Source of the DNA: Leucobacter sp. 7(1)
Lineage (GTDB): Bacteria > Actinomycetota > Actinomycetes > Actinomycetales > Microbacteriaceae
DNA length: 64,000 bases
Direction: 5' to 3'
Assembly: GCF_900163635.1 (NCBI RefSeq)
Contig: NZ_FUID01000015.1
Span: 1 to 64,000 of the forward strand
This document shows, one piece after another, positions 1-64,000 of this stretch. Under the pieces are notes generated by a model. The model ran no database searches, was not told the DNA's origin, and saw only the letters and a program-made list of their open reading frames with translations. How positions within the stretch are numbered: the stretch's first letter is position 1; each line of letters opens with the position of its first letter. A program made the position numbers and the translations under genes.

Positions 1-92
1 TTAATCCCGCCGTGCGGGCGCATAAAGAACGCGACCGCGTAGGTGCCGAAGGAGGCAAGCGTTGCGTGGGGCGATCTGGGTGATCGCCCCAC
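1..92 (-). pseudogene. Possible MFS transporter fragment, running off the left edge
   Basis: Read on the minus strand toward the window edge, one frame encodes LASFGTYAVAFFMRPHGGI. This resembles the stretch around the second membrane helix of metabolite:proton symporters of the major facilitator superfamily, where an F-RP-GG signature is typical. The frame has no convincing start: it opens directly after the stop of the amidohydrolase gene, and only a weak GTG at 92-90 is available. The normal first helix is therefore missing. It could be a 5'-truncated relic, a gene with a frameshift, or a chance likeness. The rest lies outside the window. Confidence 0.3.
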
Positions 93-101
93 CGATGGGG
101 T

Positions 102-1766
102 TTAGTAGACGCGCTCGCCACCGACCCAGGTCGAGGCCACGGCGACTGCAGCGAGCTCGGGGACCGGGGTGGTGTAGGGATCGCGTGCGAGCACCGCGAA
201 GTCGGCGCGCTTGCCAACCTCGAGGCTGCCCAGCTCGTCCTCGCGACCGAGGGCGCGGGCCGCGGAGATCGTGTGGCCGCGCAGCGCGGTGTCGAGCGAG
301 ACCGCGAGATCATCGGAGCCGAGCTGCGTGCCGCGACGGGTGATGCGCGAGACGGCGGCCTGGATGGCCTCCATCGGCCGCGGATCCGCCACCGGGGCGT
401 CCGACGAGATCGTGACCGGCACGCCGGCCCGCTCGAAGTCGCCGAGCGGGTTGAACCGCTCGCCCGGGGTGCCGATAGCCTGCTCGACGCCCTCGCCCCA
501 GTTGAAGTGGTGCTGCGGCTGGTTGACCGGCATGATGCCGGCCTTCGCCATGCGGTCGATCTGTTCGAGCGTGGGCAAGCCGCAGTGCTCGATGCGGTGG
601 CGTGCATCGGAATCGGGGCGATCCGCCAGGGCCGCCTCGATCGCGCCAATGACCATCTCGAGGGCGGTCGGGGACTGCGAGTGCGTGGCGGTCTGCAGGC
701 CGACGCGGTGCGCCTTCTTGATCAGCTCGGTGTAGTCGCCCGGCTCGTGGTAGAGCTGGCCGGTGCGGCAGGGATCGCCGACGTAGCCGTCGGGGAAGTA
801 AGCGGTCCAGCCACCGAGGGTGCCGTCCGAGTAGAACTTAATGCCCGCGAAGCTGAGGTGCTCGTTCCCGAACTGGCCGTGCAGCCCCATCTCGATCGCT
901 TCGTCGAGGAGGTGCGAGAGCAAGTACATGCTGACGCGGACCTTGAGGTCGCCAGACTCGGCGAGGCGCAGGTACATGTCGAACTCGCGGCGGCTCACCT
1001 GGGCGTCGCCGATCGTGGTGACGCCGCCGGCGAGGAAGTTCTCCTGGGCTGCGGCGAGCTGCAGTTTGTGCTCAGCCGGCTCGTCCGCGAGGTGGAAGTT
1101 GGGGCCGTGGTGGCCGATCTTGACACCCTCCAGGCCCGTGAGGACGTTGCAGGCCGCGTCGGACAGCTCACCCGTCAGCTCGCCGTTTTCGTCGCGGAAG
1201 AACTCGCCGCCCTTGGGGTTCGGGGTGTCCTTCGTGACGCCGTGCAGCTCGAAGGTGTACGAGTTCACGACACCGCCGTGTCCCGACGCGTTCATGAGGT
1301 AGACCTCGCGGTCCGAGGCGACCTCGTCGAGTTCGAAGCGGTTGGGGTGGCGCTGCTCGGCGAGGTTGCGCTGCTCGTAGCCGTAGCCGCGAATTGGGCG
1401 ACCTGCGGGCAGCGTCTTCGCGGCTTCCTGGAGCAGCGCGACGATCTCGGGGATCGAGCCAGCCTTCTCGGGGCCGCAATCCACCCAGCTCATCATCTGT
1501 CCGAGCATCAGCGGGTGCGCGTGCGCATCGATGAAGCCAGGGACCACGGTGGTGTCGCCCAGATCGACGAGCTCGGGGGTGAGCGCGGAAACCTCGGCCG
1601 CTGCGGCGCGGCACTCGGCAACGGAGCCGACGGCTCGGATGCGGTCATCGATGACGAGGAAGGCTTCCGGAGTGGAACCCGCCTCGTCGAGGGTGTGAAT
1701 CTTGGCGGCGGTGACAATCGTCGGGGCCTGAATGGCCGGGGCCTGGGTAAACGCGAGCTTGCGCAC
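102..1766 (-). CDS. YtcJ-like amidohydrolase (amidohydrolase family 3)
   Basis: A 554-residue cytoplasmic metal-dependent amidohydrolase of the YtcJ group, expected to hydrolyse amide-type bonds in small molecules; the substrate cannot be told from sequence. The metal-binding HxH is seen at His82 and His84 in DAHAHP, followed by a TIM-barrel-length domain, and the late motif SSDAPVADPRP carries the catalytic Asp typical of the family. The GTG start at 1766 is preceded by a good GAAGGAG ribosome site. It is transcribed divergently from the Lrp/AsnC regulator, which suggests control by that protein (inference). Confidence 0.8.
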   Translation of the reverse strand: MRKLAFTQAPAIQAPTIVTAAKIHTLDEAGSTPEAFLVIDDRIRAVGSVAECRAAAAEVSALTPELVDLGDTTVVPGFIDAHAHPLMLGQMMSWVDCGPEKAGSIPEIVALLQEAAKTLPAGRPIRGYGYEQRNLAEQRHPNRFELDEVASDREVYLMNASGHGGVVNSYTFELHGVTKDTPNPKGGEFFRDENGELTGELSDAACNVLTGLEGVKIGHHGPNFHLADEPAEHKLQLAAAQENFLAGGVTTIGDAQVSRREFDMYLRLAESGDLKVRVSMYLLSHLLDEAIEMGLHGQFGNEHLSFAGIKFYSDGTLGGWTAYFPDGYVGDPCRTGQLYHEPGDYTELIKKAHRVGLQTATHSQSPTALEMVIGAIEAALADRPDSDARHRIEHCGLPTLEQIDRMAKAGIMPVNQPQHHFNWGEGVEQAIGTPGERFNPLGDFERAGVPVTISSDAPVADPRPMEAIQAAVSRITRRGTQLGSDDLAVSLDTALRGHTISAARALGREDELGSLEVGKRADFAVLARDPYTTPVPELAAVAVASTWVGGERVY

Positions 1767-1859
1767 GGGGAGACTCCTTCGTTGTGAATCGATACGAGCG
1801 TACTCACGTTCCCGTCGAAAGGAAGACCATGTAGCGCCGTCCGCGGCTTTACAACGTGT

Positions 1860-1874
1860 TTTTGTCGATCAAAA
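1860..1874. promoter_or_regulatory. Candidate Lrp/AsnC operator, 15-bp palindrome
   Basis: The sequence TTTTGTCGATCAAAA has perfect 5-bp arms (TTTTG/CAAAA) around a 5-bp centre. Lrp/AsnC proteins commonly bind imperfect palindromes of about 15 bp with AT-rich arms. It lies about 90 bp from each of the two divergent starts, a usual place for an autoregulatory site. A GGGCC-AAAA-GGCCC hairpin (1875-1888) and the palindrome TCACGTGA (1902-1909) follow at once and may be further sites. Confidence 0.45.
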
Positions 1875-1963
1875 GGGCCAAAAGGCCCGCATTATTGTGG
1901 ATCACGTGAGTTGTCCAGATCTTTTGTCAGCCCCCGGGCAGACTCTTCTGCCAGGATAACCCG

Positions 1964-2908
1964 GTGGAAGCTTTTGATGAAGACCTGATTCGCGCGCTGC
2001 AGTTGGATGGCCGAGCACAGTTCTCGGCGCTTGCCGCACAGCTCGGCGTACACCGGACGGTTGTTGCGCAGCGAGTCCACGAGCTCATCGAGAGCGGTGA
2101 GATCCGGATCCTCGCAGCGGTGCACCCCCGGGCCGTGGGTTTGCCCGTGCAGGTGAACCTGCAATTTCGCATTACCGGCCCCACATCTCCCGTGTTCGAG
2201 CACCTGCTCGGGTTCACGAACGTTGTGTTCCTCTCTGAGATCAGTGGGCAAGCTCAGGGTGTTGTCGAGGTGTGGGCGGCCGACCTCGAAGACGTGAGCC
2301 GCTCGGTGCGCGCCATTCAGGCGATCCCCGGGGTGCGCGACGTCCAGTTTTCCCTCTATGACCGGGTGTTGAAGCGGCTCCGATTGGGGGAGGACCCTGA
2401 TCCGAACCAGCTCTCCTTCGACGAGTTCGACATCGACCTCATGGCGCAGTTGCAGCTTGATGGCCGTCTCACCTTCGGCGAGCTTGCACGGCGCACGGGA
2501 CGCTCAGCTTCGGCCTGCCGCACCCGCGTGCTGCGGCTCCTCGACTCGGGGGTGATGCGGATCGGCGCGGTCCGCAGCAGACTCAACGCCACAAGCTCGG
2601 TGCTCTCCGGCGTCGGCATCGTGCTCTCCGGAGATGCCGAGGGGCTCGCTTCCGCGGAGGAACTTCTGCTCAGCATCCCAACGATCGAGTTCGCGGCCCG
2701 CACGCTGGGCCGGTACGGCCTCATTGCGACGATCGCGGCACGCTCAATCGCGGACTACACCGCGATCGTGCGCAGCATTCGAGAGCATCCAAGTGTCACT
2801 CACGTCGAAACGTGGATCCACGCCGCGGTGTGGCTCGAACGCTACGAGTGGAGCCTCGACCGATTGGAGCGGCTCCAGCTTGCGGGTACCCCGCTGTTCC
2901 CCGGCTGA
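1964..2908 (+). CDS. Double-domain Lrp/AsnC family transcriptional regulator
   Basis: A 314-residue DNA-binding regulator made of two complete Lrp/AsnC units in tandem. Residues about 4-50 form the first AsnC-type helix-turn-helix (DEDLIRALQLDGRAQFSALA) and about 60-135 a ligand-sensing RAM-type domain. A second HTH starts near residue 152 (DEFDIDLMAQLQLDGRLTFG), followed by a second RAM-like domain. Ordinary Lrp proteins are about 150 residues, so this is a fused duplication, a form common in actinobacteria. The GTG start at 1964 has AGGA upstream. It is divergent from the amidohydrolase, and the OpuC-type operon follows on the same strand. Confidence 0.85.
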   Translation: MEAFDEDLIRALQLDGRAQFSALAAQLGVHRTVVAQRVHELIESGEIRILAAVHPRAVGLPVQVNLQFRITGPTSPVFEHLLGFTNVVFLSEISGQAQGVVEVWAADLEDVSRSVRAIQAIPGVRDVQFSLYDRVLKRLRLGEDPDPNQLSFDEFDIDLMAQLQLDGRLTFGELARRTGRSASACRTRVLRLLDSGVMRIGAVRSRLNATSSVLSGVGIVLSGDAEGLASAEELLLSIPTIEFAARTLGRYGLIATIAARSIADYTAIVRSIREHPSVTHVETWIHAAVWLERYEWSLDRLERLQLAGTPLFPG

Positions 2909-2960
2909 CCCCGGCGGCACCGGCAGGTCTGCTGTCGCCGGCCCGGCCCGGCCAAACCGA

Positions 2961-3030
2961 GCCAATCTATCTAGCCCGAGGGATATTCCGGGGAATTTCC
3001 CTACATCTCGAGAAAATCACTCGATCTCGG
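2961..3030 (+). repeat. 70-bp intergenic element, copy D
   Basis: One of four ungapped relatives in this window. It starts GCCAATCTATC and carries CTACATCTCGAGAAAA at columns 41-56. It matches the invariant columns 1, 3-5, 8-11, 30, 32, 35, 41-42, 47-48, 50 and 53-55, but not the GG at columns 39-40. It begins 53 bp after the stop codon of the Lrp gene, on the same strand, behind a tract rich in CCGG and CCCGG steps. The candidate promoter of the next operon lies just beyond it. Confidence 0.6.
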
Positions 3031-3037
3031 TGGGCCC

Positions 3038-3065
3038 TTGCCTTGCCCTGGGGCCGTCCTACTAA
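3038..3065 (+). promoter_or_regulatory. Candidate promoter of the OpuC-type operon
   Basis: TTGCCT (3038-3043) and TACTAA (3060-3065) are separated by 16 bp, a plausible but weak sigma-70-type promoter. Initiation near 3072 would leave a leader of about 45 nt before the GTG at 3116. Confidence 0.4.
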
Positions 3066-3115
3066 GGTGGTGGGAACACACAGGGTGCCGTTCGCCCGAC
3101 CTCAGGGGGTGCGTC

Positions 3116-3928
3116 GTGATCGAGTTTGAACACGTGACAAAGACCTATGCCGGGGGAGCGGAGGCGATCCGAGACTTCTCCTGCACGGTCCCCTCACACC
3201 GCACCGTCGCGTTTGTTGGCTCTTCTGGTTCAGGGAAGACGACATTGCTGCGCATGATCAACCGTATGGTGGAGCCCACCTCCGGCCGGGTCCTCATCGA
3301 TGGCGAGGACGTTCGGGAGCGGAACCCCGTCGAACTGCGGCGCTCGATCGGCTACGTGCTGCAGCATGGTGGCCTCCTCCCGCATCGCACAGTCGTCGAC
3401 AACATCTGCGCGATCCCCCGGCTCACGGGCACCCCGAAGCGTGAGGCGCGACACGCGGCGATTGCGCTGCTCGAACGGGTGGGGCTCGATCCGGCGCTCG
3501 GACAGCGATACCCCGCCCAGCTCTCCGGAGGCCAACAACAGCGCGTCGGTGTCGCACGGGCGCTCGCCGCCGATCCCAACATTCTCCTGATGGATGAGCC
3601 GTTCGGAGCCGTTGACCCGATTGTGCGGCGCGAACTCCAGCGTGAATTGCTGCGGCTCCAGGCCGAGCTTGGCAAGACAATCGTGTTTGTCACCCACGAC
3701 GTCGATGAAGCATTCCTGCTGGGCGACGAGGTCGTGGTGCTGGCCGAGGGCGGCGTCGTCGCTCAACGTGGCACTCCGGAAGAGATCCTGAGTCGCCCCG
3801 CGAACGCGTTCGTGCGCGATTTTGTGGGCGCAGACCGCGCGGAACGAAATCTCCGAATTGTTGAGGTTGACGGCCGGCAGCTCGCCGTCGACGACGCGGG
3901 CTGTCCCGTGGGGGTGCTCGAGCGGTGA
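3116..3928 (+). CDS. OpuC-type ABC importer, ATP-binding protein
   Basis: ATPase of a quaternary-amine-type (OpuCA/ProV-like) importer, 270 residues. Walker A is GSSGSGKTT (residues 35-43), the signature is LSGGQQQRV and Walker B is ILLMDEPFGAVDP, followed by the switch His in FVTHDVDEA. There is no C-terminal CBS pair as found in longer OpuCA proteins. The reading frame extends upstream, but the family begins at VIEFEHVTKTY, so I chose GTG 3116, with AGGGGG upstream. The stop overlaps the next gene by 4 bp (GTGA). Confidence 0.85.
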   Translation: MIEFEHVTKTYAGGAEAIRDFSCTVPSHRTVAFVGSSGSGKTTLLRMINRMVEPTSGRVLIDGEDVRERNPVELRRSIGYVLQHGGLLPHRTVVDNICAIPRLTGTPKREARHAAIALLERVGLDPALGQRYPAQLSGGQQQRVGVARALAADPNILLMDEPFGAVDPIVRRELQRELLRLQAELGKTIVFVTHDVDEAFLLGDEVVVLAEGGVVAQRGTPEEILSRPANAFVRDFVGADRAERNLRIVEVDGRQLAVDDAGCPVGVLER

Positions 3929-4605
3929 GTTGGCCACTCGCCAACGGACAGCTGATCCTCGCTGCGGCGGTGGATCATCTGCTGCTCAGCCTGCCCGCGA
4001 TTCTCCTGAGCATCCTCATTGCCGTACCCATCGGTCGGCTCGCGTTCCGCGCCCCGCGGCTGGGCGGCCCGCTTCTCGGGGTCTCGAGTCTGGCCTATGC
4101 AATTCCTGCGTTGCCGCTACTGATCCTCATCCCCGCGCTGATCGGGACGCCGCTGCGGTCCTGGCAGACAATGGTCGTGGCGTTGACCGTCTACGGGGTT
4201 GCCCTCATGGTGCGAACCTCCTGCGACGCATTCGCGGCGGTGGATCCACAGCTTCGGGACGCGGCGGTCGCCATCGGGCATTCCCCCCGCAGCGTGTTCT
4301 GGCGGGTAGAGCTGCCCCTCGCGGTTCCCGTGCTGATTTCAGGAATCCGAGTTGTCGCTGTCTCCACGATCAGTCTCGTCACTATCGGCGCCCTGATCGG
4401 AGTGCGGAGCCTCGGAAGCCTCCTCACCGACGGCTTCCAGCGGGGGATCGCCGCAGAGATATGGAGTGGGGTGATCGCGACGGTTGTGCTCGCACTCCTT
4501 CTCGATGCGTTGATCCTGCTCCTCGGGCGGGTGCTCACCCCGTGGACGCGCCGCGCGACCGAGGGCGTCGAGCCAGTCTCGCTCACCGGGACGGCGGCCT
4601 CATGA
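3925..4605 (+). CDS. OpuC-type ABC importer, permease 1
   Basis: Membrane-spanning subunit of the importer, 226 residues with about five to six hydrophobic segments. The coupling motif recognised by the ATPase lies in the region DAAVAIGHSPRSVFWRVELP, matching the EAA loop of binding-protein-dependent permeases. It is translationally coupled at both ends: GTGA overlap with the ATPase gene, and ATGA overlap with the second permease. Having two separate permeases plus a separate binding protein is the OpuC arrangement, not the OpuA arrangement. Confidence 0.85.
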   Translation: MSWPLANGQLILAAAVDHLLLSLPAILLSILIAVPIGRLAFRAPRLGGPLLGVSSLAYAIPALPLLILIPALIGTPLRSWQTMVVALTVYGVALMVRTSCDAFAAVDPQLRDAAVAIGHSPRSVFWRVELPLAVPVLISGIRVVAVSTISLVTIGALIGVRSLGSLLTDGFQRGIAAEIWSGVIATVVLALLLDALILLLGRVLTPWTRRATEGVEPVSLTGTAAS

Positions 4606-5264
4606 ATCTCTTTATTGAAGCGTGGGCGTGGCTCACGGACCCCGCGCACTGGGCGGGGCCCGGGGGGATTCCGGTGCGGCTGCTCCAACATCTGGGCGTC
4701 ACGCTGCTTGCGGTGTTGGCCGCGGGGGTGCTCGCGGTGCCCGCGGGGATCTTGATCGGTCATACCCGACGCGGGGCTGGCCTCATCGGCGGGTTCGCCG
4801 GTGCGGCGCGGGCGCTGCCCACGCTCGGGCTCCTCACCCTGCTCGGACTCTGGCTCGGTATCGGGCTCGCCGCGCCGGTGATCGCGCTTATCGTGCTGGC
4901 CATCCCCTCACTCCTCGCCGGAGCCTACGCGGGCGTGCAATCGGTGGATCCGGCGGTGCCGGAGGCGGCCCGCGCCATCGGTTTCAGCCCCGCACAGGTC
5001 ATTATGCGCGCTGAGATTCCCCTTGCCCTGCCCGTGCTTATTGGCGGTGTGCGCGCGGCCACCCTGCAGGTTGTCTCGACGGCGACACTGGCTGCCTACA
5101 CCGCTGATCTTGGGCTCGGCCGGTACCTGTTTGCCGGGCTGAAGTCGCGTGACTACCCGCAAATGCTCGGGGGTGCCTTGCTTGTCGTGGCGCTCACCGT
5201 CGCCTGCGAACTCGTGCTCGCGGCGGCACAGCGGGCCGCCACGTTCCGTACGACCACCGATTGA
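4602..5264 (+). CDS. OpuC-type ABC importer, permease 2
   Basis: Second membrane subunit, 220 residues, starting at ATG 4602 inside the stop of permease 1. It has about five to six membrane segments and its own EAA-type loop (EAARAIGFSPAQVIMRAEIP). It is a paralogue of permease 1 and presumably forms a heterodimer with it in the cytoplasmic membrane. The same frame is open far upstream, but that part is a shadow of the first permease. Confidence 0.85.
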   Translation: MNLFIEAWAWLTDPAHWAGPGGIPVRLLQHLGVTLLAVLAAGVLAVPAGILIGHTRRGAGLIGGFAGAARALPTLGLLTLLGLWLGIGLAAPVIALIVLAIPSLLAGAYAGVQSVDPAVPEAARAIGFSPAQVIMRAEIPLALPVLIGGVRAATLQVVSTATLAAYTADLGLGRYLFAGLKSRDYPQMLGGALLVVALTVACELVLAAAQRAATFRTTTD

Positions 5265-5275
5265 AAGGACGAACC

Positions 5276-6193
5276 ATGCATCGACGTATCTCACTGTTCT
5301 CCACCGCGCTTCTCGCGGGCGCGCTCGTCCTCACCGGATGCGCCACGAGTGATCCCCTCGCCGAGGACAGCGGCGGATCAGGGGCCGCCGGGGAGACAAT
5401 CGTGATCGGCTCCCAGGACTACTACTCCAACGAGATCATTGCGGAAAGCTACGCGCAGGCTCTCGAAGCGGGTGGCTACACCGTGGACCGTCAGTTCCGG
5501 ATCGGGCAGCGCGAGGCATACCTGCCGGAGCTCGAAGCGGGCAGCATTGATCTGTTCCCGGAATACACCGGAAACCTGCTGCAGTATTGGACGCCCGAGA
5601 CCAAGGCCCGGCTCTCGGAGCCTGTATATGAGGAACTGCAGACGACCACCCCGGACGGGCTGCGCGTGCTCGCCCAGTCGCCCGCGACCGACCAGGACGC
5701 GTACACAGTCACGCGCGACTTCGCGCAGGAGTGGGATCTGAGCACCATCGCGGATCTCGCGAAGGTCGACGTCCCGCTGACGCTCGGAGCAAACTCTGAG
5801 GCGGAAACCCGGCCCTATGGGCCCAGCGGGCTCGAAGAAACCTACGGCATTGGAGGGGTGAAGTTCACCCCGGTCGAGGATGGCGGCGGACCGCTCACGG
5901 TGAAGGCGCTGACCGACGGGACGATCCAACTCGCAATCATCTACACCGCTGATCCGAGCGTCGCCGAAAACGAACTCGTCGCGCTTGAGGACACGGAGGG
6001 CATTTTTTTGGCCTCCCACGTGGTGCCGCTCGCAAGCGACCGGGTGGATGCGGGAGCCGAGAAGATCGTTGATCGGGTGAGCGCCGCGATGACACCGGAC
6101 GACCTCCGGGAGATGAATGCTCGCAGTGTGCAGGACGAGCTTCCAGCTTCTCAGATCGCCCAGGAATGGCTCACCGCGAAGAGTCTGATCTAA
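5276..6193 (+). CDS. OpuC-type ABC importer, substrate-binding lipoprotein
   Basis: Solute-binding protein of the OpuAC/ProX fold, 305 residues. A short lipoprotein signal ends in the lipobox LTGC with Cys22 as the lipidated residue, so it is anchored outside the membrane. IVIGSQDYYSNEIIAE and the signature IDLFPEYTGN are typical of OpuCC-like proteins. The start at ATG 5276 has AAAGGA in front; an in-frame TTG at 5261 is less likely. The ligand is undetermined: choline, glycine betaine and carnitine are usual, but related systems import ergothioneine, and mycothione reductase follows after 8 bp. Confidence 0.85.
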   Translation: MHRRISLFSTALLAGALVLTGCATSDPLAEDSGGSGAAGETIVIGSQDYYSNEIIAESYAQALEAGGYTVDRQFRIGQREAYLPELEAGSIDLFPEYTGNLLQYWTPETKARLSEPVYEELQTTTPDGLRVLAQSPATDQDAYTVTRDFAQEWDLSTIADLAKVDVPLTLGANSEAETRPYGPSGLEETYGIGGVKFTPVEDGGGPLTVKALTDGTIQLAIIYTADPSVAENELVALEDTEGIFLASHVVPLASDRVDAGAEKIVDRVSAAMTPDDLREMNARSVQDELPASQIAQEWLTAKSLI

Positions 6194-6201
6194 GGAGACC
6201 C

Positions 6202-7674
6202 ATGTCAGTCACATCTTCCGACAATCCGGTTGACCTCGCAATCATCGGATCCGGCTCGGGAAACACCCTCGTTACTCCGTTCTGGGAAGACCGACGTGTG
6301 GTCATCGCTGAGTCTGGCGTTTTTGGCGGAACCTGCCTCAACGTCGGCTGTATCCCGACCAAGATGTTTGTGCGACCCGCGTCACTTGCGCGCGCCCCAG
6401 AGGAAGCGGCGCGGCTCGGCGTCACCCTCCACACTGAGGCGGTTGACTGGCCGGCGATCCGGGACCGGATATTTGGGCGAATTGACCCGATATCTGCCTC
6501 GGGAGAGCGCTACAGGCGCGACGAGCAAGCTCATGTCGAGCTGATCTCGCAGCGAGTACGCCTGGACGGCACCCACGCGATCGTGGCGGAGGACGGCACC
6601 CGGGTGGCCGCGCGCCAGCTCGTGATTGCCGCGGGCTCGCGGCCCGTGCTGCCCGAGTTCCCGGGCATTGGCTTGCCCGAGGTGCACACTTCGGAAACGG
6701 TGATGCGCTTGGCCGAGCTACCCACGCGCGTCCTCGTCATCGGTGGTGGTGCCATCGCGAGCGAGTTTGCTTCGATCTTCTCGGGGCTGGGATCCGAGGT
6801 GATTCAAGTGCACCGGCGCGCACACCTGCTGTCGCACGCGGAGCCGGAGATCGCGGAGCGCTTCACCGAGGCCGCCGGACGGCGCTGGGGCTTGCGCCTC
6901 AGTAGCGCGGTCCGCCGGATCGATCCTGCGGACGACGGAGATGGCGTCGTTGTCGAGCTGAAAGCCGCGACGGACGAGGCGAAATCGGCGTCCGGATCCG
7001 GCACCGCGAGTGAGCGTGTGCAGGTCGATATCGTCCTCGTCGCGATCGGCCGCCGCCCCAACTCCGATCTCGTGGGTGCCGCGGAAGCGGGGCTTGACCT
7101 GCACCCGGATGGTCGTATTGCGGTCGATGCCGAGCAGCGGGTGCTTTCGGGCGGCGCGCCGGTCCCCGGGCTGTACGCCCTCGGGGACGTGTGCACGCCG
7201 TTCAAGCTCAAGCACGTTGCGAATCACGAAGCGCGGGTCGTGGCCCACAACCTGGAGCACCCGGACGATCTGCGGGCGGCGCGGCACGAGGCCGTCCCGG
7301 AGGCGATCTTCAGTGCCCCCGAAGTTGCGACAGTGGGGGAGACGCAGGCCGAGGCAGCCGCCCGGATCGGGGCGGAGCATGTGACCGCGTTCACCAAGCA
7401 GTACGGGGACACGGCCTACGGCTGGGCGCTGGAGGACACGGAAGGGCTCTGCACTGTGGTCGCTGATCGGCGGAACGGTCAGGTGCTTGGCGCGCACATT
7501 GTGGGGCATGAGGCGTCCATGCTGATCCAGCTCCCGGTGATGGCGATGAGTTTCGGAATCGATGCCCACACCGTGGCGCGCGGGCAGTATTGGCCGCACC
7601 CGTCCCTGATGGAGGTCGTGGAGAACGCTCTGTTGGGGCTTGATGTGCCCCGGGGCGAGCGCCCGCCGCTATGA
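6202..7674 (+). CDS. mtr: Mycothione reductase
   Basis: Flavoprotein disulfide reductase, 490 residues, that uses NADPH to reduce mycothiol disulfide, the main thiol buffer of actinobacteria. The FAD-binding GSGSGN lies at residues 16-21 and the redox-active pair at Cys45 and Cys50 (GGTCLNVGC). The NADPH-binding VIGGGAIASEFASIF is central, and the C-terminal dimerisation domain ends with the QYWPHPSLMEVVE region holding the acid-base His. It starts at ATG 6202 with AAGGAG upstream, 8 bp after the transporter lipoprotein, so it probably shares that mRNA. Confidence 0.85.
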   Translation: MSVTSSDNPVDLAIIGSGSGNTLVTPFWEDRRVVIAESGVFGGTCLNVGCIPTKMFVRPASLARAPEEAARLGVTLHTEAVDWPAIRDRIFGRIDPISASGERYRRDEQAHVELISQRVRLDGTHAIVAEDGTRVAARQLVIAAGSRPVLPEFPGIGLPEVHTSETVMRLAELPTRVLVIGGGAIASEFASIFSGLGSEVIQVHRRAHLLSHAEPEIAERFTEAAGRRWGLRLSSAVRRIDPADDGDGVVVELKAATDEAKSASGSGTASERVQVDIVLVAIGRRPNSDLVGAAEAGLDLHPDGRIAVDAEQRVLSGGAPVPGLYALGDVCTPFKLKHVANHEARVVAHNLEHPDDLRAARHEAVPEAIFSAPEVATVGETQAEAAARIGAEHVTAFTKQYGDTAYGWALEDTEGLCTVVADRRNGQVLGAHIVGHEASMLIQLPVMAMSFGIDAHTVARGQYWPHPSLMEVVENALLGLDVPRGERPPL

Positions 7675-7725
7675 GTGGCCCGGCGGGAGGATTGGTGCCT
7701 GCCTGTCTGCCGGCCTGCCTCACCC

Positions 7726-7765
7726 GTGCCGTGCCGTGTCGTGCCGTGCCGTGTCGTGCCGTGCC
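7726..7765 (+). repeat. Tandem GTGCC/GTGTC pentamer array
   Basis: Eight 5-bp units, GTGCC with GTGTC at the third and sixth place, giving a 15-bp higher-order period. It lies in the 300-bp gap between mtr and the TfoX-like gene, just upstream of repeat copy A, and forms part of its C-rich 5' flank. Confidence 0.75.
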
Positions 7766-7778
7766 GCCTCCAAACGTA

Positions 7779-7848
7779 GGCAATTTATCGAGCGCGATGC
7801 AAATATCGTGGAAAACGGCTCAAGCTAGATAAAAACCGTCAGTTTGGG
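7779..7848 (+). repeat. 70-bp intergenic element, copy A
   Basis: This copy begins GGCAATTTATC and contains TGGAAAACGGCTCA, GATAAAAACCG and the 3' end TCAGTTTGGG. It starts 105 bp after the mtr stop on the same strand. The 5' flank is pyrimidine-rich and the 3' flank is G-rich (GGGGCAGAGGCAAGG). It shares its last block almost exactly with copy B (TCGGTTTGGG). Confidence 0.7.
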
Positions 7849-7886
7849 TGGGGCAGAGGCAAGGCAAGGCGCGACCGGACCCGACC

Positions 7887-7926
7887 GGGGAACGCCGGGG
7901 AACGCTGGGGCACGCCGGGGAACGCC
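7887..7926 (+). repeat. Tandem 10-bp GGGGAACGCC-type array
   Basis: Four degenerate 10-bp units (GGGGAACGCC, GGGGAACGCT, GGGGCACGCC, GGGGAACGCC) lie between repeat copy A and the TfoX-like gene. Apart from this, copy A and the pentamer array, the gap at 7675-7974 holds nothing I recognise. Confidence 0.7.
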
Positions 7927-7974
7927 GGGCCGGGTCCCGCGCGGTGCCCGGCCCCCGAGGCGTAATGTGGGCGC

Positions 7975-8313
7975 ATGGGGACCAGAGCCGAGACCATCGA
8001 GTTTCTCACCGACCAGCTCAGCGCACTGCCGAGCCTGCGCACTCGCCGCATGTTCGGGGAGTACGGAGTGTACTGCGACGAAAAGGTCGTTGCCTTCGTG
8101 TGCGATGACACTCTGTTCGTGAAGCCGACCGAGGCCGGGCGCGCCTACCTGGAGACCCCGGAGGAGGCACCCGCCTACCCGGGGTCCAAGCTCTACTTCA
8201 AGGTCGACGGCGACCGCTGGGAGGACCGCGACTGGCTGGTAGGCCTCATCGACTGCACCGCGGCGGAGCTCCCCGTGCCGAAGCCGAAGCCCGCGCGCAA
8301 GCCGAAGACGTGA
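7975..8313 (+). CDS. TfoX/Sxy N-terminal domain protein
   Basis: A 112-residue protein with the N-terminal domain of TfoX/Sxy, the competence regulator family: RRMFGEYGVYCDEKVVAFVCDDTLFVKP is the usual core. The C-terminal helix-hairpin domain of full TfoX is absent and is replaced by a basic proline/lysine tail (PKPKPARKPK). Such short proteins are widespread and not proven to act in competence. The start at ATG 7975 has only a weak ribosome site. The gene stands alone, bracketed by repeat copies A and B in inverted orientation. Confidence 0.75.
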   Translation: MGTRAETIEFLTDQLSALPSLRTRRMFGEYGVYCDEKVVAFVCDDTLFVKPTEAGRAYLETPEEAPAYPGSKLYFKVDGDRWEDRDWLVGLIDCTAAELPVPKPKPARKPKT

Positions 8314-8356
8314 GTGCCGGGTGCGATAGGCGCCCGTGGGCGATGCCCAGCGCGCG

Positions 8357-8426
8357 CCCAAACCGACGATGTTTCGCGAGACCGAGCCTTTTTCCGCGGA
8401 AAGCGGCATAGTTCGGATAATTTGCC
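8357..8426 (-). repeat. 70-bp intergenic element, copy B
   Basis: Read on the minus strand it begins GGCAAATTATCC, contains CGGAAAAAGGCTCGGTCTCG and ends TCGGTTTGGG. It starts 85 bp after the stop of the minus-strand NUDIX gene, in the same orientation as that gene, and faces copy A across the TfoX-like gene. All 19 invariant columns of the family are present. Confidence 0.7.
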
Positions 8427-8433
8427 TCGGGGA

Positions 8434-8509
8434 GGGCGAGCCTGGCGAGCCGGGCGGACGGGCGAGCCGGGCGGACGGGCGGGCCGGACGGGCGGGCCGG
8501 GCGAGTCGG
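8434..8509. repeat. GC-rich minisatellite next to repeat copy B
   Basis: Imperfect tandem units built from GGCGAGCC and GGGCGGACG fill the gap between copy B and the NUDIX stop. A 17-bp unit (GGCGAGCCGGGCGGACG) occurs twice, followed by shortened versions. In the sense of the NUDIX gene the tract is C-rich and poor in A. Confidence 0.7.
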
Positions 8510-8510
8510 A

Positions 8511-8969
8511 CTAGCCGCGGGCGCGCAGCGCCGGGAACACGAAATCAGTGTTCAGCGGCGCCATATCCGTGCGGGCTGCGGCGGGATCGATCCACTCGAT
8601 CCGTTCGATCTCGGCCTGCGCCTCGGCGGACTCAGCGCCCGGCACGAGCGGATGCTCGAACACCGCGGCCTCGACGACAAAGCCCGGCTCGTTCGCGGCC
8701 GTGGCACGGAATACTCCGAGATCCTGGAGCTGCGCCGGATCCAGCGCCAGCCCGAGCTCCTCGGACACCTCACGCACCGCGGTGGCGCGGGCATCCTCGC
8801 CCGCCTCCGGCTTGCCGCCCGGCAGCATGAAGCTCGCGGTACCGCGCTTGCGCACGTTCAGTACGAGCCCCTCGGCGTTGCGCATCACCACAGCGCTCAC
8901 CCGAATCACGCGGGGCTCCGGGGAGTGCGCGGCAGACAGTGCGGATGAGATGTTTGGATCGGTGCTCAC
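8511..8969 (-). CDS. NUDIX hydrolase
   Basis: A 152-residue NUDIX-fold pyrophosphohydrolase, probably acting on a nucleoside diphosphate derivative. The NUDIX box is complete: GGKPEAGEDARATAVREVSE followed by ELG, matching G-x5-E-x7-REV-x-EE-x-G. LVLNVRKRGTASFMLPGG forms the preceding strand, as in MutT-like and ADP-ribose-type hydrolases. The GTG start at 8969 follows the VanY-type gene by 30 bp on the same strand, so they may be cotranscribed. The substrate cannot be assigned. Confidence 0.8.
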   Translation of the reverse strand: MSTDPNISSALSAAHSPEPRVIRVSAVVMRNAEGLVLNVRKRGTASFMLPGGKPEAGEDARATAVREVSEELGLALDPAQLQDLGVFRATAANEPGFVVEAAVFEHPLVPGAESAEAQAEIERIEWIDPAAARTDMAPLNTDFVFPALRARG

Positions 8970-8999
8970 CCGTCGAGTGTAACGTCGCCAGGCACCGGA

Positions 9000-9797
9000 C
9001 TATCCCTCCGCCGCGGCGTATCCGGGTGCCGCGGGCAGGCCGAAAAATTCTTCGAGTGTGGCGACCCCTGTGCGCTGCATCTCCTGCGCGAGTTCCGGCC
9101 CCACATAGCGGAAGTGCCAGGGTTCCGGGGTGAAACCGGTCACCGTCTCTTTGCCAGCAGGGTAGCGCACCACAAAACCGTGCGCGGCGGCGTGCTCGCC
9201 GAGCCAAGCCCCGGCGGGGGTTTCCCCGAAGCAGGCGGAAAGGTAGCAGTCCCCGAAGTCGTCGAGATCGATGACGAGCCCGGTCTGATGCTCGGAGTGC
9301 CCGGGCCGAGCCGAGTAGGTGTCTGCCGCGTCCTGCCCGTCGCGCTCCACGTAGCGGCCGTAGAGCGAGACCTGCGTTGCGTAGTCCCGGTAGGCGCTGA
9401 TAATGCGCACAGTGTGGCCCGCTTCAGCGGCGGCCCCGATAAGTGCCTCCGCGGCGCGCGCTGCGGGCTCCCGCAGAGGCTGCGCGAACTCGTTCTCCAC
9501 ATCCACTGGCATATCGAGGTCGCTCGGTGCCCAGTCCGCGGGGGAGAGCGGGCGTAGCTTGTTGCTCACCACCCAGATCGACGCGGGATCATCCAGGGAG
9601 TGTGCCGCACGATCGAACTCGGGTTCCGCTGGCGTCGGGGTGGGCGCGGCTTCCGGAGTGGGCGCGGGGGTGGCGCTCGCAGCAGGGGTGGGTGCAGGGG
9701 CGTCGGGCTCTGGTGCGCAGGCTGCGAGCCTGCCCACGAGCGTGACGGCGAGCCCGCAGGCCAACACGAATGAGCTGCGGAATCGAGGACGTGACAT
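9000..9797 (-). CDS. VanY-type D-alanyl-D-alanine carboxypeptidase lipoprotein (M15B)
   Basis: A 265-residue exported zinc peptidase that trims D-Ala-D-Ala ends of peptidoglycan stem peptides. A signal sequence ends in the lipobox LAAC (Cys27), followed by a low-complexity Ala/Pro/Thr linker to about residue 60, a typical wall-spanning spacer. The catalytic domain shows YRDYATQVSLY, the zinc motif GHSEHQTGLVIDLDD and the late PWHFRYVG motif with the final His ligand. It is divergent from the CapA-like gene (60 bp apart). No vancomycin-resistance partners are nearby, so a housekeeping wall role is likely. Confidence 0.8.
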   Translation of the reverse strand: MSRPRFRSSFVLACGLAVTLVGRLAACAPEPDAPAPTPAASATPAPTPEAAPTPTPAEPEFDRAAHSLDDPASIWVVSNKLRPLSPADWAPSDLDMPVDVENEFAQPLREPAARAAEALIGAAAEAGHTVRIISAYRDYATQVSLYGRYVERDGQDAADTYSARPGHSEHQTGLVIDLDDFGDCYLSACFGETPAGAWLGEHAAAHGFVVRYPAGKETVTGFTPEPWHFRYVGPELAQEMQRTGVATLEEFFGLPAAPGYAAAEG

Positions 9798-9857
9798 GCT
9801 GTCAGCCTACGGCCTCACGCCCGGTTCGGGCGGGGCAGGACCGGTTAGGCTGGCCGC

Positions 9858-11117
9858 ATGACCGACGCACCTGGCCCCCGGCGCCGCCTGTCCCGCCACA
9901 CGCGCCTGACGATCACGATCTGCGCGACCGCGTTGCTGCTCGCTGGGGCGGGGACGGCGCTGGCGTTGTGGCTGCCGGAGAATGCCGCGCAGGATCCGGC
10001 AGCGACCGCGAGCCCAGCATCCACACCGACGCCCGAAGCGACGAAGCCCCCCACTCCGACGCCCACGGACAGCGCCCCGAAGCCTGTGCGCGTGATCGCG
10101 ATGGGGGACATGCTGCCGCACGACTCGGTGAACGCGAACGCGGTGGCCGCGGACGGCAGCGTGAGCTTTGCCCCGTTCTTCGCGGGCATCCAGTCGCAGC
10201 TCGACGCCGCCGACGTGACGTTCTGCAACCAGGAGGTGCCGAGCGCCGGCGTCGATTTCGGGATCAGCGGGTATCCGACGTTCAACACGTATACCGAGTT
10301 TGCGCGGGATCTTCACGAGGGTGTCGGCTGCGACCTGGTGAACACGGCAACGAACCACACTGCCGACAAGGGTGTTGCCGGGATCGCGGCGACGCGGGAT
10401 GTGTGGGACGGACTGAAACCGGCCGCCGTCGCGGGCGCGAACCGCTCCGCGGAGGAGCAGCGCACGGTGCCGATCTTCGAGCAGGATGGCATGAAGATCG
10501 CCTTCGTCGCGTTTGCGGAGTACTCGAACGCGCCGATCGACGGGGTCTCGCTGAACATGATGGGCGACACCGCTCTCGTGACAGAGCTGATGACGCAGGC
10601 GCGCGCGAACGCCGACGTGGTGATCGTGTCCGCGCACTGGGGCACGGAGGATTCGCACGAGGTGAACGATGCCCAGCGGGCGTTCACGCAGCAGGTGGCG
10701 GATCTGGGTGCCGACGTGGTGATCGGGACTGGCCCGCACGTGCTGCAGCCGGTCAGCTGGGTGGATCGCGCGGACGGCGGCCGTACCCTCGTCTGGTATT
10801 CGATCGGCAACATGCTGAACACACAGCTTGAGCTGGATCAGCGCACGGGCGTGATCGCCGGCTTTGAGCTTGCCCGCGACGACGCGGGAACCGTGCAGGT
10901 CACGAACCCCACGGCGCTGCTGACCTATATGCACTACGACTGGAGCGCCGAGCAGGAAGCCGCAAATGACTTGATGGCGCGCAACACCCTGTCCATCACG
11001 CCGCTTGCTGCGTCGGACGAGCTGCTGCAGCGCACCCGCTTCGGGGTGACGGCGATGGATCAGGTGGCGGCGTCGATGGCGATCCTCGGTCCCGATGTGA
11101 CGGTGACCGTGGAATAG
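9858..11117 (+). CDS. CapA family protein (metallophosphatase fold)
   Basis: A 419-residue protein with an N-terminal membrane anchor (about residues 15-35) and a Pro/Thr-rich linker, so the main domain is outside the cell. The domain follows the CapA/PgsA pattern: GDMLPHDSVN, NTATNHTADKGVAGI, SAHWGTE, GTGPHVLQPV and YSIGNML, all with metal-ligand Asp, Asn and His residues. CapA proteins work in poly-gamma-glutamate capsule systems, but capB and capC are not adjacent. Many actinobacterial relatives stand alone with unknown function. Confidence 0.8.
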   Translation: MTDAPGPRRRLSRHTRLTITICATALLLAGAGTALALWLPENAAQDPAATASPASTPTPEATKPPTPTPTDSAPKPVRVIAMGDMLPHDSVNANAVAADGSVSFAPFFAGIQSQLDAADVTFCNQEVPSAGVDFGISGYPTFNTYTEFARDLHEGVGCDLVNTATNHTADKGVAGIAATRDVWDGLKPAAVAGANRSAEEQRTVPIFEQDGMKIAFVAFAEYSNAPIDGVSLNMMGDTALVTELMTQARANADVVIVSAHWGTEDSHEVNDAQRAFTQQVADLGADVVIGTGPHVLQPVSWVDRADGGRTLVWYSIGNMLNTQLELDQRTGVIAGFELARDDAGTVQVTNPTALLTYMHYDWSAEQEAANDLMARNTLSITPLAASDELLQRTRFGVTAMDQVAASMAILGPDVTVTVE

Positions 11118-11127
11118 CGCGGGCGGG

Positions 11128-11976
11128 CTACGCCTCCGCGCCGGTGTCGGCGGCAAGCGTGCCGTAGGCGTCGGCCGCAAGCCGATCCCCGATCACTGGG
11201 AATTCGCGCCGCACCGCGGTGGCAAGCGCAGGATCTACCTCAACCACGAGGACCTCCTCTGTGTCGCCGCACTCTGCGAGTACGCGGCCCGCGGGGTCCA
11301 CGATCCGGCTGTGCCCGCCGAGTTCGACGCCGCCCTGTGCACCGCAGGCGTTGACGGCGACAACCCACACCTGGTGCTCGATCGCGCGCGCCTGGGTGAG
11401 CACCCGCCAGTGTTCCCGTCGCGCGGCGGGCCACGCGGCGGGGACGATCACGGCCTCGGCGCCGCGGGCGCTCATCTCCTGCCAGAGGCCGGGGAAGCGC
11501 AAGTCATAGCAGGTCGTGCTTGCCGTCGCCCCGAGCGGGCTGTGGACGACGCTCAGCGTCGATCCAGCGGTCAACAGTTCCGCCTCGAGCGACTGATACC
11601 CAAAGACGTGGATCTTCCGGTACGTCTGGGCGATCAGACCGTCTGCGCCCACGAGCACCGCGGTGTTGTGGAGTGTGCCCTCGGGGCTGCGTTCCACGAT
11701 GCTGCCGAGGTGGATCGCCGCCCCCAGATCCCGGGCGAGGCGGCGGATCATCGTCACCGTGGGGCCGTCGAGTGTCTCCGCGAGTTCGTCGTAGCGCTCG
11801 AACGCGAAGTAGCCAGCGCTCCACAGCTCCGGCAACACGTACAGGTCTGCGCCGGGGTGCTGGCGAATCAAGGACTCGACGCGGTTGATGCGCGCCTCCC
11901 GGGACTCGTGCTCAGGACTTGCGACCTGGACGAGGGCGATCCGGCGGGCAGCGGAGGGAGACAGGGCGGCGGTCAT
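11128..11976 (-). CDS. Carbon-nitrogen hydrolase (nitrilase superfamily)
   Basis: A 282-residue amidase of the nitrilase superfamily. The catalytic triad is visible: Glu in VLPELWSAGY, Lys in YRKIHVFGYQ and Cys in TTCYDLRFPG. The spacing and the CYDLRFP motif fit omega-amidase or deaminated-glutathione-amidase types (Nit1/Nit2-like), but the substrate is not certain. The open frame runs upstream into the neighbouring gene; I chose ATG 11976 (MTAALSPSAARRIALVQ) because family members begin just before RIALVQ. It is divergent from the DUF4916 gene with a 60-bp gap. Confidence 0.8.
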   Translation of the reverse strand: MTAALSPSAARRIALVQVASPEHESREARINRVESLIRQHPGADLYVLPELWSAGYFAFERYDELAETLDGPTVTMIRRLARDLGAAIHLGSIVERSPEGTLHNTAVLVGADGLIAQTYRKIHVFGYQSLEAELLTAGSTLSVVHSPLGATASTTCYDLRFPGLWQEMSARGAEAVIVPAAWPAARREHWRVLTQARAIEHQVWVVAVNACGAQGGVELGGHSRIVDPAGRVLAECGDTEEVLVVEVDPALATAVRREFPVIGDRLAADAYGTLAADTGAEA

Positions 11977-12036
11977 GTCCCCACCATACCCACGGCGAAG
12001 CGGGGGTTCCACGGGAAAGTGGGGCAGAATGGCACC

Positions 12037-12612
12037 ATGAGCATCGACACCGCTGAACTGCCTGAGCCCGAGGGGCCCGAGGATCGGCCTGCACCGGCCG
12101 GGAACCCCGGGTGGCTCAGCCAGGACGAGCTCGATTTTGTGCGCGGACGCCTGCCGATCCTGTACGTCGAAGCGGTGCCGGTGCGGCTCGACGGGCTCGG
12201 CCAGGTGACCGAGGTCGGCCTGCTCCTGCGCAGCACGCCAGAGGGGCGTATGACTCGGGCGTTCGTGTCGGGTCGGGTGCGCTTTGGCGAACCCCTGCGC
12301 GAGGCCCTGTTCCGCCATTTGGAGGACGATCTCGGGCCGATGGCGTTCCCCCAGATGCCGATCGAGCTGCGCCCGGTGCAGGTGGCGGAGTACTTCCCGA
12401 TGCCCGGAATCTCTGCGTTTGTGGACGAACGTCAGCATGCGGTGTCGCTTGTGTATGTGGTCCCGGTGACCGGGACCTGCAACCCGCGCCAGGATGCGCT
12501 CGAGGTGACGTGGATGTCGCCCGAGGAAGCGCTCTCTCCTGACACCCTCGACGAGTTCATCGGTGGGCGTGGCACGCTCCTGCGGCAGGCCCTCGCCGGC
12601 GTCGGTTGCTAG
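12037..12612 (+). CDS. DUF4916 protein, NUDIX-like
   Basis: A 191-residue protein that I recognise as the actinobacterial DUF4916 family, which has a NUDIX-like fold but lacks a standard NUDIX box. Characteristic stretches are GWLSQDELDFVRGRLPILYVEAVPVR, split around residue 40, and a GRVRFGEPLREALFRHLEDDLG segment in the place of the box. The C-terminal part has an EVTWMSPEEAL element as in true NUDIX proteins. It starts at ATG 12037. Its biochemical role is not known. Confidence 0.65.
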   Translation: MSIDTAELPEPEGPEDRPAPAGNPGWLSQDELDFVRGRLPILYVEAVPVRLDGLGQVTEVGLLLRSTPEGRMTRAFVSGRVRFGEPLREALFRHLEDDLGPMAFPQMPIELRPVQVAEYFPMPGISAFVDERQHAVSLVYVVPVTGTCNPRQDALEVTWMSPEEALSPDTLDEFIGGRGTLLRQALAGVGC

Positions 12613-12643
12613 CTCAGCCGAGGCCGCGCCACACAGGCCTGAG

Positions 12644-13093
12644 CTAACGCCGCTGCCAGCTGATTGCGTGGCGGGCTGAGTAGCCGCGGGAGCACTTCCC
12701 GCAGGAACTCGATCGTGTCGGTGCCCGGAAGCGGTAGTGCTCGTGTCCGGCAGGGCAGCGCCCGATCCAGGGAGCGCTCTCGTGCGCGATCTCGCCGGTG
12801 TGGGTGCGGCCGCCCACGTAGCCAAGCTCGGTCGCGACGCGTTTCCACACGGGGCCGTGCCCGGCGGCAGATCCGGCAACTGCGTGCGCGACCTCGTGGA
12901 GCAGTACCTGATGGATCTCGTCGTCATCGAACTTTTCGGCAAGGTAGCGAGACACCGTGATCCGGTGGTCCGTGTAGTTACACAGCCCGGCACGTCGCTT
13001 CGCCCGGTCGAAGCCGAAGCTCCACACAGTGGGATCGAGGTGGAGCCGGATCAGGGCGTCCGCCCACACGCGTACCCTGGCGAGATCAGCCAC
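12644..13093 (-). CDS. SprT-like zinc metalloprotease
   Basis: A 149-residue putative protease of the SprT family. The zinc site HEVAH lies at residues 66-70 with a third candidate ligand at His79 (GHGPVW). The C-terminal zinc ribbon has CPAGHEHYRF and SSCGKCS. This is the layout of SprT/Spartan-like proteases, though the bacterial function is not established. The GTG start at 13093 overlaps the end of the methyltransferase gene (GTGGCTGA), which points to translational coupling; the open frame upstream of this is a shadow. Confidence 0.75.
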   Translation of the reverse strand: MADLARVRVWADALIRLHLDPTVWSFGFDRAKRRAGLCNYTDHRITVSRYLAEKFDDDEIHQVLLHEVAHAVAGSAAGHGPVWKRVATELGYVGGRTHTGEIAHESAPWIGRCPAGHEHYRFRAPTRSSSCGKCSRGYSARHAISWQRR

Positions 13094-13940
13094 GCTCGAA
13101 AAGCTCCCTGGCGGGTGCGGGGGAGTCGACTGCGGTCGCGTCGGTGACGGCCCGGGAGCCGCGCGTGAGCTCGGCGAACTCGCGCCCCACGAGCATGCGC
13201 GCGGGGTGCGGCCCGCCCGCGAGCAGCCGCGGCAGCCAGTCGAGCGACTCCAGGTCGTCGTCTGAGGCGACAAACACGACGTTCCCGAAGCGCCGCCCCT
13301 TGATCACCTGCGGCTCAGCAATCGCGGCGACCGAGGTAAAGAGGTGATCGAGCGTTGCGGCCTGGCCGCGCACAAACGGCAGGCCGGCGCCGTCGGCAGC
13401 GTTGACCACCACAAGGCCCCCCGGAGCGAGCAGCGGTCGGATGAGCTCGTAAAACTCGACGCTGGAAACATGAGCCGGTGTTTGTGCCCCGGCGAAGATG
13501 TCGACAACGACGAGATCCATGGCGCCGCGCATTCCCTCCGGCAGCTTGCCGAGCACCGCCCGAGCGTCGCCACGTCGCACGCGGATGCTGGCGCGCTTGG
13601 GCAGCGGTGCTGCGGCTCGCACGAGGTCGACGAGGTCTCCCTCGAGTTCCACGATCTGCTGTCGGCTGCCGGGCCGGGTGGCCTCGACGTAGCGGGGGAG
13701 GGTGAAGGCCCCGCCGCCGAGGTGCAGCGCGGAGATCGGCTGTCCGGGGGTGCGGAAGAGGTCGATCACGTGCCCGATCCGGCGGATGTACTCGAAAAAG
13801 AGCTCGCTCGGATCGCTGAGGTGCACGTGCGATTGCGGGGTGCCATCCACGAGGAGTTGGATGGCGCCTGGCACCCAGCGGTCGATCTCGAACTCGGCGG
13901 TCAGGCCGGAGCTGAGCGTAATCGGGTCGGGAAGGTTCAC
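13086..13940 (-). CDS. Spermidine-synthase-like SAM-dependent methyltransferase
   Basis: A 284-residue Rossmann-fold protein of the spermidine synthase/methyltransferase superfamily. The S-adenosylmethionine-type loop is ALHLGGGAFTLPRY, followed by the acidic strand QQIVELEGDLVDLVR, then RRGDARAVL and DLVVVDIFAGAQTP. The N-terminal beta domain of true polyamine synthases is short here, and the protein may act on another substrate. GTG start at 13940. It is coupled by overlap to the SprT-like gene and separated by 9 bp from the glutaredoxin gene upstream, so these genes likely form one transcript. Confidence 0.75.
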   Translation of the reverse strand: MNLPDPITLSSGLTAEFEIDRWVPGAIQLLVDGTPQSHVHLSDPSELFFEYIRRIGHVIDLFRTPGQPISALHLGGGAFTLPRYVEATRPGSRQQIVELEGDLVDLVRAAAPLPKRASIRVRRGDARAVLGKLPEGMRGAMDLVVVDIFAGAQTPAHVSSVEFYELIRPLLAPGGLVVVNAADGAGLPFVRGQAATLDHLFTSVAAIAEPQVIKGRRFGNVVFVASDDDLESLDWLPRLLAGGPHPARMLVGREFAELTRGSRAVTDATAVDSPAPARELFERG

Positions 13941-13949
13941 GCCCGCGCC

Positions 13950-14261
13950 TTAGCCGCGTGCCAGACCGAGCTCGTCGATCTTGCGCTGCAGGTCCGAGTT
14001 TGACGGTTCGACCTGGTGGCTCTGGTCCGGGTAGAGGATCACCGGGATGTTGGTGCGGCCGCTAATGTCTTTAGCGACGTCCGCGGCCGCCGGATCCTGC
14101 ACGAGATCGACGTAGCGGTAGTTCACGCCGGCGCGATCAAACACAAGTTTCGCGCGGCGGCAATCACCGCACCAGTCCGCACCGAACATGACAGTCTCTG
14201 CAGCTGGGGTGGCCGAGGCCTGGGCCGGCTCGGAGGGCGTGGGATCTGTCGTTTCGGTCAT
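13950..14261 (-). CDS. Glutaredoxin/mycoredoxin-like protein
   Basis: A 103-residue thioredoxin-fold oxidoreductase. The active site is ADWCGDCRRAK, a CxxC centre of the kind seen in actinobacterial glutaredoxin-like proteins that take electrons from mycothiol, and NIPVILYPD supplies the conserved cis-Pro. An N-terminal low-complexity stretch of about 20 residues precedes the fold. With the mycothione reductase in the same window, a mycoredoxin role is reasonable but not shown: Mrx1 proteins usually carry CGYC or CGPC. Confidence 0.75.
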   Translation of the reverse strand: MTETTDPTPSEPAQASATPAAETVMFGADWCGDCRRAKLVFDRAGVNYRYVDLVQDPAAADVAKDISGRTNIPVILYPDQSHQVEPSNSDLQRKIDELGLARG

Positions 14262-14265
14262 GCCG

Positions 14266-14976
14266 TCATGATACGCCGCGGGCCGGGGTGCCGGATCCCG
14301 CTCTCGGCGAACTGTGGATATCTCGGAACCAGAATCGTCGTGACAGAATCGCGACGGACGCGCCGAGGAGTGCGCCGGCCGTCACGTCGGTAGCCCAGTG
14401 GACGTGGAGGGCGGTGCGACTCCACATCATGAAGAGCAGCCAGGCAATCGCGATGGCCCACGCCCAGCGCGCGGCGGCGCGGGGGAGCTCGTCGGTCGCG
14501 GACACGACGAGCGCGAGCGATATGACCAGAGCGGCGGCACCGAGCGAGTGGCCAGACGGGAAGGAACTCCCGGACGACGAGTAGAGCTGATCCCAGGGCC
14601 GGGGGCGCAGCACAACGGCCTTGAGGAGTTCGGAAAGCCCGACGCCGAGGACCATTGCGGTGGCGACGGCAGCCGCGTCCCGGGGACGACGCAGCGCGAG
14701 CAGCAGCGCAATGGCGATGGCGGCGCAGGCGGCCGCCCCGAAGCCGCCGCCGATCTCCGCTCCGAACACGGCCACGGCGAAGGGGGCAGACCCCCGGGTG
14801 AGCCCGGCGACCCCGTGCCACCATTCGTCGGGCCCGAGCGCCCCGATCGGACCAGGCAGGACAAACCGCATCAGGAGTCCGGCCGCGACCACGAGCAGGA
14901 CGCCCGCGACGGCCCAGGGAGTCGCCGCGCGAACGCGCGCCGCGGTGCGCTTGCTGGGGGAAACGATCTGAGTCAT
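14266..14976 (-). CDS. PAP2 family membrane phosphatase
   Basis: A 236-residue integral membrane phosphatase with about six hydrophobic segments. All three PAP2 motifs are present: KAVVLRPRP, SSFPSGHSLG with the His that helps catalysis, and SRTALHVHWATDV with the nucleophilic His. Members remove phosphate from lipid or isoprenoid phosphates such as undecaprenyl pyrophosphate. The gene ends 5 bp before the glutaredoxin start and belongs to the same minus-strand run. Confidence 0.8.
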   Translation of the reverse strand: MTQIVSPSKRTAARVRAATPWAVAGVLLVVAAGLLMRFVLPGPIGALGPDEWWHGVAGLTRGSAPFAVAVFGAEIGGGFGAAACAAIAIALLLALRRPRDAAAVATAMVLGVGLSELLKAVVLRPRPWDQLYSSSGSSFPSGHSLGAAALVISLALVVSATDELPRAAARWAWAIAIAWLLFMMWSRTALHVHWATDVTAGALLGASVAILSRRFWFRDIHSSPRAGSGTPARGVS

Positions 14977-15034
14977 TCGCCCACGATAGTGGGGGTCCCC
15001 TCCGAAGCCTCGGGGAGCTGAGTCACGTCAGTGC

Positions 15035-16078
15035 TCAGCGACCGCCGAATCGGACGACAACCGGGCGAAACGCGGGAGACGCCTGGAGTAGCGCTTCCGG
15101 CCACTCGGGCAGCATCTGGGCGAGGTGCATCACGGCCTCGATCCCGTTCTTTGTGCGTTCCCAGTGCAGCGCATCCCCGCCGGGCATGCCACCGGCGAGC
15201 CGCATGCGTACCTGGGCCTCGAACGCTGCTCGGTAGAAATCGTTGGACAGGAGGCTGCCACACTGCACCAGGCTGAGCCCGCCAGCAATTTCGTCGCGTG
15301 AAAATCTGCGCCGGATCGTGCGCGCGACGGCGTCGGCGAGTTCCTCGGCCTGCGACTTCACGATGTTCTGTGCATCGAGGTCCCCAAGTTCTGCGGCGGC
15401 GCAGGTGGCCGCGGCGAACCGGGCGATGTCTGCCTTGAGCCGATGGTCGGCGACCGCGAGTGCCCGGAACCGGGCGATGATCTCGGGCTCGTCGCCCTCC
15501 AGGAGGCCATACACCTCGCAGAAGCGGCTGAGGAGGACGGTATTCTCGCCGCTTTCGAGATCTCGGGCCACCTGCCGGATCGCATGGAGTCCCACCCAGA
15601 ATCCGGCCCCGTTGTCGGCTGCCACCCAGTCGTTCCCGCCCGATTGGAAGAGTTCGCCGCCGCGGTCACGCACGAGAACGTTGGAGCCGGTCCCCGCGAT
15701 GACCGCTCCGTCGGCGTCGTAGCCCCACAGGAGGGACGCTGTGTCATTGCAGGCGCCGACCGCGTGCAGGTTCCCCGAGAGGTAGCCGGGGAGTGCCTCG
15801 TGAATGGCCTCTTGCAGGTGGAGTCGAGTGGGGGCTGCGAAGCCTGCGGCGCCGATGAAGACGTAGACCGGCATGTCCGGCACGTCATGCTGCTGCCAGT
15901 AGTTCTCGATGGGGGCGAAAATACGGTGCAGTGTGGGCACGTACTCTGCGCGTGCGAGCACCCCGGACAGGCTTGCTGCGACTTCGAATCTGCGGCTCAC
16001 CCAGTCGGTCCCGGGAGCGGCGACCGCCACGTTGGTGCGTGTGCCACCGGTGTCGATTGAAATGAACACTGCACTCAT
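15035..16078 (-). CDS. N-acetylglucosamine kinase-like protein (BadF/BadG ATPase family)
   Basis: A 347-residue sugar kinase of the ASKHA fold. The N-terminal phosphate loop ISIDTGGTRTNVAV, the central AVIAGTGSNVLVRDR and the FQSGGNDWVAADNGAGFWVGLHA region match the BadF/GlcNAc kinase family, which phosphorylates N-acetylglucosamine or similar amino sugars, likely for wall recycling. The gene begins inside the stop of the preceding small membrane protein (ATGA overlap), so the two are translationally coupled. Confidence 0.75.
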   Translation of the reverse strand: MSAVFISIDTGGTRTNVAVAAPGTDWVSRRFEVAASLSGVLARAEYVPTLHRIFAPIENYWQQHDVPDMPVYVFIGAAGFAAPTRLHLQEAIHEALPGYLSGNLHAVGACNDTASLLWGYDADGAVIAGTGSNVLVRDRGGELFQSGGNDWVAADNGAGFWVGLHAIRQVARDLESGENTVLLSRFCEVYGLLEGDEPEIIARFRALAVADHRLKADIARFAAATCAAAELGDLDAQNIVKSQAEELADAVARTIRRRFSRDEIAGGLSLVQCGSLLSNDFYRAAFEAQVRMRLAGGMPGGDALHWERTKNGIEAVMHLAQMLPEWPEALLQASPAFRPVVVRFGGR

Positions 16079-16548
16079 ACGAACTCCACATACTTCCCGG
16101 TAATGACGATGGTGCCCGAATCATGCAGTGCGTTGAGCACCGATTCGACTTCGGGGCGTGGGTGGCCCGCCGCTGCACAGCCGCTGAAGAGGCTGGGGAG
16201 GGATGTCTTGCCAGACACGTCGAGGCGACGCCGGATCTCGGAGAGGAGGTGTTCAGGCGTGAGAGCTGTCCCGGTGGCCGAGGTGGCTCGGGTCGGGGCG
16301 GCAGAGGAGTACACGCTTTCTCGGACGCGCTGCACGGTTTGCTGCAGCTCGTGTTGGCCGGCACGCTGTTGCGCCTCTAGCTCGGCAATGTAGTCGCGCA
16401 GTGCGGCATTGCTCTCGCGCGTCGCTGCGTTCTGCCGTCGTGCCTCCTTCGTGGCGCGGCGTTCGAAGAAGAATCCGGTGGTGAGGCCGGTGGCGAGCCC
16501 GAGAATGAGGCCCGCCAGGTTCGTGAGGTTGAAGAGTTCGGTGAGCAC
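16075..16548 (-). CDS. Hypothetical membrane-anchored coiled-coil protein
   Basis: A 157-residue protein of unknown function. Residues about 9-28 form one membrane segment (NLAGLILGLATGLTTGFFF), residues about 30-75 are a charged, heptad-like coiled coil rich in Glu, Arg and Gln, and the C-terminal 60 residues (LLSEIRRRLDVSGKTSLPSL onward to GKYVEFV) look like a small winged-helix domain. The start is GTG 16548. Its stop overlaps the start of the kinase gene, so it may regulate or recruit the kinase (inference). Confidence 0.6.
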   Translation of the reverse strand: MLTELFNLTNLAGLILGLATGLTTGFFFERRATKEARRQNAATRESNAALRDYIAELEAQQRAGQHELQQTVQRVRESVYSSAAPTRATSATGTALTPEHLLSEIRRRLDVSGKTSLPSLFSGCAAAGHPRPEVESVLNALHDSGTIVITGKYVEFV

Positions 16549-16865
16549 GGGATCCTTCCTGGTGATGTGGCGCCTGCGCCCAGTGCGCGTGCCTCATGGG
16601 TGACTCATCGCAAACCCATGTATTTTTCTGGCTTCATCATAGACCTGAAGGAAGAAAAAGAGAGTGACTTCTGCGCTGGACAGCACGCGATAGCAGTGGT
16701 AGAGTCGACAGTTGCACTACGGACACTTGTGTGCCCGCAAATAGCGGTGGGCCCCGGGAGCTGGCGTGAAAACGCAGATGAGCCTCGAAGTCGTGTTTCG
16801 GTAGCTACGCACACTCTCGCAAGACCAGGTCAACCGGCCCGACGGGGCCCACGGAGGTAGTTTCC
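16549..16865 (+). promoter_or_regulatory. rpoB promoter and leader region
   Basis: A 317-bp gap between two divergent units. A well-formed promoter is TGGACA (16677-16682), a 17-bp spacer and TAGAGT (16700-16705), so transcription should start near 16712 and leave a leader of about 155 nt before rpoB. An A/T-rich stretch at 16618-16665 lies upstream of the -35 box and could act as an UP element. No other feature was recognised. Confidence 0.6.
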
Positions 16866-19800
16866 TTGGCTGCTGCGCGCAACGCATCGTCATCCACCCA
16901 ACCGAAGAACGGTCGCGATCATCAGCGGCTTTCCTTCGCCAAAATTTCCGACACACTGTCGGTGCCGAATCTGCTGGCACTGCAGCTTGAGAGCTTCGAT
17001 TGGCTCGTCGGCAACGATGTCTGGAAGGAGCGCGTCGTCGAGGCTCAGGCCGCGGGACGCGACGACATCGCACTGAAGAGCGGTCTGGAGGAGATCTTCG
17101 ACGAGATCTCCCCGATCGAGGACAACGCTGGCACCATGCAGCTGTCCTTCGAGAACCCGATTCTCGACGAGCAGAAGTTCACCATCGAGGAGTGCAAGGA
17201 GCGCGGCAAGACGTACGCGGCTCCGCTGTACGTCGAGGCGGCGTTCTACAACACCGAGACGCAGGTGCTGAAGAGCCAGACGGTCTACATGGGCGATTTC
17301 CCCATCATGACCGACAAGGGCACCTTCATCATCAACGGCACCGAGCGTGTCATCGTGTCGCAGCTCGTGCGTAGCCCGGGCGTCTACTTCGACCGCACGC
17401 AGGAGAAGACCTCCGATAAGGACGTCTTCACCGCACGCGTGATCCCGAGCCGCGGTGCATGGCTCGAGTTCGAGGTCGACAAGCGCGACCAGGTCGGCGT
17501 TCGTATCGACCGCAAGCGTAAGCAGTCGGTCACGGTCTTCCTGAAGGCCCTCGGCATGACCAGCGAGGAAATCCTCGAGGAGTTCGCCGGCTACGAGTCG
17601 ATCGCACTCACCCTGGAGAAGGATGCAATCCTCACCCAGGAAGAAGCGCTCAAGGACATCTACCGGAAGCAGCGTCCGGGCGAGCAGGTGGCCATCGAAG
17701 CCGCACGTGCGCTCCTCGACAACAGCTACTTCAACGATAAGCGCTACGACCTCGCAAAGGTGGGTCGCTACAAGATCAACCGCAAGCTCGGCATCGACGC
17801 GCCCATCACCGACTCGGTGCTCTCGCTCGAGGACATCGTCTCGACGATCAAGTACCTCGTGGGCCTGCACGCCGGCACCGAGAAGCTCCCCGGCGTCCGC
17901 GACGGCGAGATCATCGACATCCGCCTGGACACCGACGATATCGATCACTTCGGCAACCGTCGTATCCGCGCCGTGGGTGAGCTCATTCAGAACCAGGTCC
18001 GCACGGGCCTGAGCCGGATGGAGCGCGTGGTCCGCGAGCGCATGACGACGCAGGACATCGAGGCGATCACGCCGAACACCCTGATCAACACGCGTCCCGT
18101 GCTGGCCGCGATCAAGGAGTTCTTCGGAACCTCGCAGCTGTCGCAGTTCATGGATCAGAACAACCCGCTCGCGGGCCTGACCAACAAGCGCCGTCTGTCT
18201 GCGCTCGGCCCGGGCGGTCTGTCCCGTGACCGCGCAGGCGTCGAGGTGCGAGACGTTCACCCCTCGCACTACGGCCGCATGTGCCCTATTGAGACCCCGG
18301 AAGGCCCGAACATTGGTCTGATCGGTGCCCTCGCAACCTTCGCGCGCATCAATGCGTTCGGCTTCATCGAGACGCCGTACCGCCGGGTGCTGCAGGGCAA
18401 GGTCACCGACGAGGTCAACTACCTGACCGCGCACGAAGAGGACGAGTACCTCATCGCACAGGCCGGGGCTCCGCTGACCAAGGACGGCAAGTTCTCCGAG
18501 AAGCAGGTGCTTGCGCGCCCCCGTGGCTCTGAGGTTGTTCTCGTCGACGCTGAGCGCGTTGACTACATGGACGTTTCGCCGCGCCAGATGGTGTCGGTCG
18601 CGACCTCGCTGATCCCGTTCCTCGAGCACGACGATGCCAACCGCGCCCTCATGGGTGCCAACATGCAGCGTCAGGCTGTGCCGCTCGTCCGCTCCGAGTC
18701 GCCCGTCGTGGGCACCGGTATGGAGGGCTACGCAGCCATCGACGCGGGCGACGTTGTCACCGCAGCGAAGGCTGGCGTGATCGCTGACGTTTCGGCTGAC
18801 GTCGTCACCATCCAGGAGGATGAGGGCGGCACGAAGAGCTACTTCATGCGCAAGTTCGACCGCTCGAACCAGGGCACGAACTACAACCACCGCGTCATCG
18901 TGAAGGCTGGCGACCGCATCGAGGCCGGCGAGGTCATCGCCGACGGCCCCGCGACGGAGAACGGCGAGCTCGCGCTCGGCAAGAACCTCCTCGTGGCGTT
19001 CATGTCTTGGGAGGGTCACAACTTCGAGGACGCGATCATCCTGAGCCAGAACCTGGTGAAGGACGACACGCTCTCCTCGATCCACATCGAGGAATACGAC
19101 ATCGATGCTCGTGACACCAAGCTCGGCAAGGAAGAGATCACCCGTGACCTCCCCAACGCCAGCATGGAGGCGCTGAAGGATCTCGACGAGCGCGGCATCA
19201 TCCGCATCGGCGCTGAAGTTTCGCCCGGCGACATCCTCGTGGGGAAGGTCACGCCGAAGGGTGAGACCGAGCTTTCCGCTGAGGAGCGCCTGCTGCGCGC
19301 GATCTTCAACGAGAAGAGCCGCGAGGTGCGCGACACGTCCCTGAAGGTGCCCCACGGCGTCTCGGGTACGGTCACGTCCGTCAAGGTCTTCGACGCAGAG
19401 AACGACAACGATGACGAGCTGGGCTCGGGCGTCAACCAGCGCGTCGTGGTCTACATCGCTCAGAAGCGTAAGATCACCGAGGGTGACAAGCTCGCCGGCC
19501 GTCACGGCAACAAGGGTGTCATCTCGAAGATCCTGCCCGTCGAGGACATGCCGTTCCTCGCGGACGGTACGCCGGTTGACGTGATCCTGAACCCGCTGGG
19601 TATTCCGGGTCGAATGAACTTCGGTCAGGTCCTTGAGGTGCACCTCGGCTGGATCGCGAAGCAGGGCTGGAAGGTCGACGGCTCCCCGGAGTGGGCTGCG
19701 AAGCTCTCGCAGCAGGCACTCGAGGCTGCCCCGAACACCAAGGTTGCGACCCCCGTGTTCGACGGCGCATCCGAGGCCGAGATCGCCGGTCTGCTGGACT

Positions 19801-20363
19801 CCACCCTGGAGACTCGCGATGGCGAGCGCCTCATCGACTCAAGCGGCAAGACCCGCCTGTTCGACGGTCGTTCCGGTGAGCCCTACCCGTACCCGGTTGC
19901 GGTCGGCTACATGTACATCCTGAAGCTGCACCACCTTGTCGACGACAAGATCCACGCGCGTTCGACCGGTCCGTACTCCATGATCACGCAGCAGCCGCTG
20001 GGTGGTAAGGCACAGTTCGGCGGACAGCGCTTCGGTGAGATGGAAGTGTGGGCGCTCGAGGCCTACGGTGCGGCATACGCGCTGCAGGAGCTCCTCACGG
20101 TGAAGTCGGATGACATCCTTGGCCGCGTCAAGGTCTACGAGGCGATTGTCCGTGGCGAGAACATTCCGGAGCCGGGCGTGCCCGAGTCGTTCCGCGTTCT
20201 CCTCAAGGAGATGCAGTCGCTCTGCCTGAACGTCGAGGTGCTCGGTGCAGACGGCAATGCCGTCAGCCTGCGCGACAACGACGACGAGGCCCACCGCACG
20301 GCAGAAGAGCTGGGGATTAACCTCTCCAGCCGCTTCGAGACGTCGTCGATCGACGACATCTAA
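16866..20363 (+). CDS. rpoB: DNA-directed RNA polymerase subunit beta
   Basis: The 1165-residue beta subunit of RNA polymerase, full length for an actinobacterium. The start is TTG 16866, placed by a strong GGAGGTAG at 16853-16860 and by the family N terminus. The rifampicin pocket reads [19 protein letters not shown] then [10 protein letters not shown]: residue 440 is Asn where E. coli has His526, while Asp430 (516) and Ser445 (531) are unchanged. The catalytic-site region [10 protein letters not shown] and the C-terminal [20 protein letters not shown] are canonical. rpoC follows after 35 bp. Confidence 0.98.
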
Positions 20364-20398
20364 GCCGCCCCAGACGTATAGTTACCAAGGAGAACATT

Positions 20399-24292
<3,894 letters not shown>

Positions 24293-24303
24293 GGTCTCGG
24301 CCC

Positions 24304-24356
24304 GGCTCCGTCCCGGAGCCTGACGCGGGCGCTCGCACTTCGGTGCGGGCGCCCGC
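24304..24356 (+). terminator. Terminator hairpins after rpoC
   Basis: Two hairpins follow the rpoC stop. The first is GGCTCC/GGAGCC (24304-24320). The second is a 14-bp stem (24325-24356; one G-T pair) closed by a TTCG tetraloop, followed by TTCTGCGTT. The second is a convincing terminator for rpoBC despite the short T run. Confidence 0.75.
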
Positions 24357-24500
24357 TTCTGCGTTGTCCGGGACAAGAACGGCGGTATTTGGCCGAATCC
24401 GGGCGCGTAGGCCCGACAAATCCCGGGCAAGGTTGTACTGTGGCGGCACAGAGAGTGTGTTCGGCGATCCTGAGCCCGGACACGAACGAGAGGTGCAGCG

Positions 24501-25544
24501 ATGAGCGAAGAGCGCGAAACGCCCCCGGCACGGGCTGCCGAGACGCCAGAACCGGCCGGCGTTCCCGGCGCGCCCGTCGAGGAAACCCTGGCCAGCGAGA
24601 CTGAGGTGCTGCGCGCGGTAGAACGCGCCCGTGAGCAGGACTCAAGCATTGCGGAACCCGAGCCGGGCCCCGCAGCAGATGCGGTGAGCCCTTCGGAGCG
24701 CGCAGACACGGATACCGACGACGCGGAGCGGGCTGAGCGGGAGCGGCGTGAGGCAATTTCCGCCGTCGACACACAGCTCGACATGGTGCCCGCAACGACA
24801 GCGCTGCCCGGTGAGTCAGCCCCGAGCTACGACGACCTCCCGAGCGCTGCGAGCCCCGCAGGCGCAGCGGCGGCACCGACCGCGGCGCTGGGCGCCGCGA
24901 CGCTCCCGCCAGTTCGGGACGGTGAGATTCGCATCAGCGCCGATCACCCCATGGCGGCGCTCTACATGCAAACGCCCATGCCTCCCGAGATCCGCGGCAA
25001 CCGCGGCGCAGGGATTCTGATCTCGCTGCTCGCAACTGTGGTGTTTGCGGCGCTCTACCTGGGCGCGATCGCGCTCTGGATCGCCCCCGACTTCCCGCCC
25101 TCTCAGTTCATCGACTCCGGCCTCATGCCCTGGCTCACCTCCTGGCTGTTCATCGTTCCGACGGTGGCCTTCTTCGTGGCGCTTTCCCTTCTCGTGCTGA
25201 TCGTAGGCCGCGCAGGCTGGTGGGCGTATGTGCTGGGTGGGTTCTTTGTTGCCCTCCTCGTCGCGGTCGCAGCCACAATAACGCTCAGCCTGTCCGGGAC
25301 TCCCTACGCTTCCCCCCAGGAGATGCTGCAGGGCTTCCGCTTCGGATTCGATGCGCTGCCGGAGATTCTCAACCGCTTCGCGATGACCACGCCGGTTATC
25401 GCGGCCGCGCTGATCGCGCGTGAGGTGTCGATCTGGTTTGGTGCGTGGATCGGGGCGCGTGGCCGGCGCATGAAGCTCCGCAATGCCGAGGCCCTCGCCG
25501 AATACGAAACTGCGCTCGCCGAGGCACAGGTCACGCAGCCATGA
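24501..25544 (+). CDS. Hypothetical membrane protein with disordered acidic N terminus
   Basis: A 347-residue protein not recognised as a named family. The first 145 or so residues are rich in Ala, Pro and Glu and look disordered. They are followed by about four membrane segments, beginning near residue 172 (GILISLLATVVFAALYLGAI), and a short basic C-terminal tail. Start at ATG 24501 with GAGGTG upstream. Its stop overlaps the next start (ATGA). It opens a three-gene unit behind rpoC that is probably lineage-specific. Confidence 0.7.
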   Translation: MSEERETPPARAAETPEPAGVPGAPVEETLASETEVLRAVERAREQDSSIAEPEPGPAADAVSPSERADTDTDDAERAERERREAISAVDTQLDMVPATTALPGESAPSYDDLPSAASPAGAAAAPTAALGAATLPPVRDGEIRISADHPMAALYMQTPMPPEIRGNRGAGILISLLATVVFAALYLGAIALWIAPDFPPSQFIDSGLMPWLTSWLFIVPTVAFFVALSLLVLIVGRAGWWAYVLGGFFVALLVAVAATITLSLSGTPYASPQEMLQGFRFGFDALPEILNRFAMTTPVIAAALIAREVSIWFGAWIGARGRRMKLRNAEALAEYETALAEAQVTQP

Positions 25545-26023
25545 GTGGGGGCCCCCGCCGCGGGGTCACCCGCGGGTACGTGGGGGCCCTGATCCTGGCC
25601 GCGACGATCGTTGCGGCTGCTCTGCTCATCGCGGCCTGGGGGATGCTGACGCTCGCGCTGAATCGGGACCCGGTGATGAGCCCGGGTGTTTCGCGCCTCG
25701 TGGGGCCTGCGCTTGTGTTCCTTGCGCTAGCGCTTTTCGCTGGGTCGCTGTGGCTGCAAAGTTTGGTCTTGCTCCGCGGGCAGCGAGCGCCCGCCTGGGG
25801 GCATCTGATCGGCCTCGCGGGGGCCTCGTTCTTGCTCTGGTGCGGCGGCGGTTTTCTCGCGGGGATGCGCGTAGAAGAGACCGTGCTGAGCCCCTTTGGT
25901 GCGGCCATTCCCGCGATCTGGCTGCTTGTGGGGCTGCTGTACTGGGCCGTGCTGATGCGCCGGGTCTACACCGACCGGCCGCCGCCGCGGTGGCCCTGGG
26001 AACGCGACGAGGACGCCGCATAG
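25541..26023 (+). CDS. Hypothetical four-helix membrane protein
   Basis: A 160-residue protein with about four membrane segments, a basic N terminus (GGPRRGVTRGYVG) and a proline/tryptophan-rich C-terminal tail (RPPPRWPWERDED). It starts at ATG 25541 in overlap with the previous stop and its TAG overlaps the next GTG start, so the three genes are tightly coupled. I could not assign a function. Confidence 0.7.
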   Translation: MSGGPRRGVTRGYVGALILAATIVAAALLIAAWGMLTLALNRDPVMSPGVSRLVGPALVFLALALFAGSLWLQSLVLLRGQRAPAWGHLIGLAGASFLLWCGGGFLAGMRVEETVLSPFGAAIPAIWLLVGLLYWAVLMRRVYTDRPPPRWPWERDEDAA

Positions 26024-26661
26024 TGGCGGCCGGTGCGATCGAGGACCGGGTGAGCGTCGCCGTGGACGCCTGGCTCCGGTGGGTGCCGAGTTGGCGTCCC
26101 GGGAGTCACCGCGGCCGCGCTCGGTTGTGCCGCAGATGTACAGGTTCACCACTTATTGTCGCCGCGGGATTGCCGGGCGGGGTGCCGCATCAGGTTGTGC
26201 ACGCGCTGCTGTCGCGTATGCACCGCATCATCGATCGACGGGTGGACGAGTTCACCGAGGCAGAGCTGCCGGCTCTCCACGCAGAACTTGCGAGTGAGGA
26301 AGTCTGGCGGGCCGGCGGCTATGACCCGGGCGCGAACCTTGCGCCCGAGTATGACGGCCTAGACCCTGATCCTGAGCCTGGCGACTCCTCGCAACCGTTC
26401 CTGTTCACGCTCAGCGGTCTCGCCGCCGAGACGCAGCCCGCGCCGCCGCTCCCGCGCCCCCCGCTCAGTGCCGAGGAGAAACAACAATTGCGCGCCGACG
26501 TGGCGCGCGCCGGCGACTTCGCCGAATCCTGCGGGCGCGAGGTGTGCTTCGCGCTTGTGGGGCACCGAGACCGCATCGCCTCCGCGCTCGACCGCTTTAT
26601 TGAGCCGCAGATCGAGGCACTGCTCAGCGAACTCTGCGAGGGTCTTGAACCGCCAAGCTGA
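26023..26661 (+). CDS. Hypothetical soluble protein, third gene of the rpoC-downstream unit
   Basis: A 212-residue protein without membrane segments. The start is GTG 26023 within TAGTG, overlapping the upstream stop. It has a basic N-terminal region containing LCRRCTG, a possible half zinc site, then helical stretches (VPHQVVHALLSRMHRIIDRR) and a proline-rich linker before a final helical domain. No family was recognised. Coding seems sound because codon use matches the neighbours and the overlap is typical of real operons. Confidence 0.6.
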   Translation: MAAGAIEDRVSVAVDAWLRWVPSWRPGSHRGRARLCRRCTGSPLIVAAGLPGGVPHQVVHALLSRMHRIIDRRVDEFTEAELPALHAELASEEVWRAGGYDPGANLAPEYDGLDPDPEPGDSSQPFLFTLSGLAAETQPAPPLPRPPLSAEEKQQLRADVARAGDFAESCGREVCFALVGHRDRIASALDRFIEPQIEALLSELCEGLEPPS

Positions 26662-26966
26662 GCACCCAGCCAGTCCAGGCCGAGCAACGCCTGAGAGCTC
26701 ATTCTTGCGCCGGCAGGACAGAGGGCGTAAAGTTGGTCCCTGGTGTGCTCCATCGCCTTGAGTCGTGCCCGCACGGCGACGGACGGGGGAGCCCGCCAAG
26801 GGAACATCGCCCCACGGGCGACACCCCCACGGCATAGCTGCACTCGGGATCCGGCACCACGCTCGCGTGGCATCGGGGCCAGCAGCTCCGCGGCAGCGCA
26901 AGCAGCCGCACATGCTCAACCATTTGAAGCATTCCTGTCACCGTGCAGGAGTACATAGGAGAACTA
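26662..26966 (+). promoter_or_regulatory. rpsL promoter and leader
   Basis: A 305-bp gap upstream of the str operon. The promoter is TTGCGC (26705-26710), a 17-bp spacer and TAAAGT (26728-26733). The predicted leader is about 225 nt. A ribosome site ATAGGAGA sits at 26956-26963. No other gene was seen. Confidence 0.6.
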
Positions 26967-27338
26967 GTGCCAACTATTCAGCAGTTGGTTCGTAAGGGCC
27001 GCTCGCCGAAGGTCTCAAAGACCAAGGCGCCCGCCCTGAAGGCGAACCCGCAGCAGGCAGGGGTCTGCACCCGTGTCTACACCACCACCCCGAAGAAGCC
27101 GAACTCGGCGATGCGTAAGGTCGCTCGTGTGAAGCTTCGCAACGGGACCGAGGTCACCGCCTACATTCCGGGTGAGGGCCACAACCTGCAGGAGCACTCG
27201 CTTGTGCTCGTGCGCGGTGGTCGTGTGAAGGACCTTCCCGGTGTTCGTTACAAGATCGTGCGCGGCGCGCTTGACACGCAGGCGGTCAAGGACCGTCAGC
27301 AGGCCCGCAGCCGCTACGGTGCAAAGAAGGTGAAGTAA
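26967..27338 (+). CDS. rpsL: 30S ribosomal protein S12
   Basis: Decoding-centre protein of the small subunit, 123 residues. The start is GTG 26967 ([12 protein letters not shown]), chosen because S12 begins PTI and because AGGAGA precedes it. Lys43 ([12 protein letters not shown]) and Lys88 (GGRVKDLPG), whose loss causes streptomycin resistance, are both the wild-type residue. First gene of the str operon; its TAA shares one base with the rpsG start. Confidence 0.97.
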
Positions 27339-27808
27339 TGCCCCGTAAAGGTCCTGCTCCGAAGCGCCCCGTTGTTGCCGATCCGGTATACGGCGCCCCC
27401 ATTGTGAGCCAGCTCGTCAACAAGATTCTTCTTGATGGCAAGAAGGGTCTCGCCGAGCGCATTGTTTACAATGCACTCGAAGTTGTTGCTGAGAAGTCCG
27501 GCCAGGACGCAGTGACGGTTCTCAAGAAGGCGCTCGATAACGTGCGTCCCACCCTTGAGGTTCGTTCGCGTCGTGTCGGTGGCAGCACCTACCAGGTGCC
27601 CGTTGAGGTCAAGCCTCACCGTGCAAACACGCTCGCCCTGCGTTGGCTCACCAGCTACGCAAAGGCACGTCGCGAGAACTCGATGACGGAGCGTCTCACC
27701 AACGAGATCCTCGACGCATCCAACGGCCTCGGTGCCGCTGTGAAGCGCCGTGAGGACACTCACAAGATGGCCGAGTCGAACCGCGCGTTCGCTCACTACC
27801 GCTGGTAG
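27338..27808 (+). CDS. rpsG: 30S ribosomal protein S7
   Basis: A 156-residue primary assembly protein that binds the 3' major domain of 16S rRNA and, in many bacteria, represses the str operon. Full family length, starting [12 protein letters not shown]. The ATG overlaps the rpsL stop by one base, giving coupled translation. Two hairpins lie between it and fusA. Confidence 0.97.
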
Positions 27809-27832
27809 TCACTACCCGGTAGTACTGCACTG

Positions 27833-27887
27833 GCGAGTCGGATCGCCCTGGGTGATCCGACTCGCTGTGTGCGGGGCCATGCCCCGC
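27833..27887 (+). other. Two tandem hairpins between rpsG and fusA
   Basis: A perfect 12-bp stem GCGAGTCGGATC/GATCCGACTCGC (27833-27865, 9-nt loop) is followed by GCGGGGC-CAT-GCCCCGC (27871-27887). Neither is followed by a T run, so they look more like mRNA-stabilising or processing structures, or a regulatory site, than a full terminator inside the str operon. Confidence 0.65.
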
Positions 27888-27924
27888 GTTCCGAAACTTT
27901 CACCCCCCACCCGGAGGAGACCCC

Positions 27925-30039
27925 GTGGCACAAGACGTGCTCACTGACCTGAGTAAGGTCCGCAACATCGGCATCATGGCTCACATCGATGCTGGCAAGA
28001 CCACCACGACCGAGCGCATCCTGTTCTACACGGGTGTCAACCACAAGCTGGGCGAGACGCACGATGGCGCGTCGACCACTGACTGGATGGAGCAGGAGAA
28101 GGAGCGCGGCATCACGATCACCAGTGCCGCGGTGACCTGCTACTGGAACAAAAACCAGATCAACATCATCGACACCCCCGGGCACGTCGACTTCACCGTC
28201 GAGGTGGAGCGTTCGCTCCGCGTCCTCGACGGCGCTGTTGCGGTGTTCGACGGCAAGGAGGGCGTTGAGCCCCAGTCGGAGACAGTCTGGCGTCAGGCAG
28301 ACAAGTACGAAGTTCCGCGTATCTGCTTCGTCAACAAGATGGACAAGATGGGCGCTGACTTCTACTTCACCGTAGACACAATCGTCAACCGCCTGGGTGC
28401 CAAGCCGCTCGTCATGCAGCTCCCGATCGGCGCTGAGTCTGACTTCATCGGCGTCGTCGACCTGCTGTCGATGAAGGCATTCGTCTGGGAGGGCGACTCC
28501 AAGGGTGACGTCACCCTGGGCGCCAACTACGAGACGCAGGAGATCCCCGCGGATCTCCAGGCCAAGGCCGAAGAGTACCGCGCAAAGCTCGTCGAGACTG
28601 TCGCTGAGACCGACGACGCTCTGCTCGAGAAGTTCTTTGCTGGTGAAGAGCTCACGATCGACGAGATCAAGGGCGGCATCCGCAAGCTCGTCGTCAACAA
28701 CGAGATCTACCCCGTGTACTGCGGCTCGGCCTTCAAGAACCGTGGCATCCAGCCGATGCTTGACGCGGTTGTTGACTTCCTGCCGAACCCGCTCGATGTG
28801 GGCGCTATCGAGGCACACGATCCCCGCAACGAAGAGATCGTCATCGAGCGCAAGCCCGCTGCTGACGAGCCGTTCTCGGCACTCGCGTTCAAGATCGCCG
28901 TGCACCCGTTCTTCGGTCGTCTCACCTACGTTCGCGTGTACTCCGGTCACGCACCGTCGGGCACCCAGGTCGTCAACACGACCAAGGGCAAGAAGGAGCG
29001 CATCGGCAAGATCTTCCAGATGCACGCCAACAAGGAAATCCCCGTTGAGCAGCTCACTGCGGGCAACATCTACGCAGTGATCGGTCTGAAGGACACGACC
29101 ACGGGTGACACGCTGTCCGATCCGGACAAGCAGGTTGTACTCGAGTCGATGACCTTCCCGGAGCCCGTCATCGAGGTCGCGATTGAGCCCAAGACCAAGA
29201 GTGACCAGGAGAAGCTGGGTGTTGCCATCCAGAAGCTCGCTGAAGAGGACCCCACGTTCCGCGTGAGCCAGAACGAGGAGACCGGTCAGACGGTTATCGC
29301 CGGCATGGGCGAGCTGCACCTCGACATCCTTGTCGACCGCATGAAGCGCGAGTTCAACGTCGAGGCAAACGTGGGCAAGCCCCAGGTTGCCTACCGTGAG
29401 ACCATCCGCCGCGAGGTCCCCAAGTACGACTACACCCACAAGAAGCAGACCGGTGGATCCGGTCAGTTCGCTAAGGTGCAGATCTCGCTTGCTCCGCTCG
29501 AGGTTGAGGGCGACAAGATTTACGAGTTCCAGGACAAGGTCACCGGTGGCCGCGTCCCGCGCGAGTACATCCCCTCGGTCAACGCTGGTATCCAGGACGC
29601 CATGCAGTACGGCATCCTCGCTGGCTTCCCCGTCGTGGGTGTCCGTGCACAGCTGCTTGATGGCCAGTACCACGACGTTGACTCGTCGGAAATGGCCTTC
29701 AAGATCGCTGGCTCCATCGCGTTCAAGGAAGCCGCTCGCCTCGCGCAGCCGGTCATCCTTGAGCCGCTGATGGCTGTTGAGGTTCGTACGCCCGAGGAGT
29801 ACATGGGCGACGTTATCGGCGACCTCAACTCGCGTCGTGGACAGATTCAGTCCATGGAAGACGCATCGGGCGTCAAGGTCGTTCGCGCTCTTGTCCCGCT
29901 CTCCGAGATGTTCGGGTACATTGGCGATCTGCGGTCGAAGACCAGCGGTCGTGCAGTGTTCTCGATGACCTTCGATTCCTATGCTGAGGTTCCGAAGGCC
30001 GTGGCCGATGAGATCGTTCAGAAGGCTAAGGGCGAGTAA
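27925..30039 (+). CDS. fusA: Elongation factor G
   Basis: The 704-residue translocation GTPase. The P loop is [15 protein letters not shown]3 is DTPGHVDF and G4 is NKMD, followed by domains II to V at the usual positions. The start is GTG 27925 with GGAGGAGA upstream. Third gene of the str operon, separated from rpsG by the hairpin region and from tuf by 160 bp. Confidence 0.97.
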
Positions 30040-30050
30040 CACTGCCCGCC

Positions 30051-30124
30051 GGTCGGCAGCGACACCCCGTGTTGCTGCCGACCGACCGGCTCAGGTCGCG
30101 ATCACCGTCCTGAGCTTGTAACAT
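30051..30124 (+). promoter_or_regulatory. Hairpins and possible promoter between fusA and tuf
   Basis: A long hairpin (30051-30083: GGTCGGCAGC/GCTGCCGACC with ACAC/GTGT continuing inside) is followed by GCTCAGG/CCTGAGC (30089-30115). TAACAT at 30119-30124 could be the -10 box of a separate tuf promoter; no good -35 box is visible. The arrangement would let tuf be expressed above the rest of the str operon. Confidence 0.45.
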
Positions 30125-30199
30125 AAGTACACACCCCGTACTCGTGCCCACCGAATTCCTCGGCGGGAAGCGGTACTCGAAGTCCTGAGGAGGACCATA

Positions 30200-31393
30200 G
30201 TGGCGAAGGCCAAGTTCGAGCGGACCAAGCCGCACGTAAACATCGGAACGATCGGTCACGTCGACCACGGTAAGACGACTCTTACCGCGGCGATCTCGAA
30301 GACTCTCGCGGACAAGTTCCCGTCTGAGGTCAACGTGCAGCGTGATTTCGCAACGATCGATTCGGCTCCTGAGGAGCGCCAGCGCGGTATCACCATCAAC
30401 ATCTCGCACGTTGAGTACGAGACCGACAAGCGCCACTACGCTCACGTTGATGCACCCGGCCACGCCGACTACATCAAGAACATGATCACCGGTGCTGCTC
30501 AGATGGACGGCGCAATCCTCGTGGTTGCGGCGACCGACGGCATGATGGCTCAGACCAAGGAGCACATCCTGCTCGCAAAGCAGGTCGGCGTGCCGTACCT
30601 GCTCGTTGCGCTGAACAAGTGCGACCAGGTCGACGACGAGGAAATCCTCGAGCTCGTCGAGATGGAGGTCCGCGAGGAGCTCTCCAAGCAGGGTTACCCG
30701 GGAGACGACGTCCCCGTCGTCCGCGTTTCCGGCTACCAGGCACTCCAGGGCGAAGAGAAGTGGGTCAACTCCATTCTCGAGCTCATGGAAGCAGTGGACT
30801 CCAGCGTTCCGGACCCCGTCCGCGACAAGGACAAGCCCTTCCTGATGCCCGTTGAGGACGTCTTCACGATCACCGGTCGTGGAACCGTCGTCACCGGCCG
30901 CGCCGAGCGTGGCACGCTGAAGATCAACTCGGAAATCGAGATCGTGGGCCTGCGTCCGACGCAGAAGACCACCGTCACCGGTATCGAGATGTTCCACAAG
31001 CAGCTCGACGAGGCTTGGGCTGGCGAGAACTGTGGCCTCCTCCTCCGCGGCACCAAGCGCGAGGACGTTGAGCGCGGCCAGGTTATCGTTGCTCCGGGCT
31101 CGATCACCCCGCACACCAACTTCGAGGGGACCGCTTACATCCTCAAGAAGGAAGAGGGCGGCCGTCACAACCCGTTCGAGACGAACTACCGTCCGCAGTT
31201 CTACTTCCGTACGACTGACGTGACCGGTGTCATCACCCTGCCCGAGGACAAGCCGATGGTTATGCCCGGCGACACCACCGACATGACGGTCGAGCTGATC
31301 CAGCCGATCGCTATGGAGGATGGCCTCGGCTTCGCAATCCGTGAGGGTGGCCGCACCGTCGGCGCCGGCACGGTGACGAAGGTTCTCTCCTAA
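30200..31393 (+). CDS. tuf: Elongation factor Tu
   Basis: The 397-residue GTPase that delivers aminoacyl-tRNA to the ribosome. The P loop is [10 protein letters not shown]3 DAPGHADY and G4 NKCD; domains II and III are complete to the terminal VTKVLS. The start is GTG 30200 behind AGGAGGA. A strong intrinsic terminator follows, so this gene ends the str transcription unit. Confidence 0.98.
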
Positions 31394-31423
31394 GTCATCT
31401 GACGACGGAGACGGCCTCGGCCG

Positions 31424-31454
31424 AAAGCCCCCGGGAGAAATCCCGGGGGCTTTT
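31424..31454 (+). terminator. Intrinsic terminator after tuf
   Basis: A 13-bp perfect stem, AAAGCCCCCGGGA paired with TCCCGGGGGCTTT around a GAAA loop, ends in TTTT. It is a textbook Rho-independent terminator 30 bp after the tuf stop. Confidence 0.92.
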
Positions 31455-31559
31455 CCCGTTTCTCAGTGCCGCGGTGCGCCCGGGAGAAACGGGAGCGGTA
31501 TCCTCGAATGATGGACACCGCGTACCGGGTGCCCGCATCACCAACGAAATGGAGCACGA

Positions 31560-33359
31560 GTGCCGCAGACGGTAGGCGAGCGAATCGCGCACTTTGCACG
31601 GCAGTACGGCCTCCTCTTTGCGCTTGACGCGCTGGCCTGGGCTGTCGCAATCCTGGCGGCACTGGTGCTGCGGTTCGATTTCAACCTGCTCCGGATCCAC
31701 TGGGGCTGGACCCTGGTGGTGATCGGTGCCACTGCCCTGCTGCAGCTGATCGGCGGTTGGCTGTCCTGGCTCTACCGGAACCGCTATGCGGTGGGCAGCT
31801 TTGACGAGGTCCGTGCACTTGTTGTGTGCGTCGCCGGCGTGATGGTGCTTGCGTGGGTGGTCGCGTACCTTGTCGGTTACGGGAACGGGGTGCCTCGAAG
31901 CACAATGGTTATCGCCGCCCCGATCGCGTTCAGCCTGATGGGTGTGGCGCGATACATCTGTCGTCTCTCGAACGAGCGCAGTTTGATGCCTGGCGCAGAG
32001 GCTGAGCGGACGCTGCTGTACGGTGCCGGTTACCTGGGCGTTCAGACCGCGAAGCGGCTGCTGACCGACGCCGCCGGATCGGCCCTTCCGGTCGGCTTTA
32101 TCGATGACGATCCGACGAAACGCAACCAGGAGGTGCGCGGCGTGCGCGTGCTCGGCGGGTTCGACGATCTCGCCGAGGTGGCGCGCGACACGCGTGCGAC
32201 CCGATTGATTGTGTGCATCGGCGATGCGGATGCCGCGATGATGCGTCGTGTCGACGAGGCCGCGGATCGCGCCGGAATGTCAGCGATGGTGCTGCCGCCG
32301 CTTGAGCAGATCCTGCGCAACTCCTCGGCAATTTCCGATGTTCGTGCCCTTTCCATCGAGGATCTCATCGGCCGCCATCCCGTGCGTCTCGAGACCGAGT
32401 CCATCGCGGAATATCTCCAGGACAAGCGAGTGCTCGTTACGGGTGCGGGCGGTTCCATAGGATCGGAGCTGTGCCGTCAGCTTGCCCGCTTCGCCCCGCG
32501 CGAGCTGATCATGCTCGACCGGGATGAGACCGCGCTCCAGGAGAGTCAGCTCGCGATCAGCGGGCACGGGCTCCTCGACACAAACGACGTCGTGCTCGCG
32601 GACATCCGAGACGCCGAAACGATCCGCCAGCTCTTCGTCGAACGCCAGCCCGAGGTTGTATTCCACGCCGCAGCGCTGAAGCACCTGCCGATGCTCGAAC
32701 AGTACCCGGACGAGGCGTGGAAAACCAATGTGCTGGGCACGCTCAACGTGTTGCAGGCCGCCCGGGAAGCGGGCGTGGGCACCTTCGTGAACATCTCCAC
32801 GGACAAAGCGGCAAACCCGACAAGCGTGCTCGGCCACTCGAAGCGTGTGGCCGAGAAACTGACAGCCTGGATGGCGGAGCAGACCGGCCAGCGCTACCTC
32901 TCGGTGCGCTTTGGCAACGTGATCGGCAGCCGCGGGTCGATGCTGCCCACGTTCCGTGCGCTGATCGAAGCGGGGGGTCCGATCACCGTGACTCACCCGG
33001 ACGTGACTCGGTTCTTCATGACAATCCCCGAGGCATGTCAGCTCGTGGTCCAGGCCGGCGGTATCGGGCGTCCCGGAGAAGTCTTGATCCTCGATATGGG
33101 GGAGCCTGTCAAGATTCTTGACGTCGCACAGCGCATGGTCGCGCAGTCGGGCAAGGACATCGACATTGTCTTTACCGGGCTTCGGCACGGCGAGAAACTG
33201 CACGAGGAACTTGTGGGTCGAGGCGAGGGCAATAAACGCCCCTTCCACCCCAAGATCACGCACGCGCACGTGGACACGATCTCCCCGGAGGTGCTGAACC
33301 ACGAGGGGTGGGTTGCACGAATGAACCTGACGGAAGCTGCCGAGGAGCGAGTCCAGTGA
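31560..33359 (+). CDS. CapD/FlaA1-type nucleoside-diphosphate-sugar epimerase/dehydratase
   Basis: A 599-residue membrane-bound short-chain dehydrogenase for polysaccharide precursors. Four membrane segments occupy about residues 10-125, followed by a first Rossmann-like domain (LLYGAGYLGVQTAKRLL) and the catalytic domain with VTGAGGSIGSELCRQLA near residue 294. The active-site region is STDKAANPTSVLGHSKRVAE. Relatives (WbpM, CapD, FlaA1) are UDP-GlcNAc 4,6-dehydratases or C4 epimerases that prepare sugars for capsule, wall or glycoprotein. The start is GTG 31560. It overlaps the next gene by GTGA. Confidence 0.85.
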   Translation: MPQTVGERIAHFARQYGLLFALDALAWAVAILAALVLRFDFNLLRIHWGWTLVVIGATALLQLIGGWLSWLYRNRYAVGSFDEVRALVVCVAGVMVLAWVVAYLVGYGNGVPRSTMVIAAPIAFSLMGVARYICRLSNERSLMPGAEAERTLLYGAGYLGVQTAKRLLTDAAGSALPVGFIDDDPTKRNQEVRGVRVLGGFDDLAEVARDTRATRLIVCIGDADAAMMRRVDEAADRAGMSAMVLPPLEQILRNSSAISDVRALSIEDLIGRHPVRLETESIAEYLQDKRVLVTGAGGSIGSELCRQLARFAPRELIMLDRDETALQESQLAISGHGLLDTNDVVLADIRDAETIRQLFVERQPEVVFHAAALKHLPMLEQYPDEAWKTNVLGTLNVLQAAREAGVGTFVNISTDKAANPTSVLGHSKRVAEKLTAWMAEQTGQRYLSVRFGNVIGSRGSMLPTFRALIEAGGPITVTHPDVTRFFMTIPEACQLVVQAGGIGRPGEVLILDMGEPVKILDVAQRMVAQSGKDIDIVFTGLRHGEKLHEELVGRGEGNKRPFHPKITHAHVDTISPEVLNHEGWVARMNLTEAAEERVQ

Positions 33360-34453
33360 GCCCGCTTATCGTTGCCCTGATTGCCGGGGGAGTGACGCTC
33401 GCGCTCAGCCTCACACTCCCGCTCGCGGTGAAGCCGCTGCTCGTCCGGCTGGGCATCATGGATGTTCCGAACGCCCGGTCTTCCCACGAACGTCCCGTGT
33501 TGCGCGGACTTGGGCTCGCGGTGCTCCTTGCGATGGCGCTCGGCACCGGAATCGCGCTCATCCTGTTCGCGCGCCCCGGTTGGGGTGGGCACGCGGTCTG
33601 GGACGCGCTGCTTGTCATCGGTGTTGGATCCCTGCTTGCTGGCCTTCTCGGGTTGACCGAGGACCTGCGGGGGCTGAGCGTCCCCGTGCGCAGCGCAGCT
33701 CTGCTCCTGATTGCCGCGGGCTCAGCGATTGGCGTACTCGTGGCCGCCGATGGTGAGACCGGGCTCGGTCACGGGCCGGGGCTGAGCGGCCTCGCCGGAA
33801 CCGGGCTGGAGGGGCTCTCGCTCCCGCTCTGGGGGAGTGCCCTGCTTGTGGCGTATGCGGTGCTGTTCATTTCGAGCTACATCAACGTCGCAAACTTCAT
33901 GGATGGCCTGAACGGTATTAGCGGGTTCCACGGCGTGATCGCCGGGCTCACGTTCGCGGCCTGCGGGGCATTTGTCGACATGCCCTGGCTCCTTGCAGCC
34001 GGTCTCATTCTCGCTGCGGGCTTCGCCGGGTTCCTCCCGTGGAACCTCACCAAACCAGGCGCGTTCCTCGGCGACGTGGGGAGCTACCTCCTTGGCGGGG
34101 CAACCGCCCTCACCAGCTTTGCCGCGCTCGTTGCGGGGGCACCGCTTCTCGCCACGATCGGGCCGATGGTGATCTACTTTGGCGACGTCGGGGTGACGCT
34201 TGCGAAGCGCGTTCGCGCGGGCAAGCGTTGGGACGAGCCGCACAAGGAGCACACGTACCAGCGGATCCAGCAACTCGGCTACTCCCACGTGCAGGCCTCC
34301 GGGATCACCGCTGCCTGCACACTTGCCGCGTCGCTACTCGGACTCGCCTCGTTCTTCACCGGCCTCTGGGGCACGCTGTTCCTGCTCGCGGGCGGGCTCG
34401 CGGTCCTCGTGGTGTATCTCGCGCTCCCCAAGCTCCTCCCTCACCGCGCCTAA
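33356..34453 (+). CDS. WecA/MraY-type polyprenyl-phosphate sugar-phosphate transferase
   Basis: A 365-residue integral membrane glycosyltransferase (family 4) that attaches a sugar-1-phosphate to a polyprenyl phosphate, the first committed step of a surface glycan. It has about ten hydrophobic segments, the catalytic Asp motifs NFMDGLNGISG and FLGDVGSYLLG, and the cytoplasmic His motif EPHKEHTYQRI. The GTG start at 33356 is coupled to the upstream sugar-nucleotide enzyme, which may supply its substrate. A C-terminal pair of helices follows the last motif. Confidence 0.85.
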   Translation: MSPLIVALIAGGVTLALSLTLPLAVKPLLVRLGIMDVPNARSSHERPVLRGLGLAVLLAMALGTGIALILFARPGWGGHAVWDALLVIGVGSLLAGLLGLTEDLRGLSVPVRSAALLLIAAGSAIGVLVAADGETGLGHGPGLSGLAGTGLEGLSLPLWGSALLVAYAVLFISSYINVANFMDGLNGISGFHGVIAGLTFAACGAFVDMPWLLAAGLILAAGFAGFLPWNLTKPGAFLGDVGSYLLGGATALTSFAALVAGAPLLATIGPMVIYFGDVGVTLAKRVRAGKRWDEPHKEHTYQRIQQLGYSHVQASGITAACTLAASLLGLASFFTGLWGTLFLLAGGLAVLVVYLALPKLLPHRA

Positions 34454-34458
34454 TCGCC

Positions 34459-34503
34459 CCGCGCCTACATACACCGCGCCTACACACACCTCGCCTGCAT
34501 ACA
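34459..34503 (+). repeat. Three tandem 15-bp units after the glycosyltransferase gene
   Basis: Units CCGCGCCTACATACA, CCGCGCCTACACACA and CCTCGCCTGCATACA follow the stop codon directly. A second short array (7-bp units GTGGCCT/GAGGCCT) lies at 34563-34590, so a 23-bp hairpin is framed by minisatellites in this convergent gap. Confidence 0.75.
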
Positions 34504-34504
34504 C

Positions 34505-34560
34505 CGAAGGGTGAGTTGTGGCTGCTTCACGGTCGGGAAGCAGCCACAACTCACCCTTCG
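34505..34560. terminator. Perfect 23-bp inverted repeat between convergent genes
   Basis: The arms 34505-34527 and 34538-34560 are perfectly complementary over 23 bp (CGAAGGGTGAGTTGTGGCTG onward) with a 10-nt loop CACGGTCGGG. It lies between the plus-strand glycosyltransferase and the minus-strand SLH protein, the right place for a two-way terminator. There is no T run, so Rho-independent function is not assured. Confidence 0.7.
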
Positions 34561-34589
34561 ATGTGGCCTGTGGCCTGAGGCCTGAGGCG

Positions 34590-37049
34590 TTAGCGGCCGT
34601 CGGCGCGGAACAGGAACGCGGCCATTGCCTCGCGTGTCACGTTACTCTTCGGTGCGTAGATCGGCTTCCCGCTGGGCTGCATGATCCCCGTGGAGAGGCC
34701 GCTCGTGGACATCCACGCGATCTCCTTGTAGAACTTCTGGCCCACGGTGATGTCCTGGAAGGGGGATGCGCTTGGAGCCGAGGGCTTCGATCCCGTGTCC
34801 AGCCTGTACATGAACGCGGCCATTGCTTCGCGGGTGACCCCGTCCTTAGGCTGATACGTTCGCGTGCCGTTTGGCTGCTTCACGCCTGTGGAGATGCCCT
34901 GGTCGTACATCCAGGAGATCTCCTTGTAGAACTTGTCCCCGGGCTTCACGTCGGTGAACTGTGACTTCGCGGGGGCCCGGTAGTCAGCTTCCGCGTGGAT
35001 GCGGAACAAGAACGCGGCCATCGCCTCACGTGTGACGTTGACCTTCGGTTGGTACGCGCGGGTACCATCGGGCTGGCTCACTCCCGTCGAGACACCCGTA
35101 TCGAACATCCAAGCGATTTCCTTGAAGAACTTGTCATTCGGTTTCATGTCACTGAACGGCGAGGTCTTCGGCGGCACATAGTCGGCCTTCGCGACTGCGG
35201 CGGTGGCGGCGGAGGTCTTCGATGCGGTTGTGTACCCGGTTTTGGTGCCGGTGACCTTTACGGAGAGCTTCTTGCCGGTGTCGGCTGTGGTGGCCTGGTA
35301 GGTGGTGCCGGTGGCACCGGTGATAGCGCTGCCGTCGCGGAGCCATTGGGTGGCGAGCTTGTCCGGTGCGGGTGTCCAGGTGCCGGGCTTCACGGTGAGG
35401 GTCTCGCCGACCTTTGCCGTGCCGGTGATGGTGGGCGTAGGCGTTGCCGTGAAGTTCAGCGGGTCGGCTTCGGCGACCGCGGCGGTGGCGGCGGAGGTCT
35501 GCGATGCGGTCGTGTACCCGGTTTTGGTGCCGGTGACCTTTACGGAGAGCTTCTTGCCGGTGTCGGCTGTGGTGGCCTGGTAGGTGGTGCCGGTGGCACC
35601 GGTGATAGCGCTGCCGTCGCGGAGCCATTGGGTGGCGAGCTTGTCCGGTGCGGGTGTCCAGGTGCCGGGCTTCACGGTGAGGGTCTCGCCGACCTTTGCC
35701 GTGCCGGTGATGGTGGGCGTAGGCGTTGCCGTGAAGTTCAGCGGGTCGGCTTCGGCGACCGCGGCGGTGGCGGCGGAGGTCTTCGATGCGGTCGTGTACC
35801 CGGTTTTGGTGCCGGTGACCTTCACGGAGAGCTTCTTGCCGGTGTCGGCGGTCGTGGACTGGTAGGTGGTGCCGGTGGCACCGGTGATGGCGGTGCCGTC
35901 GCGGAGCCACTGGGTGGCGAGGGTGACCGGAGCGGGCCCCCAGGCTCCGGGGACCGCAGTCAGCGTCTGCCCGACCTTTGCCGTGCCGGTGATGGTCGGC
36001 GTGGGCGCGGTGAGCGCACCTGCCGTCACAGCCGCGGAGGGTGTGCTGTAGCGGTATGCCTTGCGGTAGTCGGTTTTTGATCCGGACACTATGAGCTGCA
36101 GCTGCTTTCCGACGTCCGCGCTCGTCGGAACGTAGCTCGGGCCCGTGGCACCCGGAACAGGCTCACCCATCTCGCCCTCCATGCGGTACCACTCGTAGCT
36201 CAGCGTGTCCGCAGCAGGCTGCCAGGTCCCGATATTTGCGGTGAACGCGGTGCCGACCCGGGGAGTGCCGGAGAACGTCGGGTTCGGGGCGGTGAAGGAG
36301 CGTTTGATGAGATAGTTGATCCCCGTGAGATCGCTCGCGCCCACGGAGATCGGGGCGGGATCACCCCAGGGCTCTTCGCTCCCGTAGTTGTACACCTCAT
36401 CGGGGAGCACATCGTCTTCAACGTAAATGTTGAGCGAGTACGTGCCCGGCGTGTACTTCGGCGTCGTGTAACTGACGGGGGCCTCGCCGGACCCGTCGTA
36501 GATCTGAGAGTTCTTGTGCCGCCACTCGCCCTCGAGGAGTTCGTACACGGTGATGACCAGGCGATCGTAGCCCTGAACGTCGATCGTTCCGCTGATGCGC
36601 GACGTGGGCGGTGCGTAGGCGAAGGTGACGTTCGTCGTCTGCCCCGCGGCGACCGCGAACGTCGTGGGGCCCGCGGTGGGGCGCAGCGTCTGCACGCTCA
36701 CGTCGGTGTTCCCGTTGCGTTCCTTCATGGTCACCCGGTAGTTTCCCGGCGGGACGTCATCGCGGGAAAAATCGCCGTTCGCGGTGATCGGGCTCGAGCT
36801 GAGCCCCAGCTTCTCGTCTTGTGAATCGATCTGTAGCTGGTACCGCGTGGGATCGACGCCCGCAGGGAAATTGATGTGCCCCGCGATGGTCCCCGGTGCC
36901 GCGGCCTCGGTCGTCACGGCCGAGGCCGCGGTGGGTGAACTGAGCGCTCCGAAAGCTGCGGTGGCAACAACTGCTGCTGCCGCCAAGACCCCGACGATGC
37001 GGTGTCGGATCCCCTTCGCTCGTCTCAATGATCGTGTATTTCCTTGCAT
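34590..37049 (-). CDS. Secreted surface protein with Ig-like repeats and three SLH-like domains
   Basis: An 819-residue exported protein. The N terminus has a basic signal peptide (to about residue 44, ending ASA). Two carboxypeptidase-regulatory-like beta domains follow, then repeated immunoglobulin-like modules with the pattern PTITGTAKVGETLTV, QWLRDG, TADTGKKLSVKVTGTKTGY. From about residue 625 there are three units of about 66 residues with the SLH-like pattern F-D, F-KEI-WM, G-STG and VTREAMAAFLFR, which should bind secondary wall polymer. No LPXTG signal is present. The adjacent glycan genes may make the polymer it binds (inference). GTG/ATG choice is clear: ATG 37049 with GGGAGGGG upstream. 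Confidence 0.85.
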   Translation of the reverse strand: MQGNTRSLRRAKGIRHRIVGVLAAAAVVATAAFGALSSPTAASAVTTEAAAPGTIAGHINFPAGVDPTRYQLQIDSQDEKLGLSSSPITANGDFSRDDVPPGNYRVTMKERNGNTDVSVQTLRPTAGPTTFAVAAGQTTNVTFAYAPPTSRISGTIDVQGYDRLVITVYELLEGEWRHKNSQIYDGSGEAPVSYTTPKYTPGTYSLNIYVEDDVLPDEVYNYGSEEPWGDPAPISVGASDLTGINYLIKRSFTAPNPTFSGTPRVGTAFTANIGTWQPAADTLSYEWYRMEGEMGEPVPGATGPSYVPTSADVGKQLQLIVSGSKTDYRKAYRYSTPSAAVTAGALTAPTPTITGTAKVGQTLTAVPGAWGPAPVTLATQWLRDGTAITGATGTTYQSTTADTGKKLSVKVTGTKTGYTTASKTSAATAAVAEADPLNFTATPTPTITGTAKVGETLTVKPGTWTPAPDKLATQWLRDGSAITGATGTTYQATTADTGKKLSVKVTGTKTGYTTASQTSAATAAVAEADPLNFTATPTPTITGTAKVGETLTVKPGTWTPAPDKLATQWLRDGSAITGATGTTYQATTADTGKKLSVKVTGTKTGYTTASKTSAATAAVAKADYVPPKTSPFSDMKPNDKFFKEIAWMFDTGVSTGVSQPDGTRAYQPKVNVTREAMAAFLFRIHAEADYRAPAKSQFTDVKPGDKFYKEISWMYDQGISTGVKQPNGTRTYQPKDGVTREAMAAFMYRLDTGSKPSAPSASPFQDITVGQKFYKEIAWMSTSGLSTGIMQPSGKPIYAPKSNVTREAMAAFLFRADGR
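35181..36026 (-). repeat. Three tandem 282-bp coding repeats in the SLH protein
   Basis: Units begin at 35181, 35463 and 35745 with an exact 282-bp period (94 codons). The first two differ only in the first 50 bp or so, and from 35230 to 35462 the match with 35512-35744 appears complete. The third is clearly diverged. The near identity indicates recent duplication or gene conversion. Confidence 0.9.
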
Positions 37050-37491
37050 GGGATCCCCTCCCGGTTATGTGCCCTGGGCAGGAAAAGAATAGTCGGATGA
37101 AGTGTTCGGCACACTACCCAGGCGTAAGAATCCGGCAACTCGGATTTGCGACACGCCCGGGTTGCACGGTCTTGGGTCCGTGTGTCAGAATAGACAGGTT
37201 CAGTACTCCACGCTTCGGTGTGGATCACTGCCAGGCAGTGCATAAGACCCGGTTCGCCGGGATTAGGCCGCGGGTAGCGAACGCAACCTGCACGGCAATG
37301 GATGGTCAGACGTGAGTCCGGCCATTTTTGTACGTGTGGGGCCACTCTCGGGTGGTTTTGACAGGTGAACAGAGACCCAGCACAGTGCGCTTCCTTGGAA
37401 GCGTGGCGCCAGGGCGCTGGTACGTAAGACGTCCAATGCCGCGATCCCGTTTTGGGGGAGTGGTACGACGCAAGTAGAAAGTAGAGATGTC
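37050..37491 (+). promoter_or_regulatory. S10 operon promoter and long structured leader
   Basis: A 442-bp divergent gap. A promoter TTGCAC (37162-37167), 18-bp spacer, CAGAAT (37186-37191) would give a leader of about 290 nt. The leader starts with three hairpins in a row: 37208-37223 (TTCG loop), 37226-37240 and 37248-37261 (CCCGG-TTCG-CCGGG). Further on CAATGG...CCATTTTTG (37296-37330) could form an attenuator-like stem with a T run. On the minus strand AGAATA (37086-37091) reads TATTCT and may be the -10 box of the SLH gene. Confidence 0.5.
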
Positions 37492-37800
37492 ATGGCGGGA
37501 CAGAAGATCCGCATTCGACTGAAGTCGTATGACCACGAGGTCATCGACAACTCCGCACGGAAGATTGTTGACACGGTGACCCGCGCGGGTGCAACCGTGA
37601 TCGGCCCCGTGCCGCTCCCCACGGAGAAGAACGTGATCGCAGTGATCCGTTCGCCCCACAAGTACAAGGACAGCCGCGAGCACTTTGAAAAGCGCACGCA
37701 CAAGCGTCTGATCGACATCGTCGATCCCACGCCCAAGGCCGTCGATTCGCTCATGCGTCTCGATCTCCCGGCTGATGTCAACATCGAGATCAAGCTCTAG
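37492..37800 (+). CDS. rpsJ: 30S ribosomal protein S10
   Basis: A 102-residue small-subunit head protein, also the NusE transcription factor. [19 protein letters not shown] is the standard N terminus. It starts at ATG 37492 after a weak GTAGAG. First gene of the S10 operon, preceded by a long leader; rplC follows after 13 bp. Confidence 0.97.
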
Positions 37801-37813
37801 GGGGGATCGAATC

Positions 37814-38467
37814 ATGGCTGTAGAGCACAATGTGAAGGGTCTTCTGGGCACCAAGCTCGGTATGACGCAGGTCTGGGACGCGGATGGCAAGGTTATCCCT
37901 GTCACCGTGATCGAGGTCGCACCGAACGTGATCACGCAGATCCGTACCCCCGAGGTCGACGGCTACAACGCCGTGCAGATCGCCGCGGGCGCGATTGATC
38001 CGCGCAAGGTCAACAAGCCGGCTGCAGGTCACTTCGAGAAGGCCGGCGTTACGCCGCGCCGTCACGTGACCGAGATTCGGACCGCTGACGCGGCCGAGTA
38101 CGCGCTGGGTCAGGAGCTCACCGTAGAGGGCACCTTCGAAGCCGGTCAGCAGATCGATGTCGTGGGCACCTCGAAGGGCAAGGGCTTCGCGGGCACGATG
38201 AAGCGTCACAACTTCAAGGGTGTGTCGGCATCGCACGGCGCACACCGCAACCACCGTAAGCCCGGTTCCATCGGCGGCGCTGCGACCCCCGGTCGCGTGT
38301 TCCGTGGTCAGAAGATGGCCGGACGCATGGGTGGCGAGCGCGTCACCGTGCAGAACCTGACCGTGCAGGCGATTGACGCCGACAAGGGTCTCATCCTCGT
38401 TAAGGGTGCGGTTCCCGGTGCGCGCGGTCGTCTCGTATTCGTTCGCAACGCAGTGAAGGGGGCGTAG
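37814..38467 (+). CDS. rplC: 50S ribosomal protein L3
   Basis: A 217-residue early-assembly protein near the peptidyl transferase centre. The start is ATG 37814 ([20 protein letters not shown]), preceded by AGGGGGG; an in-frame ATG at 37775 inside rpsJ is rejected. The conserved loop region [16 protein letters not shown] and [14 protein letters not shown] are present. Confidence 0.97.
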
Positions 38468-38470
38468 TTC

Positions 38471-39124
38471 ATGACTACCGCTACCAAGCTCGAGGTGCTC
38501 GACGCGAAGGGCAAGAAGGCTGGGTCGGTTGACCTGCCCGAGGCGATCTTCGGTGCCGAGACCAACGTCCCGCTGATCCACCAGGTGGTCACCGCTCAGC
38601 TCGCTGCTGCGCGTCAGGGCACGCACAAGGTCAAGAACCGTGGCGAGGTGTCCGGTTCGGGTGCCAAGCCGCACAAGCAGAAGGGCACCGGCCGCGCTCG
38701 TCAGGGTTCGGTCCGTATGCCTCAGCACCGCGGCGGCGGCGTCGTTCATGGGCCCGTGCCCCGCGATTACTCGCAGCGCACCCCCAAGAAGATGATCGCA
38801 GCAGCTCTCCGCGGCCTGCTCTCGGATCGCGCTCGCGCGAACCGTCTGCACGTCGTTGATGGCTTCGGCATCGGTGAGAAGCCCAGCACGAAGACGGCAC
38901 GCGAGTTCCTCGCTCAGGTCGCTCCGGGCAAGCGCGTACTCGTGGTCGTTGACCGCGCGGACGAGCTCACCCCCCTCAGCGTGCGCAACCTGCCGTTCGT
39001 GCACGTGCTGTTCCAGGATCAGCTCAACGCTTACGACGTAGTCGTCAGCGACGATCTCGTCTTCACCAAGGCTGCCTTCGACCAGTTCGTTGCCGGCCGT
39101 GCCGCTCAGGAGGACTCGAAGTGA
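38471..39124 (+). CDS. rplD: 50S ribosomal protein L4
   Basis: A 217-residue exit-tunnel protein, with the tunnel loop [17 protein letters not shown]. In E. coli L4 also represses the S10 operon by acting on its leader; whether that holds here is unknown. The stop overlaps the GTG of rplW. Confidence 0.97.
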
Positions 39125-39420
39125 GCCTGAACAAGTCTGCACACGACGTCATCATTCGCCCCATCGTGTCCGAGAAGAGCTACGGCCTCATCGACGCGAA
39201 CGGTCAGTACACCTTTGAGGTTGCTCCGACGGCGAACAAGTCCGAGATCAAGCTCGCCATCGAGCAGGTCTTCAGTGTCAAGGTCCAGAAGGTTCGTACG
39301 CTGAACCGCAAGGGCAAGACCCGCCGCACCAAGTTCGGTGCGGGCAAGCGCAAGGACACGAAGCGTGCCATCGTCACGCTGAAGTCCGGCTCCATCGACA
39401 TCTTCACGGCTGCGCTGTAG
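39121..39420 (+). CDS. rplW: 50S ribosomal protein L23
   Basis: A 99-residue protein at the tunnel exit that docks trigger factor and [21 protein letters not shown] is the family N terminus. GTG 39121 overlaps the rplD stop by four bases, so translation is coupled. Confidence 0.97.
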
Positions 39421-39440
39421 AAGGGGCGAAAAGGAACATT

Positions 39441-40277
39441 ATGGCTATTCGCAAGTACAAGCCGACGACCCCGGGTCGTCGCGGTTCGAGCGTTGCTGAT
39501 TTCGCTGAGATCACGCGCTCCACGCCCGAGAAGTCGCTGCTTCGCCCGCTCCCCAAGACGGGTGGCCGCAACAACCAGGGCCGCATCACCACGCGTCACA
39601 TCGGTGGTGGCCACAAGCGTCAGTACCGCGTCATCGACTTCCGTCGCAATGACAAGGACGGCGTCAACGCCAAGGTTGCGCACATCGAGTACGATCCCAA
39701 CCGCACGGCGCGCATTGCGCTGCTGCACTTTGAGGACGGCACGAAGCGCTACATCGTTGCGCCGAACAAGCTGAAGCAGGGCGACATTGTCGAGTCGGGT
39801 CCCGGCGCTGACATCAAGCCCGGCAACAACCTGCCGCTGAAGAACATCCCGACCGGTACGGTGATCCACGCGATCGAGCTGAAGCCCGGTGGGGGTGCCA
39901 AGATGGCGCGCTCGGCTGGTGCCTCGGTTCGCCTCGTGGCGAAGGACGGCCCCTACGCTCAGCTGCGTCTGCCCTCGGGCGAGATCCGCAACGTCGACGT
40001 GCGCTGCCGCGCAACCGTCGGCGAGGTGGGTAACGCCGAGCAGTCCAACATCAACTGGGGTAAGGCCGGCCGTATGCGGTGGAAGGGCGTTCGCCCGACT
40101 GTCCGCGGTGTCGTCATGAACCCGGTCGATCACCCGCACGGTGGTGGCGAAGGCCGCACCTCGGGTGGCCGTCACCCGGTCAGCCCCTGGGGCCAGAAGG
40201 AAGGCCGCACGCGCCGTCCGAACAAGGCCAGCGACAAGCTCATCGTACGTCGCCGCAATGCTGGTAAAAAGCGTTAG
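39441..40277 (+). CDS. rplB: 50S ribosomal protein L2
   Basis: A 278-residue core protein of the large subunit needed for subunit joining and peptidyl transfer. The conserved His lies in [14 protein letters not shown], and the zinc-free C terminus ends in GKKR. ATG 39441 with GAAAAGGAA upstream. Confidence 0.98.
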
Positions 40278-40299
40278 TCGGCAGGTAGGAGAATAGAAG

Positions 40300-40581
40300 A
40301 TGCCTCGTAGTCTCAAGAAGGGCCCCTTCGTCGATAACCACCTGCTGAACAAGGTGGTTGTCCAGAACGAAGCTGGCACCAAGAACGTGATCAAGACCTG
40401 GTCGCGCCGCTCGATGATCATCCCCGCAATGCTGGGTCACACCATCGCGGTGCACGACGGTCGGAAGCACATCCCCGTGTTTGTCACGGAAACCATGGTC
40501 GGTCACAAGCTGGGCGAGTTTGCGCCCACTCGCACCTTCCGCGGTCACGTGAAGGACGACAAGAAGGGCCGTCGCCGCTAA
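40300..40581 (+). CDS. rpsS: 30S ribosomal protein S19
   Basis: A 93-residue head protein next to the tRNA A site. [19 protein letters not shown] and the terminal [14 protein letters not shown] are typical. ATG 40300, AGGAG upstream. Confidence 0.97.
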
Positions 40582-40607
40582 GCGGTGACGTGAAGGAGGA
40601 GAGAGAA

Positions 40608-40991
40608 ATGGTGGAATCGACCGCACGCGTGCGTCAGATCCGCATCACCCCCCAGAAGGCCCGTCGCGTTGTTGACCTGGTTCGTGGGAAGAACGCTCAG
40701 GAGGCACTCGCCATCCTGAAGTTCGCCCCCCAGGCTGCAGCCGAGCCCGTGTTCAAGCTGGTTGCCTCGGCAATCGCGAACGCTCGGGTCAAGGCCGACG
40801 CGGAGAACCTGCGTCTCAACGAGGACGAGCTGGTCATTGCTCGCGCCTTCGTCGACGAGGGCACAACGCTCAAGCGTTTCCGCCCCCGCGCGCAGGGCCG
40901 TGCATTCCGTATCAACAAGCGGACCAGCCACATCACCGTCGTTCTGCAGACGGCTGATGAGCTCCAGGTCGCGAAGAAGGGAGCCAAGTAA
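40608..40991 (+). CDS. rplV: 50S ribosomal protein L22
   Basis: A 127-residue protein lining the exit tunnel. The start is ATG 40608 ([20 protein letters not shown]) after AAGGAGGAGAG; an in-frame ATG at 40590 would lie upstream of that ribosome site. The beta-hairpin region [17 protein letters not shown] is unaltered, with no macrolide-type insertion seen. Confidence 0.96.
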
Positions 40992-41750
40992 ATGGGCCAG
41001 AAGATTCATCCCTATGGCTTCCGCCTCGGGATCACCACTGACCACGTCTCGCGCTGGTTCTCGGACTCGACCAAGAAGGGTCAGCGCTACGCTGACTACC
41101 TTGCCGAGGACATCAAGATCCGTCAGCACCTGACCAAGCAGCTTGACCGTGCGGGTGTGTCCCGCGTGGAGATCGAGCGTACCCGTGACCGTGTCCGCGT
41201 GGATATCCACTCGGCACGTCCCGGCATCGTCATCGGTCGCCGTGGCGCCGAGGCTGAGCGCATCCGCGCTGACCTCGAGAAGCTCACGGGCAAGCAGATC
41301 CAGCTGAACATCCTCGAGGTGAAGAACCCCGAGGCTGACGCTCAGCTCGTCGCTCAGGGCATCGCCGAGCAGCTCGCCGCACGTGTGGCGTTCCGCCGCG
41401 CAATGCGTAAGGGTCTGCAGGGCGCTCAGCGCGCAGGCGCTAAGGGCATCCGTATCCAGGTCTCCGGCCGTCTTGGCGGCGCCGAGATGAGCCGTTCGGA
41501 GTTCTACCGTGAGGGTCGCGTGCCGCTGCACACGCTCCGCGCGAACATCGACTACGGCTTCTACGAGGCAAAGACCACCTTCGGCCGCATCGGCGTGAAG
41601 GTCTGGATCTACAAGGGTGACCTCACCAACAAGGAACTCGCTCGCGAGCAGGCGGCCCAGAAGCCGTCGCGCGACCGTGGCGACCGCCGCCGCGCGCCCC
41701 GTGGCGCACAGGCCGAGGCTGCACCCGCTGCAGCAGGAGCGGAGAAGTAA
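40992..41750 (+). CDS. rpsC: 30S ribosomal protein S3
   Basis: A 252-residue mRNA-entry protein with a KH domain ([19 protein letters not shown]). It extends beyond the E. coli length by a basic and alanine-rich tail ([20 protein letters not shown]). It starts directly after the rplV stop. Confidence 0.97.
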
Positions 41751-41752
41751 GC

Positions 41753-42172
41753 ATGCTGATTCCTCGTCGAGTCAAGTACCGCAAGCAGCACCACCCCAGC
41801 CGCAGCGGCCAGTCCAAGGGCGGCAACACCGTCGCCTTCGGTGAGTTCGGTATCCAGGCACTCAGCCCCGCCTACGTGACCAACCGTCAGATCGAGTCCG
41901 CTCGTATCGCGATGACCCGTCACATCAAGCGCGGTGGCAAGGTGTGGATCAACATCTACCCCGATCGTCCCCTCACCAAGAAGCCTGCGGAAACCCGCAT
42001 GGGTTCCGGTAAGGGCTCGCCCGAGTGGTGGGTGGCCAACGTCAAGCCGGGCCGCGTCCTCTTTGAGGTCGCCGGCGTCGATGAGCAGCTCGCACGTGAG
42101 GCGCTGACCCGCGCCATCCACAAGCTGCCGCTCAAGGCCCGTATTATCAAGCGCGAGGAGGGCGACGCGTAA
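41753..42172 (+). CDS. rplP: 50S ribosomal protein L16
   Basis: A 139-residue protein at the A-site tRNA elbow. [20 protein letters not shown] and [19 protein letters not shown] are canonical. The TAA shares one base with the rpmC start. Confidence 0.97.
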
Positions 42173-42483
42173 TGGCGATCGGTACCAAAGAACTGGCCAT
42201 CACGGAGCTCGATTCCTTCGAGAACGAGCGTCTGGCCGAAGAGCTCAAGAAGGCGAAGGCTGAGCTCTTCAACCTGCGTTTCCAGTCGGCCACCGGCCAG
42301 CTGGAAAGCCACGGTCGTGTGCGCCAGGTGAAGCGCGACATCGCGCGCATCTACACGGTGCTGCGCGAGCGCGAGCTCGGTATTCGGTTGACCCCGGCTG
42401 CCGCCCCTGCTCCCGCTAAGGCGAAGAAGAGCACCAAGAAGACCGAGCAGGCGGACGCCGCCGCTGAGACGAAGGAGGCCTAA
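42172..42483 (+). CDS. rpmC: 50S ribosomal protein L29 with long C-terminal tail
   Basis: The L29 coiled-coil core occupies residues about 8-72 ([20 protein letters not shown], then [20 protein letters not shown]). The protein is 103 residues, whereas L29 is usually 60-80: the extra tail is rich in Ala, Lys and Glu and probably disordered. It overlaps rplP by one base and is two bases from rpsQ. Confidence 0.95.
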
Positions 42484-42485
42484 AC

Positions 42486-42758
42486 ATGGCTGAGGTCGAG
42501 AAGGAACAGCGCGGCTACCGTAAGGCTCGCCGTGGCTATGTCGTCAGCGACAAGATGGACAAGACCATCGTTGTCGAGGTCGAGGATCGCGTGAAGCACC
42601 CGCTGTACGGCAAGGTCCTGCGCCGCTCCTCGAAGGTGAAGGCACATGACGAGCAGAACACCGCCGGCATCGGCGATCTCGTGCTCATCCACGAGACCCG
42701 TCCGCTGAGCGCTTCCAAGCGCTGGCGTCTGGTCGAGATCCTCGAGAAGGCGAAGTAA
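42486..42758 (+). CDS. rpsQ: 30S ribosomal protein S17
   Basis: A 90-residue OB-fold protein of the small subunit. [20 protein letters not shown] is the family signature. It has a short N-terminal extension ([11 protein letters not shown]). Last gene of the S10 block before rplN. Confidence 0.96.
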
Positions 42759-42786
42759 GCCTCGGCTTACTGAGAAGGAGTAGCAA

Positions 42787-43155
42787 GTGATTCAGCAGGA
42801 ATCCCGACTCAAGGTTGCCGACAACAGCGGCGCCAAGGAGTTGCTCACCATCCGTGTCCTCGGTGGATCGAAGCGTCGTTACGCCGGCATCGGCGACACG
42901 ATCGTTGCGACCGTCAAGGACGCAATCCCCGGCGGCAACGTGAAGAAGGGTGAGGTCATCAAGGCCGTCATCGTTCGTACGCGTAAGTCGACCCGTCGTC
43001 CTGATGGCTCGTACATCAGCTTCGACGAGAACGCTGCCGTTATTCTGAAGGCCGACGGGGAGCCCCGCGGCACCCGTATCTTCGGGCCGGTCGGTCGTGA
43101 ACTTCGCGATAAGAAGTTCATGAAGATCGTCTCGCTCGCACCGGAGGTGATCTAG
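42787..43155 (+). CDS. rplN: 50S ribosomal protein L14
   Basis: A 122-residue protein at the subunit interface. [19 protein letters not shown] and [20 protein letters not shown] are the family ends. The start is GTG 42787 with AAGGAG upstream. First gene of the spc block. Confidence 0.97.
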
Positions 43156-43159
43156 TCCT

Positions 43160-43522
43160 ATGGGCATGAAGATCAAGAAGGGTGACCTCGTTGAGGTCAT
43201 CTCGGGCCCGTCGCAGGAACGCGGCGGCTACAAGGGCAAGCAGGGCAAGGTCATCGAGGTCATCACCGAGACCGACCGTGTCATTGTTGAGGGCGTGAAC
43301 TTCGTTACGAAGCACGTCCGCGTCGGCCAGTCGGACCGTGGCACGCGTGAGGGTGGGATCGAGACCGTTGAGGCCCCGATCCACATCTCGAACGTAGCCA
43401 TCGTCGACCCGGAGACGAAGAAGCCGACTCGCGTGGGCTTCCGCGTCGAAGAGGTCGAGAAGGACGGCAAGAAGAAGACCGTCCGCGTCCGCTACGCAAA
43501 GACGTCTGGGAAGGACCTTTAA
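43160..43522 (+). CDS. rplX: 50S ribosomal protein L24
   Basis: A 120-residue KOW-domain assembly initiator ([29 protein letters not shown]). A few residues longer than the E. coli protein at the C terminus. The stop shares a base with the rplE start. Confidence 0.96.
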
Positions 43523-44100
43523 TGTCTGAGACTGCCGCAGCGACTGGCAAAATCCAGCCGCGTCTGAAGCAGAAGTACCGGGGCGAGATCGTCCCCCAGC
43601 TTCGCGAAGAGTTCAGCTACGCCAACATCATGGAAGTTCCGGGAATCGTCAAGGTTGTCGTGAACACCGGTGTCGGCGAGGCAGCTCGTGACAGCAAGGT
43701 GATCGAGGGCGCAATTGCCGACCTCGTCAAGATCACCGGTCAGAAGCCCATGGTCACCAAGGCTCGCAAGTCCATCGCGCAGTTCAAGCTGCGTGAGGGC
43801 CAGGCCATTGGTGCGCACGTCACCCTGCGTGGCGATCGTTCCTGGGAATTCCTCGACCGTCTCATCAACCTCGCACTGCCGCGTATCCGCGATTTCCGCG
43901 GCCTGTCGCCCAAGCAGTTCGATGGAAACGGCAACTACACGTTCGGTCTGACCGAGCAGAGTGTGTTCCACGAGATCGATCAGGATAAGATTGACCGCGT
44001 GCGTGGGTTCGATATCACTATCGTGACCACCGCAAAGTCTGACGACGAGGGCCGTGCGCTGCTTCGCGCACTCGGCTTCCCGTTCAAGACTGACAACTAA
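43522..44100 (+). CDS. rplE: 50S ribosomal protein L5
   Basis: A 192-residue protein that binds 5S r[23 protein letters not shown] and [20 protein letters not shown] are typical. In most bacteria the S14 gene would follow; here there is a strong hairpin and then rpsH. Confidence 0.97.
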
Positions 44101-44116
44101 ATAGTCCAAGCGGCGC

Positions 44117-44193
44117 GGGTGCCCGGGGGATTTCCCCCGGGCACCCACACCGCGTATCACCCAGGTCGCGCTCCGTGTAACGGTGCGTGATAC
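44117..44193 (+). terminator. Strong hairpin between rplE and rpsH
   Basis: A perfect 13-bp stem GGGTGCCCGGGGG/CCCCCGGGCACCC around ATTT (44117-44146) has no T run. It is followed by GTATCAC (44153-44159) and GTGATAC (44187-44193), a second possible long-range stem. It could attenuate or process the spc mRNA at the place where the S14 gene normally stands. Confidence 0.65.
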
Positions 44194-44216
44194 CAGGCGA
44201 GAAAGAAGAGTCACTC

Positions 44217-44615
44217 ATGACGATGACTGATCCGGTCGCAGATATGCTGACCCGGCTGCGCAATGCAAACTCTGCGCATCATGACGACGTTTCGCTCCCC
44301 GGCTCGAAGCTGAAGGAGCGGATCGCTGAGATCCTCAAGCGCGAAGGCTACATCAAGGACTGGAAGGTTGAGCCCGCTCGCGTCGGCACGACCATCACCA
44401 TGGATCTGAAGTACGGCCCCAACCGCGAGCGCTCCATCGAGGGCATCAAGCGCGTGTCCAAGCCCGGTCTCCGGGTGTACTCGGGCTCGACCGAGATCCC
44501 GAGCGTGCTCGGCGGTCTTGGCATCGCGATCCTGTCCACCTCTTCGGGGCTCCTCACGGACCGCGAGGCCGAGCAGAAGGGCGTCGGCGGGGAAGTCCTC
44601 GCTTACGTGTGGTAA
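44217..44615 (+). CDS. rpsH: 30S ribosomal protein S8
   Basis: A 132-residue central-domain assembly protein ([20 protein letters not shown]). In E. coli S8 is the spc operon repressor. The start is ATG 44217 with AAGAAGAG upstream; ATG 44223 is the alternative. Separated from rplE by 116 bp with hairpins. Confidence 0.97.
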
Positions 44616-44621
44616 GCCGTC

Positions 44622-45158
44622 ATGTCACGTATTGGTAAGCTTCCCATCACCGTTCCCGGTGGTGTAGACATCAAGATCGATGGCCAGAAGGTCACGGTCA
44701 AGGGTTCCAAGGGTGAGCTTGAGCTCATCGTTGCTGAGCCGATCCGCGTTGCTCTCGAAGACGGACAGGTGCTCGTCACTCGTCCGGACGACGAGCGCGC
44801 ATCCCGAGCGCTGCACGGCCTGACCCGCACGCTCATCAACAACAACATCATCGGTGTGACCGAGGGCTACTCCAAGCAGCTCGAGGTTGTTGGCACGGGT
44901 TACCGCGTACAGCAGAAGGGCACGGGCCTGGAGCTCGCACTCGGCTTCTCGCACCCCGTGAACATCGACGCCCCCGAGGGCATTTCGCTCGCGGTTGAGG
45001 GCAACACGAAGATCACGGTGACCGGGATCTCGAAGCAGGCGGTCGGCGAGGCCGCTGCGAACATCCGCAAGCTGAAGAAGCCGGAACCCTACAAGGGCAA
45101 GGGCATTCGCTACGCGGGCGAGGTTGTGCGCCGCAAGGCTGGAAAGGCTGGTAAGTAA
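44622..45158 (+). CDS. rplF: 50S ribosomal protein L6
   Basis: A 178-residue protein near the factor-binding site. [20 protein letters not shown] and [20 protein letters not shown] are the expected ends. Six bases after rpsH. Confidence 0.97.
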
Positions 45159-45161
45159 CCG

Positions 45162-45536
45162 ATGGCTGCATCAGTATCTCGGGGTAAGGGCCGTTCGGCT
45201 GCGCGCGTGCGCCGCCACACCCGCCTCCGGAAGAAGATCGTCGGCACGGAGCAGCGTCCCCGTCTCGTGGTCAACCGTTCCTCGCGTCACGTGTTCGTCC
45301 AGGTTGTCGACGATTCGAAGGGCATCACCCTCGCTTCGGCCTCGACCATGGAAGCCGACCTGCGCGCTTTCGAGGGCGACAAGACGGCCAAGGCACGCAA
45401 GGTTGGCGAGATTGTCGCTGACCGTGCGAAGGCTGCTGGTATCGACGCGGTCGTCTTCGACCGTGGTGGTAGCAAGTACGCCGGCCGCGTCGCAGCGATC
45501 GCCGATGGCGCTCGCGAAGGGGGGCTGACCCTGTGA
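45162..45536 (+). CDS. rplR: 50S ribosomal protein L18
   Basis: A 124-residue 5S rRNA-binding protein. [20 protein letters not shown] and [20 protein letters not shown] are the family signatures. The stop overlaps the GTG of rpsE. Confidence 0.97.
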
Positions 45537-46246
45537 GCAAGGAAACGAAGGAGCAGGAAGTGACCGTAGAGACCCAGGCCGCTGAGTCCACGGCTGCTGC
45601 CGAGGCACCGGCTCAGGATCACCGCAACGAGCCCCGCGAACAGCGTCGTGGCAGCCGTGACCGTGGCACCCGCAACGAGCGTGGTGGCCGTGACCGCAAC
45701 GAGAGCCAGTTCCTCGAGCGCGTTGTCACGATCAACCGTGTTTCCAAGGTCGTCAAGGGCGGCCGTCGCTTCAGCTTCACCGCGCTTGTCGTGGTGGGCG
45801 ATGGCAACGGCACCGTTGGCGTAGGCTACGGCAAGGCGAAGGAAGTTCCCCTCGCAATTGCCAAGGGCGTTGAGGAAGCGAAGAAGAACTTCTTCCGCGT
45901 TCCCCGCGTGGGCAGCACCATCCCGCACCCCGTGCAGGGTGAGGCAGCAGCCGGCGTGGTGCTCCTGCGCCCCGCAGCGGCAGGTACCGGTGTTATCGCC
46001 GGTGGCCCCGTCCGCGCCGTGCTTGAGTGCGCTGGCATCCACGACGTCCTGAGCAAGTCGCTCGGTTCGTCGAACACCCTGAACATCGTGCATGCGACCG
46101 TTGAGGCACTGCAGCTGCTCGAGGAGCCCCGCTCCGTTGCAGCTCGCCGTGGTCTTGACTTCGACCGCGTCGCCCCGGCCCGCATTGTGCGCGCTGAGGC
46201 GAAGGCCGCGGCCGACGCTGCCGCGAAGGCAAAGGCAGGTGCGTAA
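45533..46246 (+). CDS. rpsE: 30S ribosomal protein S5 with N-terminal extension
   Basis: A 237-residue accuracy protein. The usual S5 core begins near residue 60 ([20 protein letters not shown]). Before it is an acidic stretch and an Arg/Gly-rich stretch ([20 protein letters not shown]), an extension frequent in actinobacteria. GTG 45533 overlaps the rplR stop. Confidence 0.97.
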
Positions 46247-46434
46247 TGGCGAAGAGCCTGAAGATTACGCAGAAGAAGTCCGTTATCAGTGAGAAGCAGA
46301 ACCAGCGCGACACGCTGCGCAGCCTGGGTCTCCGCCGGATCGGCCAGACGGTCGTCCGCGAGGATTCCAAGATCAACCGCGGCTACGTGCGTGCTGTTGC
46401 TCACCTGGTAGAGGTTGAGGAGGTCGACGCATGA
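46246..46434 (+). CDS. rpmD: 50S ribosomal protein L30
   Basis: A 62-residue protein, full family length ([37 protein letters not shown]). It overlaps rpsE by one base at its start and rplO by ATGA at its end. Confidence 0.96.
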
Positions 46435-46892
46435 GCGACAAGAACGAGGAGCGCGAGTCCGTGCTGAAGGCGCACCACCTGCGTCCCGCACCGGGTTCGA
46501 AGAAGGCCAAGACCCGCGTGGGTCGCGGTGAAGGCTCCAAGGGTAAGACCGCTGGTCGCGGCACCAAGGGCACCAAGGCTCGGTACCAGGTTCGGGCCGG
46601 CTTCGAGGGTGGGCAGATGCCGCTGCACATGCGCACCCCGAAGCTGCGTGGGTTCAAGAACCCGTTCCGTACCGAGTACCAGGTCGTGAACGTTGCGAAG
46701 CTGGCCGAGCTCTACCCGCAGGGTGGGGACGTAACCGTTGACGACCTCGTCGCCAAGGGTGCAGTGCGCAAGAACCAGCCCGTCAAGGTGCTTGGTGACG
46801 GCGACCTGCAGGTCAAGCTCAGCGTTTCCGTTGACAAGGTCTCCAGCTCTGCTGAGCAGAAGATCGTCGCGGCAGGCGGAGAGGTGAAGTAA
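46431..46892 (+). CDS. rplO: 50S ribosomal protein L15
   Basis: A 153-residue late-assembly protein. [20 protein letters not shown] and [20 protein letters not shown] are canonical. It ends the spc ribosomal block; secY follows after a 214-bp gap. Confidence 0.97.
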
Positions 46893-47106
46893 GGAACCCT
46901 CGGGTTCTCTACTCACTCGAGCTCGTCTCGATCAGCGGGGGTGGGGTGCAGCGTCAGAAATGTCGCTCATCCCGCTCCCGCTGTTTCTGTTTTTGCGTCG
47001 CATATCATGCGAGTGTTGGAAACAGAGCCCACCCGCCGTGTAGGCTGGTGCAATTGGTTCTCGTCGTCAGGCGACGGCCCCGTACGACGCCCCCAGGAGG
47101 CAGATT
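46893..47106 (+). promoter_or_regulatory. Gap between rplO and secY with hairpin and possible promoter
   Basis: A small hairpin GGAACCC/GGGTTCT (46893-46908) follows the rplO stop. Further down TTGGAA (47018-47023) and TAGGCT (47043-47048) could be a secY promoter with a long spacer of 19 bp. A strong ribosome site CCAGGAGG precedes the TTG of secY. Confidence 0.4.
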
Positions 47107-48432
47107 TTGTTCAGCGCTATCGGACGGATCTTTCGAACTCCCGACCTGAGACGCAAGATCGTGTTTACGCTCGCGATTGTGTCGCTGTTCCGGCTCGGAT
47201 CATTCATTCCCGCACCGTTCGTTGATTTCAACAACGTCCAGGCCTGTCTCGTGGCGAATCAAGCCCAGGGCACGTCCGGTCTGTACGACATGATCAACCT
47301 GTTTAGCGGTGGAGCGCTTCTGCAGCTCTCGATCTTCGCGCTCGGCATCATGCCGTACATCACCGCGTCGATCATCACGCAGCTGCTGCGCGTGGTCATC
47401 CCGCACTTCGAGTCGCTCCACAAGGAGGGCCAGGCGGGCCAGGCGAAGCTCACGCAGTACACCCGTTACCTGACGATTGCGCTGGCTGTGCTGCAGTCCA
47501 CGACCCTCATTACGGTTGCTCGTTCGGGCCAGCTGTTCGGTGCCTCCGCAAACCAGGCCTGCCAGAACCTTGTGTCGCAGGAGTGGTGGGCAATCCTCAT
47601 CATGATTCTCACGATGACAGCCGGCACCGGTCTCATTATGTGGTTCGGTGAGCTCATCACCGAGCGTGGCATCGGCAACGGCATGTCCCTGCTGATCTTC
47701 ACCTCGATCTCCGCCACCTTCCCCGGTGCGATGTGGATGATCAAGGAGTCCAAGGGCTGGGAGGTCTTCTTCCTGGTGCTTGGTGTCGGATTGATCGTGA
47801 TTGCGGCCGTAGTCTTCGTTGAGCAGTCGCAGCGCCGAATCCCGGTCCAGTACGCGAAGCGCGTTGTTGGGCGCCGGACGTACGGTGGCAGCAGCACCTA
47901 CATCCCGATCAAGGTCAACATGGCCGGCGTGATCCCGGTGATCTTCGCCTCCGCAATCCTGTACCTGCCGATGCTGCTGACCCAGTTCAACCAGCCGAAG
48001 ATCGGCGAGGATCCGCAGCCGTGGGTTGTCTGGGTGCAGAACAACCTCGTGACGGGTGACCAGCCGCTGTACATGCTTGTCTTCTTCCTCCTCACAATTG
48101 GCTTCACCTTCTTCTACGTGCAGATCACCTTCAACCCGGAGGAGGTCTCGGACAACATGAAGCAGTACGGCGGCTTCGTACCGGGGATCCGCGCGGGCCG
48201 CCCGACGGCCGAGTACCTGAACTACGTGCTGACCCGCATCACGAGCGCCGGCTCGTTGTACCTGGGCCTCATCGCACTCATCCCGCTGATCGCGCTGGCC
48301 TTCTTCGGGGCCAACCAGAACTTCCCGTTCGGCGGCGCATCGATCCTGATTATCGTGGGCGTGGGCCTCGAGACCGTCAAGCAGATCGACGCACAGCTGC
48401 AGCAGCGCCACTACGAAGGGCTTCTCAAGTGA
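47107..48432 (+). CDS. secY: Protein translocase subunit SecY
   Basis: The 441-residue pore protein of the Sec translocon with ten membrane helices. [17 protein letters not shown] and [15 protein letters not shown] are family signatures, and the cytoplasmic loop with [15 protein letters not shown] contacts SecA and the ribosome. The start is TTG 47107 behind CCAGGAGG. The stop overlaps the adk start (GTGA). Confidence 0.97.
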
Positions 48433-49025
48433 CCGAAACCACAACTCGACTGCTGATCATCGGCCCGCCCGGAGCCGGTAAGGGTACGCAGGCCGCTCAG
48501 ATCGCCGCTCGTTTCGATATCCCCGCGATCTCGACGGGTGATATCTTCCGCGCCAACATTAAGGGCGGTACGCCGCTCGGCCAGCAGGTGCAGGCAATCA
48601 TCGAGCGGGGCGAGCTTGTCCCGGACTCCCTCACGAACGAGATCGTGGCGGATCGCCTCGCGCAGGCTGATGCGGCTCGCGGGTTCCTGCTCGATGGGTA
48701 CCCGCGCAACGTCGAGCAGGTGCACGCTCTCGACGGCATGATCGAGGGCGACGCTCTCGATGCTGTGGTCCTGCTTGAGGTCGATACGGACGCTGTCGTG
48801 TCCCGTCTGCTGAAGCGCGCTGAGCTTGAGGGTCGCGCGGACGACACCGAAGAGGTCATCCGCCACCGTCAGAATGTCTACGCGGAGCAGACCGCGCCGC
48901 TTGTTGAGCTCTTCGCCGAGCGCGGCATCCTGGTGTCTGTCGATGGTCTCGGCACTGTCGAAGAGGTTGCAGAGCGGATCGCCGCTGGCCTGACCGCGCA
49001 GCTGTCCGCGAAGGCGAGTCGCTGA
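48429..49025 (+). CDS. adk: Adenylate kinase
   Basis: A 198-residue nucleotide kinase converting AMP and ATP to two ADP. P loop [18 protein letters not shown]-binding region [17 protein letters not shown] and [10 protein letters not shown] are present. The LID is the short type ([19 protein letters not shown]) without a zinc finger. The start is GTG 48429, coupled to secY. Confidence 0.96.
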
Positions 49026-49028
49026 GTC

Positions 49029-49871
49029 GTGTCACGGCGCGGTATTTTTCGACGTTCGATCTATAAGTCCCCGGCCCAGCTGCGGCTGATGGTCGAACCT
49101 GGACTCGCTGGTGCGGCGGCGATCGCGGCAATGCGCGAGGCCGTGCGACCGGGTATCACGACCCTTGAGCTTGATGCGATCGCAGAAGAGGCAATCAGGT
49201 CTCGGGGCGGCGCACCGAACTTTATGCTCGAGCCCGGCTACACGCACACGATCTGCGCGAACGTGAATGAGCAGGTTGTGCACGCGATCCCCACCGATCG
49301 TCCGTTGGCGCCCGGCGACATCGCCTCGCTTGACGTGGGCGCGGTCATCGACGGCTGGCACAGCGATACGGCATTCACTACAGTGTTGCCGGATCCGTCA
49401 CGCCCTGATCTGAGTGCGGCCAACCAGAAGCTGAGTGACGTCACCGAGCAAGCAATGTGGCGGGGGATCGCCCGTCTCGCTCAGGCCTCACACCTGAACG
49501 AGGTCGGCGAGGCCGTGTCTGCGTACGTTCGCGCCAACAGCGACTTCAATGTTCTCGAGGACTACATCGGTCACGGTATCGGTCGGAGCATGCACGAGGA
49601 TCCGCCGGTGTTCAATGTCCCCGTGCGGGGTCGCAGCCCCGAGGTGAAGCCCGGGCTTGTTGTGGCGATCGAACCGATCATCTCGGCAGGCACGATCGAC
49701 ACGAACATCGAGGACGACGACTGGACCGTGACCATCGCGGACGGCTCCATGAGCGCGCAGTGGGAACACAGCGTCGCAGTCCACGCAGACGGAATCTGGG
49801 TGCTGACTGCGGAAGACGGCGGCGCGAGTGGGTTGGCCCCGCTCGGGGTTACGCCGGTCCCGATTCGATAG
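49029..49871 (+). CDS. map: Methionine aminopeptidase type I
   Basis: A 280-residue metallopeptidase that removes the initiator Met. Metal ligands are seen as Asp in [17 protein letters not shown], His in [15 protein letters not shown] and Glu in VVAIEPII; the substrate His is in MHEDPP. The start is GTG 49029. It follows adk by three bases in the secY-adk-map unit. Confidence 0.95.
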
Positions 49872-49875
49872 CAGC

Positions 49876-49904
49876 TTTACAAACCGGAGTTCTCGGACTA
49901 TCCT
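49876..49904 (+). promoter_or_regulatory. infA: infA promoter
   Basis: TTTACA (49876-49881), an exact 17-bp spacer and TATCCT (49899-49904) form a good sigma-70-type promoter immediately after the map stop. The leader of about 90 nt contains the palindrome TTTCGCG-TT-CGCGAAA (49929-49944). Confidence 0.7.
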
Positions 49905-49999
49905 TGATCTTTGGTGCTTTGCGCCTGTTTTCGCGTTCGCGAAAGCGGGCGTTTCGCATTCGCAAGACCAGTAGAACCTACGCGAGCGATAGTGAGGCT

Positions 50000-50221
50000 A
50001 TGGCGAAAAAAGACGGCGTCATCGAGATCGAGGGACAGGTTGTCGAGGCATTGCCCAACGCAATGTTCCGAGTTGAACTGACCAACGGACACAAAGTGCT
50101 CGCCCACATCTCGGGCAAAATGCGACAGCACTACATTCGCATTCTGCCCGGCGACCGTGTGATTGTGGAGCTCACGCCCTACGATCTGACCCGCGGCCGG
50201 ATCGTCTACCGCTACAAGTAG
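50000..50221 (+). CDS. infA: Translation initiation factor IF-1
   Basis: A 73-residue OB-fold factor that binds the A site during initiation. [20 protein letters not shown] and [20 protein letters not shown] are standard. The start is ATG 50000 with GTGAGG upstream; the open frame extends further but that is map sequence in another frame. Confidence 0.97.
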
Positions 50222-50289
50222 GTCGCTGGAAAGTAACGGCGCCCGGCATCCCGGTCGTACGATGACAGCGAAATCCTAAAGGAAACATC

Positions 50290-50406
50290 ATGAAGGTAAA
50301 TCCCAGCGTTAAGCCGATCTGCGATCACTGCAAGGTGATCCGCCGCCACGGCCGCGTCATGGTGATCTGCAAGAGCAACCCGCGTCACAAGCAGCGCCAG
50401 GGCTAA
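50290..50406 (+). CDS. rpmJ: 50S ribosomal protein L36, zinc-binding form
   Basis: A 38-residue protein, [20 protein letters not shown] onward to KQRQG. Cys11, Cys14, Cys27 and His33 are the zinc ligands of the C+ type, so a zinc-independent paralogue may exist elsewhere. ATG 50290 with AAAGGAAA upstream, 68 bp after infA. Confidence 0.96.
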
Positions 50407-50563
50407 CACCCCCGCTGCGTGCCGGTCACGCAGAACCCCGCAATTGCATTACTGATCCAGCGCATCGAAGAACCCGCCTGATTTTCGGGCGGGGGACACC
50501 TCGGGACAGAGGCCCGAACCCCCGATGCGCATCACACCTCTACTACCGCTAGGAGAAGCCAGA
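50407..50563 (+). ncRNA. Structured leader before rpsM
   Basis: After a first hairpin CTGCGTG/CACGCAG (50415-50433), an 8-bp helix GCGCATCG (50460-50467) with CGATGCGC (50523-50530) encloses two hairpins: CCCGCC/GGCGGG (50473-50493) and TCGGG/CCCGA (50501-50517). This is a three-way junction ending about 30 nt before the rpsM start, a form expected of a ribosomal-protein binding leader. The protein that would bind is unknown. Confidence 0.5.
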
Positions 50564-50932
50564 ATGGCACGTCTCGCCGGAGTCGACATCCCACGCGAAA
50601 AGCGCGTTGAGATTGCACTCACTTACATCTACGGGGTCGGCCGCACCAGCGCGCTGAAGACGCTGGAAGCCACCGAGATCGACGGCAACATCCGCGTCAA
50701 GGATCTCACCGACGATCAGCTCGTCTCGCTCCGTGACTACATCGAAACCAACTTCAAGGTTGAGGGTGACCTCCGCCGTGAGGTGGCCGCAGATATCCGC
50801 CGCAAGGTCGAGATCGGCAGCTACCAGGGTATCCGCCACCGCAAGGGCCTGCCCGTGCATGGTCAGCGCACCAAGACGAACGCTCGTACCCGTAAGGGTC
50901 CGAAGCGCACCGTCGCCGGCAAGAAGAAGTAA
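50564..50932 (+). CDS. rpsM: 30S ribosomal protein S13
   Basis: A 122-residue head protein contacting P-site tRNA and L5 ([30 protein letters not shown] tail). The start is ATG 50564 with AGGAGA upstream; the in-frame ATG at 50525 lies inside the structured leader and is rejected. Confidence 0.97.
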
Positions 50933-50980
50933 TAGCCGGTCCACTCGACCATCACACAGAGCTTTTCAGGAGAATACTCA

Positions 50981-51379
50981 ATGGCTGCACCAAAGACAGC
51001 GGCTCGTAAGCCGCGTCGCAAGGACAAGAAGAACGTGGTCGTGGGCCAGGCCCACATCAAGTCGACGTTCAACAACACGATCGTTTCGATCACGGACACC
51101 ACCGGTGCTGTGATCAGCTGGGCTTCCTCCGGCGGAGTCGGCTTCAAGGGTTCGCGTAAGTCGACCCCGTTCGCCGCTCAGCTCGCTGCCGAGTCGGCTG
51201 CGCGCAAGGCGCAGGAGCACGGCATGAAGAAGGTTGACGTCTTCGTCAAGGGCCCTGGCTCCGGACGCGAGACCGCCATCCGTTCGCTGCAGGCCGCAGG
51301 CCTCGAGGTGGGGTCGATCAACGACGTCACCCCGCAGACGCACAACGGCTGCCGCCCCCCGAAGCGCCGTCGCGTCTAA
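50981..51379 (+). CDS. rpsK: 30S ribosomal protein S11
   Basis: A 132-residue platform protein. [18 protein letters not shown] and the C-terminal [13 protein letters not shown] are conserved. It sits between rpsM and rpoA with 48 bp upstream and 150 bp downstream; rpsD is not in this operon. Confidence 0.97.
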
Positions 51380-51529
51380 GGAGCATTCGCTGATTCTCGG
51401 GGCGAACGATTCGTCGTTCGCCCCGGGAACGCGCCGGGGCTCCGAGTGAACCCCGGGTGCACAGAGGACACCCTCATTCCCGATACCGCATGAGTCATAT
51501 AGCGGACTCCAGCGAAAGGACCACACACC

Positions 51530-52519
51530 TTGCTCATTGCACAGCGACCCACACTCACCGAAGAATCGATCTCCGAGCACCGTTCGCGCTTCGCGATCGA
51601 GCCGCTTGAGCCCGGCTTTGGTTACACGCTCGGCAACTCGCTGCGGCGCACGCTGCTGTCCTCGATCCCCGGCGCTGCAGTTACGAGCGTCCGCTTCGAG
51701 GGTGTCGCCCACGAGTTCACGACCATTGCGGGCGTGACCGAGGACGTCACCGAGATCATCCTGAACATCAAGGATCTCGTCGTCTCGAGCGAGCACGACG
51801 AGCCGATCACCGCGTACCTGCGCAAGACGGGTGCCGGCGAAGTGACCGCGGCTGACATTTCTGCACCTGCCGGTGTTGAGGTGCACAACCCCGAGCTCGT
51901 TATCGCGACGCTCAGCGACTCCGCACAGTTCGAACTGGAACTGACGATCGAGCGTGGCCGCGGCTACGTTTCGGCCGCGCAGAACCGGAACGAAGACGCA
52001 GAGGTAGGCCGGATCCCCGTGGATTCGATCTACTCGCCGGTCCTCAAGGTCACCTACCGCGTGGAAGCTACGCGTGCCGGTGAGCGGACCGACTTCGACC
52101 GCCTCGTCGTTGACGTCGAGTCGAAGCCCGCGATCAGCCCCCGCGACGCGATCGCATCGGCTGGCTCGACGCTGGTGGAGCTCTTCGGGCTTGCACGCGA
52201 ACTGAACACCGCTGCCGAGGGCGTCGAGATCGGCCCCGCGCCGGTCGAGGTTGTCACGGAGGGCGAGCTCTCGATCCCGATCGAGGATCTCGACCTGTCG
52301 GTGCGCAGCTACAACTGCCTGAAGCGTGAGGGCATCAACACGGTGAGCGAGCTCGTTGCGCTCTCCGAGGCCCAGCTGATGAACATCCGCAACTTCGGTC
52401 AGAAGTCCGTCTTCGAGGTGCGCGACAAGCTCACCGAGATGGGACTGTCGCTGAAGGATGCAGTGCCCGGATTCGACGGCGCACAGTTCTACAGCTACGA
52501 AGACGACAACAACAACTAA
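51530..52519 (+). CDS. rpoA: DNA-directed RNA polymerase subunit alpha
   Basis: The 329-residue alpha subunit. The N-terminal domain ([20 protein letters not shown]) drives assembly; the C-terminal domain ([20 protein letters not shown]) binds UP elements and activators. The start is TTG 51530 with GAAAGGA upstream, as no ATG or GTG fits the family N terminus. Confidence 0.97.
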
Positions 52520-52565
52520 CGATCCGTCGGTCCCCGGCCCGATCGTATATTCAACGGAGTAAAGA

Positions 52566-53075
52566 ATGCCGAAGCCCACGAAGGGCGCCCGCCTCGGAGG
52601 CGGCCCCGCACACGAGCGCCTGATGCTCAACCAGATGGCTGCGCAGCTCTTTGAGCACAAGCGCATCCAGACCACCGAGACGAAGGCGAAGCGCCTGCAG
52701 CCCATCGCTGAGCGCCTCGTGACGTTCGCGAAGCGCGGCGATCTTGCCGCACGTCGTCGTGCGATGCGTCAGATCACCGACAAGTCGGTCATCCACGAGC
52801 TCTTCACGGAGATCGCGCCGCTCGTCGAGAACCGCGAGGGTGGTTACACGCGCATCGTCAAGACCGGCTACCGCAAGGGTGACCGTGCGCCGATGGCCGT
52901 GATCGAGCTCGTGCTCGAGCCCGTTCAGCCCAAGGTGAAGGCCGCTAAGGCCGAGCCGAAGGCCGAGAAGGTCGAGGAGGCCCCCGCTGAGGAGGCTGTT
53001 GAGGCAACCGAGGTCACCGAGGCAGAGGCGACTGACGCCCCCGCTGAGGCTGCCGCGGAGGAAAAGGCCGAGTAG
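52566..53075 (+). CDS. rplQ: 50S ribosomal protein L17 with acidic tail
   Basis: The L17 core fills residues 1-118 ([20 protein letters not shown]). The protein has 169 residues because of an Ala/Glu-rich C-terminal tail of about 50 residues, common in actinobacteria and probably disordered. Last gene of the operon, closed by a strong terminator. Confidence 0.96.
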
Positions 53076-53092
53076 GTCTCGCTTCACCCTTC

Positions 53093-53130
53093 ATAATGCC
53101 CCGCTGATCTTCGGATCAGCGGGGCATTAT
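53093..53130. terminator. Bidirectional terminator between rplQ and the acyltransferase gene
   Basis: A perfect 17-bp stem (53093-53109 with 53114-53130), ATAATGCCCCGCTGATC and its complement, around a TTCG tetraloop. The AT-rich stem ends give short T runs on both strands, and the flanking genes converge. Confidence 0.9.
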
Positions 53131-53143
53131 GCGTGTAGCGGGG

Positions 53144-55084
53144 CTACCGGCGGGGGAGCGCGAAGCCACGCGCTTCACCGGGCTGCTGGAGCGCTTCAAG
53201 CGCCCGTTGCACCGACTGAGCGTAGATCACGCCACCGCTGGGATTCGGGTGGATATCGTCACCGGCGAGCGCGTCCTCAACGCCAGTGACGGCACCCGTC
53301 CAATCGGCAACGACAACGCCGCGATGCGCCGCTGCAAATTCCGTGAGTGTCGTGTTGACCTGCGGAATCCAGTCGCGATCTGCGTGGGCGTTAACGAGGA
53401 TGAGCGGCCGGTCCGCCGCAATCGTGAGAAGCTCGTCCAGCGATTCCGGCTCGACCGGTCCGTTGGTGCCAAGTCCCACGAGCAGTACTTGCCGGAGGGA
53501 TCCGTCTGAGGCCCACTCGGCGGTGAGTTCAACTCCGACGCCCATGCCGCGTGAGACCGCTGCGTCGATCGCGATTCCGGGGAACGCGTCTTCGAGTTCG
53601 GGCAGGCTTGCGAGCATGACAGAGTCTCCGACCGCGCTGATCTCTGCGCCTTCGGGTACAAGCGGGGCATCCGGCGTCGCTGTGGGAGTGGCGCCAGGGC
53701 TGGGAGTGCTGCCGTCCTTGGTCTCGTTCCTCGGGTCCGGTGAGGACCGATCCTGAGTGTCGGGCGCGTCCGGGGGCTGCGTTTCTGGAGAGGTGGCTGT
53801 CGGCTCGGACCGTTCCAGCGCGGCCTGCCCACGTGCGATCGCTTCGGCCGCCGAGGTCTGGGCGGGAGCCGTCACAACCGCGGTGACGCCGGCGGGGATG
53901 GCCACAGCAAGGACAACGCCGAGCGCGATCGCTACGGTGCGCTGGCGCGGCGTGTAGTTGAGCGGTCGCACGAGTAAGCGGATAGATCGTCGGAGCCCGA
54001 AGCGACGCACAGGCTGCTCCACATACCGGTACGAGAGCGCCGCGGCGCCCAGCGTCGTCACGAGTGTCACAACTGCGACAAGCCAACTCTGCGCGGGGCC
54101 AAACGCTGCGGTAGCAATGAGCAGCAGGGGCCAGTGCCACAGGTAGATCCCATAGGAGCGCTCGCCAATCCAGCGCAGTGGCTGAACATCAAGTGCGCGG
54201 CCCACCACTGCTCCGGGACGGGTCACCGACCACACAAGCGCGAGCGCTGCGACAGTGGCGAGCTGGAATCCGCCTTGGAAACTCTGGGGGCTCCCCTCTG
54301 GCAGCGTCGCGGCCAGCCACGCGAGAACCGCAAGCGAGACCACGGTGACGATGCCCCAGCCAGTCTGCCTCGCGGGCCCCGCGGCCCGGTCCGGGGGAGC
54401 GGTCGCTTGCGGCTGGATGAGCGCCGCAAGCGCGGCCCCCCAGAAGAGTCCGAACGTGTGAGTATCGGAACCAAAGTACACGCGTGTCGGATCGGCACCC
54501 TGCAGGGACAGTTCGGCCATGAGAGCCGCGGAAACTACACCGAGAATGATCAGCGGGATGGCCCGGCTGCTGCGCCCTCGAAGTTTGAGGAGCAGGAGTA
54601 CGAGAAGCGGCAGCAGGATGTAGAACTGCTCCTCGATAGAAAGTGACCAGGTGTTCCTAAAGAGCTCCGGCGTATCGCGGGCGAAATAATCGGCGCCGTT
54701 AGCGATAAACACCCAGTTACTCACGAAGAACGAAGCGCCCGCGATCTGGCTTCCAATGCCGACGAGCAGGTCGCCGCCCAGGGGTAGCGCGAGTGCTGCG
54801 CAGACGAGGAGCACCAGGCCGAGCGCGGGGAGGAGACGGCGCGCACGACGTCGCCAGAAATCTCCCAGACGTATCGTGCCGCTCAGTGCGGATTCACGGA
54901 GTAACAGGGACGTGATCAGGAACCCACTGATCGCAAAGAAGATGTCCACGCCGAGGAAACCGCCGGGCAGCGCGAGCGGGAAGAGATGGTAAGCGAGGAC
55001 CAGGCCCACGGCGAGCGCGCGCAAGCCGTCGAGGCCGCCAAAGCGGGCAGGGCGGGTGGCGGCTGGAGTAAGAAGAGGGGGCAT
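53144..55084 (-). CDS. OafA-type membrane acyltransferase with SGNH domain
   Basis: A 646-residue protein that O-acylates a surface glycan. The N-terminal acyltransferase-3 domain has about ten to eleven membrane helices and the motif LDGLRALAVGLVLAYHL with the catalytic His, plus GGFLGVDIFFAISGFLITSL. A Pro/Thr/Asp-rich linker (about residues 430-480) leads to an extracellular SGNH hydrolase-like domain: GDSVM, GLGTNG and DDIHPN give the Ser, Gly/Asn and Asp-His positions. It is inserted between rplQ and truA on the opposite strand. ATG 55084. Confidence 0.85.
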   Translation of the reverse strand: MPPLLTPAATRPARFGGLDGLRALAVGLVLAYHLFPLALPGGFLGVDIFFAISGFLITSLLLRESALSGTIRLGDFWRRRARRLLPALGLVLLVCAALALPLGGDLLVGIGSQIAGASFFVSNWVFIANGADYFARDTPELFRNTWSLSIEEQFYILLPLLVLLLLKLRGRSSRAIPLIILGVVSAALMAELSLQGADPTRVYFGSDTHTFGLFWGAALAALIQPQATAPPDRAAGPARQTGWGIVTVVSLAVLAWLAATLPEGSPQSFQGGFQLATVAALALVWSVTRPGAVVGRALDVQPLRWIGERSYGIYLWHWPLLLIATAAFGPAQSWLVAVVTLVTTLGAAALSYRYVEQPVRRFGLRRSIRLLVRPLNYTPRQRTVAIALGVVLAVAIPAGVTAVVTAPAQTSAAEAIARGQAALERSEPTATSPETQPPDAPDTQDRSSPDPRNETKDGSTPSPGATPTATPDAPLVPEGAEISAVGDSVMLASLPELEDAFPGIAIDAAVSRGMGVGVELTAEWASDGSLRQVLLVGLGTNGPVEPESLDELLTIAADRPLILVNAHADRDWIPQVNTTLTEFAAAHRGVVVADWTGAVTGVEDALAGDDIHPNPSGGVIYAQSVQRALEALQQPGEARGFALPRR

Positions 55085-55190
55085 GGAGAAGCTTTCGGAC
55101 CACGCACTGAGCGTGCGCGTCCGGATCTAGTGTACGCGGCGGAAGCTGGGCACGGTGTGCCCGGGAGCGTGGATCTGGCAGGATCGAAGG

Positions 55191-56093
55191 GTGACTTCCG
55201 AGCCTGCAGCACTTTCGACCCGTGTGCGCCTTGACCTTGCCTATGACGGCACGGACTTTTCGGGGTGGGCGGCTCAGCCGGGACTGCGGACGGTCCAGGG
55301 CGAGCTTGAAGCGGCGCTCAGGGTGCTGCTGCGGGCCTCAGAAGCGCGACTCACCGTAGGGGGTCGCACCGACGCGGGTGTGCACGCGCGAGGACAGGTA
55401 GCTCATCTTGATGTGACCGACGAGCAATTACGGAAGTGGTCTGGGCAGCGGAACGATCCCGAGGCATCCGAGCCCGACGCGAGCGCCTCGGCGACCCGCG
55501 CCCGGCGACTCACCGGGGTGTTGAAACGGAGCGCCCCAGACATTGCGGTGCACGCGGCCACGGTCGCACCTGCGAGCTTTGACGCGCGGTTCTCTGCCCT
55601 GCGCCGTCGCTATGAATACCGGGTACGCCCGAGTGGAGTGCGCCGCGACCCGTTGACTGCGAGGTTCACCGTGGATGTGCCAGCTCCACTGGATCTTGAC
55701 GCGATGCAGGCGGCTGCCGACGAATTGCTCGGACTGAATGACTTCACGACGTTCTGCAAAGCCAGGGAGGGTGCCACCGCGGTGCGTGATCTGCTCAGCT
55801 TCGAGTGGCGGACCACCGAGGACGGAGCATTCGCTGCGCGGATTGAAGCCGACGCGTTTTGCCACTCTATGGTTCGTGCACTCGTGGGGGCAGTTGTCGC
55901 CGTCGGGAGTGGGCGGCTGACACTTGACGAGCTGCGGGTGCTGCGGGACGCGCGAGTGCGCTCGAGCCGGTTCACGGTCATGCCCGCGCACGGGCTCTCG
56001 CTTGAAGAGATTCGCTACCCCGAAGACGAGCACGCGCTCCGTGATCGCGCCGAGGCGACACGCGCTCGACGTGCCCCGATCGCGGGGGCATAG
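55191..56093 (+). CDS. truA: tRNA pseudouridine synthase A
   Basis: A 300-residue enzyme that makes pseudouridine at positions 38-40 of tRNA anticodon stems. The catalytic Asp61 lies in GGRTDAGVHARGQVAHL, and RRRYEYRV holds the conserved Tyr. An insert rich in Asp, Glu, Ser and Ala follows the first half (about residues 82-98), a feature of actinobacterial TruA. The start is GTG 55191, with GAAGG upstream; an ATG at 55155 is open but less likely. Confidence 0.93.
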   Translation: MTSEPAALSTRVRLDLAYDGTDFSGWAAQPGLRTVQGELEAALRVLLRASEARLTVGGRTDAGVHARGQVAHLDVTDEQLRKWSGQRNDPEASEPDASASATRARRLTGVLKRSAPDIAVHAATVAPASFDARFSALRRRYEYRVRPSGVRRDPLTARFTVDVPAPLDLDAMQAAADELLGLNDFTTFCKAREGATAVRDLLSFEWRTTEDGAFAARIEADAFCHSMVRALVGAVVAVGSGRLTLDELRVLRDARVRSSRFTVMPAHGLSLEEIRYPEDEHALRDRAEATRARRAPIAGA

Positions 56094-56147
56094 TTGCCGC
56101 TGCTCCGCCCCCACCGGAACCCCGCTCAGCCACCTCGCCGAAACTGA

Positions 56148-56217
56148 GTCAAATTATCCTCACCGATGACAATTAGGTGATATTTGGCTCACTCTCGATA
56201 AAACGCGTGGGGTAGGA
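56148..56217 (+). repeat. 70-bp intergenic element, copy C
   Basis: It starts GTCAAATTATCC and contains TGATATTTGGCTCACTCTCG and GATAAAACGCG. All 19 invariant family columns are present. It begins 55 bp after the truA stop in the same orientation, after a C-rich tract, and is followed by a G-rich minisatellite. Confidence 0.7.
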
Positions 56218-56274
56218 GGGTGCGTGAGCCGGGTGCGTGAGTCCGGGGCGTGAGCCCGGGGGTGTAGCCGGGGG
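56218..56274 (+). repeat. G-rich minisatellite after repeat copy C
   Basis: Four degenerate units of 12-14 bp (GGGTGCGTGAGCC, GGGTGCGTGAGTCC, GGGGCGTGAGCCC, GGGGGTGTAGCC). Together with copy C it occupies much of the 373-bp gap between truA and rplM. Confidence 0.7.
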
Positions 56275-56336
56275 CGAAGTTGGTGCGGGTGCGAGGCGGG
56301 CCGGGGAAAGCCAGGAACCGGGGAGCGGGCGTACTG

Positions 56337-56345
56337 TGCTAAAGT
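56337..56345 (+). promoter_or_regulatory. rplM: Extended -10 promoter of rplM
   Basis: TGCTAAAGT is an extended -10 element (TG-n-TAAAGT, the same -10 hexamer as proposed for rpsL). No -35 box is evident. The leader would be about 115 nt and was not recognised as a known motif. Confidence 0.5.
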
Positions 56346-56466
56346 TGACCCTTGGTGCGCAAGCATCCGATTTGTTGAGCCCTCCATCGCCCCAGCACCC
56401 TCACGGGACTGAGCAGCGGAGCGGGATTCACGAAACACCTCCAATTCGATAGAAAGCAGCACGATA

Positions 56467-56913
56467 GTGACTCGCACTTATTCGCCGAAGGCAGCTGATC
56501 AGAAGCACGACTGGATCGTCATTGACGCCGCAGACGTGGTCCTCGGCCGCCTGGCATCGCACGCGGCAGCTCTGCTCCGCGGCAAGCACAAGACGACGTT
56601 CGCTCCCCACATGGACATGGGCGACTACGTCATCATCATCAACGCTGACAAGGTTGTCCTCACGGGCAACAAGGCAGCAAAGAAGTTGGCCTACCGCCAC
56701 TCGGGCTACCCGGGCGGCCTCCGCTCGATGAGCTACACCGAGCTGCTCGAGAAGAACCCCGAGCGCGCTGTGGAGAAGGCGATCCGCGGCATGCTGCCGA
56801 AGAACTCCCTCGGTGCAGACCTGTTCCGCAAGCTGAAGGTCTACAAGGGTGCGGAGCACCCGCACGCTGCGCAGCAGCCCACCCCGTACACCTTCGGCCA
56901 GGTCGCGCAGTAA
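56467..56913 (+). CDS. rplM: 50S ribosomal protein L13
   Basis: A 148-residue early-assembly protein ([40 protein letters not shown]). The start is GTG 56467 with GAAAGCA upstream. First gene of the rplM-rpsI-glmM unit. Confidence 0.97.
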
Positions 56914-56949
56914 CTGCGCCCTAACAGACGTTAAGAGAGAGACTTCACA

Positions 56950-57429
56950 GTGACTGAAGAGCAGACCGTGGCCCCTGAGAGCTACACCACCGAGTCGCCC
57001 GCATCGCAGGCAACCGCAACCGCGCCCCGTCCCGCGCTCACCGTTCCCGGTGCAGCAGTGGGCCGTCGCAAGCAGGCAATCGCCCGCGTGCGCCTCATCC
57101 CGGGTTCGGGCACCATGACCGTCAACGGTCGTGAGCTCGCCGAGTACTTCCCGAACAAGCTGCACCAGCAGCTCATCACGGATCCCTTCACGGCGCTCGA
57201 GCTCAACGGCTCGTACGACGTCATCGCACGCATCGGCGGCGGCGGCCCCTCGGGCCAGGCCGGCGCACTGCGCCTCGCGATTGCTCGTGCCCTCAACGAG
57301 ATCGACGCCGAGCACAACCGCCCGACGCTCAAGAAGGCTGGCTTCCTGAGCCGCGACGCTCGTATCAAGGAGCGCAAGAAGGCCGGTCTCAAGAAGGCCC
57401 GCAAGGCGCCTCAGTACTCGAAGCGCTAA
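56950..57429 (+). CDS. rpsI: 30S ribosomal protein S9
   Basis: A 159-residue protein whose C-terminal arm (KAPQYSKR) reaches the P-site tRNA. The core starts near residue 36 ([20 protein letters not shown]); the first 35 residues are a Thr/Glu/Ala-rich extension. The start is GTG 56950, AGAGAGA upstream. Confidence 0.97.
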
Positions 57430-57446
57430 GCAGGAGGCCTTCCCCT

Positions 57447-58796
57447 ATGGGACGCCTGTTTGGCACCGATGGGGTTCGGGGTCTAGCCGGGGTCGATGTG
57501 ACCGCCGAGCTGGCCCTGAACCTCGCCGACGCTGCGGCTCTCGTTCTTGGGCGTTCTGCCCGGAGCGAGAGCCGTCGCGCTATCGCGGTCGTTGCCCGCG
57601 ATCCTCGGGTCTCCGGTGAGTTCATCTCGGCCGCGGTCGCGGCTGGACTCGCCTCAGCGGGTGTCGATGTGCTCGACGCCGGAGTGATCCCGACCCCCGC
57701 AGCTGCGTATCTCGTGGCCGACACCGGCGCTGATTTCGGCGTCATGGTGTCCGCCTCGCACAATCCGGCCGCCGACAACGGCATCAAGTTTTTCGCCGAG
57801 GGCGGGCGCAAGCTTGCCGACGACATCGAGGATCAGATCGAGGCGGCGCTCGAGCGTCCCGCGATCGCGGTGACCGGGCGCGAAGTGGGCCGGATTCGGC
57901 GCTTCGCTGACGCTGAGGATCGCTATCTCGTGCACCTCCTTGGCACGCTCGAGGGAATCCGTTTGGACGGTCTGCACGTGGTGCTCGACTGCGCGCACGG
58001 AGCGGCCGCCGGGATCTCTCCGGATGTCTTCTCTGACGCCGGCGCGAAGCTCACCGTGATTGGCAACGATCCCGACGGCTTCAACATCAACGACGGTGTG
58101 GGCTCGACCTACCTCGAGCCGCTAATTGCCGCGGTGCGTGAGAACGGTGCCGACCTGGGCATTGCCCACGACGGCGATGCTGATCGCTGCCTCGCGGTCG
58201 ACGCGGACGGAAACGTCGTTGACGGTGACAAGATCATGGCGATTCTGGCCCTGTCGATGTCGGCGCGCGGCAAGCTCGAACAGAACACGCTCGTGGCGAC
58301 GGTCATGTCGAATCTCGGGCTCAAGCTCGCTATGTCGGATAACGGCATCGACGTGATCGAGACCGGGGTGGGCGACCGCTACGTGCTCGAGGCCATCAAC
58401 AAGCACGGCTACTCGCTTGGCGGCGAGCAGTCCGGCCACGTGATCATGAGCGAGTACGCAACGACCGGTGATGGGATCCTCACGGGCCTCCACCTCGCTG
58501 CGGAACTCGTGCGCACCGGTAAGACGCTTGCGGAACTGGCGAGCTGCATGCGGGTGTACCCGCAGGTGCTCGTGAACGTCCGCGGCGTTGACCGGTCCGG
58601 TGTCGCCGGTGACGACGTGTTGCAGCAGGCTGTGCGGCAAGCGGAGGTCGCTCTCGGTGGCCAGGGACGCGTGCTGCTTCGTCCTTCCGGCACCGAACCG
58701 GTGGTCCGCGTGATGGTCGAGGCGCAGGAAGTCAGTCAGGCGCAGAAGCTCGCTGACGACCTCGCAGCGATCGTCAAGGAGCGCCTCGCGGTCTGA
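57447..58796 (+). CDS. glmM: Phosphoglucosamine mutase
   Basis: A 449-residue enzyme that converts glucosamine-6-phosphate to glucosamine-1-phosphate for UDP-GlcNAc. The phosphoserine is Ser104 in [16 protein letters not shown], the magnesium loop is HDGDADRCL, and the sugar-binding GGEQSGHVI and phosphate-binding [12 protein letters not shown] are present. It lies 17 bp after rpsI; glmS, which makes its substrate, is 1.6 kb downstream. Confidence 0.96.
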
Positions 58797-58813
58797 CTCG
58801 CATACGCGCTGAT

Positions 58814-58861
58814 CTCATGCCCCCACTGTCCCCCGAACGGGGAGTACCGTGGGGGCATGAG
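58814..58861. terminator. 13-bp hairpin after glmM that includes the next start codon
   Basis: CTCATGCCCCCAC (58814-58826) pairs perfectly with GTGGGGGCATGAG (58849-58861), with an inner CCCC/GGGG helix. It can end glmM transcription, but it also buries the ATG at 58857-58859 of the DUF3995 gene. Confidence 0.65.
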
Positions 58862-59312
58862 TCTTTGGGTGCGCACTGCGCGAGTTGTCAGCGGGGTTGG
58901 CCTGGGCGCGGTTGCGGCGCTGCACGGCGTGTGGGCTGCCGGATCGTCCTGGCCGGCGCGGGATCGACGTGCGCTGGGGGAGGCCGTTGTCGGCAACTCC
59001 GAGGCGTTTCCGGGGCCGCGTGCCACGGCCACGGTTGCGGGTGTTGCCGCCACCGGCGCGCTGGTGACCGCTGGCGCGCTCGGGAACGGTCGGGGTGTTG
59101 TTCGTGTGCGCCGGCTCGCGGGACTCGCGTTGCTCACTCGGGCCGCAGTCGGCGGTGACGTGGCACTCGCGGCGCTCGGAATGCCCGCGGCCAAGGAGCA
59201 ATTCCTGCGGCTCGACAATCGCTTCTACCGGCCGCTCTGCGCCGTGTTGGGCGCTGCGGTCCTGATCGGTGCGAGGCGCCGCCCAGCGCACCCCGAGGGC
59301 ACCGCGCTGTAG
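58857..59312 (+). CDS. DUF3995 family membrane protein
   Basis: A 151-residue protein with about four membrane segments. ALHGVWAAGSSWPARD near the N terminus, a central VAATGALVTAGAL helix and LRLDNRFYRPLCAVLGAAVL at the end match the pattern of DUF3995 proteins. Its function is unknown. The proposed start at 58857 has no ribosome site and lies inside a hairpin; the protein may be made from a leaderless mRNA or from a different start. Confidence 0.65.
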   Translation: MSLWVRTARVVSGVGLGAVAALHGVWAAGSSWPARDRRALGEAVVGNSEAFPGPRATATVAGVAATGALVTAGALGNGRGVVRVRRLAGLALLTRAAVGGDVALAALGMPAAKEQFLRLDNRFYRPLCAVLGAAVLIGARRRPAHPEGTAL

Positions 59313-59328
59313 CACCCCCGGCCCGGCG

Positions 59329-60378
59329 TCACAGCTTCCGCAGCAGCACCTTCTGTACTCGGTGATTCGCTTCTTTGCGGAGCACAAGTGAGGCCCGGGC
59401 GCGCGTGGGACGGATGTTCTCCACAAGGTTGGGTTCGTTGATGTTGTTCCAGAATTCGTCGGCGAGCGCGGAGGCGACGTCGTCGTTGAGGCCCGCGAAG
59501 CGGCTGAAGTGAGAATTGGGATCCGCAAAGGCACTCTCGCGGAGCCGCAGGAAACGGTTTCGGTACCACTGGTGGATATCCGAGGTGCGCGCATCCACGT
59601 ACACGGAGAAGTCGAACAGGTCGCTGACGGCGAGCGGGTGTTCCATCGAGGCGGGCTGCAACACGTTCAGACCTTCCACGATCAGAATGTCGGGGCGGCG
59701 CACAATCGTGTACTCATCCGGCACGATGTCGTAGAGCAGGTGGCTGTAGTGCGGCACGCGCACCTCATCGATTCCCGCCTTGACCTGGGACACGAAGCGG
59801 AGCAACGCTCGGCGATCGTAGGATTCCGGGAAGCCTTTGCGGTGGGAGATCCCGCGACGCTCCAGCTCCGCGTTCGGGTAGAGGAAGCCGTCGGTGGTGA
59901 CGAGCGACACCTGCGGCGTTTCGGGCCAGCGGGCAAGCAAATCGCGCAGAATACGGGCCACGGTGGACTTCCCGACGGCGACGGATCCGGCGATCCCGAT
60001 CACAAACGGGCTCGGCCGATCTCCATTGCGACCGAGGAAGCCGCGCGTGCGCGCATGCATTTCCCGAGCGGCTATGGCGTACTGGTTGATGAGCCGGGAG
60101 AGGGGGCGATAGACCTCGGATACCTCCGCGAGATCGAGGGGCTCACCCAGGCCGCGAAAGGCCTCAACCTCGTCCTCAGTGAGGGGCATCGGTGTGGAGC
60201 CTGCGAGCCGCGCCCATTCGTCTCGACCGATCTCAATAAAGGGGGAGGTGAACTCGGGACGCACGAGTGGGATCGTATCGGTGCTCACCTCGCGAACCCC
60301 GTCGGACCCGCCGTGAGTGTCTGCGATGACACGGCTGGAGCGCGGGCTGGAAGTCTGTGGTGTGTGGATCTCGGCCAT
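59329..60378 (-). CDS. coaA: Pantothenate kinase, type I
   Basis: A 349-residue kinase for the first step of coenzyme A synthesis. Walker A is [12 protein letters not shown] at residues 128-139, followed by [28 protein letters not shown] and [13 protein letters not shown], all typical of bacterial CoaA. The N terminus is about 35 residues longer than the E. coli enzyme, and an internal start is possible. It is divergent from glmS with a 32-bp gap, so their promoters must overlap. Confidence 0.93.
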
Positions 60379-60410
60379 TGTCCATCCATGCTGCCATTAA
60401 ACTAGTCCGC

Positions 60411-62261
60411 ATGTGCGGAATCGTCGGATATGTTGGCCCGAATGATACGGTCGGCGTGCTCATTAATGGACTGCGACGGCTGGAGTACCGGGGGTACGAC
60501 TCGGCCGGGATTGCGGTAATCGACGACACCGGAGGTGTCGCGGTCCGCAAGCGCTCGGGCAAGCTCGCGCGCCTTGAAGAGCTGCTCGCGGATAGCCCGG
60601 TTGCTGCCGCGCACGCAGGAATCGGTCACACGCGGTGGGCCACGCACGGCGGCCCGACCGACGAGAACGCCCACCCGCACCTCGGTGACGACGGCAAGCT
60701 CGCGGTGATCCACAACGGCATCGTCGAGAACTTTGCCGAGCTGCGTGCGGAAGTTGAGGCCGCGGGCGTTACGCTGATCGGCGAGACCGACACCGAAGTG
60801 GTGGCAGCGCTGCTCGGCTTGGAGACCGCGCGGACGAAGGATCTCGAAACCGCGTTCCGGAACGTTGTGACCCGCCTCCACGGCACGTTCACTCTGCTCG
60901 CTACGCACGAGGACGAGCCCGGCAAGATCGTTGCCGCGCGTCATCACTCGCCGCTCGTCGTGGGTTTGGGTGACGGCGAGAACTTCCTCGGTTCTGATGT
61001 TGCCGCGTTTGTCTCCTCAACGCGACGCGCCGTCGCGGTCAACGAGGACAACATCGCGGTCATCACCCCCGAATCGGTCCGAATCACCGACTTTACGGGT
61101 GCTCCGGTGGAGTACACGGAGTTCGAGGTCGAGTGGGACGCCGAAGCCGCGGACAAGGGCGGCTGGTCTTCCTTCATGGCGAAGGAGATCAACGAGCAGC
61201 CGGAGGCCGTGGCGAACACGGTGCGCGGGCGCGTTGAGGGCGACCAGGTCATCATTCCCGAGCTTGACGCCCTGGGTGATGAGGTACTCCGCAACGTAGA
61301 TCGCATTGTCATCATCGCCTGTGGCACGGCCTCGTACGCGGGGCAGGTCGGCGCCTATGCAATCGAGCAGTGGGCACGCATCCCGGTGGAGGTGCAGCTC
61401 AGCCACGAGTTCCGCTACCGCGACCCGGTGCTCTCCGAGCGCACCCTGGTGATCTCGGTGAGCCAGTCCGGCGAGACTATGGACACGCTCATGGCGGTCA
61501 AGTATGCGATCGAGCGCGGCGTGAAGACGATCTCGGTCTGCAACACGCAGAGTGCCACGATCCCGCGCGAGTCGCACGCGGTGGTCTACACGCACGCGGG
61601 CCCGGAAGTCGCGGTTGCCTCGACGAAGGCGTTTATCGCGCAGATGACGGCGCTCTATCTCATCGGTCTGCACCTGGGGCGCGTGCGTGGCACGTTGTCG
61701 GCGGAGGCTTCTGCGGCCGCAGTGCAGCAGTTCGCTGAGCTTCCGGAGAAGGTGCGCGAGGCCGTGGATACCCACGAGGAAATCGCGCAGCTCGCCCACT
61801 GGATGGCGGATACCCGCTCGGTGCTGTTCCTGGGGCGCCACGTTGGCTACCCGGTGGCGCTCGAGGGCGCACTGAAGCTCAAGGAGATCGCCTACATTCA
61901 CGCCGAGGGCTTTGCCGCCGGCGAGCTGAAGCATGGCCCGATCGCTCTGATCGATCACGGACAGCCTGTGTTTGTGCTGGTTCCGAGCCCGCGCACCTCG
62001 CCGCTGATGCACGCGAAGGTTGTGTCGAACATTCAGGAGATCAGGGCGCGCGGCGCTCGCGTGATCGCGCTCGTCGAGAAGGGGGACACCTCGGTGCTGC
62101 CCTACGCGGACGAGGTCATTCGCCTACCCCTCTCTGACGGGTTGTTTGATCCGTTCCTCCAGGTGGTGCCGCTGCAGTGGTTCGCGCTGGAACTGTCGAC
62201 GGCGAAGGGCCTGGACGTGGACCAGCCCCGCAACCTCGCGAAGTCGGTCACGGTCGAGTAG
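60411..62261 (+). CDS. glmS: Glutamine-fructose-6-phosphate aminotransferase (isomerizing)
   Basis: A 616-residue enzyme that makes glucosamine-6-phosphate. Cys2 (MCGIVGYVG) is the glutaminase nucleophile after Met removal, which fixes the start at ATG 60411 instead of the open frame upstream. Two SIS domains follow (IIACGTASYAGQVGAYAIEQ, VSQSGETMDTL) and the C terminus ends NLAKSVTVE as usual. It supplies GlmM. No glmS ribozyme was recognised in the short upstream region. Confidence 0.97.
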   Translation: MCGIVGYVGPNDTVGVLINGLRRLEYRGYDSAGIAVIDDTGGVAVRKRSGKLARLEELLADSPVAAAHAGIGHTRWATHGGPTDENAHPHLGDDGKLAVIHNGIVENFAELRAEVEAAGVTLIGETDTEVVAALLGLETARTKDLETAFRNVVTRLHGTFTLLATHEDEPGKIVAARHHSPLVVGLGDGENFLGSDVAAFVSSTRRAVAVNEDNIAVITPESVRITDFTGAPVEYTEFEVEWDAEAADKGGWSSFMAKEINEQPEAVANTVRGRVEGDQVIIPELDALGDEVLRNVDRIVIIACGTASYAGQVGAYAIEQWARIPVEVQLSHEFRYRDPVLSERTLVISVSQSGETMDTLMAVKYAIERGVKTISVCNTQSATIPRESHAVVYTHAGPEVAVASTKAFIAQMTALYLIGLHLGRVRGTLSAEASAAAVQQFAELPEKVREAVDTHEEIAQLAHWMADTRSVLFLGRHVGYPVALEGALKLKEIAYIHAEGFAAGELKHGPIALIDHGQPVFVLVPSPRTSPLMHAKVVSNIQEIRARGARVIALVEKGDTSVLPYADEVIRLPLSDGLFDPFLQVVPLQWFALELSTAKGLDVDQPRNLAKSVTVE

Positions 62262-62267
62262 CGGGCT

Positions 62268-62290
62268 GCGGCCGGGGTTTCCTCGGCCGC
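62268..62290 (+). terminator. Weak hairpin after glmS
   Basis: GCGGCCG (62268-62274) pairs with CGGCCGC (62284-62290), followed by TTCCCC. It may be a partial terminator before acpS, which starts 46 bp later. Confidence 0.4.
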
Positions 62291-62336
62291 TTCCCCGCTT
62301 GGAGCACCCCACAATGGAATCAGCAGGGCGGAGCGA

Positions 62337-62762
62337 ATGATCATCGGGATCGGCGTCGACACTGTCGATATCGCACGCTTTGAACGGCAGCTTGAGCGCG
62401 TTCCTGCGCTGCGCGCCCGGCTGTTTACTCCGGGGGAGCAGCCTCTGCGCCCCGCTTCGCTCGCCGCGCGCTTCGCCGCGAAAGAGGCGCTGATCAAGGC
62501 GCTGGGCGGATCAGACGGGGTGAGCTGGCAAGACATGGATGTGGTCCGGGGGGCAGATCGTGCCCCCTCCTTTGCTCCGACTCCCGGCCTCACTGCGGCG
62601 CTGACAGCGCGCGGCGGCGATCGCATCCACCTCTCTATGACGCATGACGCGGGGCTCGCCACGGCGTTCGTGATCGTCGAGCACACGGGTGCGGCGGCGT
62701 ACGATCAAGACAGTGTGACGGCGGCGGATCAGGCCCCCACAGAGGAGACGAGGTCGACATGA
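62337..62762 (+). CDS. acpS: Holo-[acyl-carrier-protein] synthase
   Basis: A 141-residue transferase that moves 4'-phosphopantetheine from CoA to acyl carrier protein. Asp8 (MIIGIGVDTVDIARFER) and Glu in RFAAKEALIKALGG are the metal-binding residues. It is about 20 residues longer than usual at the C terminus. It overlaps alr by ATGA. Confidence 0.92.
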   Translation: MIIGIGVDTVDIARFERQLERVPALRARLFTPGEQPLRPASLAARFAAKEALIKALGGSDGVSWQDMDVVRGADRAPSFAPTPGLTAALTARGGDRIHLSMTHDAGLATAFVIVEHTGAAAYDQDSVTAADQAPTEETRST

Positions 62763-63895
62763 GGACTGGCTCGATGCGGGTCGCGGAGATCTCACTGCCC
62801 GCGATCCGACACAATGTGGCACGCGTGCGTGAGCTCACCGGGGGCGCCGTGATCGTGGTGGTGAAGGCCGGTGGCTACGGCCACGGTGCCGCAATCACCG
62901 CGCAGGCAGCCCTTGAGGGTGGCGCTACGATCATCGCCACCGCAGACCTTGAGGAAGCGCTCGCGCTGCGAGAGGCCGGGGTCACCGGGCCGATCCTGTG
63001 CTGGTTGCACGGGGTGCGCGCGGACTTCGGCGAGGCCGTGCGCGCTGACATTGAGCTCGGGATCAGCGATCTGCCACAGCTTGAGCGGGCCGCGACTGCC
63101 GCCCAGGAGCGTGGCCGCTCCGTGACAATTCACCTGAAGGTGGACACCGGTTTGAGTCGCAACGGTGCCTCTGAGCGCGACTGGGACGCCTTCTTCGCCC
63201 GCGCTGCCGCTCTCGAGTCCGCGGGCACGGTCCGAGTCCGCGGGATCTTTAGCCACCTCGCCAACGCTGGCGCGGAGGCCGACCGGGCACAGGCTGCCTG
63301 CTTCGATGACGCCATCGCGCGACTGCGCGCGGCGGGCGTTGACCCGGAACTGCGGCACCTGGCCGCAAGTGCGGCGACGCTCTCGTCTCCGCACTTGCAC
63401 TACAACGCTGTGCGCGTGGGAATCGCTGCGTATGGGCTCAGCCCGTTTGCAGACAAGACATCTGCGCAGCTGGGCCTGATCCCGGCGATGACGCTGCGTT
63501 CGGAGATCGTGGCCCTCCGGGGCGTGCCAGCCGGCACCGGGGTGTCTTACGGCTTCAACCACGTGTGCGAGACAGCTACGACTCTGGCGCTCGTGCCGAT
63601 GGGCTACGCCGACGGGATGCCGCGCGCGCTCAACGGTTCTGGCGCATGGGTCACTGTGGCCGGCGAGCCGCGGCCCATCGTCGGCCGCATCGGCATGGAT
63701 CAGTTCATCATCGACGTGGGTCCGCTCGCCGGGCGGCTTTCCCTGGGCGATCCCGTCGTGCTCTTCGGCGACCCCGAGTGCGGGTATCCGCCTGTTGAGA
63801 TCTGGTCGGGGCTCATGCGCACAATCAACTACGAGATCGTTGCGAGCATCGGCCCGCGGGTGCTCCGGGTCCCCGCTGAAACTCCGCTACCGTGA
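62759..63895 (+). CDS. alr: Alanine racemase
   Basis: A 378-residue PLP enzyme that supplies D-alanine for peptidoglycan. The PLP lysine is Lys36 in VVVKAGGYGHG; the usual motif has D/N-A in place of the GG. The catalytic Tyr is in PMGYADGMPR, and GRIGMDQFIIDV is the C-terminal motif. ATG 62759 overlaps the acpS stop. An internal ATG at 62774 would fit the family equally well. Confidence 0.94.
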   Translation: MRTGSMRVAEISLPAIRHNVARVRELTGGAVIVVVKAGGYGHGAAITAQAALEGGATIIATADLEEALALREAGVTGPILCWLHGVRADFGEAVRADIELGISDLPQLERAATAAQERGRSVTIHLKVDTGLSRNGASERDWDAFFARAAALESAGTVRVRGIFSHLANAGAEADRAQAACFDDAIARLRAAGVDPELRHLAASAATLSSPHLHYNAVRVGIAAYGLSPFADKTSAQLGLIPAMTLRSEIVALRGVPAGTGVSYGFNHVCETATTLALVPMGYADGMPRALNGSGAWVTVAGEPRPIVGRIGMDQFIIDVGPLAGRLSLGDPVVLFGDPECGYPPVEIWSGLMRTINYEIVASIGPRVLRVPAETPLP

Positions 63896-64000
63896 CCGAG
63901 AGATCGATGCGCAGCAGCGTGCATGAGGTCGTTGACCCGGAGGCGATGCACACGCTGGGGCTGCGGCTTGGTGGCGTCCTGCGCGCGGGAGACCTCGTGC
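63892..64000 (+). CDS. tsaE: Start of tsaE, cut by the window end
   Basis: The GTG at 63892 overlaps the alr stop and opens a frame to the edge: it begins VTERSMRSSVHEVVDPEAMH and includes LGLRLGGVLRAGDLV. This is the N-terminal part of TsaE, the ATPase for tRNA t6A37 synthesis; the Walker A motif would come next. The order alr-tsaE is the usual actinobacterial one, with tsaB, rimI and tsaD expected beyond the window. Confidence 0.75.
   Translation, partial: MTERSMRSSVHEVVDPEAMHTLGLRLGGVLRAGDLV

What the first reader, a model, noticed from the sequence alone, without database searches (positions are those of the whole stretch)
2961..56217. Undescribed 70-bp intergenic element present four times
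Seen directly: 2961-3030 (+), 7779-7848 (+), 8357-8426 (-) and 56148-56217 (+) align without a gap. In the first 60 columns 19 are identical in all four: column 1, CAA at 3-5, TATC at 8-11, 30, 32, 35, CT at 41-42, CT at 47-48, G at 50 and AAA at 53-55. The consensus is near GGCAAATTATC, then about 18 variable bases, then TGGAAAAnGGCTC, TCTCGATAAAA and, in two copies, TCnGTTTGGG. Columns 12-29 vary freely, as a loop or linker would. About one invariant column would be expected by chance, although I picked the offsets. I know no family that fits.
Basis: seen in the sequence. Interest (0 to 1): 0.85.

Follow-up and report, generated by a model that had tools for sequence, protein, structure and literature searches.

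The report
Leucobacter extragenic palindromes, IS30 landing pads
The repeat is an 80-base DNA palindrome scattered between genes of the bacterium Leucobacter, different species carry different versions of it, and a jumping gene of the IS30 family uses such palindromes as landing sites.

Summary
The four copies are real. The element is larger than reported: an 80-bp imperfect palindrome, each arm holding two direct 19-bp units (M M | M' M'). The draft genome (Leucobacter) has at least 46 intact places. A profile of the four window copies alone finds 37 places in 499 kb of stretches chosen around elements of a near relative, and none in 10 shuffles. 22 of 54 Leucobacter genomes score. 33 of 37 elements of the near relative have a partner at the orthologous place. 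Conserved columns are constrained (rho -0.84). Compensated double changes number 43, against 16 expected. G-T mismatches do not outnumber A-C (50 against 58), so the signal looks like DNA, not RNA. Copies lie between genes, most often convergent ones. Of 17 end junctions of a resident IS30-family element, 7 lie in this element, 9 in a second palindrome family, and one, a diverged copy, in neither. No target duplication and no RAYT gene was found. Best reading: a new, long REP-like extragenic palindrome family acting as DNA. What spreads it, and any host benefit, are not shown.

The parts
2951..3030 (+). copy 1 of the 80-bp palindrome (M M M' M'), between an AsnC-type regulator gene (1964-2908) and an ABC-transporter ATPase gene (3116-3928), same direction
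   Evidence: orthologous copy in L. c. solipictus L097:6709; neighbours
7769..7848 (+). copy 2, between a pyridine-nucleotide-disulphide oxidoreductase gene (ends 7674) and a TfoX_N gene (7975-8313), same direction
   Evidence: orthologous copy L097:11580; an element of different sequence lies in the same gap in G008
8357..8436 (-). copy 3, between the convergent TfoX_N (ends 8313) and NUDIX (3' end 8511) genes
   Evidence: orthologous copy L097:12163; the gap is only about 50-70 bp in L. zeae and L. edaphi and no match there
56138..56217 (+). copy 4 (the most degenerate of the four: 16 of 40 pairs Watson-Crick), between the tRNA pseudouridine synthase gene (ends 56093) and the ribosomal protein L13 gene (56467), same direction
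   Evidence: orthologous copy in G041 L280:9997

Best explanation
The element is a REP-like extragenic palindrome: an 80-bp hairpin former built of four 19-bp units (two direct, then two inverted) around a 4-bp centre. It sits in dozens of gaps behind gene ends, most often between convergent genes. Shown: copy number, palindrome, 19-bp period, location, orthologous retention in a near relative, constraint on specific columns, arm-to-arm coupling (compensated double changes), and repeated interruption by an IS30-family insertion sequence. Inferred: the DNA itself folds (cruciform, or hairpin in the lagging-strand template), and the arms are kept complementary by selection on the folded form, by template-switch copying between arms, or both. 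Also inferred: a sequence-specific DNA-binding protein reads the 19-bp units (C-N6-GA-N6-TT), and the IS30-family transposase uses the palindrome as a target. What spreads the element is not shown: no Y1 (RAYT) transposase gene was found in this genome and no target-site duplication is seen. Any benefit to the host (supercoil sink, 3'-end boundary) is speculation.
For: At least 46 intact places in the genome; shuffles 0. Both-strand matches. 19-bp self-similarity: 14 of 21 columns identical at offset 19, the highest of offsets 10-29. Constraint: column information among copies against ortholog mismatch rho -0.84; mismatch 0.10 at the 10 most conserved columns, 0.37 at the 10 least (23 ortholog pairs). 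Coupling: 43 both-sides-changed, still Watson-Crick cells against 15.9 +/- 3.6 and 15.8 +/- 4.1 in two nulls, maxima 29 and 36. DNA level: G-T 50 against A-C 58 in 24 copies between co-directional genes (p 0.50). Location: 21 of 41 convergent gaps against 12 of 170 others in held G041 stretches (p 6e-10); G000 19 of 29 against 15 of 106 (p 1.5e-7). Retention: 33 of 37 G041 elements have a G000 element at the orthologous place. IS30: of 17 end junctions 7 lie in this element and 9 in palindrome family B; transposase fragment NF033563, 82.9 bits, cut-off 80. REP precedent for location and IS targeting: passages of PMC3733652 and PMC1525189.
Against: The first covariation count (9 sequences) showed no excess over shuffles (112 of 500 reach the percentage paired, 131 of 500 the covariation score). 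Coupling is uneven: 9 of the 23 ortholog pairs have no compensated double change. Compensated changes are mildly clustered (8 adjacent against 3.5, p 0.014), so copying or conversion may explain part of them. The REP tags and the RAYT gene are absent. Movement was not caught: near relatives share nearly all places, and mobility rests on differing versions and on places empty in G000 (G001 L095, G057 L203, G030 L188). One of 17 IS30 ends, a diverged copy at C23, lies in no palindrome that I can see. The binding protein is hypothetical.
Confidence: 0.6

Rival explanations
1. Bidirectional transcription terminator or mRNA 3'-end stabiliser acting as RNA.
For: Sits behind stop codons, usually within about 200 bases, strongly enriched between convergent genes; can fold into a long hairpin on either strand; arms co-vary.
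Against: No U-run follows the hairpin (at most 4 T in 12 bases, 24 copies). G-T mismatches are no commoner than A-C when oriented by transcription (50 against 58). At one locus (C75, L058) a terminator-like hairpin already stands before the element (by eye). Fixed length and a conserved 19-bp unit are not needed by a terminator. 32 of 54 Leucobacter genomes have no match at the threshold used (strict filters, capped candidates).
Confidence: 0.15
2. Array of four binding sites for a host chromosomal or regulatory protein, kept for a cell function (nucleoid, supercoiling or boundary protein).
For: Column-specific constraint (rho -0.84), M M M' M' symmetry, orthologous retention, 21 places spread along the complete chromosome of G057.
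Against: Versions differ between species of one genus (by eye) and 32 of 54 genomes have no match at threshold; half-sites of a dimeric operator need not co-vary, yet the arms do.
Confidence: 0.15
3. MITE: internally deleted DNA transposon whose inverted ends each carry two transposase sites.
For: Inverted ends with two direct repeats each; places occupied in one species and empty in another; different versions in different species.
Against: No target-site duplication (mean longest flank repeat 1.83 against 2.18 by chance, 42 copies); practically no interior; the half-element search of the own draft genome (150 of 637 candidates scored) found solo arms only where IS30 interrupts an element.
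Confidence: 0.1

Closest known systems
REP / BIME / REPIN (repetitive extragenic palindromes)
   Same: Intergenic, many copies, palindromic, several versions, between convergent or co-directional genes, targets of insertion sequences (PMC3733652 passages; PMC1525189 abstract and passages).
   Different: 80 bp against 20-40 bp for a REP; no GTAG or CGTC tag; each arm is two 19-bp direct repeats; no Y1 transposase gene in 20 genomes searched including its own; no G-T preference, whereas PMC3733652 reports frequent G-T pairing in GTAG stems.
IS30-family target hot spots (IS30 LHS; IS1655)
   Same: IS30 uses nearly palindromic hot-spot sequences (passages of PMC9333248); here 16 of 17 ends of an IS30-family element lie in palindromes. 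A table passage of PMC1525189 lists IS1655 (IS30 family) beside REPs in 2 of 13 and 2 of 6 Neisseria copies.
   Different: The target here is a dispersed repeat family under constraint of its own, hit nearly exclusively. The five families that PMC1525189 names as REP-targeting are IS3, IS110, IS4, IS256 and IS5. That IS1655 targets resemble its own ends is recalled, not read.
MITEs
   Same: Short, non-coding, inverted ends, dispersed.
   Different: No target duplication, no interior, no autonomous partner found.
Intrinsic terminators
   Same: Hairpin behind gene ends.
   Different: No U-run, no RNA mismatch bias, 80 bp of conserved design.

Membership tests
REP (GTAG/CGTC class) | dispersed extragenic palindrome in many copies | tested here: met
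   46 places in G000; no midpoint inside a called gene in G000 or G041; three of 83 overlap a called gene end by 11, 15 and 58 bases
REP (GTAG/CGTC class) | 20-40 bp unit tagged at one end with GTAG or CGTC (PMC3733652) | tested here: not met
   80-bp unit with consensus ends CCCAAAC/GTTTGGG
REP (GTAG/CGTC class) | associated Y1 (RAYT) transposase | tested here: not met
   PF01797: 0 of 20 genomes incl. own; 5 of 14 control genomes ring
REP (GTAG/CGTC class) | placement mainly between co-directional and convergent genes | tested here: met
   G041: 22 convergent, 11 tandem, 2 divergent, 2 edge of 37; G000: 21, 12, 4, 9 of 46; other genomes 25, 24, 3, 1 of 53
REP (GTAG/CGTC class) | target of insertion sequences | tested here: met
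   IS30-family element at 7 arms
MITE | target-site duplication | tested here: not met
   42 copies, 1.83 against 2.18 by chance
MITE | autonomous relative with the same ends | tested here: inconclusive
   half-element model, own draft genome only, 150 of 637 candidates scored: solo arms only at IS30 junctions
Intrinsic terminator | U-run after the hairpin | tested here: not met
   at most 4 T in the first 12 bases after the element in 24 oriented copies
Structured RNA (Rfam) | match above a family's gathering score | tested here: not met
   0 matches in the window; on the best hairpin (L177) only sub-threshold matches, mostly animal miRNA models
Structured RNA (Rfam) | expressed and processed RNA | not testable with these tools
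   no RNA-seq

The most novel reading that the evidence does not exclude
A new class of repeat: palindromes of fixed design (two 19-bp units per arm) in which the fold and a few read-out positions persist while each lineage rewrites the rest, kept complementary by arm-to-arm copying, read by a co-evolving and as yet unknown DNA-binding factor, spread without a Y1 transposase or a duplication-leaving one, and exploited by IS30-family elements as safe harbours.
Probability: 0.25. Interest if true: 0.78.

Novelty: new variant of a known kind. Interest (0 to 1): 0.6.

Why it matters
Extragenic palindromes with RAYT transposases are best known from proteobacteria (recalled). Here is a family in an actinobacterial genus with another design, no RAYT gene found, measurable arm-to-arm coupling between two close genomes, and a resident IS30-family element whose ends lie in palindromes in 16 of 17 cases. 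That makes two old questions testable in one genus: how such palindromes spread and stay palindromic, and whether transposases read palindromes by sequence or by shape. In practice the IS copies in palindromes explain many contig breaks of this draft genome.

Tried and rejected
Nine-sequence covariation count: no excess over shuffles; the ortholog test is reported beside it.

De novo palindrome scans: too strict for degenerate copies; they miss the window's own copies, so absence there means little.

RAYT hypothesis: no PF01797 match. MITE hypothesis: weakened. RNA hypothesis: weakened. Homogenisation between copies: orthologs (74%, 36 pairs) are still more alike than paralogs (63% in G000, 67% in G041), so it is not evident at this distance; the two direct units of an arm are no more alike than units of different arms (0.503 against 0.518).

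Deep synteny: the same gap is occupied by elements of other sequence in G008, G057 and G007, and elements of G001, G057 and G030 have no counterpart in G000; too few to tell old inheritance from repeated insertion.

Literature: searches; nothing on this element was seen in the listings. Of the papers, PMC3733652 and PMC9333248 were seen as passages, PMC1525189 as outline, abstract and passages, the rest as listings. The library holds open-licence PMC papers only.

Full report
What was checked. A profile of the four copies matches each copy on both strands (copy 4 on its weaker strand only at E 0.41), which shows that the unit is a palindrome.

Anatomy. The consensus arm from 23 copies of this genome is CCCAAACCGAGGCATTTTATCCAGCCCGAGCCATTTTCCG. 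It holds two 19-bp units in direct orientation: at offset 19, 14 of 21 columns are identical, the highest of the offsets 10 to 29. The element is therefore M M, a 4-bp centre, M' M'. The ten best-conserved columns are 2, 9, 10, 11, 17, 18, 21, 28, 29 and 36, that is C-N6-GA-N6-TT in each unit. The copy at C42:91855 has 35 of 40 Watson-Crick pairs; the window's copies are more degenerate, with 16 to 24.

How many. A covariance model from nine copies (R1) gives 90 matches at E<=1 in the 3.92-Mb draft genome, which reduce to 46 places. Only 150 of 415 candidates of the first look were scored, so 46 is a lower bound. The four-copy profile alone gives 46 places in the 320 kb held from this genome and 37 in 499 kb from the nearest relative at E<=1, against 0 in 10 shuffles of each; these stretches had been chosen for holding elements.

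Who has it. A protein next to the copies places the genome in Leucobacter, nearest named record L. chromiireducens subsp. solipictus. A second model (R2, 37 pairs, 122 matches from five genomes and L097) scores in 22 of 54 Leucobacter genomes including its own at E<=0.001, with strict filters and at most 83 candidates scored per genome. In the Microbacteriaceae search (249 genomes, E<=1e-4, 18 candidates scored each) 5 genomes score: its own and one in each of four other genera. Some of those, such as G119, are long near-perfect hairpins (by eye); whether they descend from the same element is not shown. With R1, 0 of 7 genomes from other families of the order score at E<=0.01. The versions printed differ between species by eye: for example CCGAAACCGCGCGCATCTTTCGAGATCGCGC in G001 and units like CGAGACCGACTGTTTCAG in most G056 copies; G056 seems to carry three versions. 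I did not cluster them formally.

Near relative. G041 is inferred to be L. c. solipictus TAN 31504 (a contig of 148,356 bases, as in the record). In 26 stretches of G041 R2 finds 37 elements. 33 of the 37 have an element of the window's genome within 700 bp of the orthologous position; of the other four one has no G000 flank held and three have some flank nearby but no listed G000 element. Of the 46 G000 elements 34 have a partner, 10 have no G041 flank held, and 2 have an aligned flank without one (L058, which has another palindrome there, and L067:4078, one flank only); this direction is biased because G041 stretches were fetched around G041 elements. Several differences are local doublets, one copy in one genome and two in the other. 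All three window copies inside the L097 record are shared; copy 2 is 91% identical while its flanks hardly align. L. zeae and L. edaphi show no match at the second and third, and gaps of only about 50-70 bp.

Constraint. 36 ortholog pairs were listed; 28 were set in register (second partners of doublets and some one-sided ones left out) and 5 of these with gapless identity under 0.6 were dropped. Over the remaining 23, column information among copies predicts ortholog mismatch with rho -0.84; the ten best-conserved columns mismatch in 10% and the ten worst in 37%. Orthologs are 74% identical on average, paralogs 63-67%. So specific positions are held while the rest changes fast.

Coupling of the arms. 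Of 102 pairs changed on both sides between orthologs, 43 are Watson-Crick in both genomes. Dealing the right-arm columns out anew among loci gives 15.9 +/- 3.6 (maximum 29 in 2000 trials), and permuting whole right arms 15.8 +/- 4.1 (maximum 36 in 5000). 14 of the 23 pairs have at least one such change, 9 none. Earlier counts were weaker: no excess with nine sequences, and a moderate excess in 43 of 46 copies (1080 Watson-Crick cells against 957 expected; three out-of-register copies left out). Compensated changes are mildly clustered (8 adjacent against 3.5, p 0.014), which leaves room for arm-to-arm template switching beside selection.

DNA rather than RNA. In 24 copies between co-directional genes, oriented by transcription, G-T mismatches number 50 and A-C 58 (p 0.50); in model orientation 103 and 91. 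An RNA under selection should favour G-U. No U-run follows. At C75 (L058) a terminator-like hairpin stands upstream of the element (by eye). Gene orientations come from a simple codon-score gene caller of mine, with window copy 4 corrected by hand.

Where. No element has its midpoint inside a called gene in G000 or G041; three of 83 overlap a called gene end, by 11, 15 and 58 bases. G041: 22 convergent, 11 tandem, 2 divergent, 2 at an edge, of 37; G000: 21, 12, 4 and 9 of 46 (one G000 'divergent' is the miscalled window copy 4). In held G041 stretches 21 of 41 convergent gaps of at least 80 bp hold an element, against 12 of 170 others (p 6e-10); in G000 19 of 29 against 15 of 106. In other genomes 25 convergent, 24 tandem, 3 divergent, 1 edge of 53. 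The bias may reflect mere tolerance behind genes, as for REPs.

IS30. A sequence-only model of one arm (R3) finds solo arms at contig ends (150 of 637 candidates scored). They are broken by an insertion sequence whose transposase fragment matches NF033563, IS30 family, at 82.9 bits (cut-off 80); Pfam gives only a sub-threshold rve_3 match. Searches with its two ends give 10 right and 6 left junctions at 98-100% identity and one right end at 90% (C23). Seven junctions (C67, C18, C47, C38; C60, C99, C29) lie in this element, near columns 30-32 of an arm (read by eye); their arm matches run from E 4e-7 to 0.17 (C29 the weakest). Nine lie in a second palindrome family, B, with arms GAGGGGACGCA..TCGGGG. 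The diverged C23 copy has no palindrome beside it that I can see. So 16 of 17 ends lie in palindromes. Family B has eight uninterrupted places in this genome (30 pattern matches in all, of which 16 form these eight, 9 are IS junctions and 5 stand alone; reversed-pattern control 2) and none in G041, whose single match is not palindromic. No contig holds both junctions of one insertion, so a 3-bp target duplication of the IS is consistent but not shown.

What spreads it. No Y1 transposase gene was found (PF01797, 0 of 20 genomes). No target duplication (42 copies). No autonomous element with these arms in the own draft genome. Some places are occupied in one species and empty in this one (G001 L095, G057 L203, G030 L188), others hold different versions (G008, G057, G007).

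Comparison with the known. It works like a REP: extragenic, palindromic, behind genes, target of insertion sequences (PMC3733652, passages; PMC1525189, abstract and passages). It is not a member of the GTAG/CGTC REP class, since tag, size and RAYT fail. PMC1525189 names IS3, IS110, IS4, IS256 and IS5 as REP-targeting families, and its table also lists a few IS1655 (IS30 family) copies beside Neisseria REPs. IS30 hot spots that are nearly palindromic are described in PMC9333248 (passages). No Rfam family reaches threshold.

Verdict. A real family not seen in the searches named, a new variant of the extragenic-palindrome kind, acting most likely as DNA. The spreading enzyme and any host function remain open.

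Noticed in passing
own genome outside the window, e.g. C31:57283-57337, C69:86349-86402, C96:4604-4658 (L357-L376): Second palindrome family B (about 56 bp, arms GAGGGGACGCACTTCGGGG, a centre that varies between copies and in several pairs with itself): eight uninterrupted places and nine IS30 junctions, none in G041.
   Followed up: partly
L271, about 19170-19240 (G041): A third, different palindrome (CATCGATGGTTGGATTTTGGTTG...) at the locus where the window's genome has one of the 80-bp elements.
   Followed up: no
window 7740-7768, 7850-7950, 8440-8510: Elements are embedded in GC-rich short tandem repeats that differ between near relatives, as if replication slips beside the hairpin.
   Followed up: no
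L203, L216, L187: Extra tandem copies of the 19-bp unit beyond the end of the element.
   Followed up: no
L260:1954-2012 (G040): An unrelated-looking 59-base hairpin near the tfoX-like gene in another Leucobacter.
   Followed up: no
ends of contigs C67, C18, C47, C38, C60, C99, C29, C71, C3, C104, C37, C33, C28, C96, C50, C32 of the draft genome: Contigs break at IS30-family copies inside palindromes, so intact-element counts are lower bounds.
   Followed up: yes
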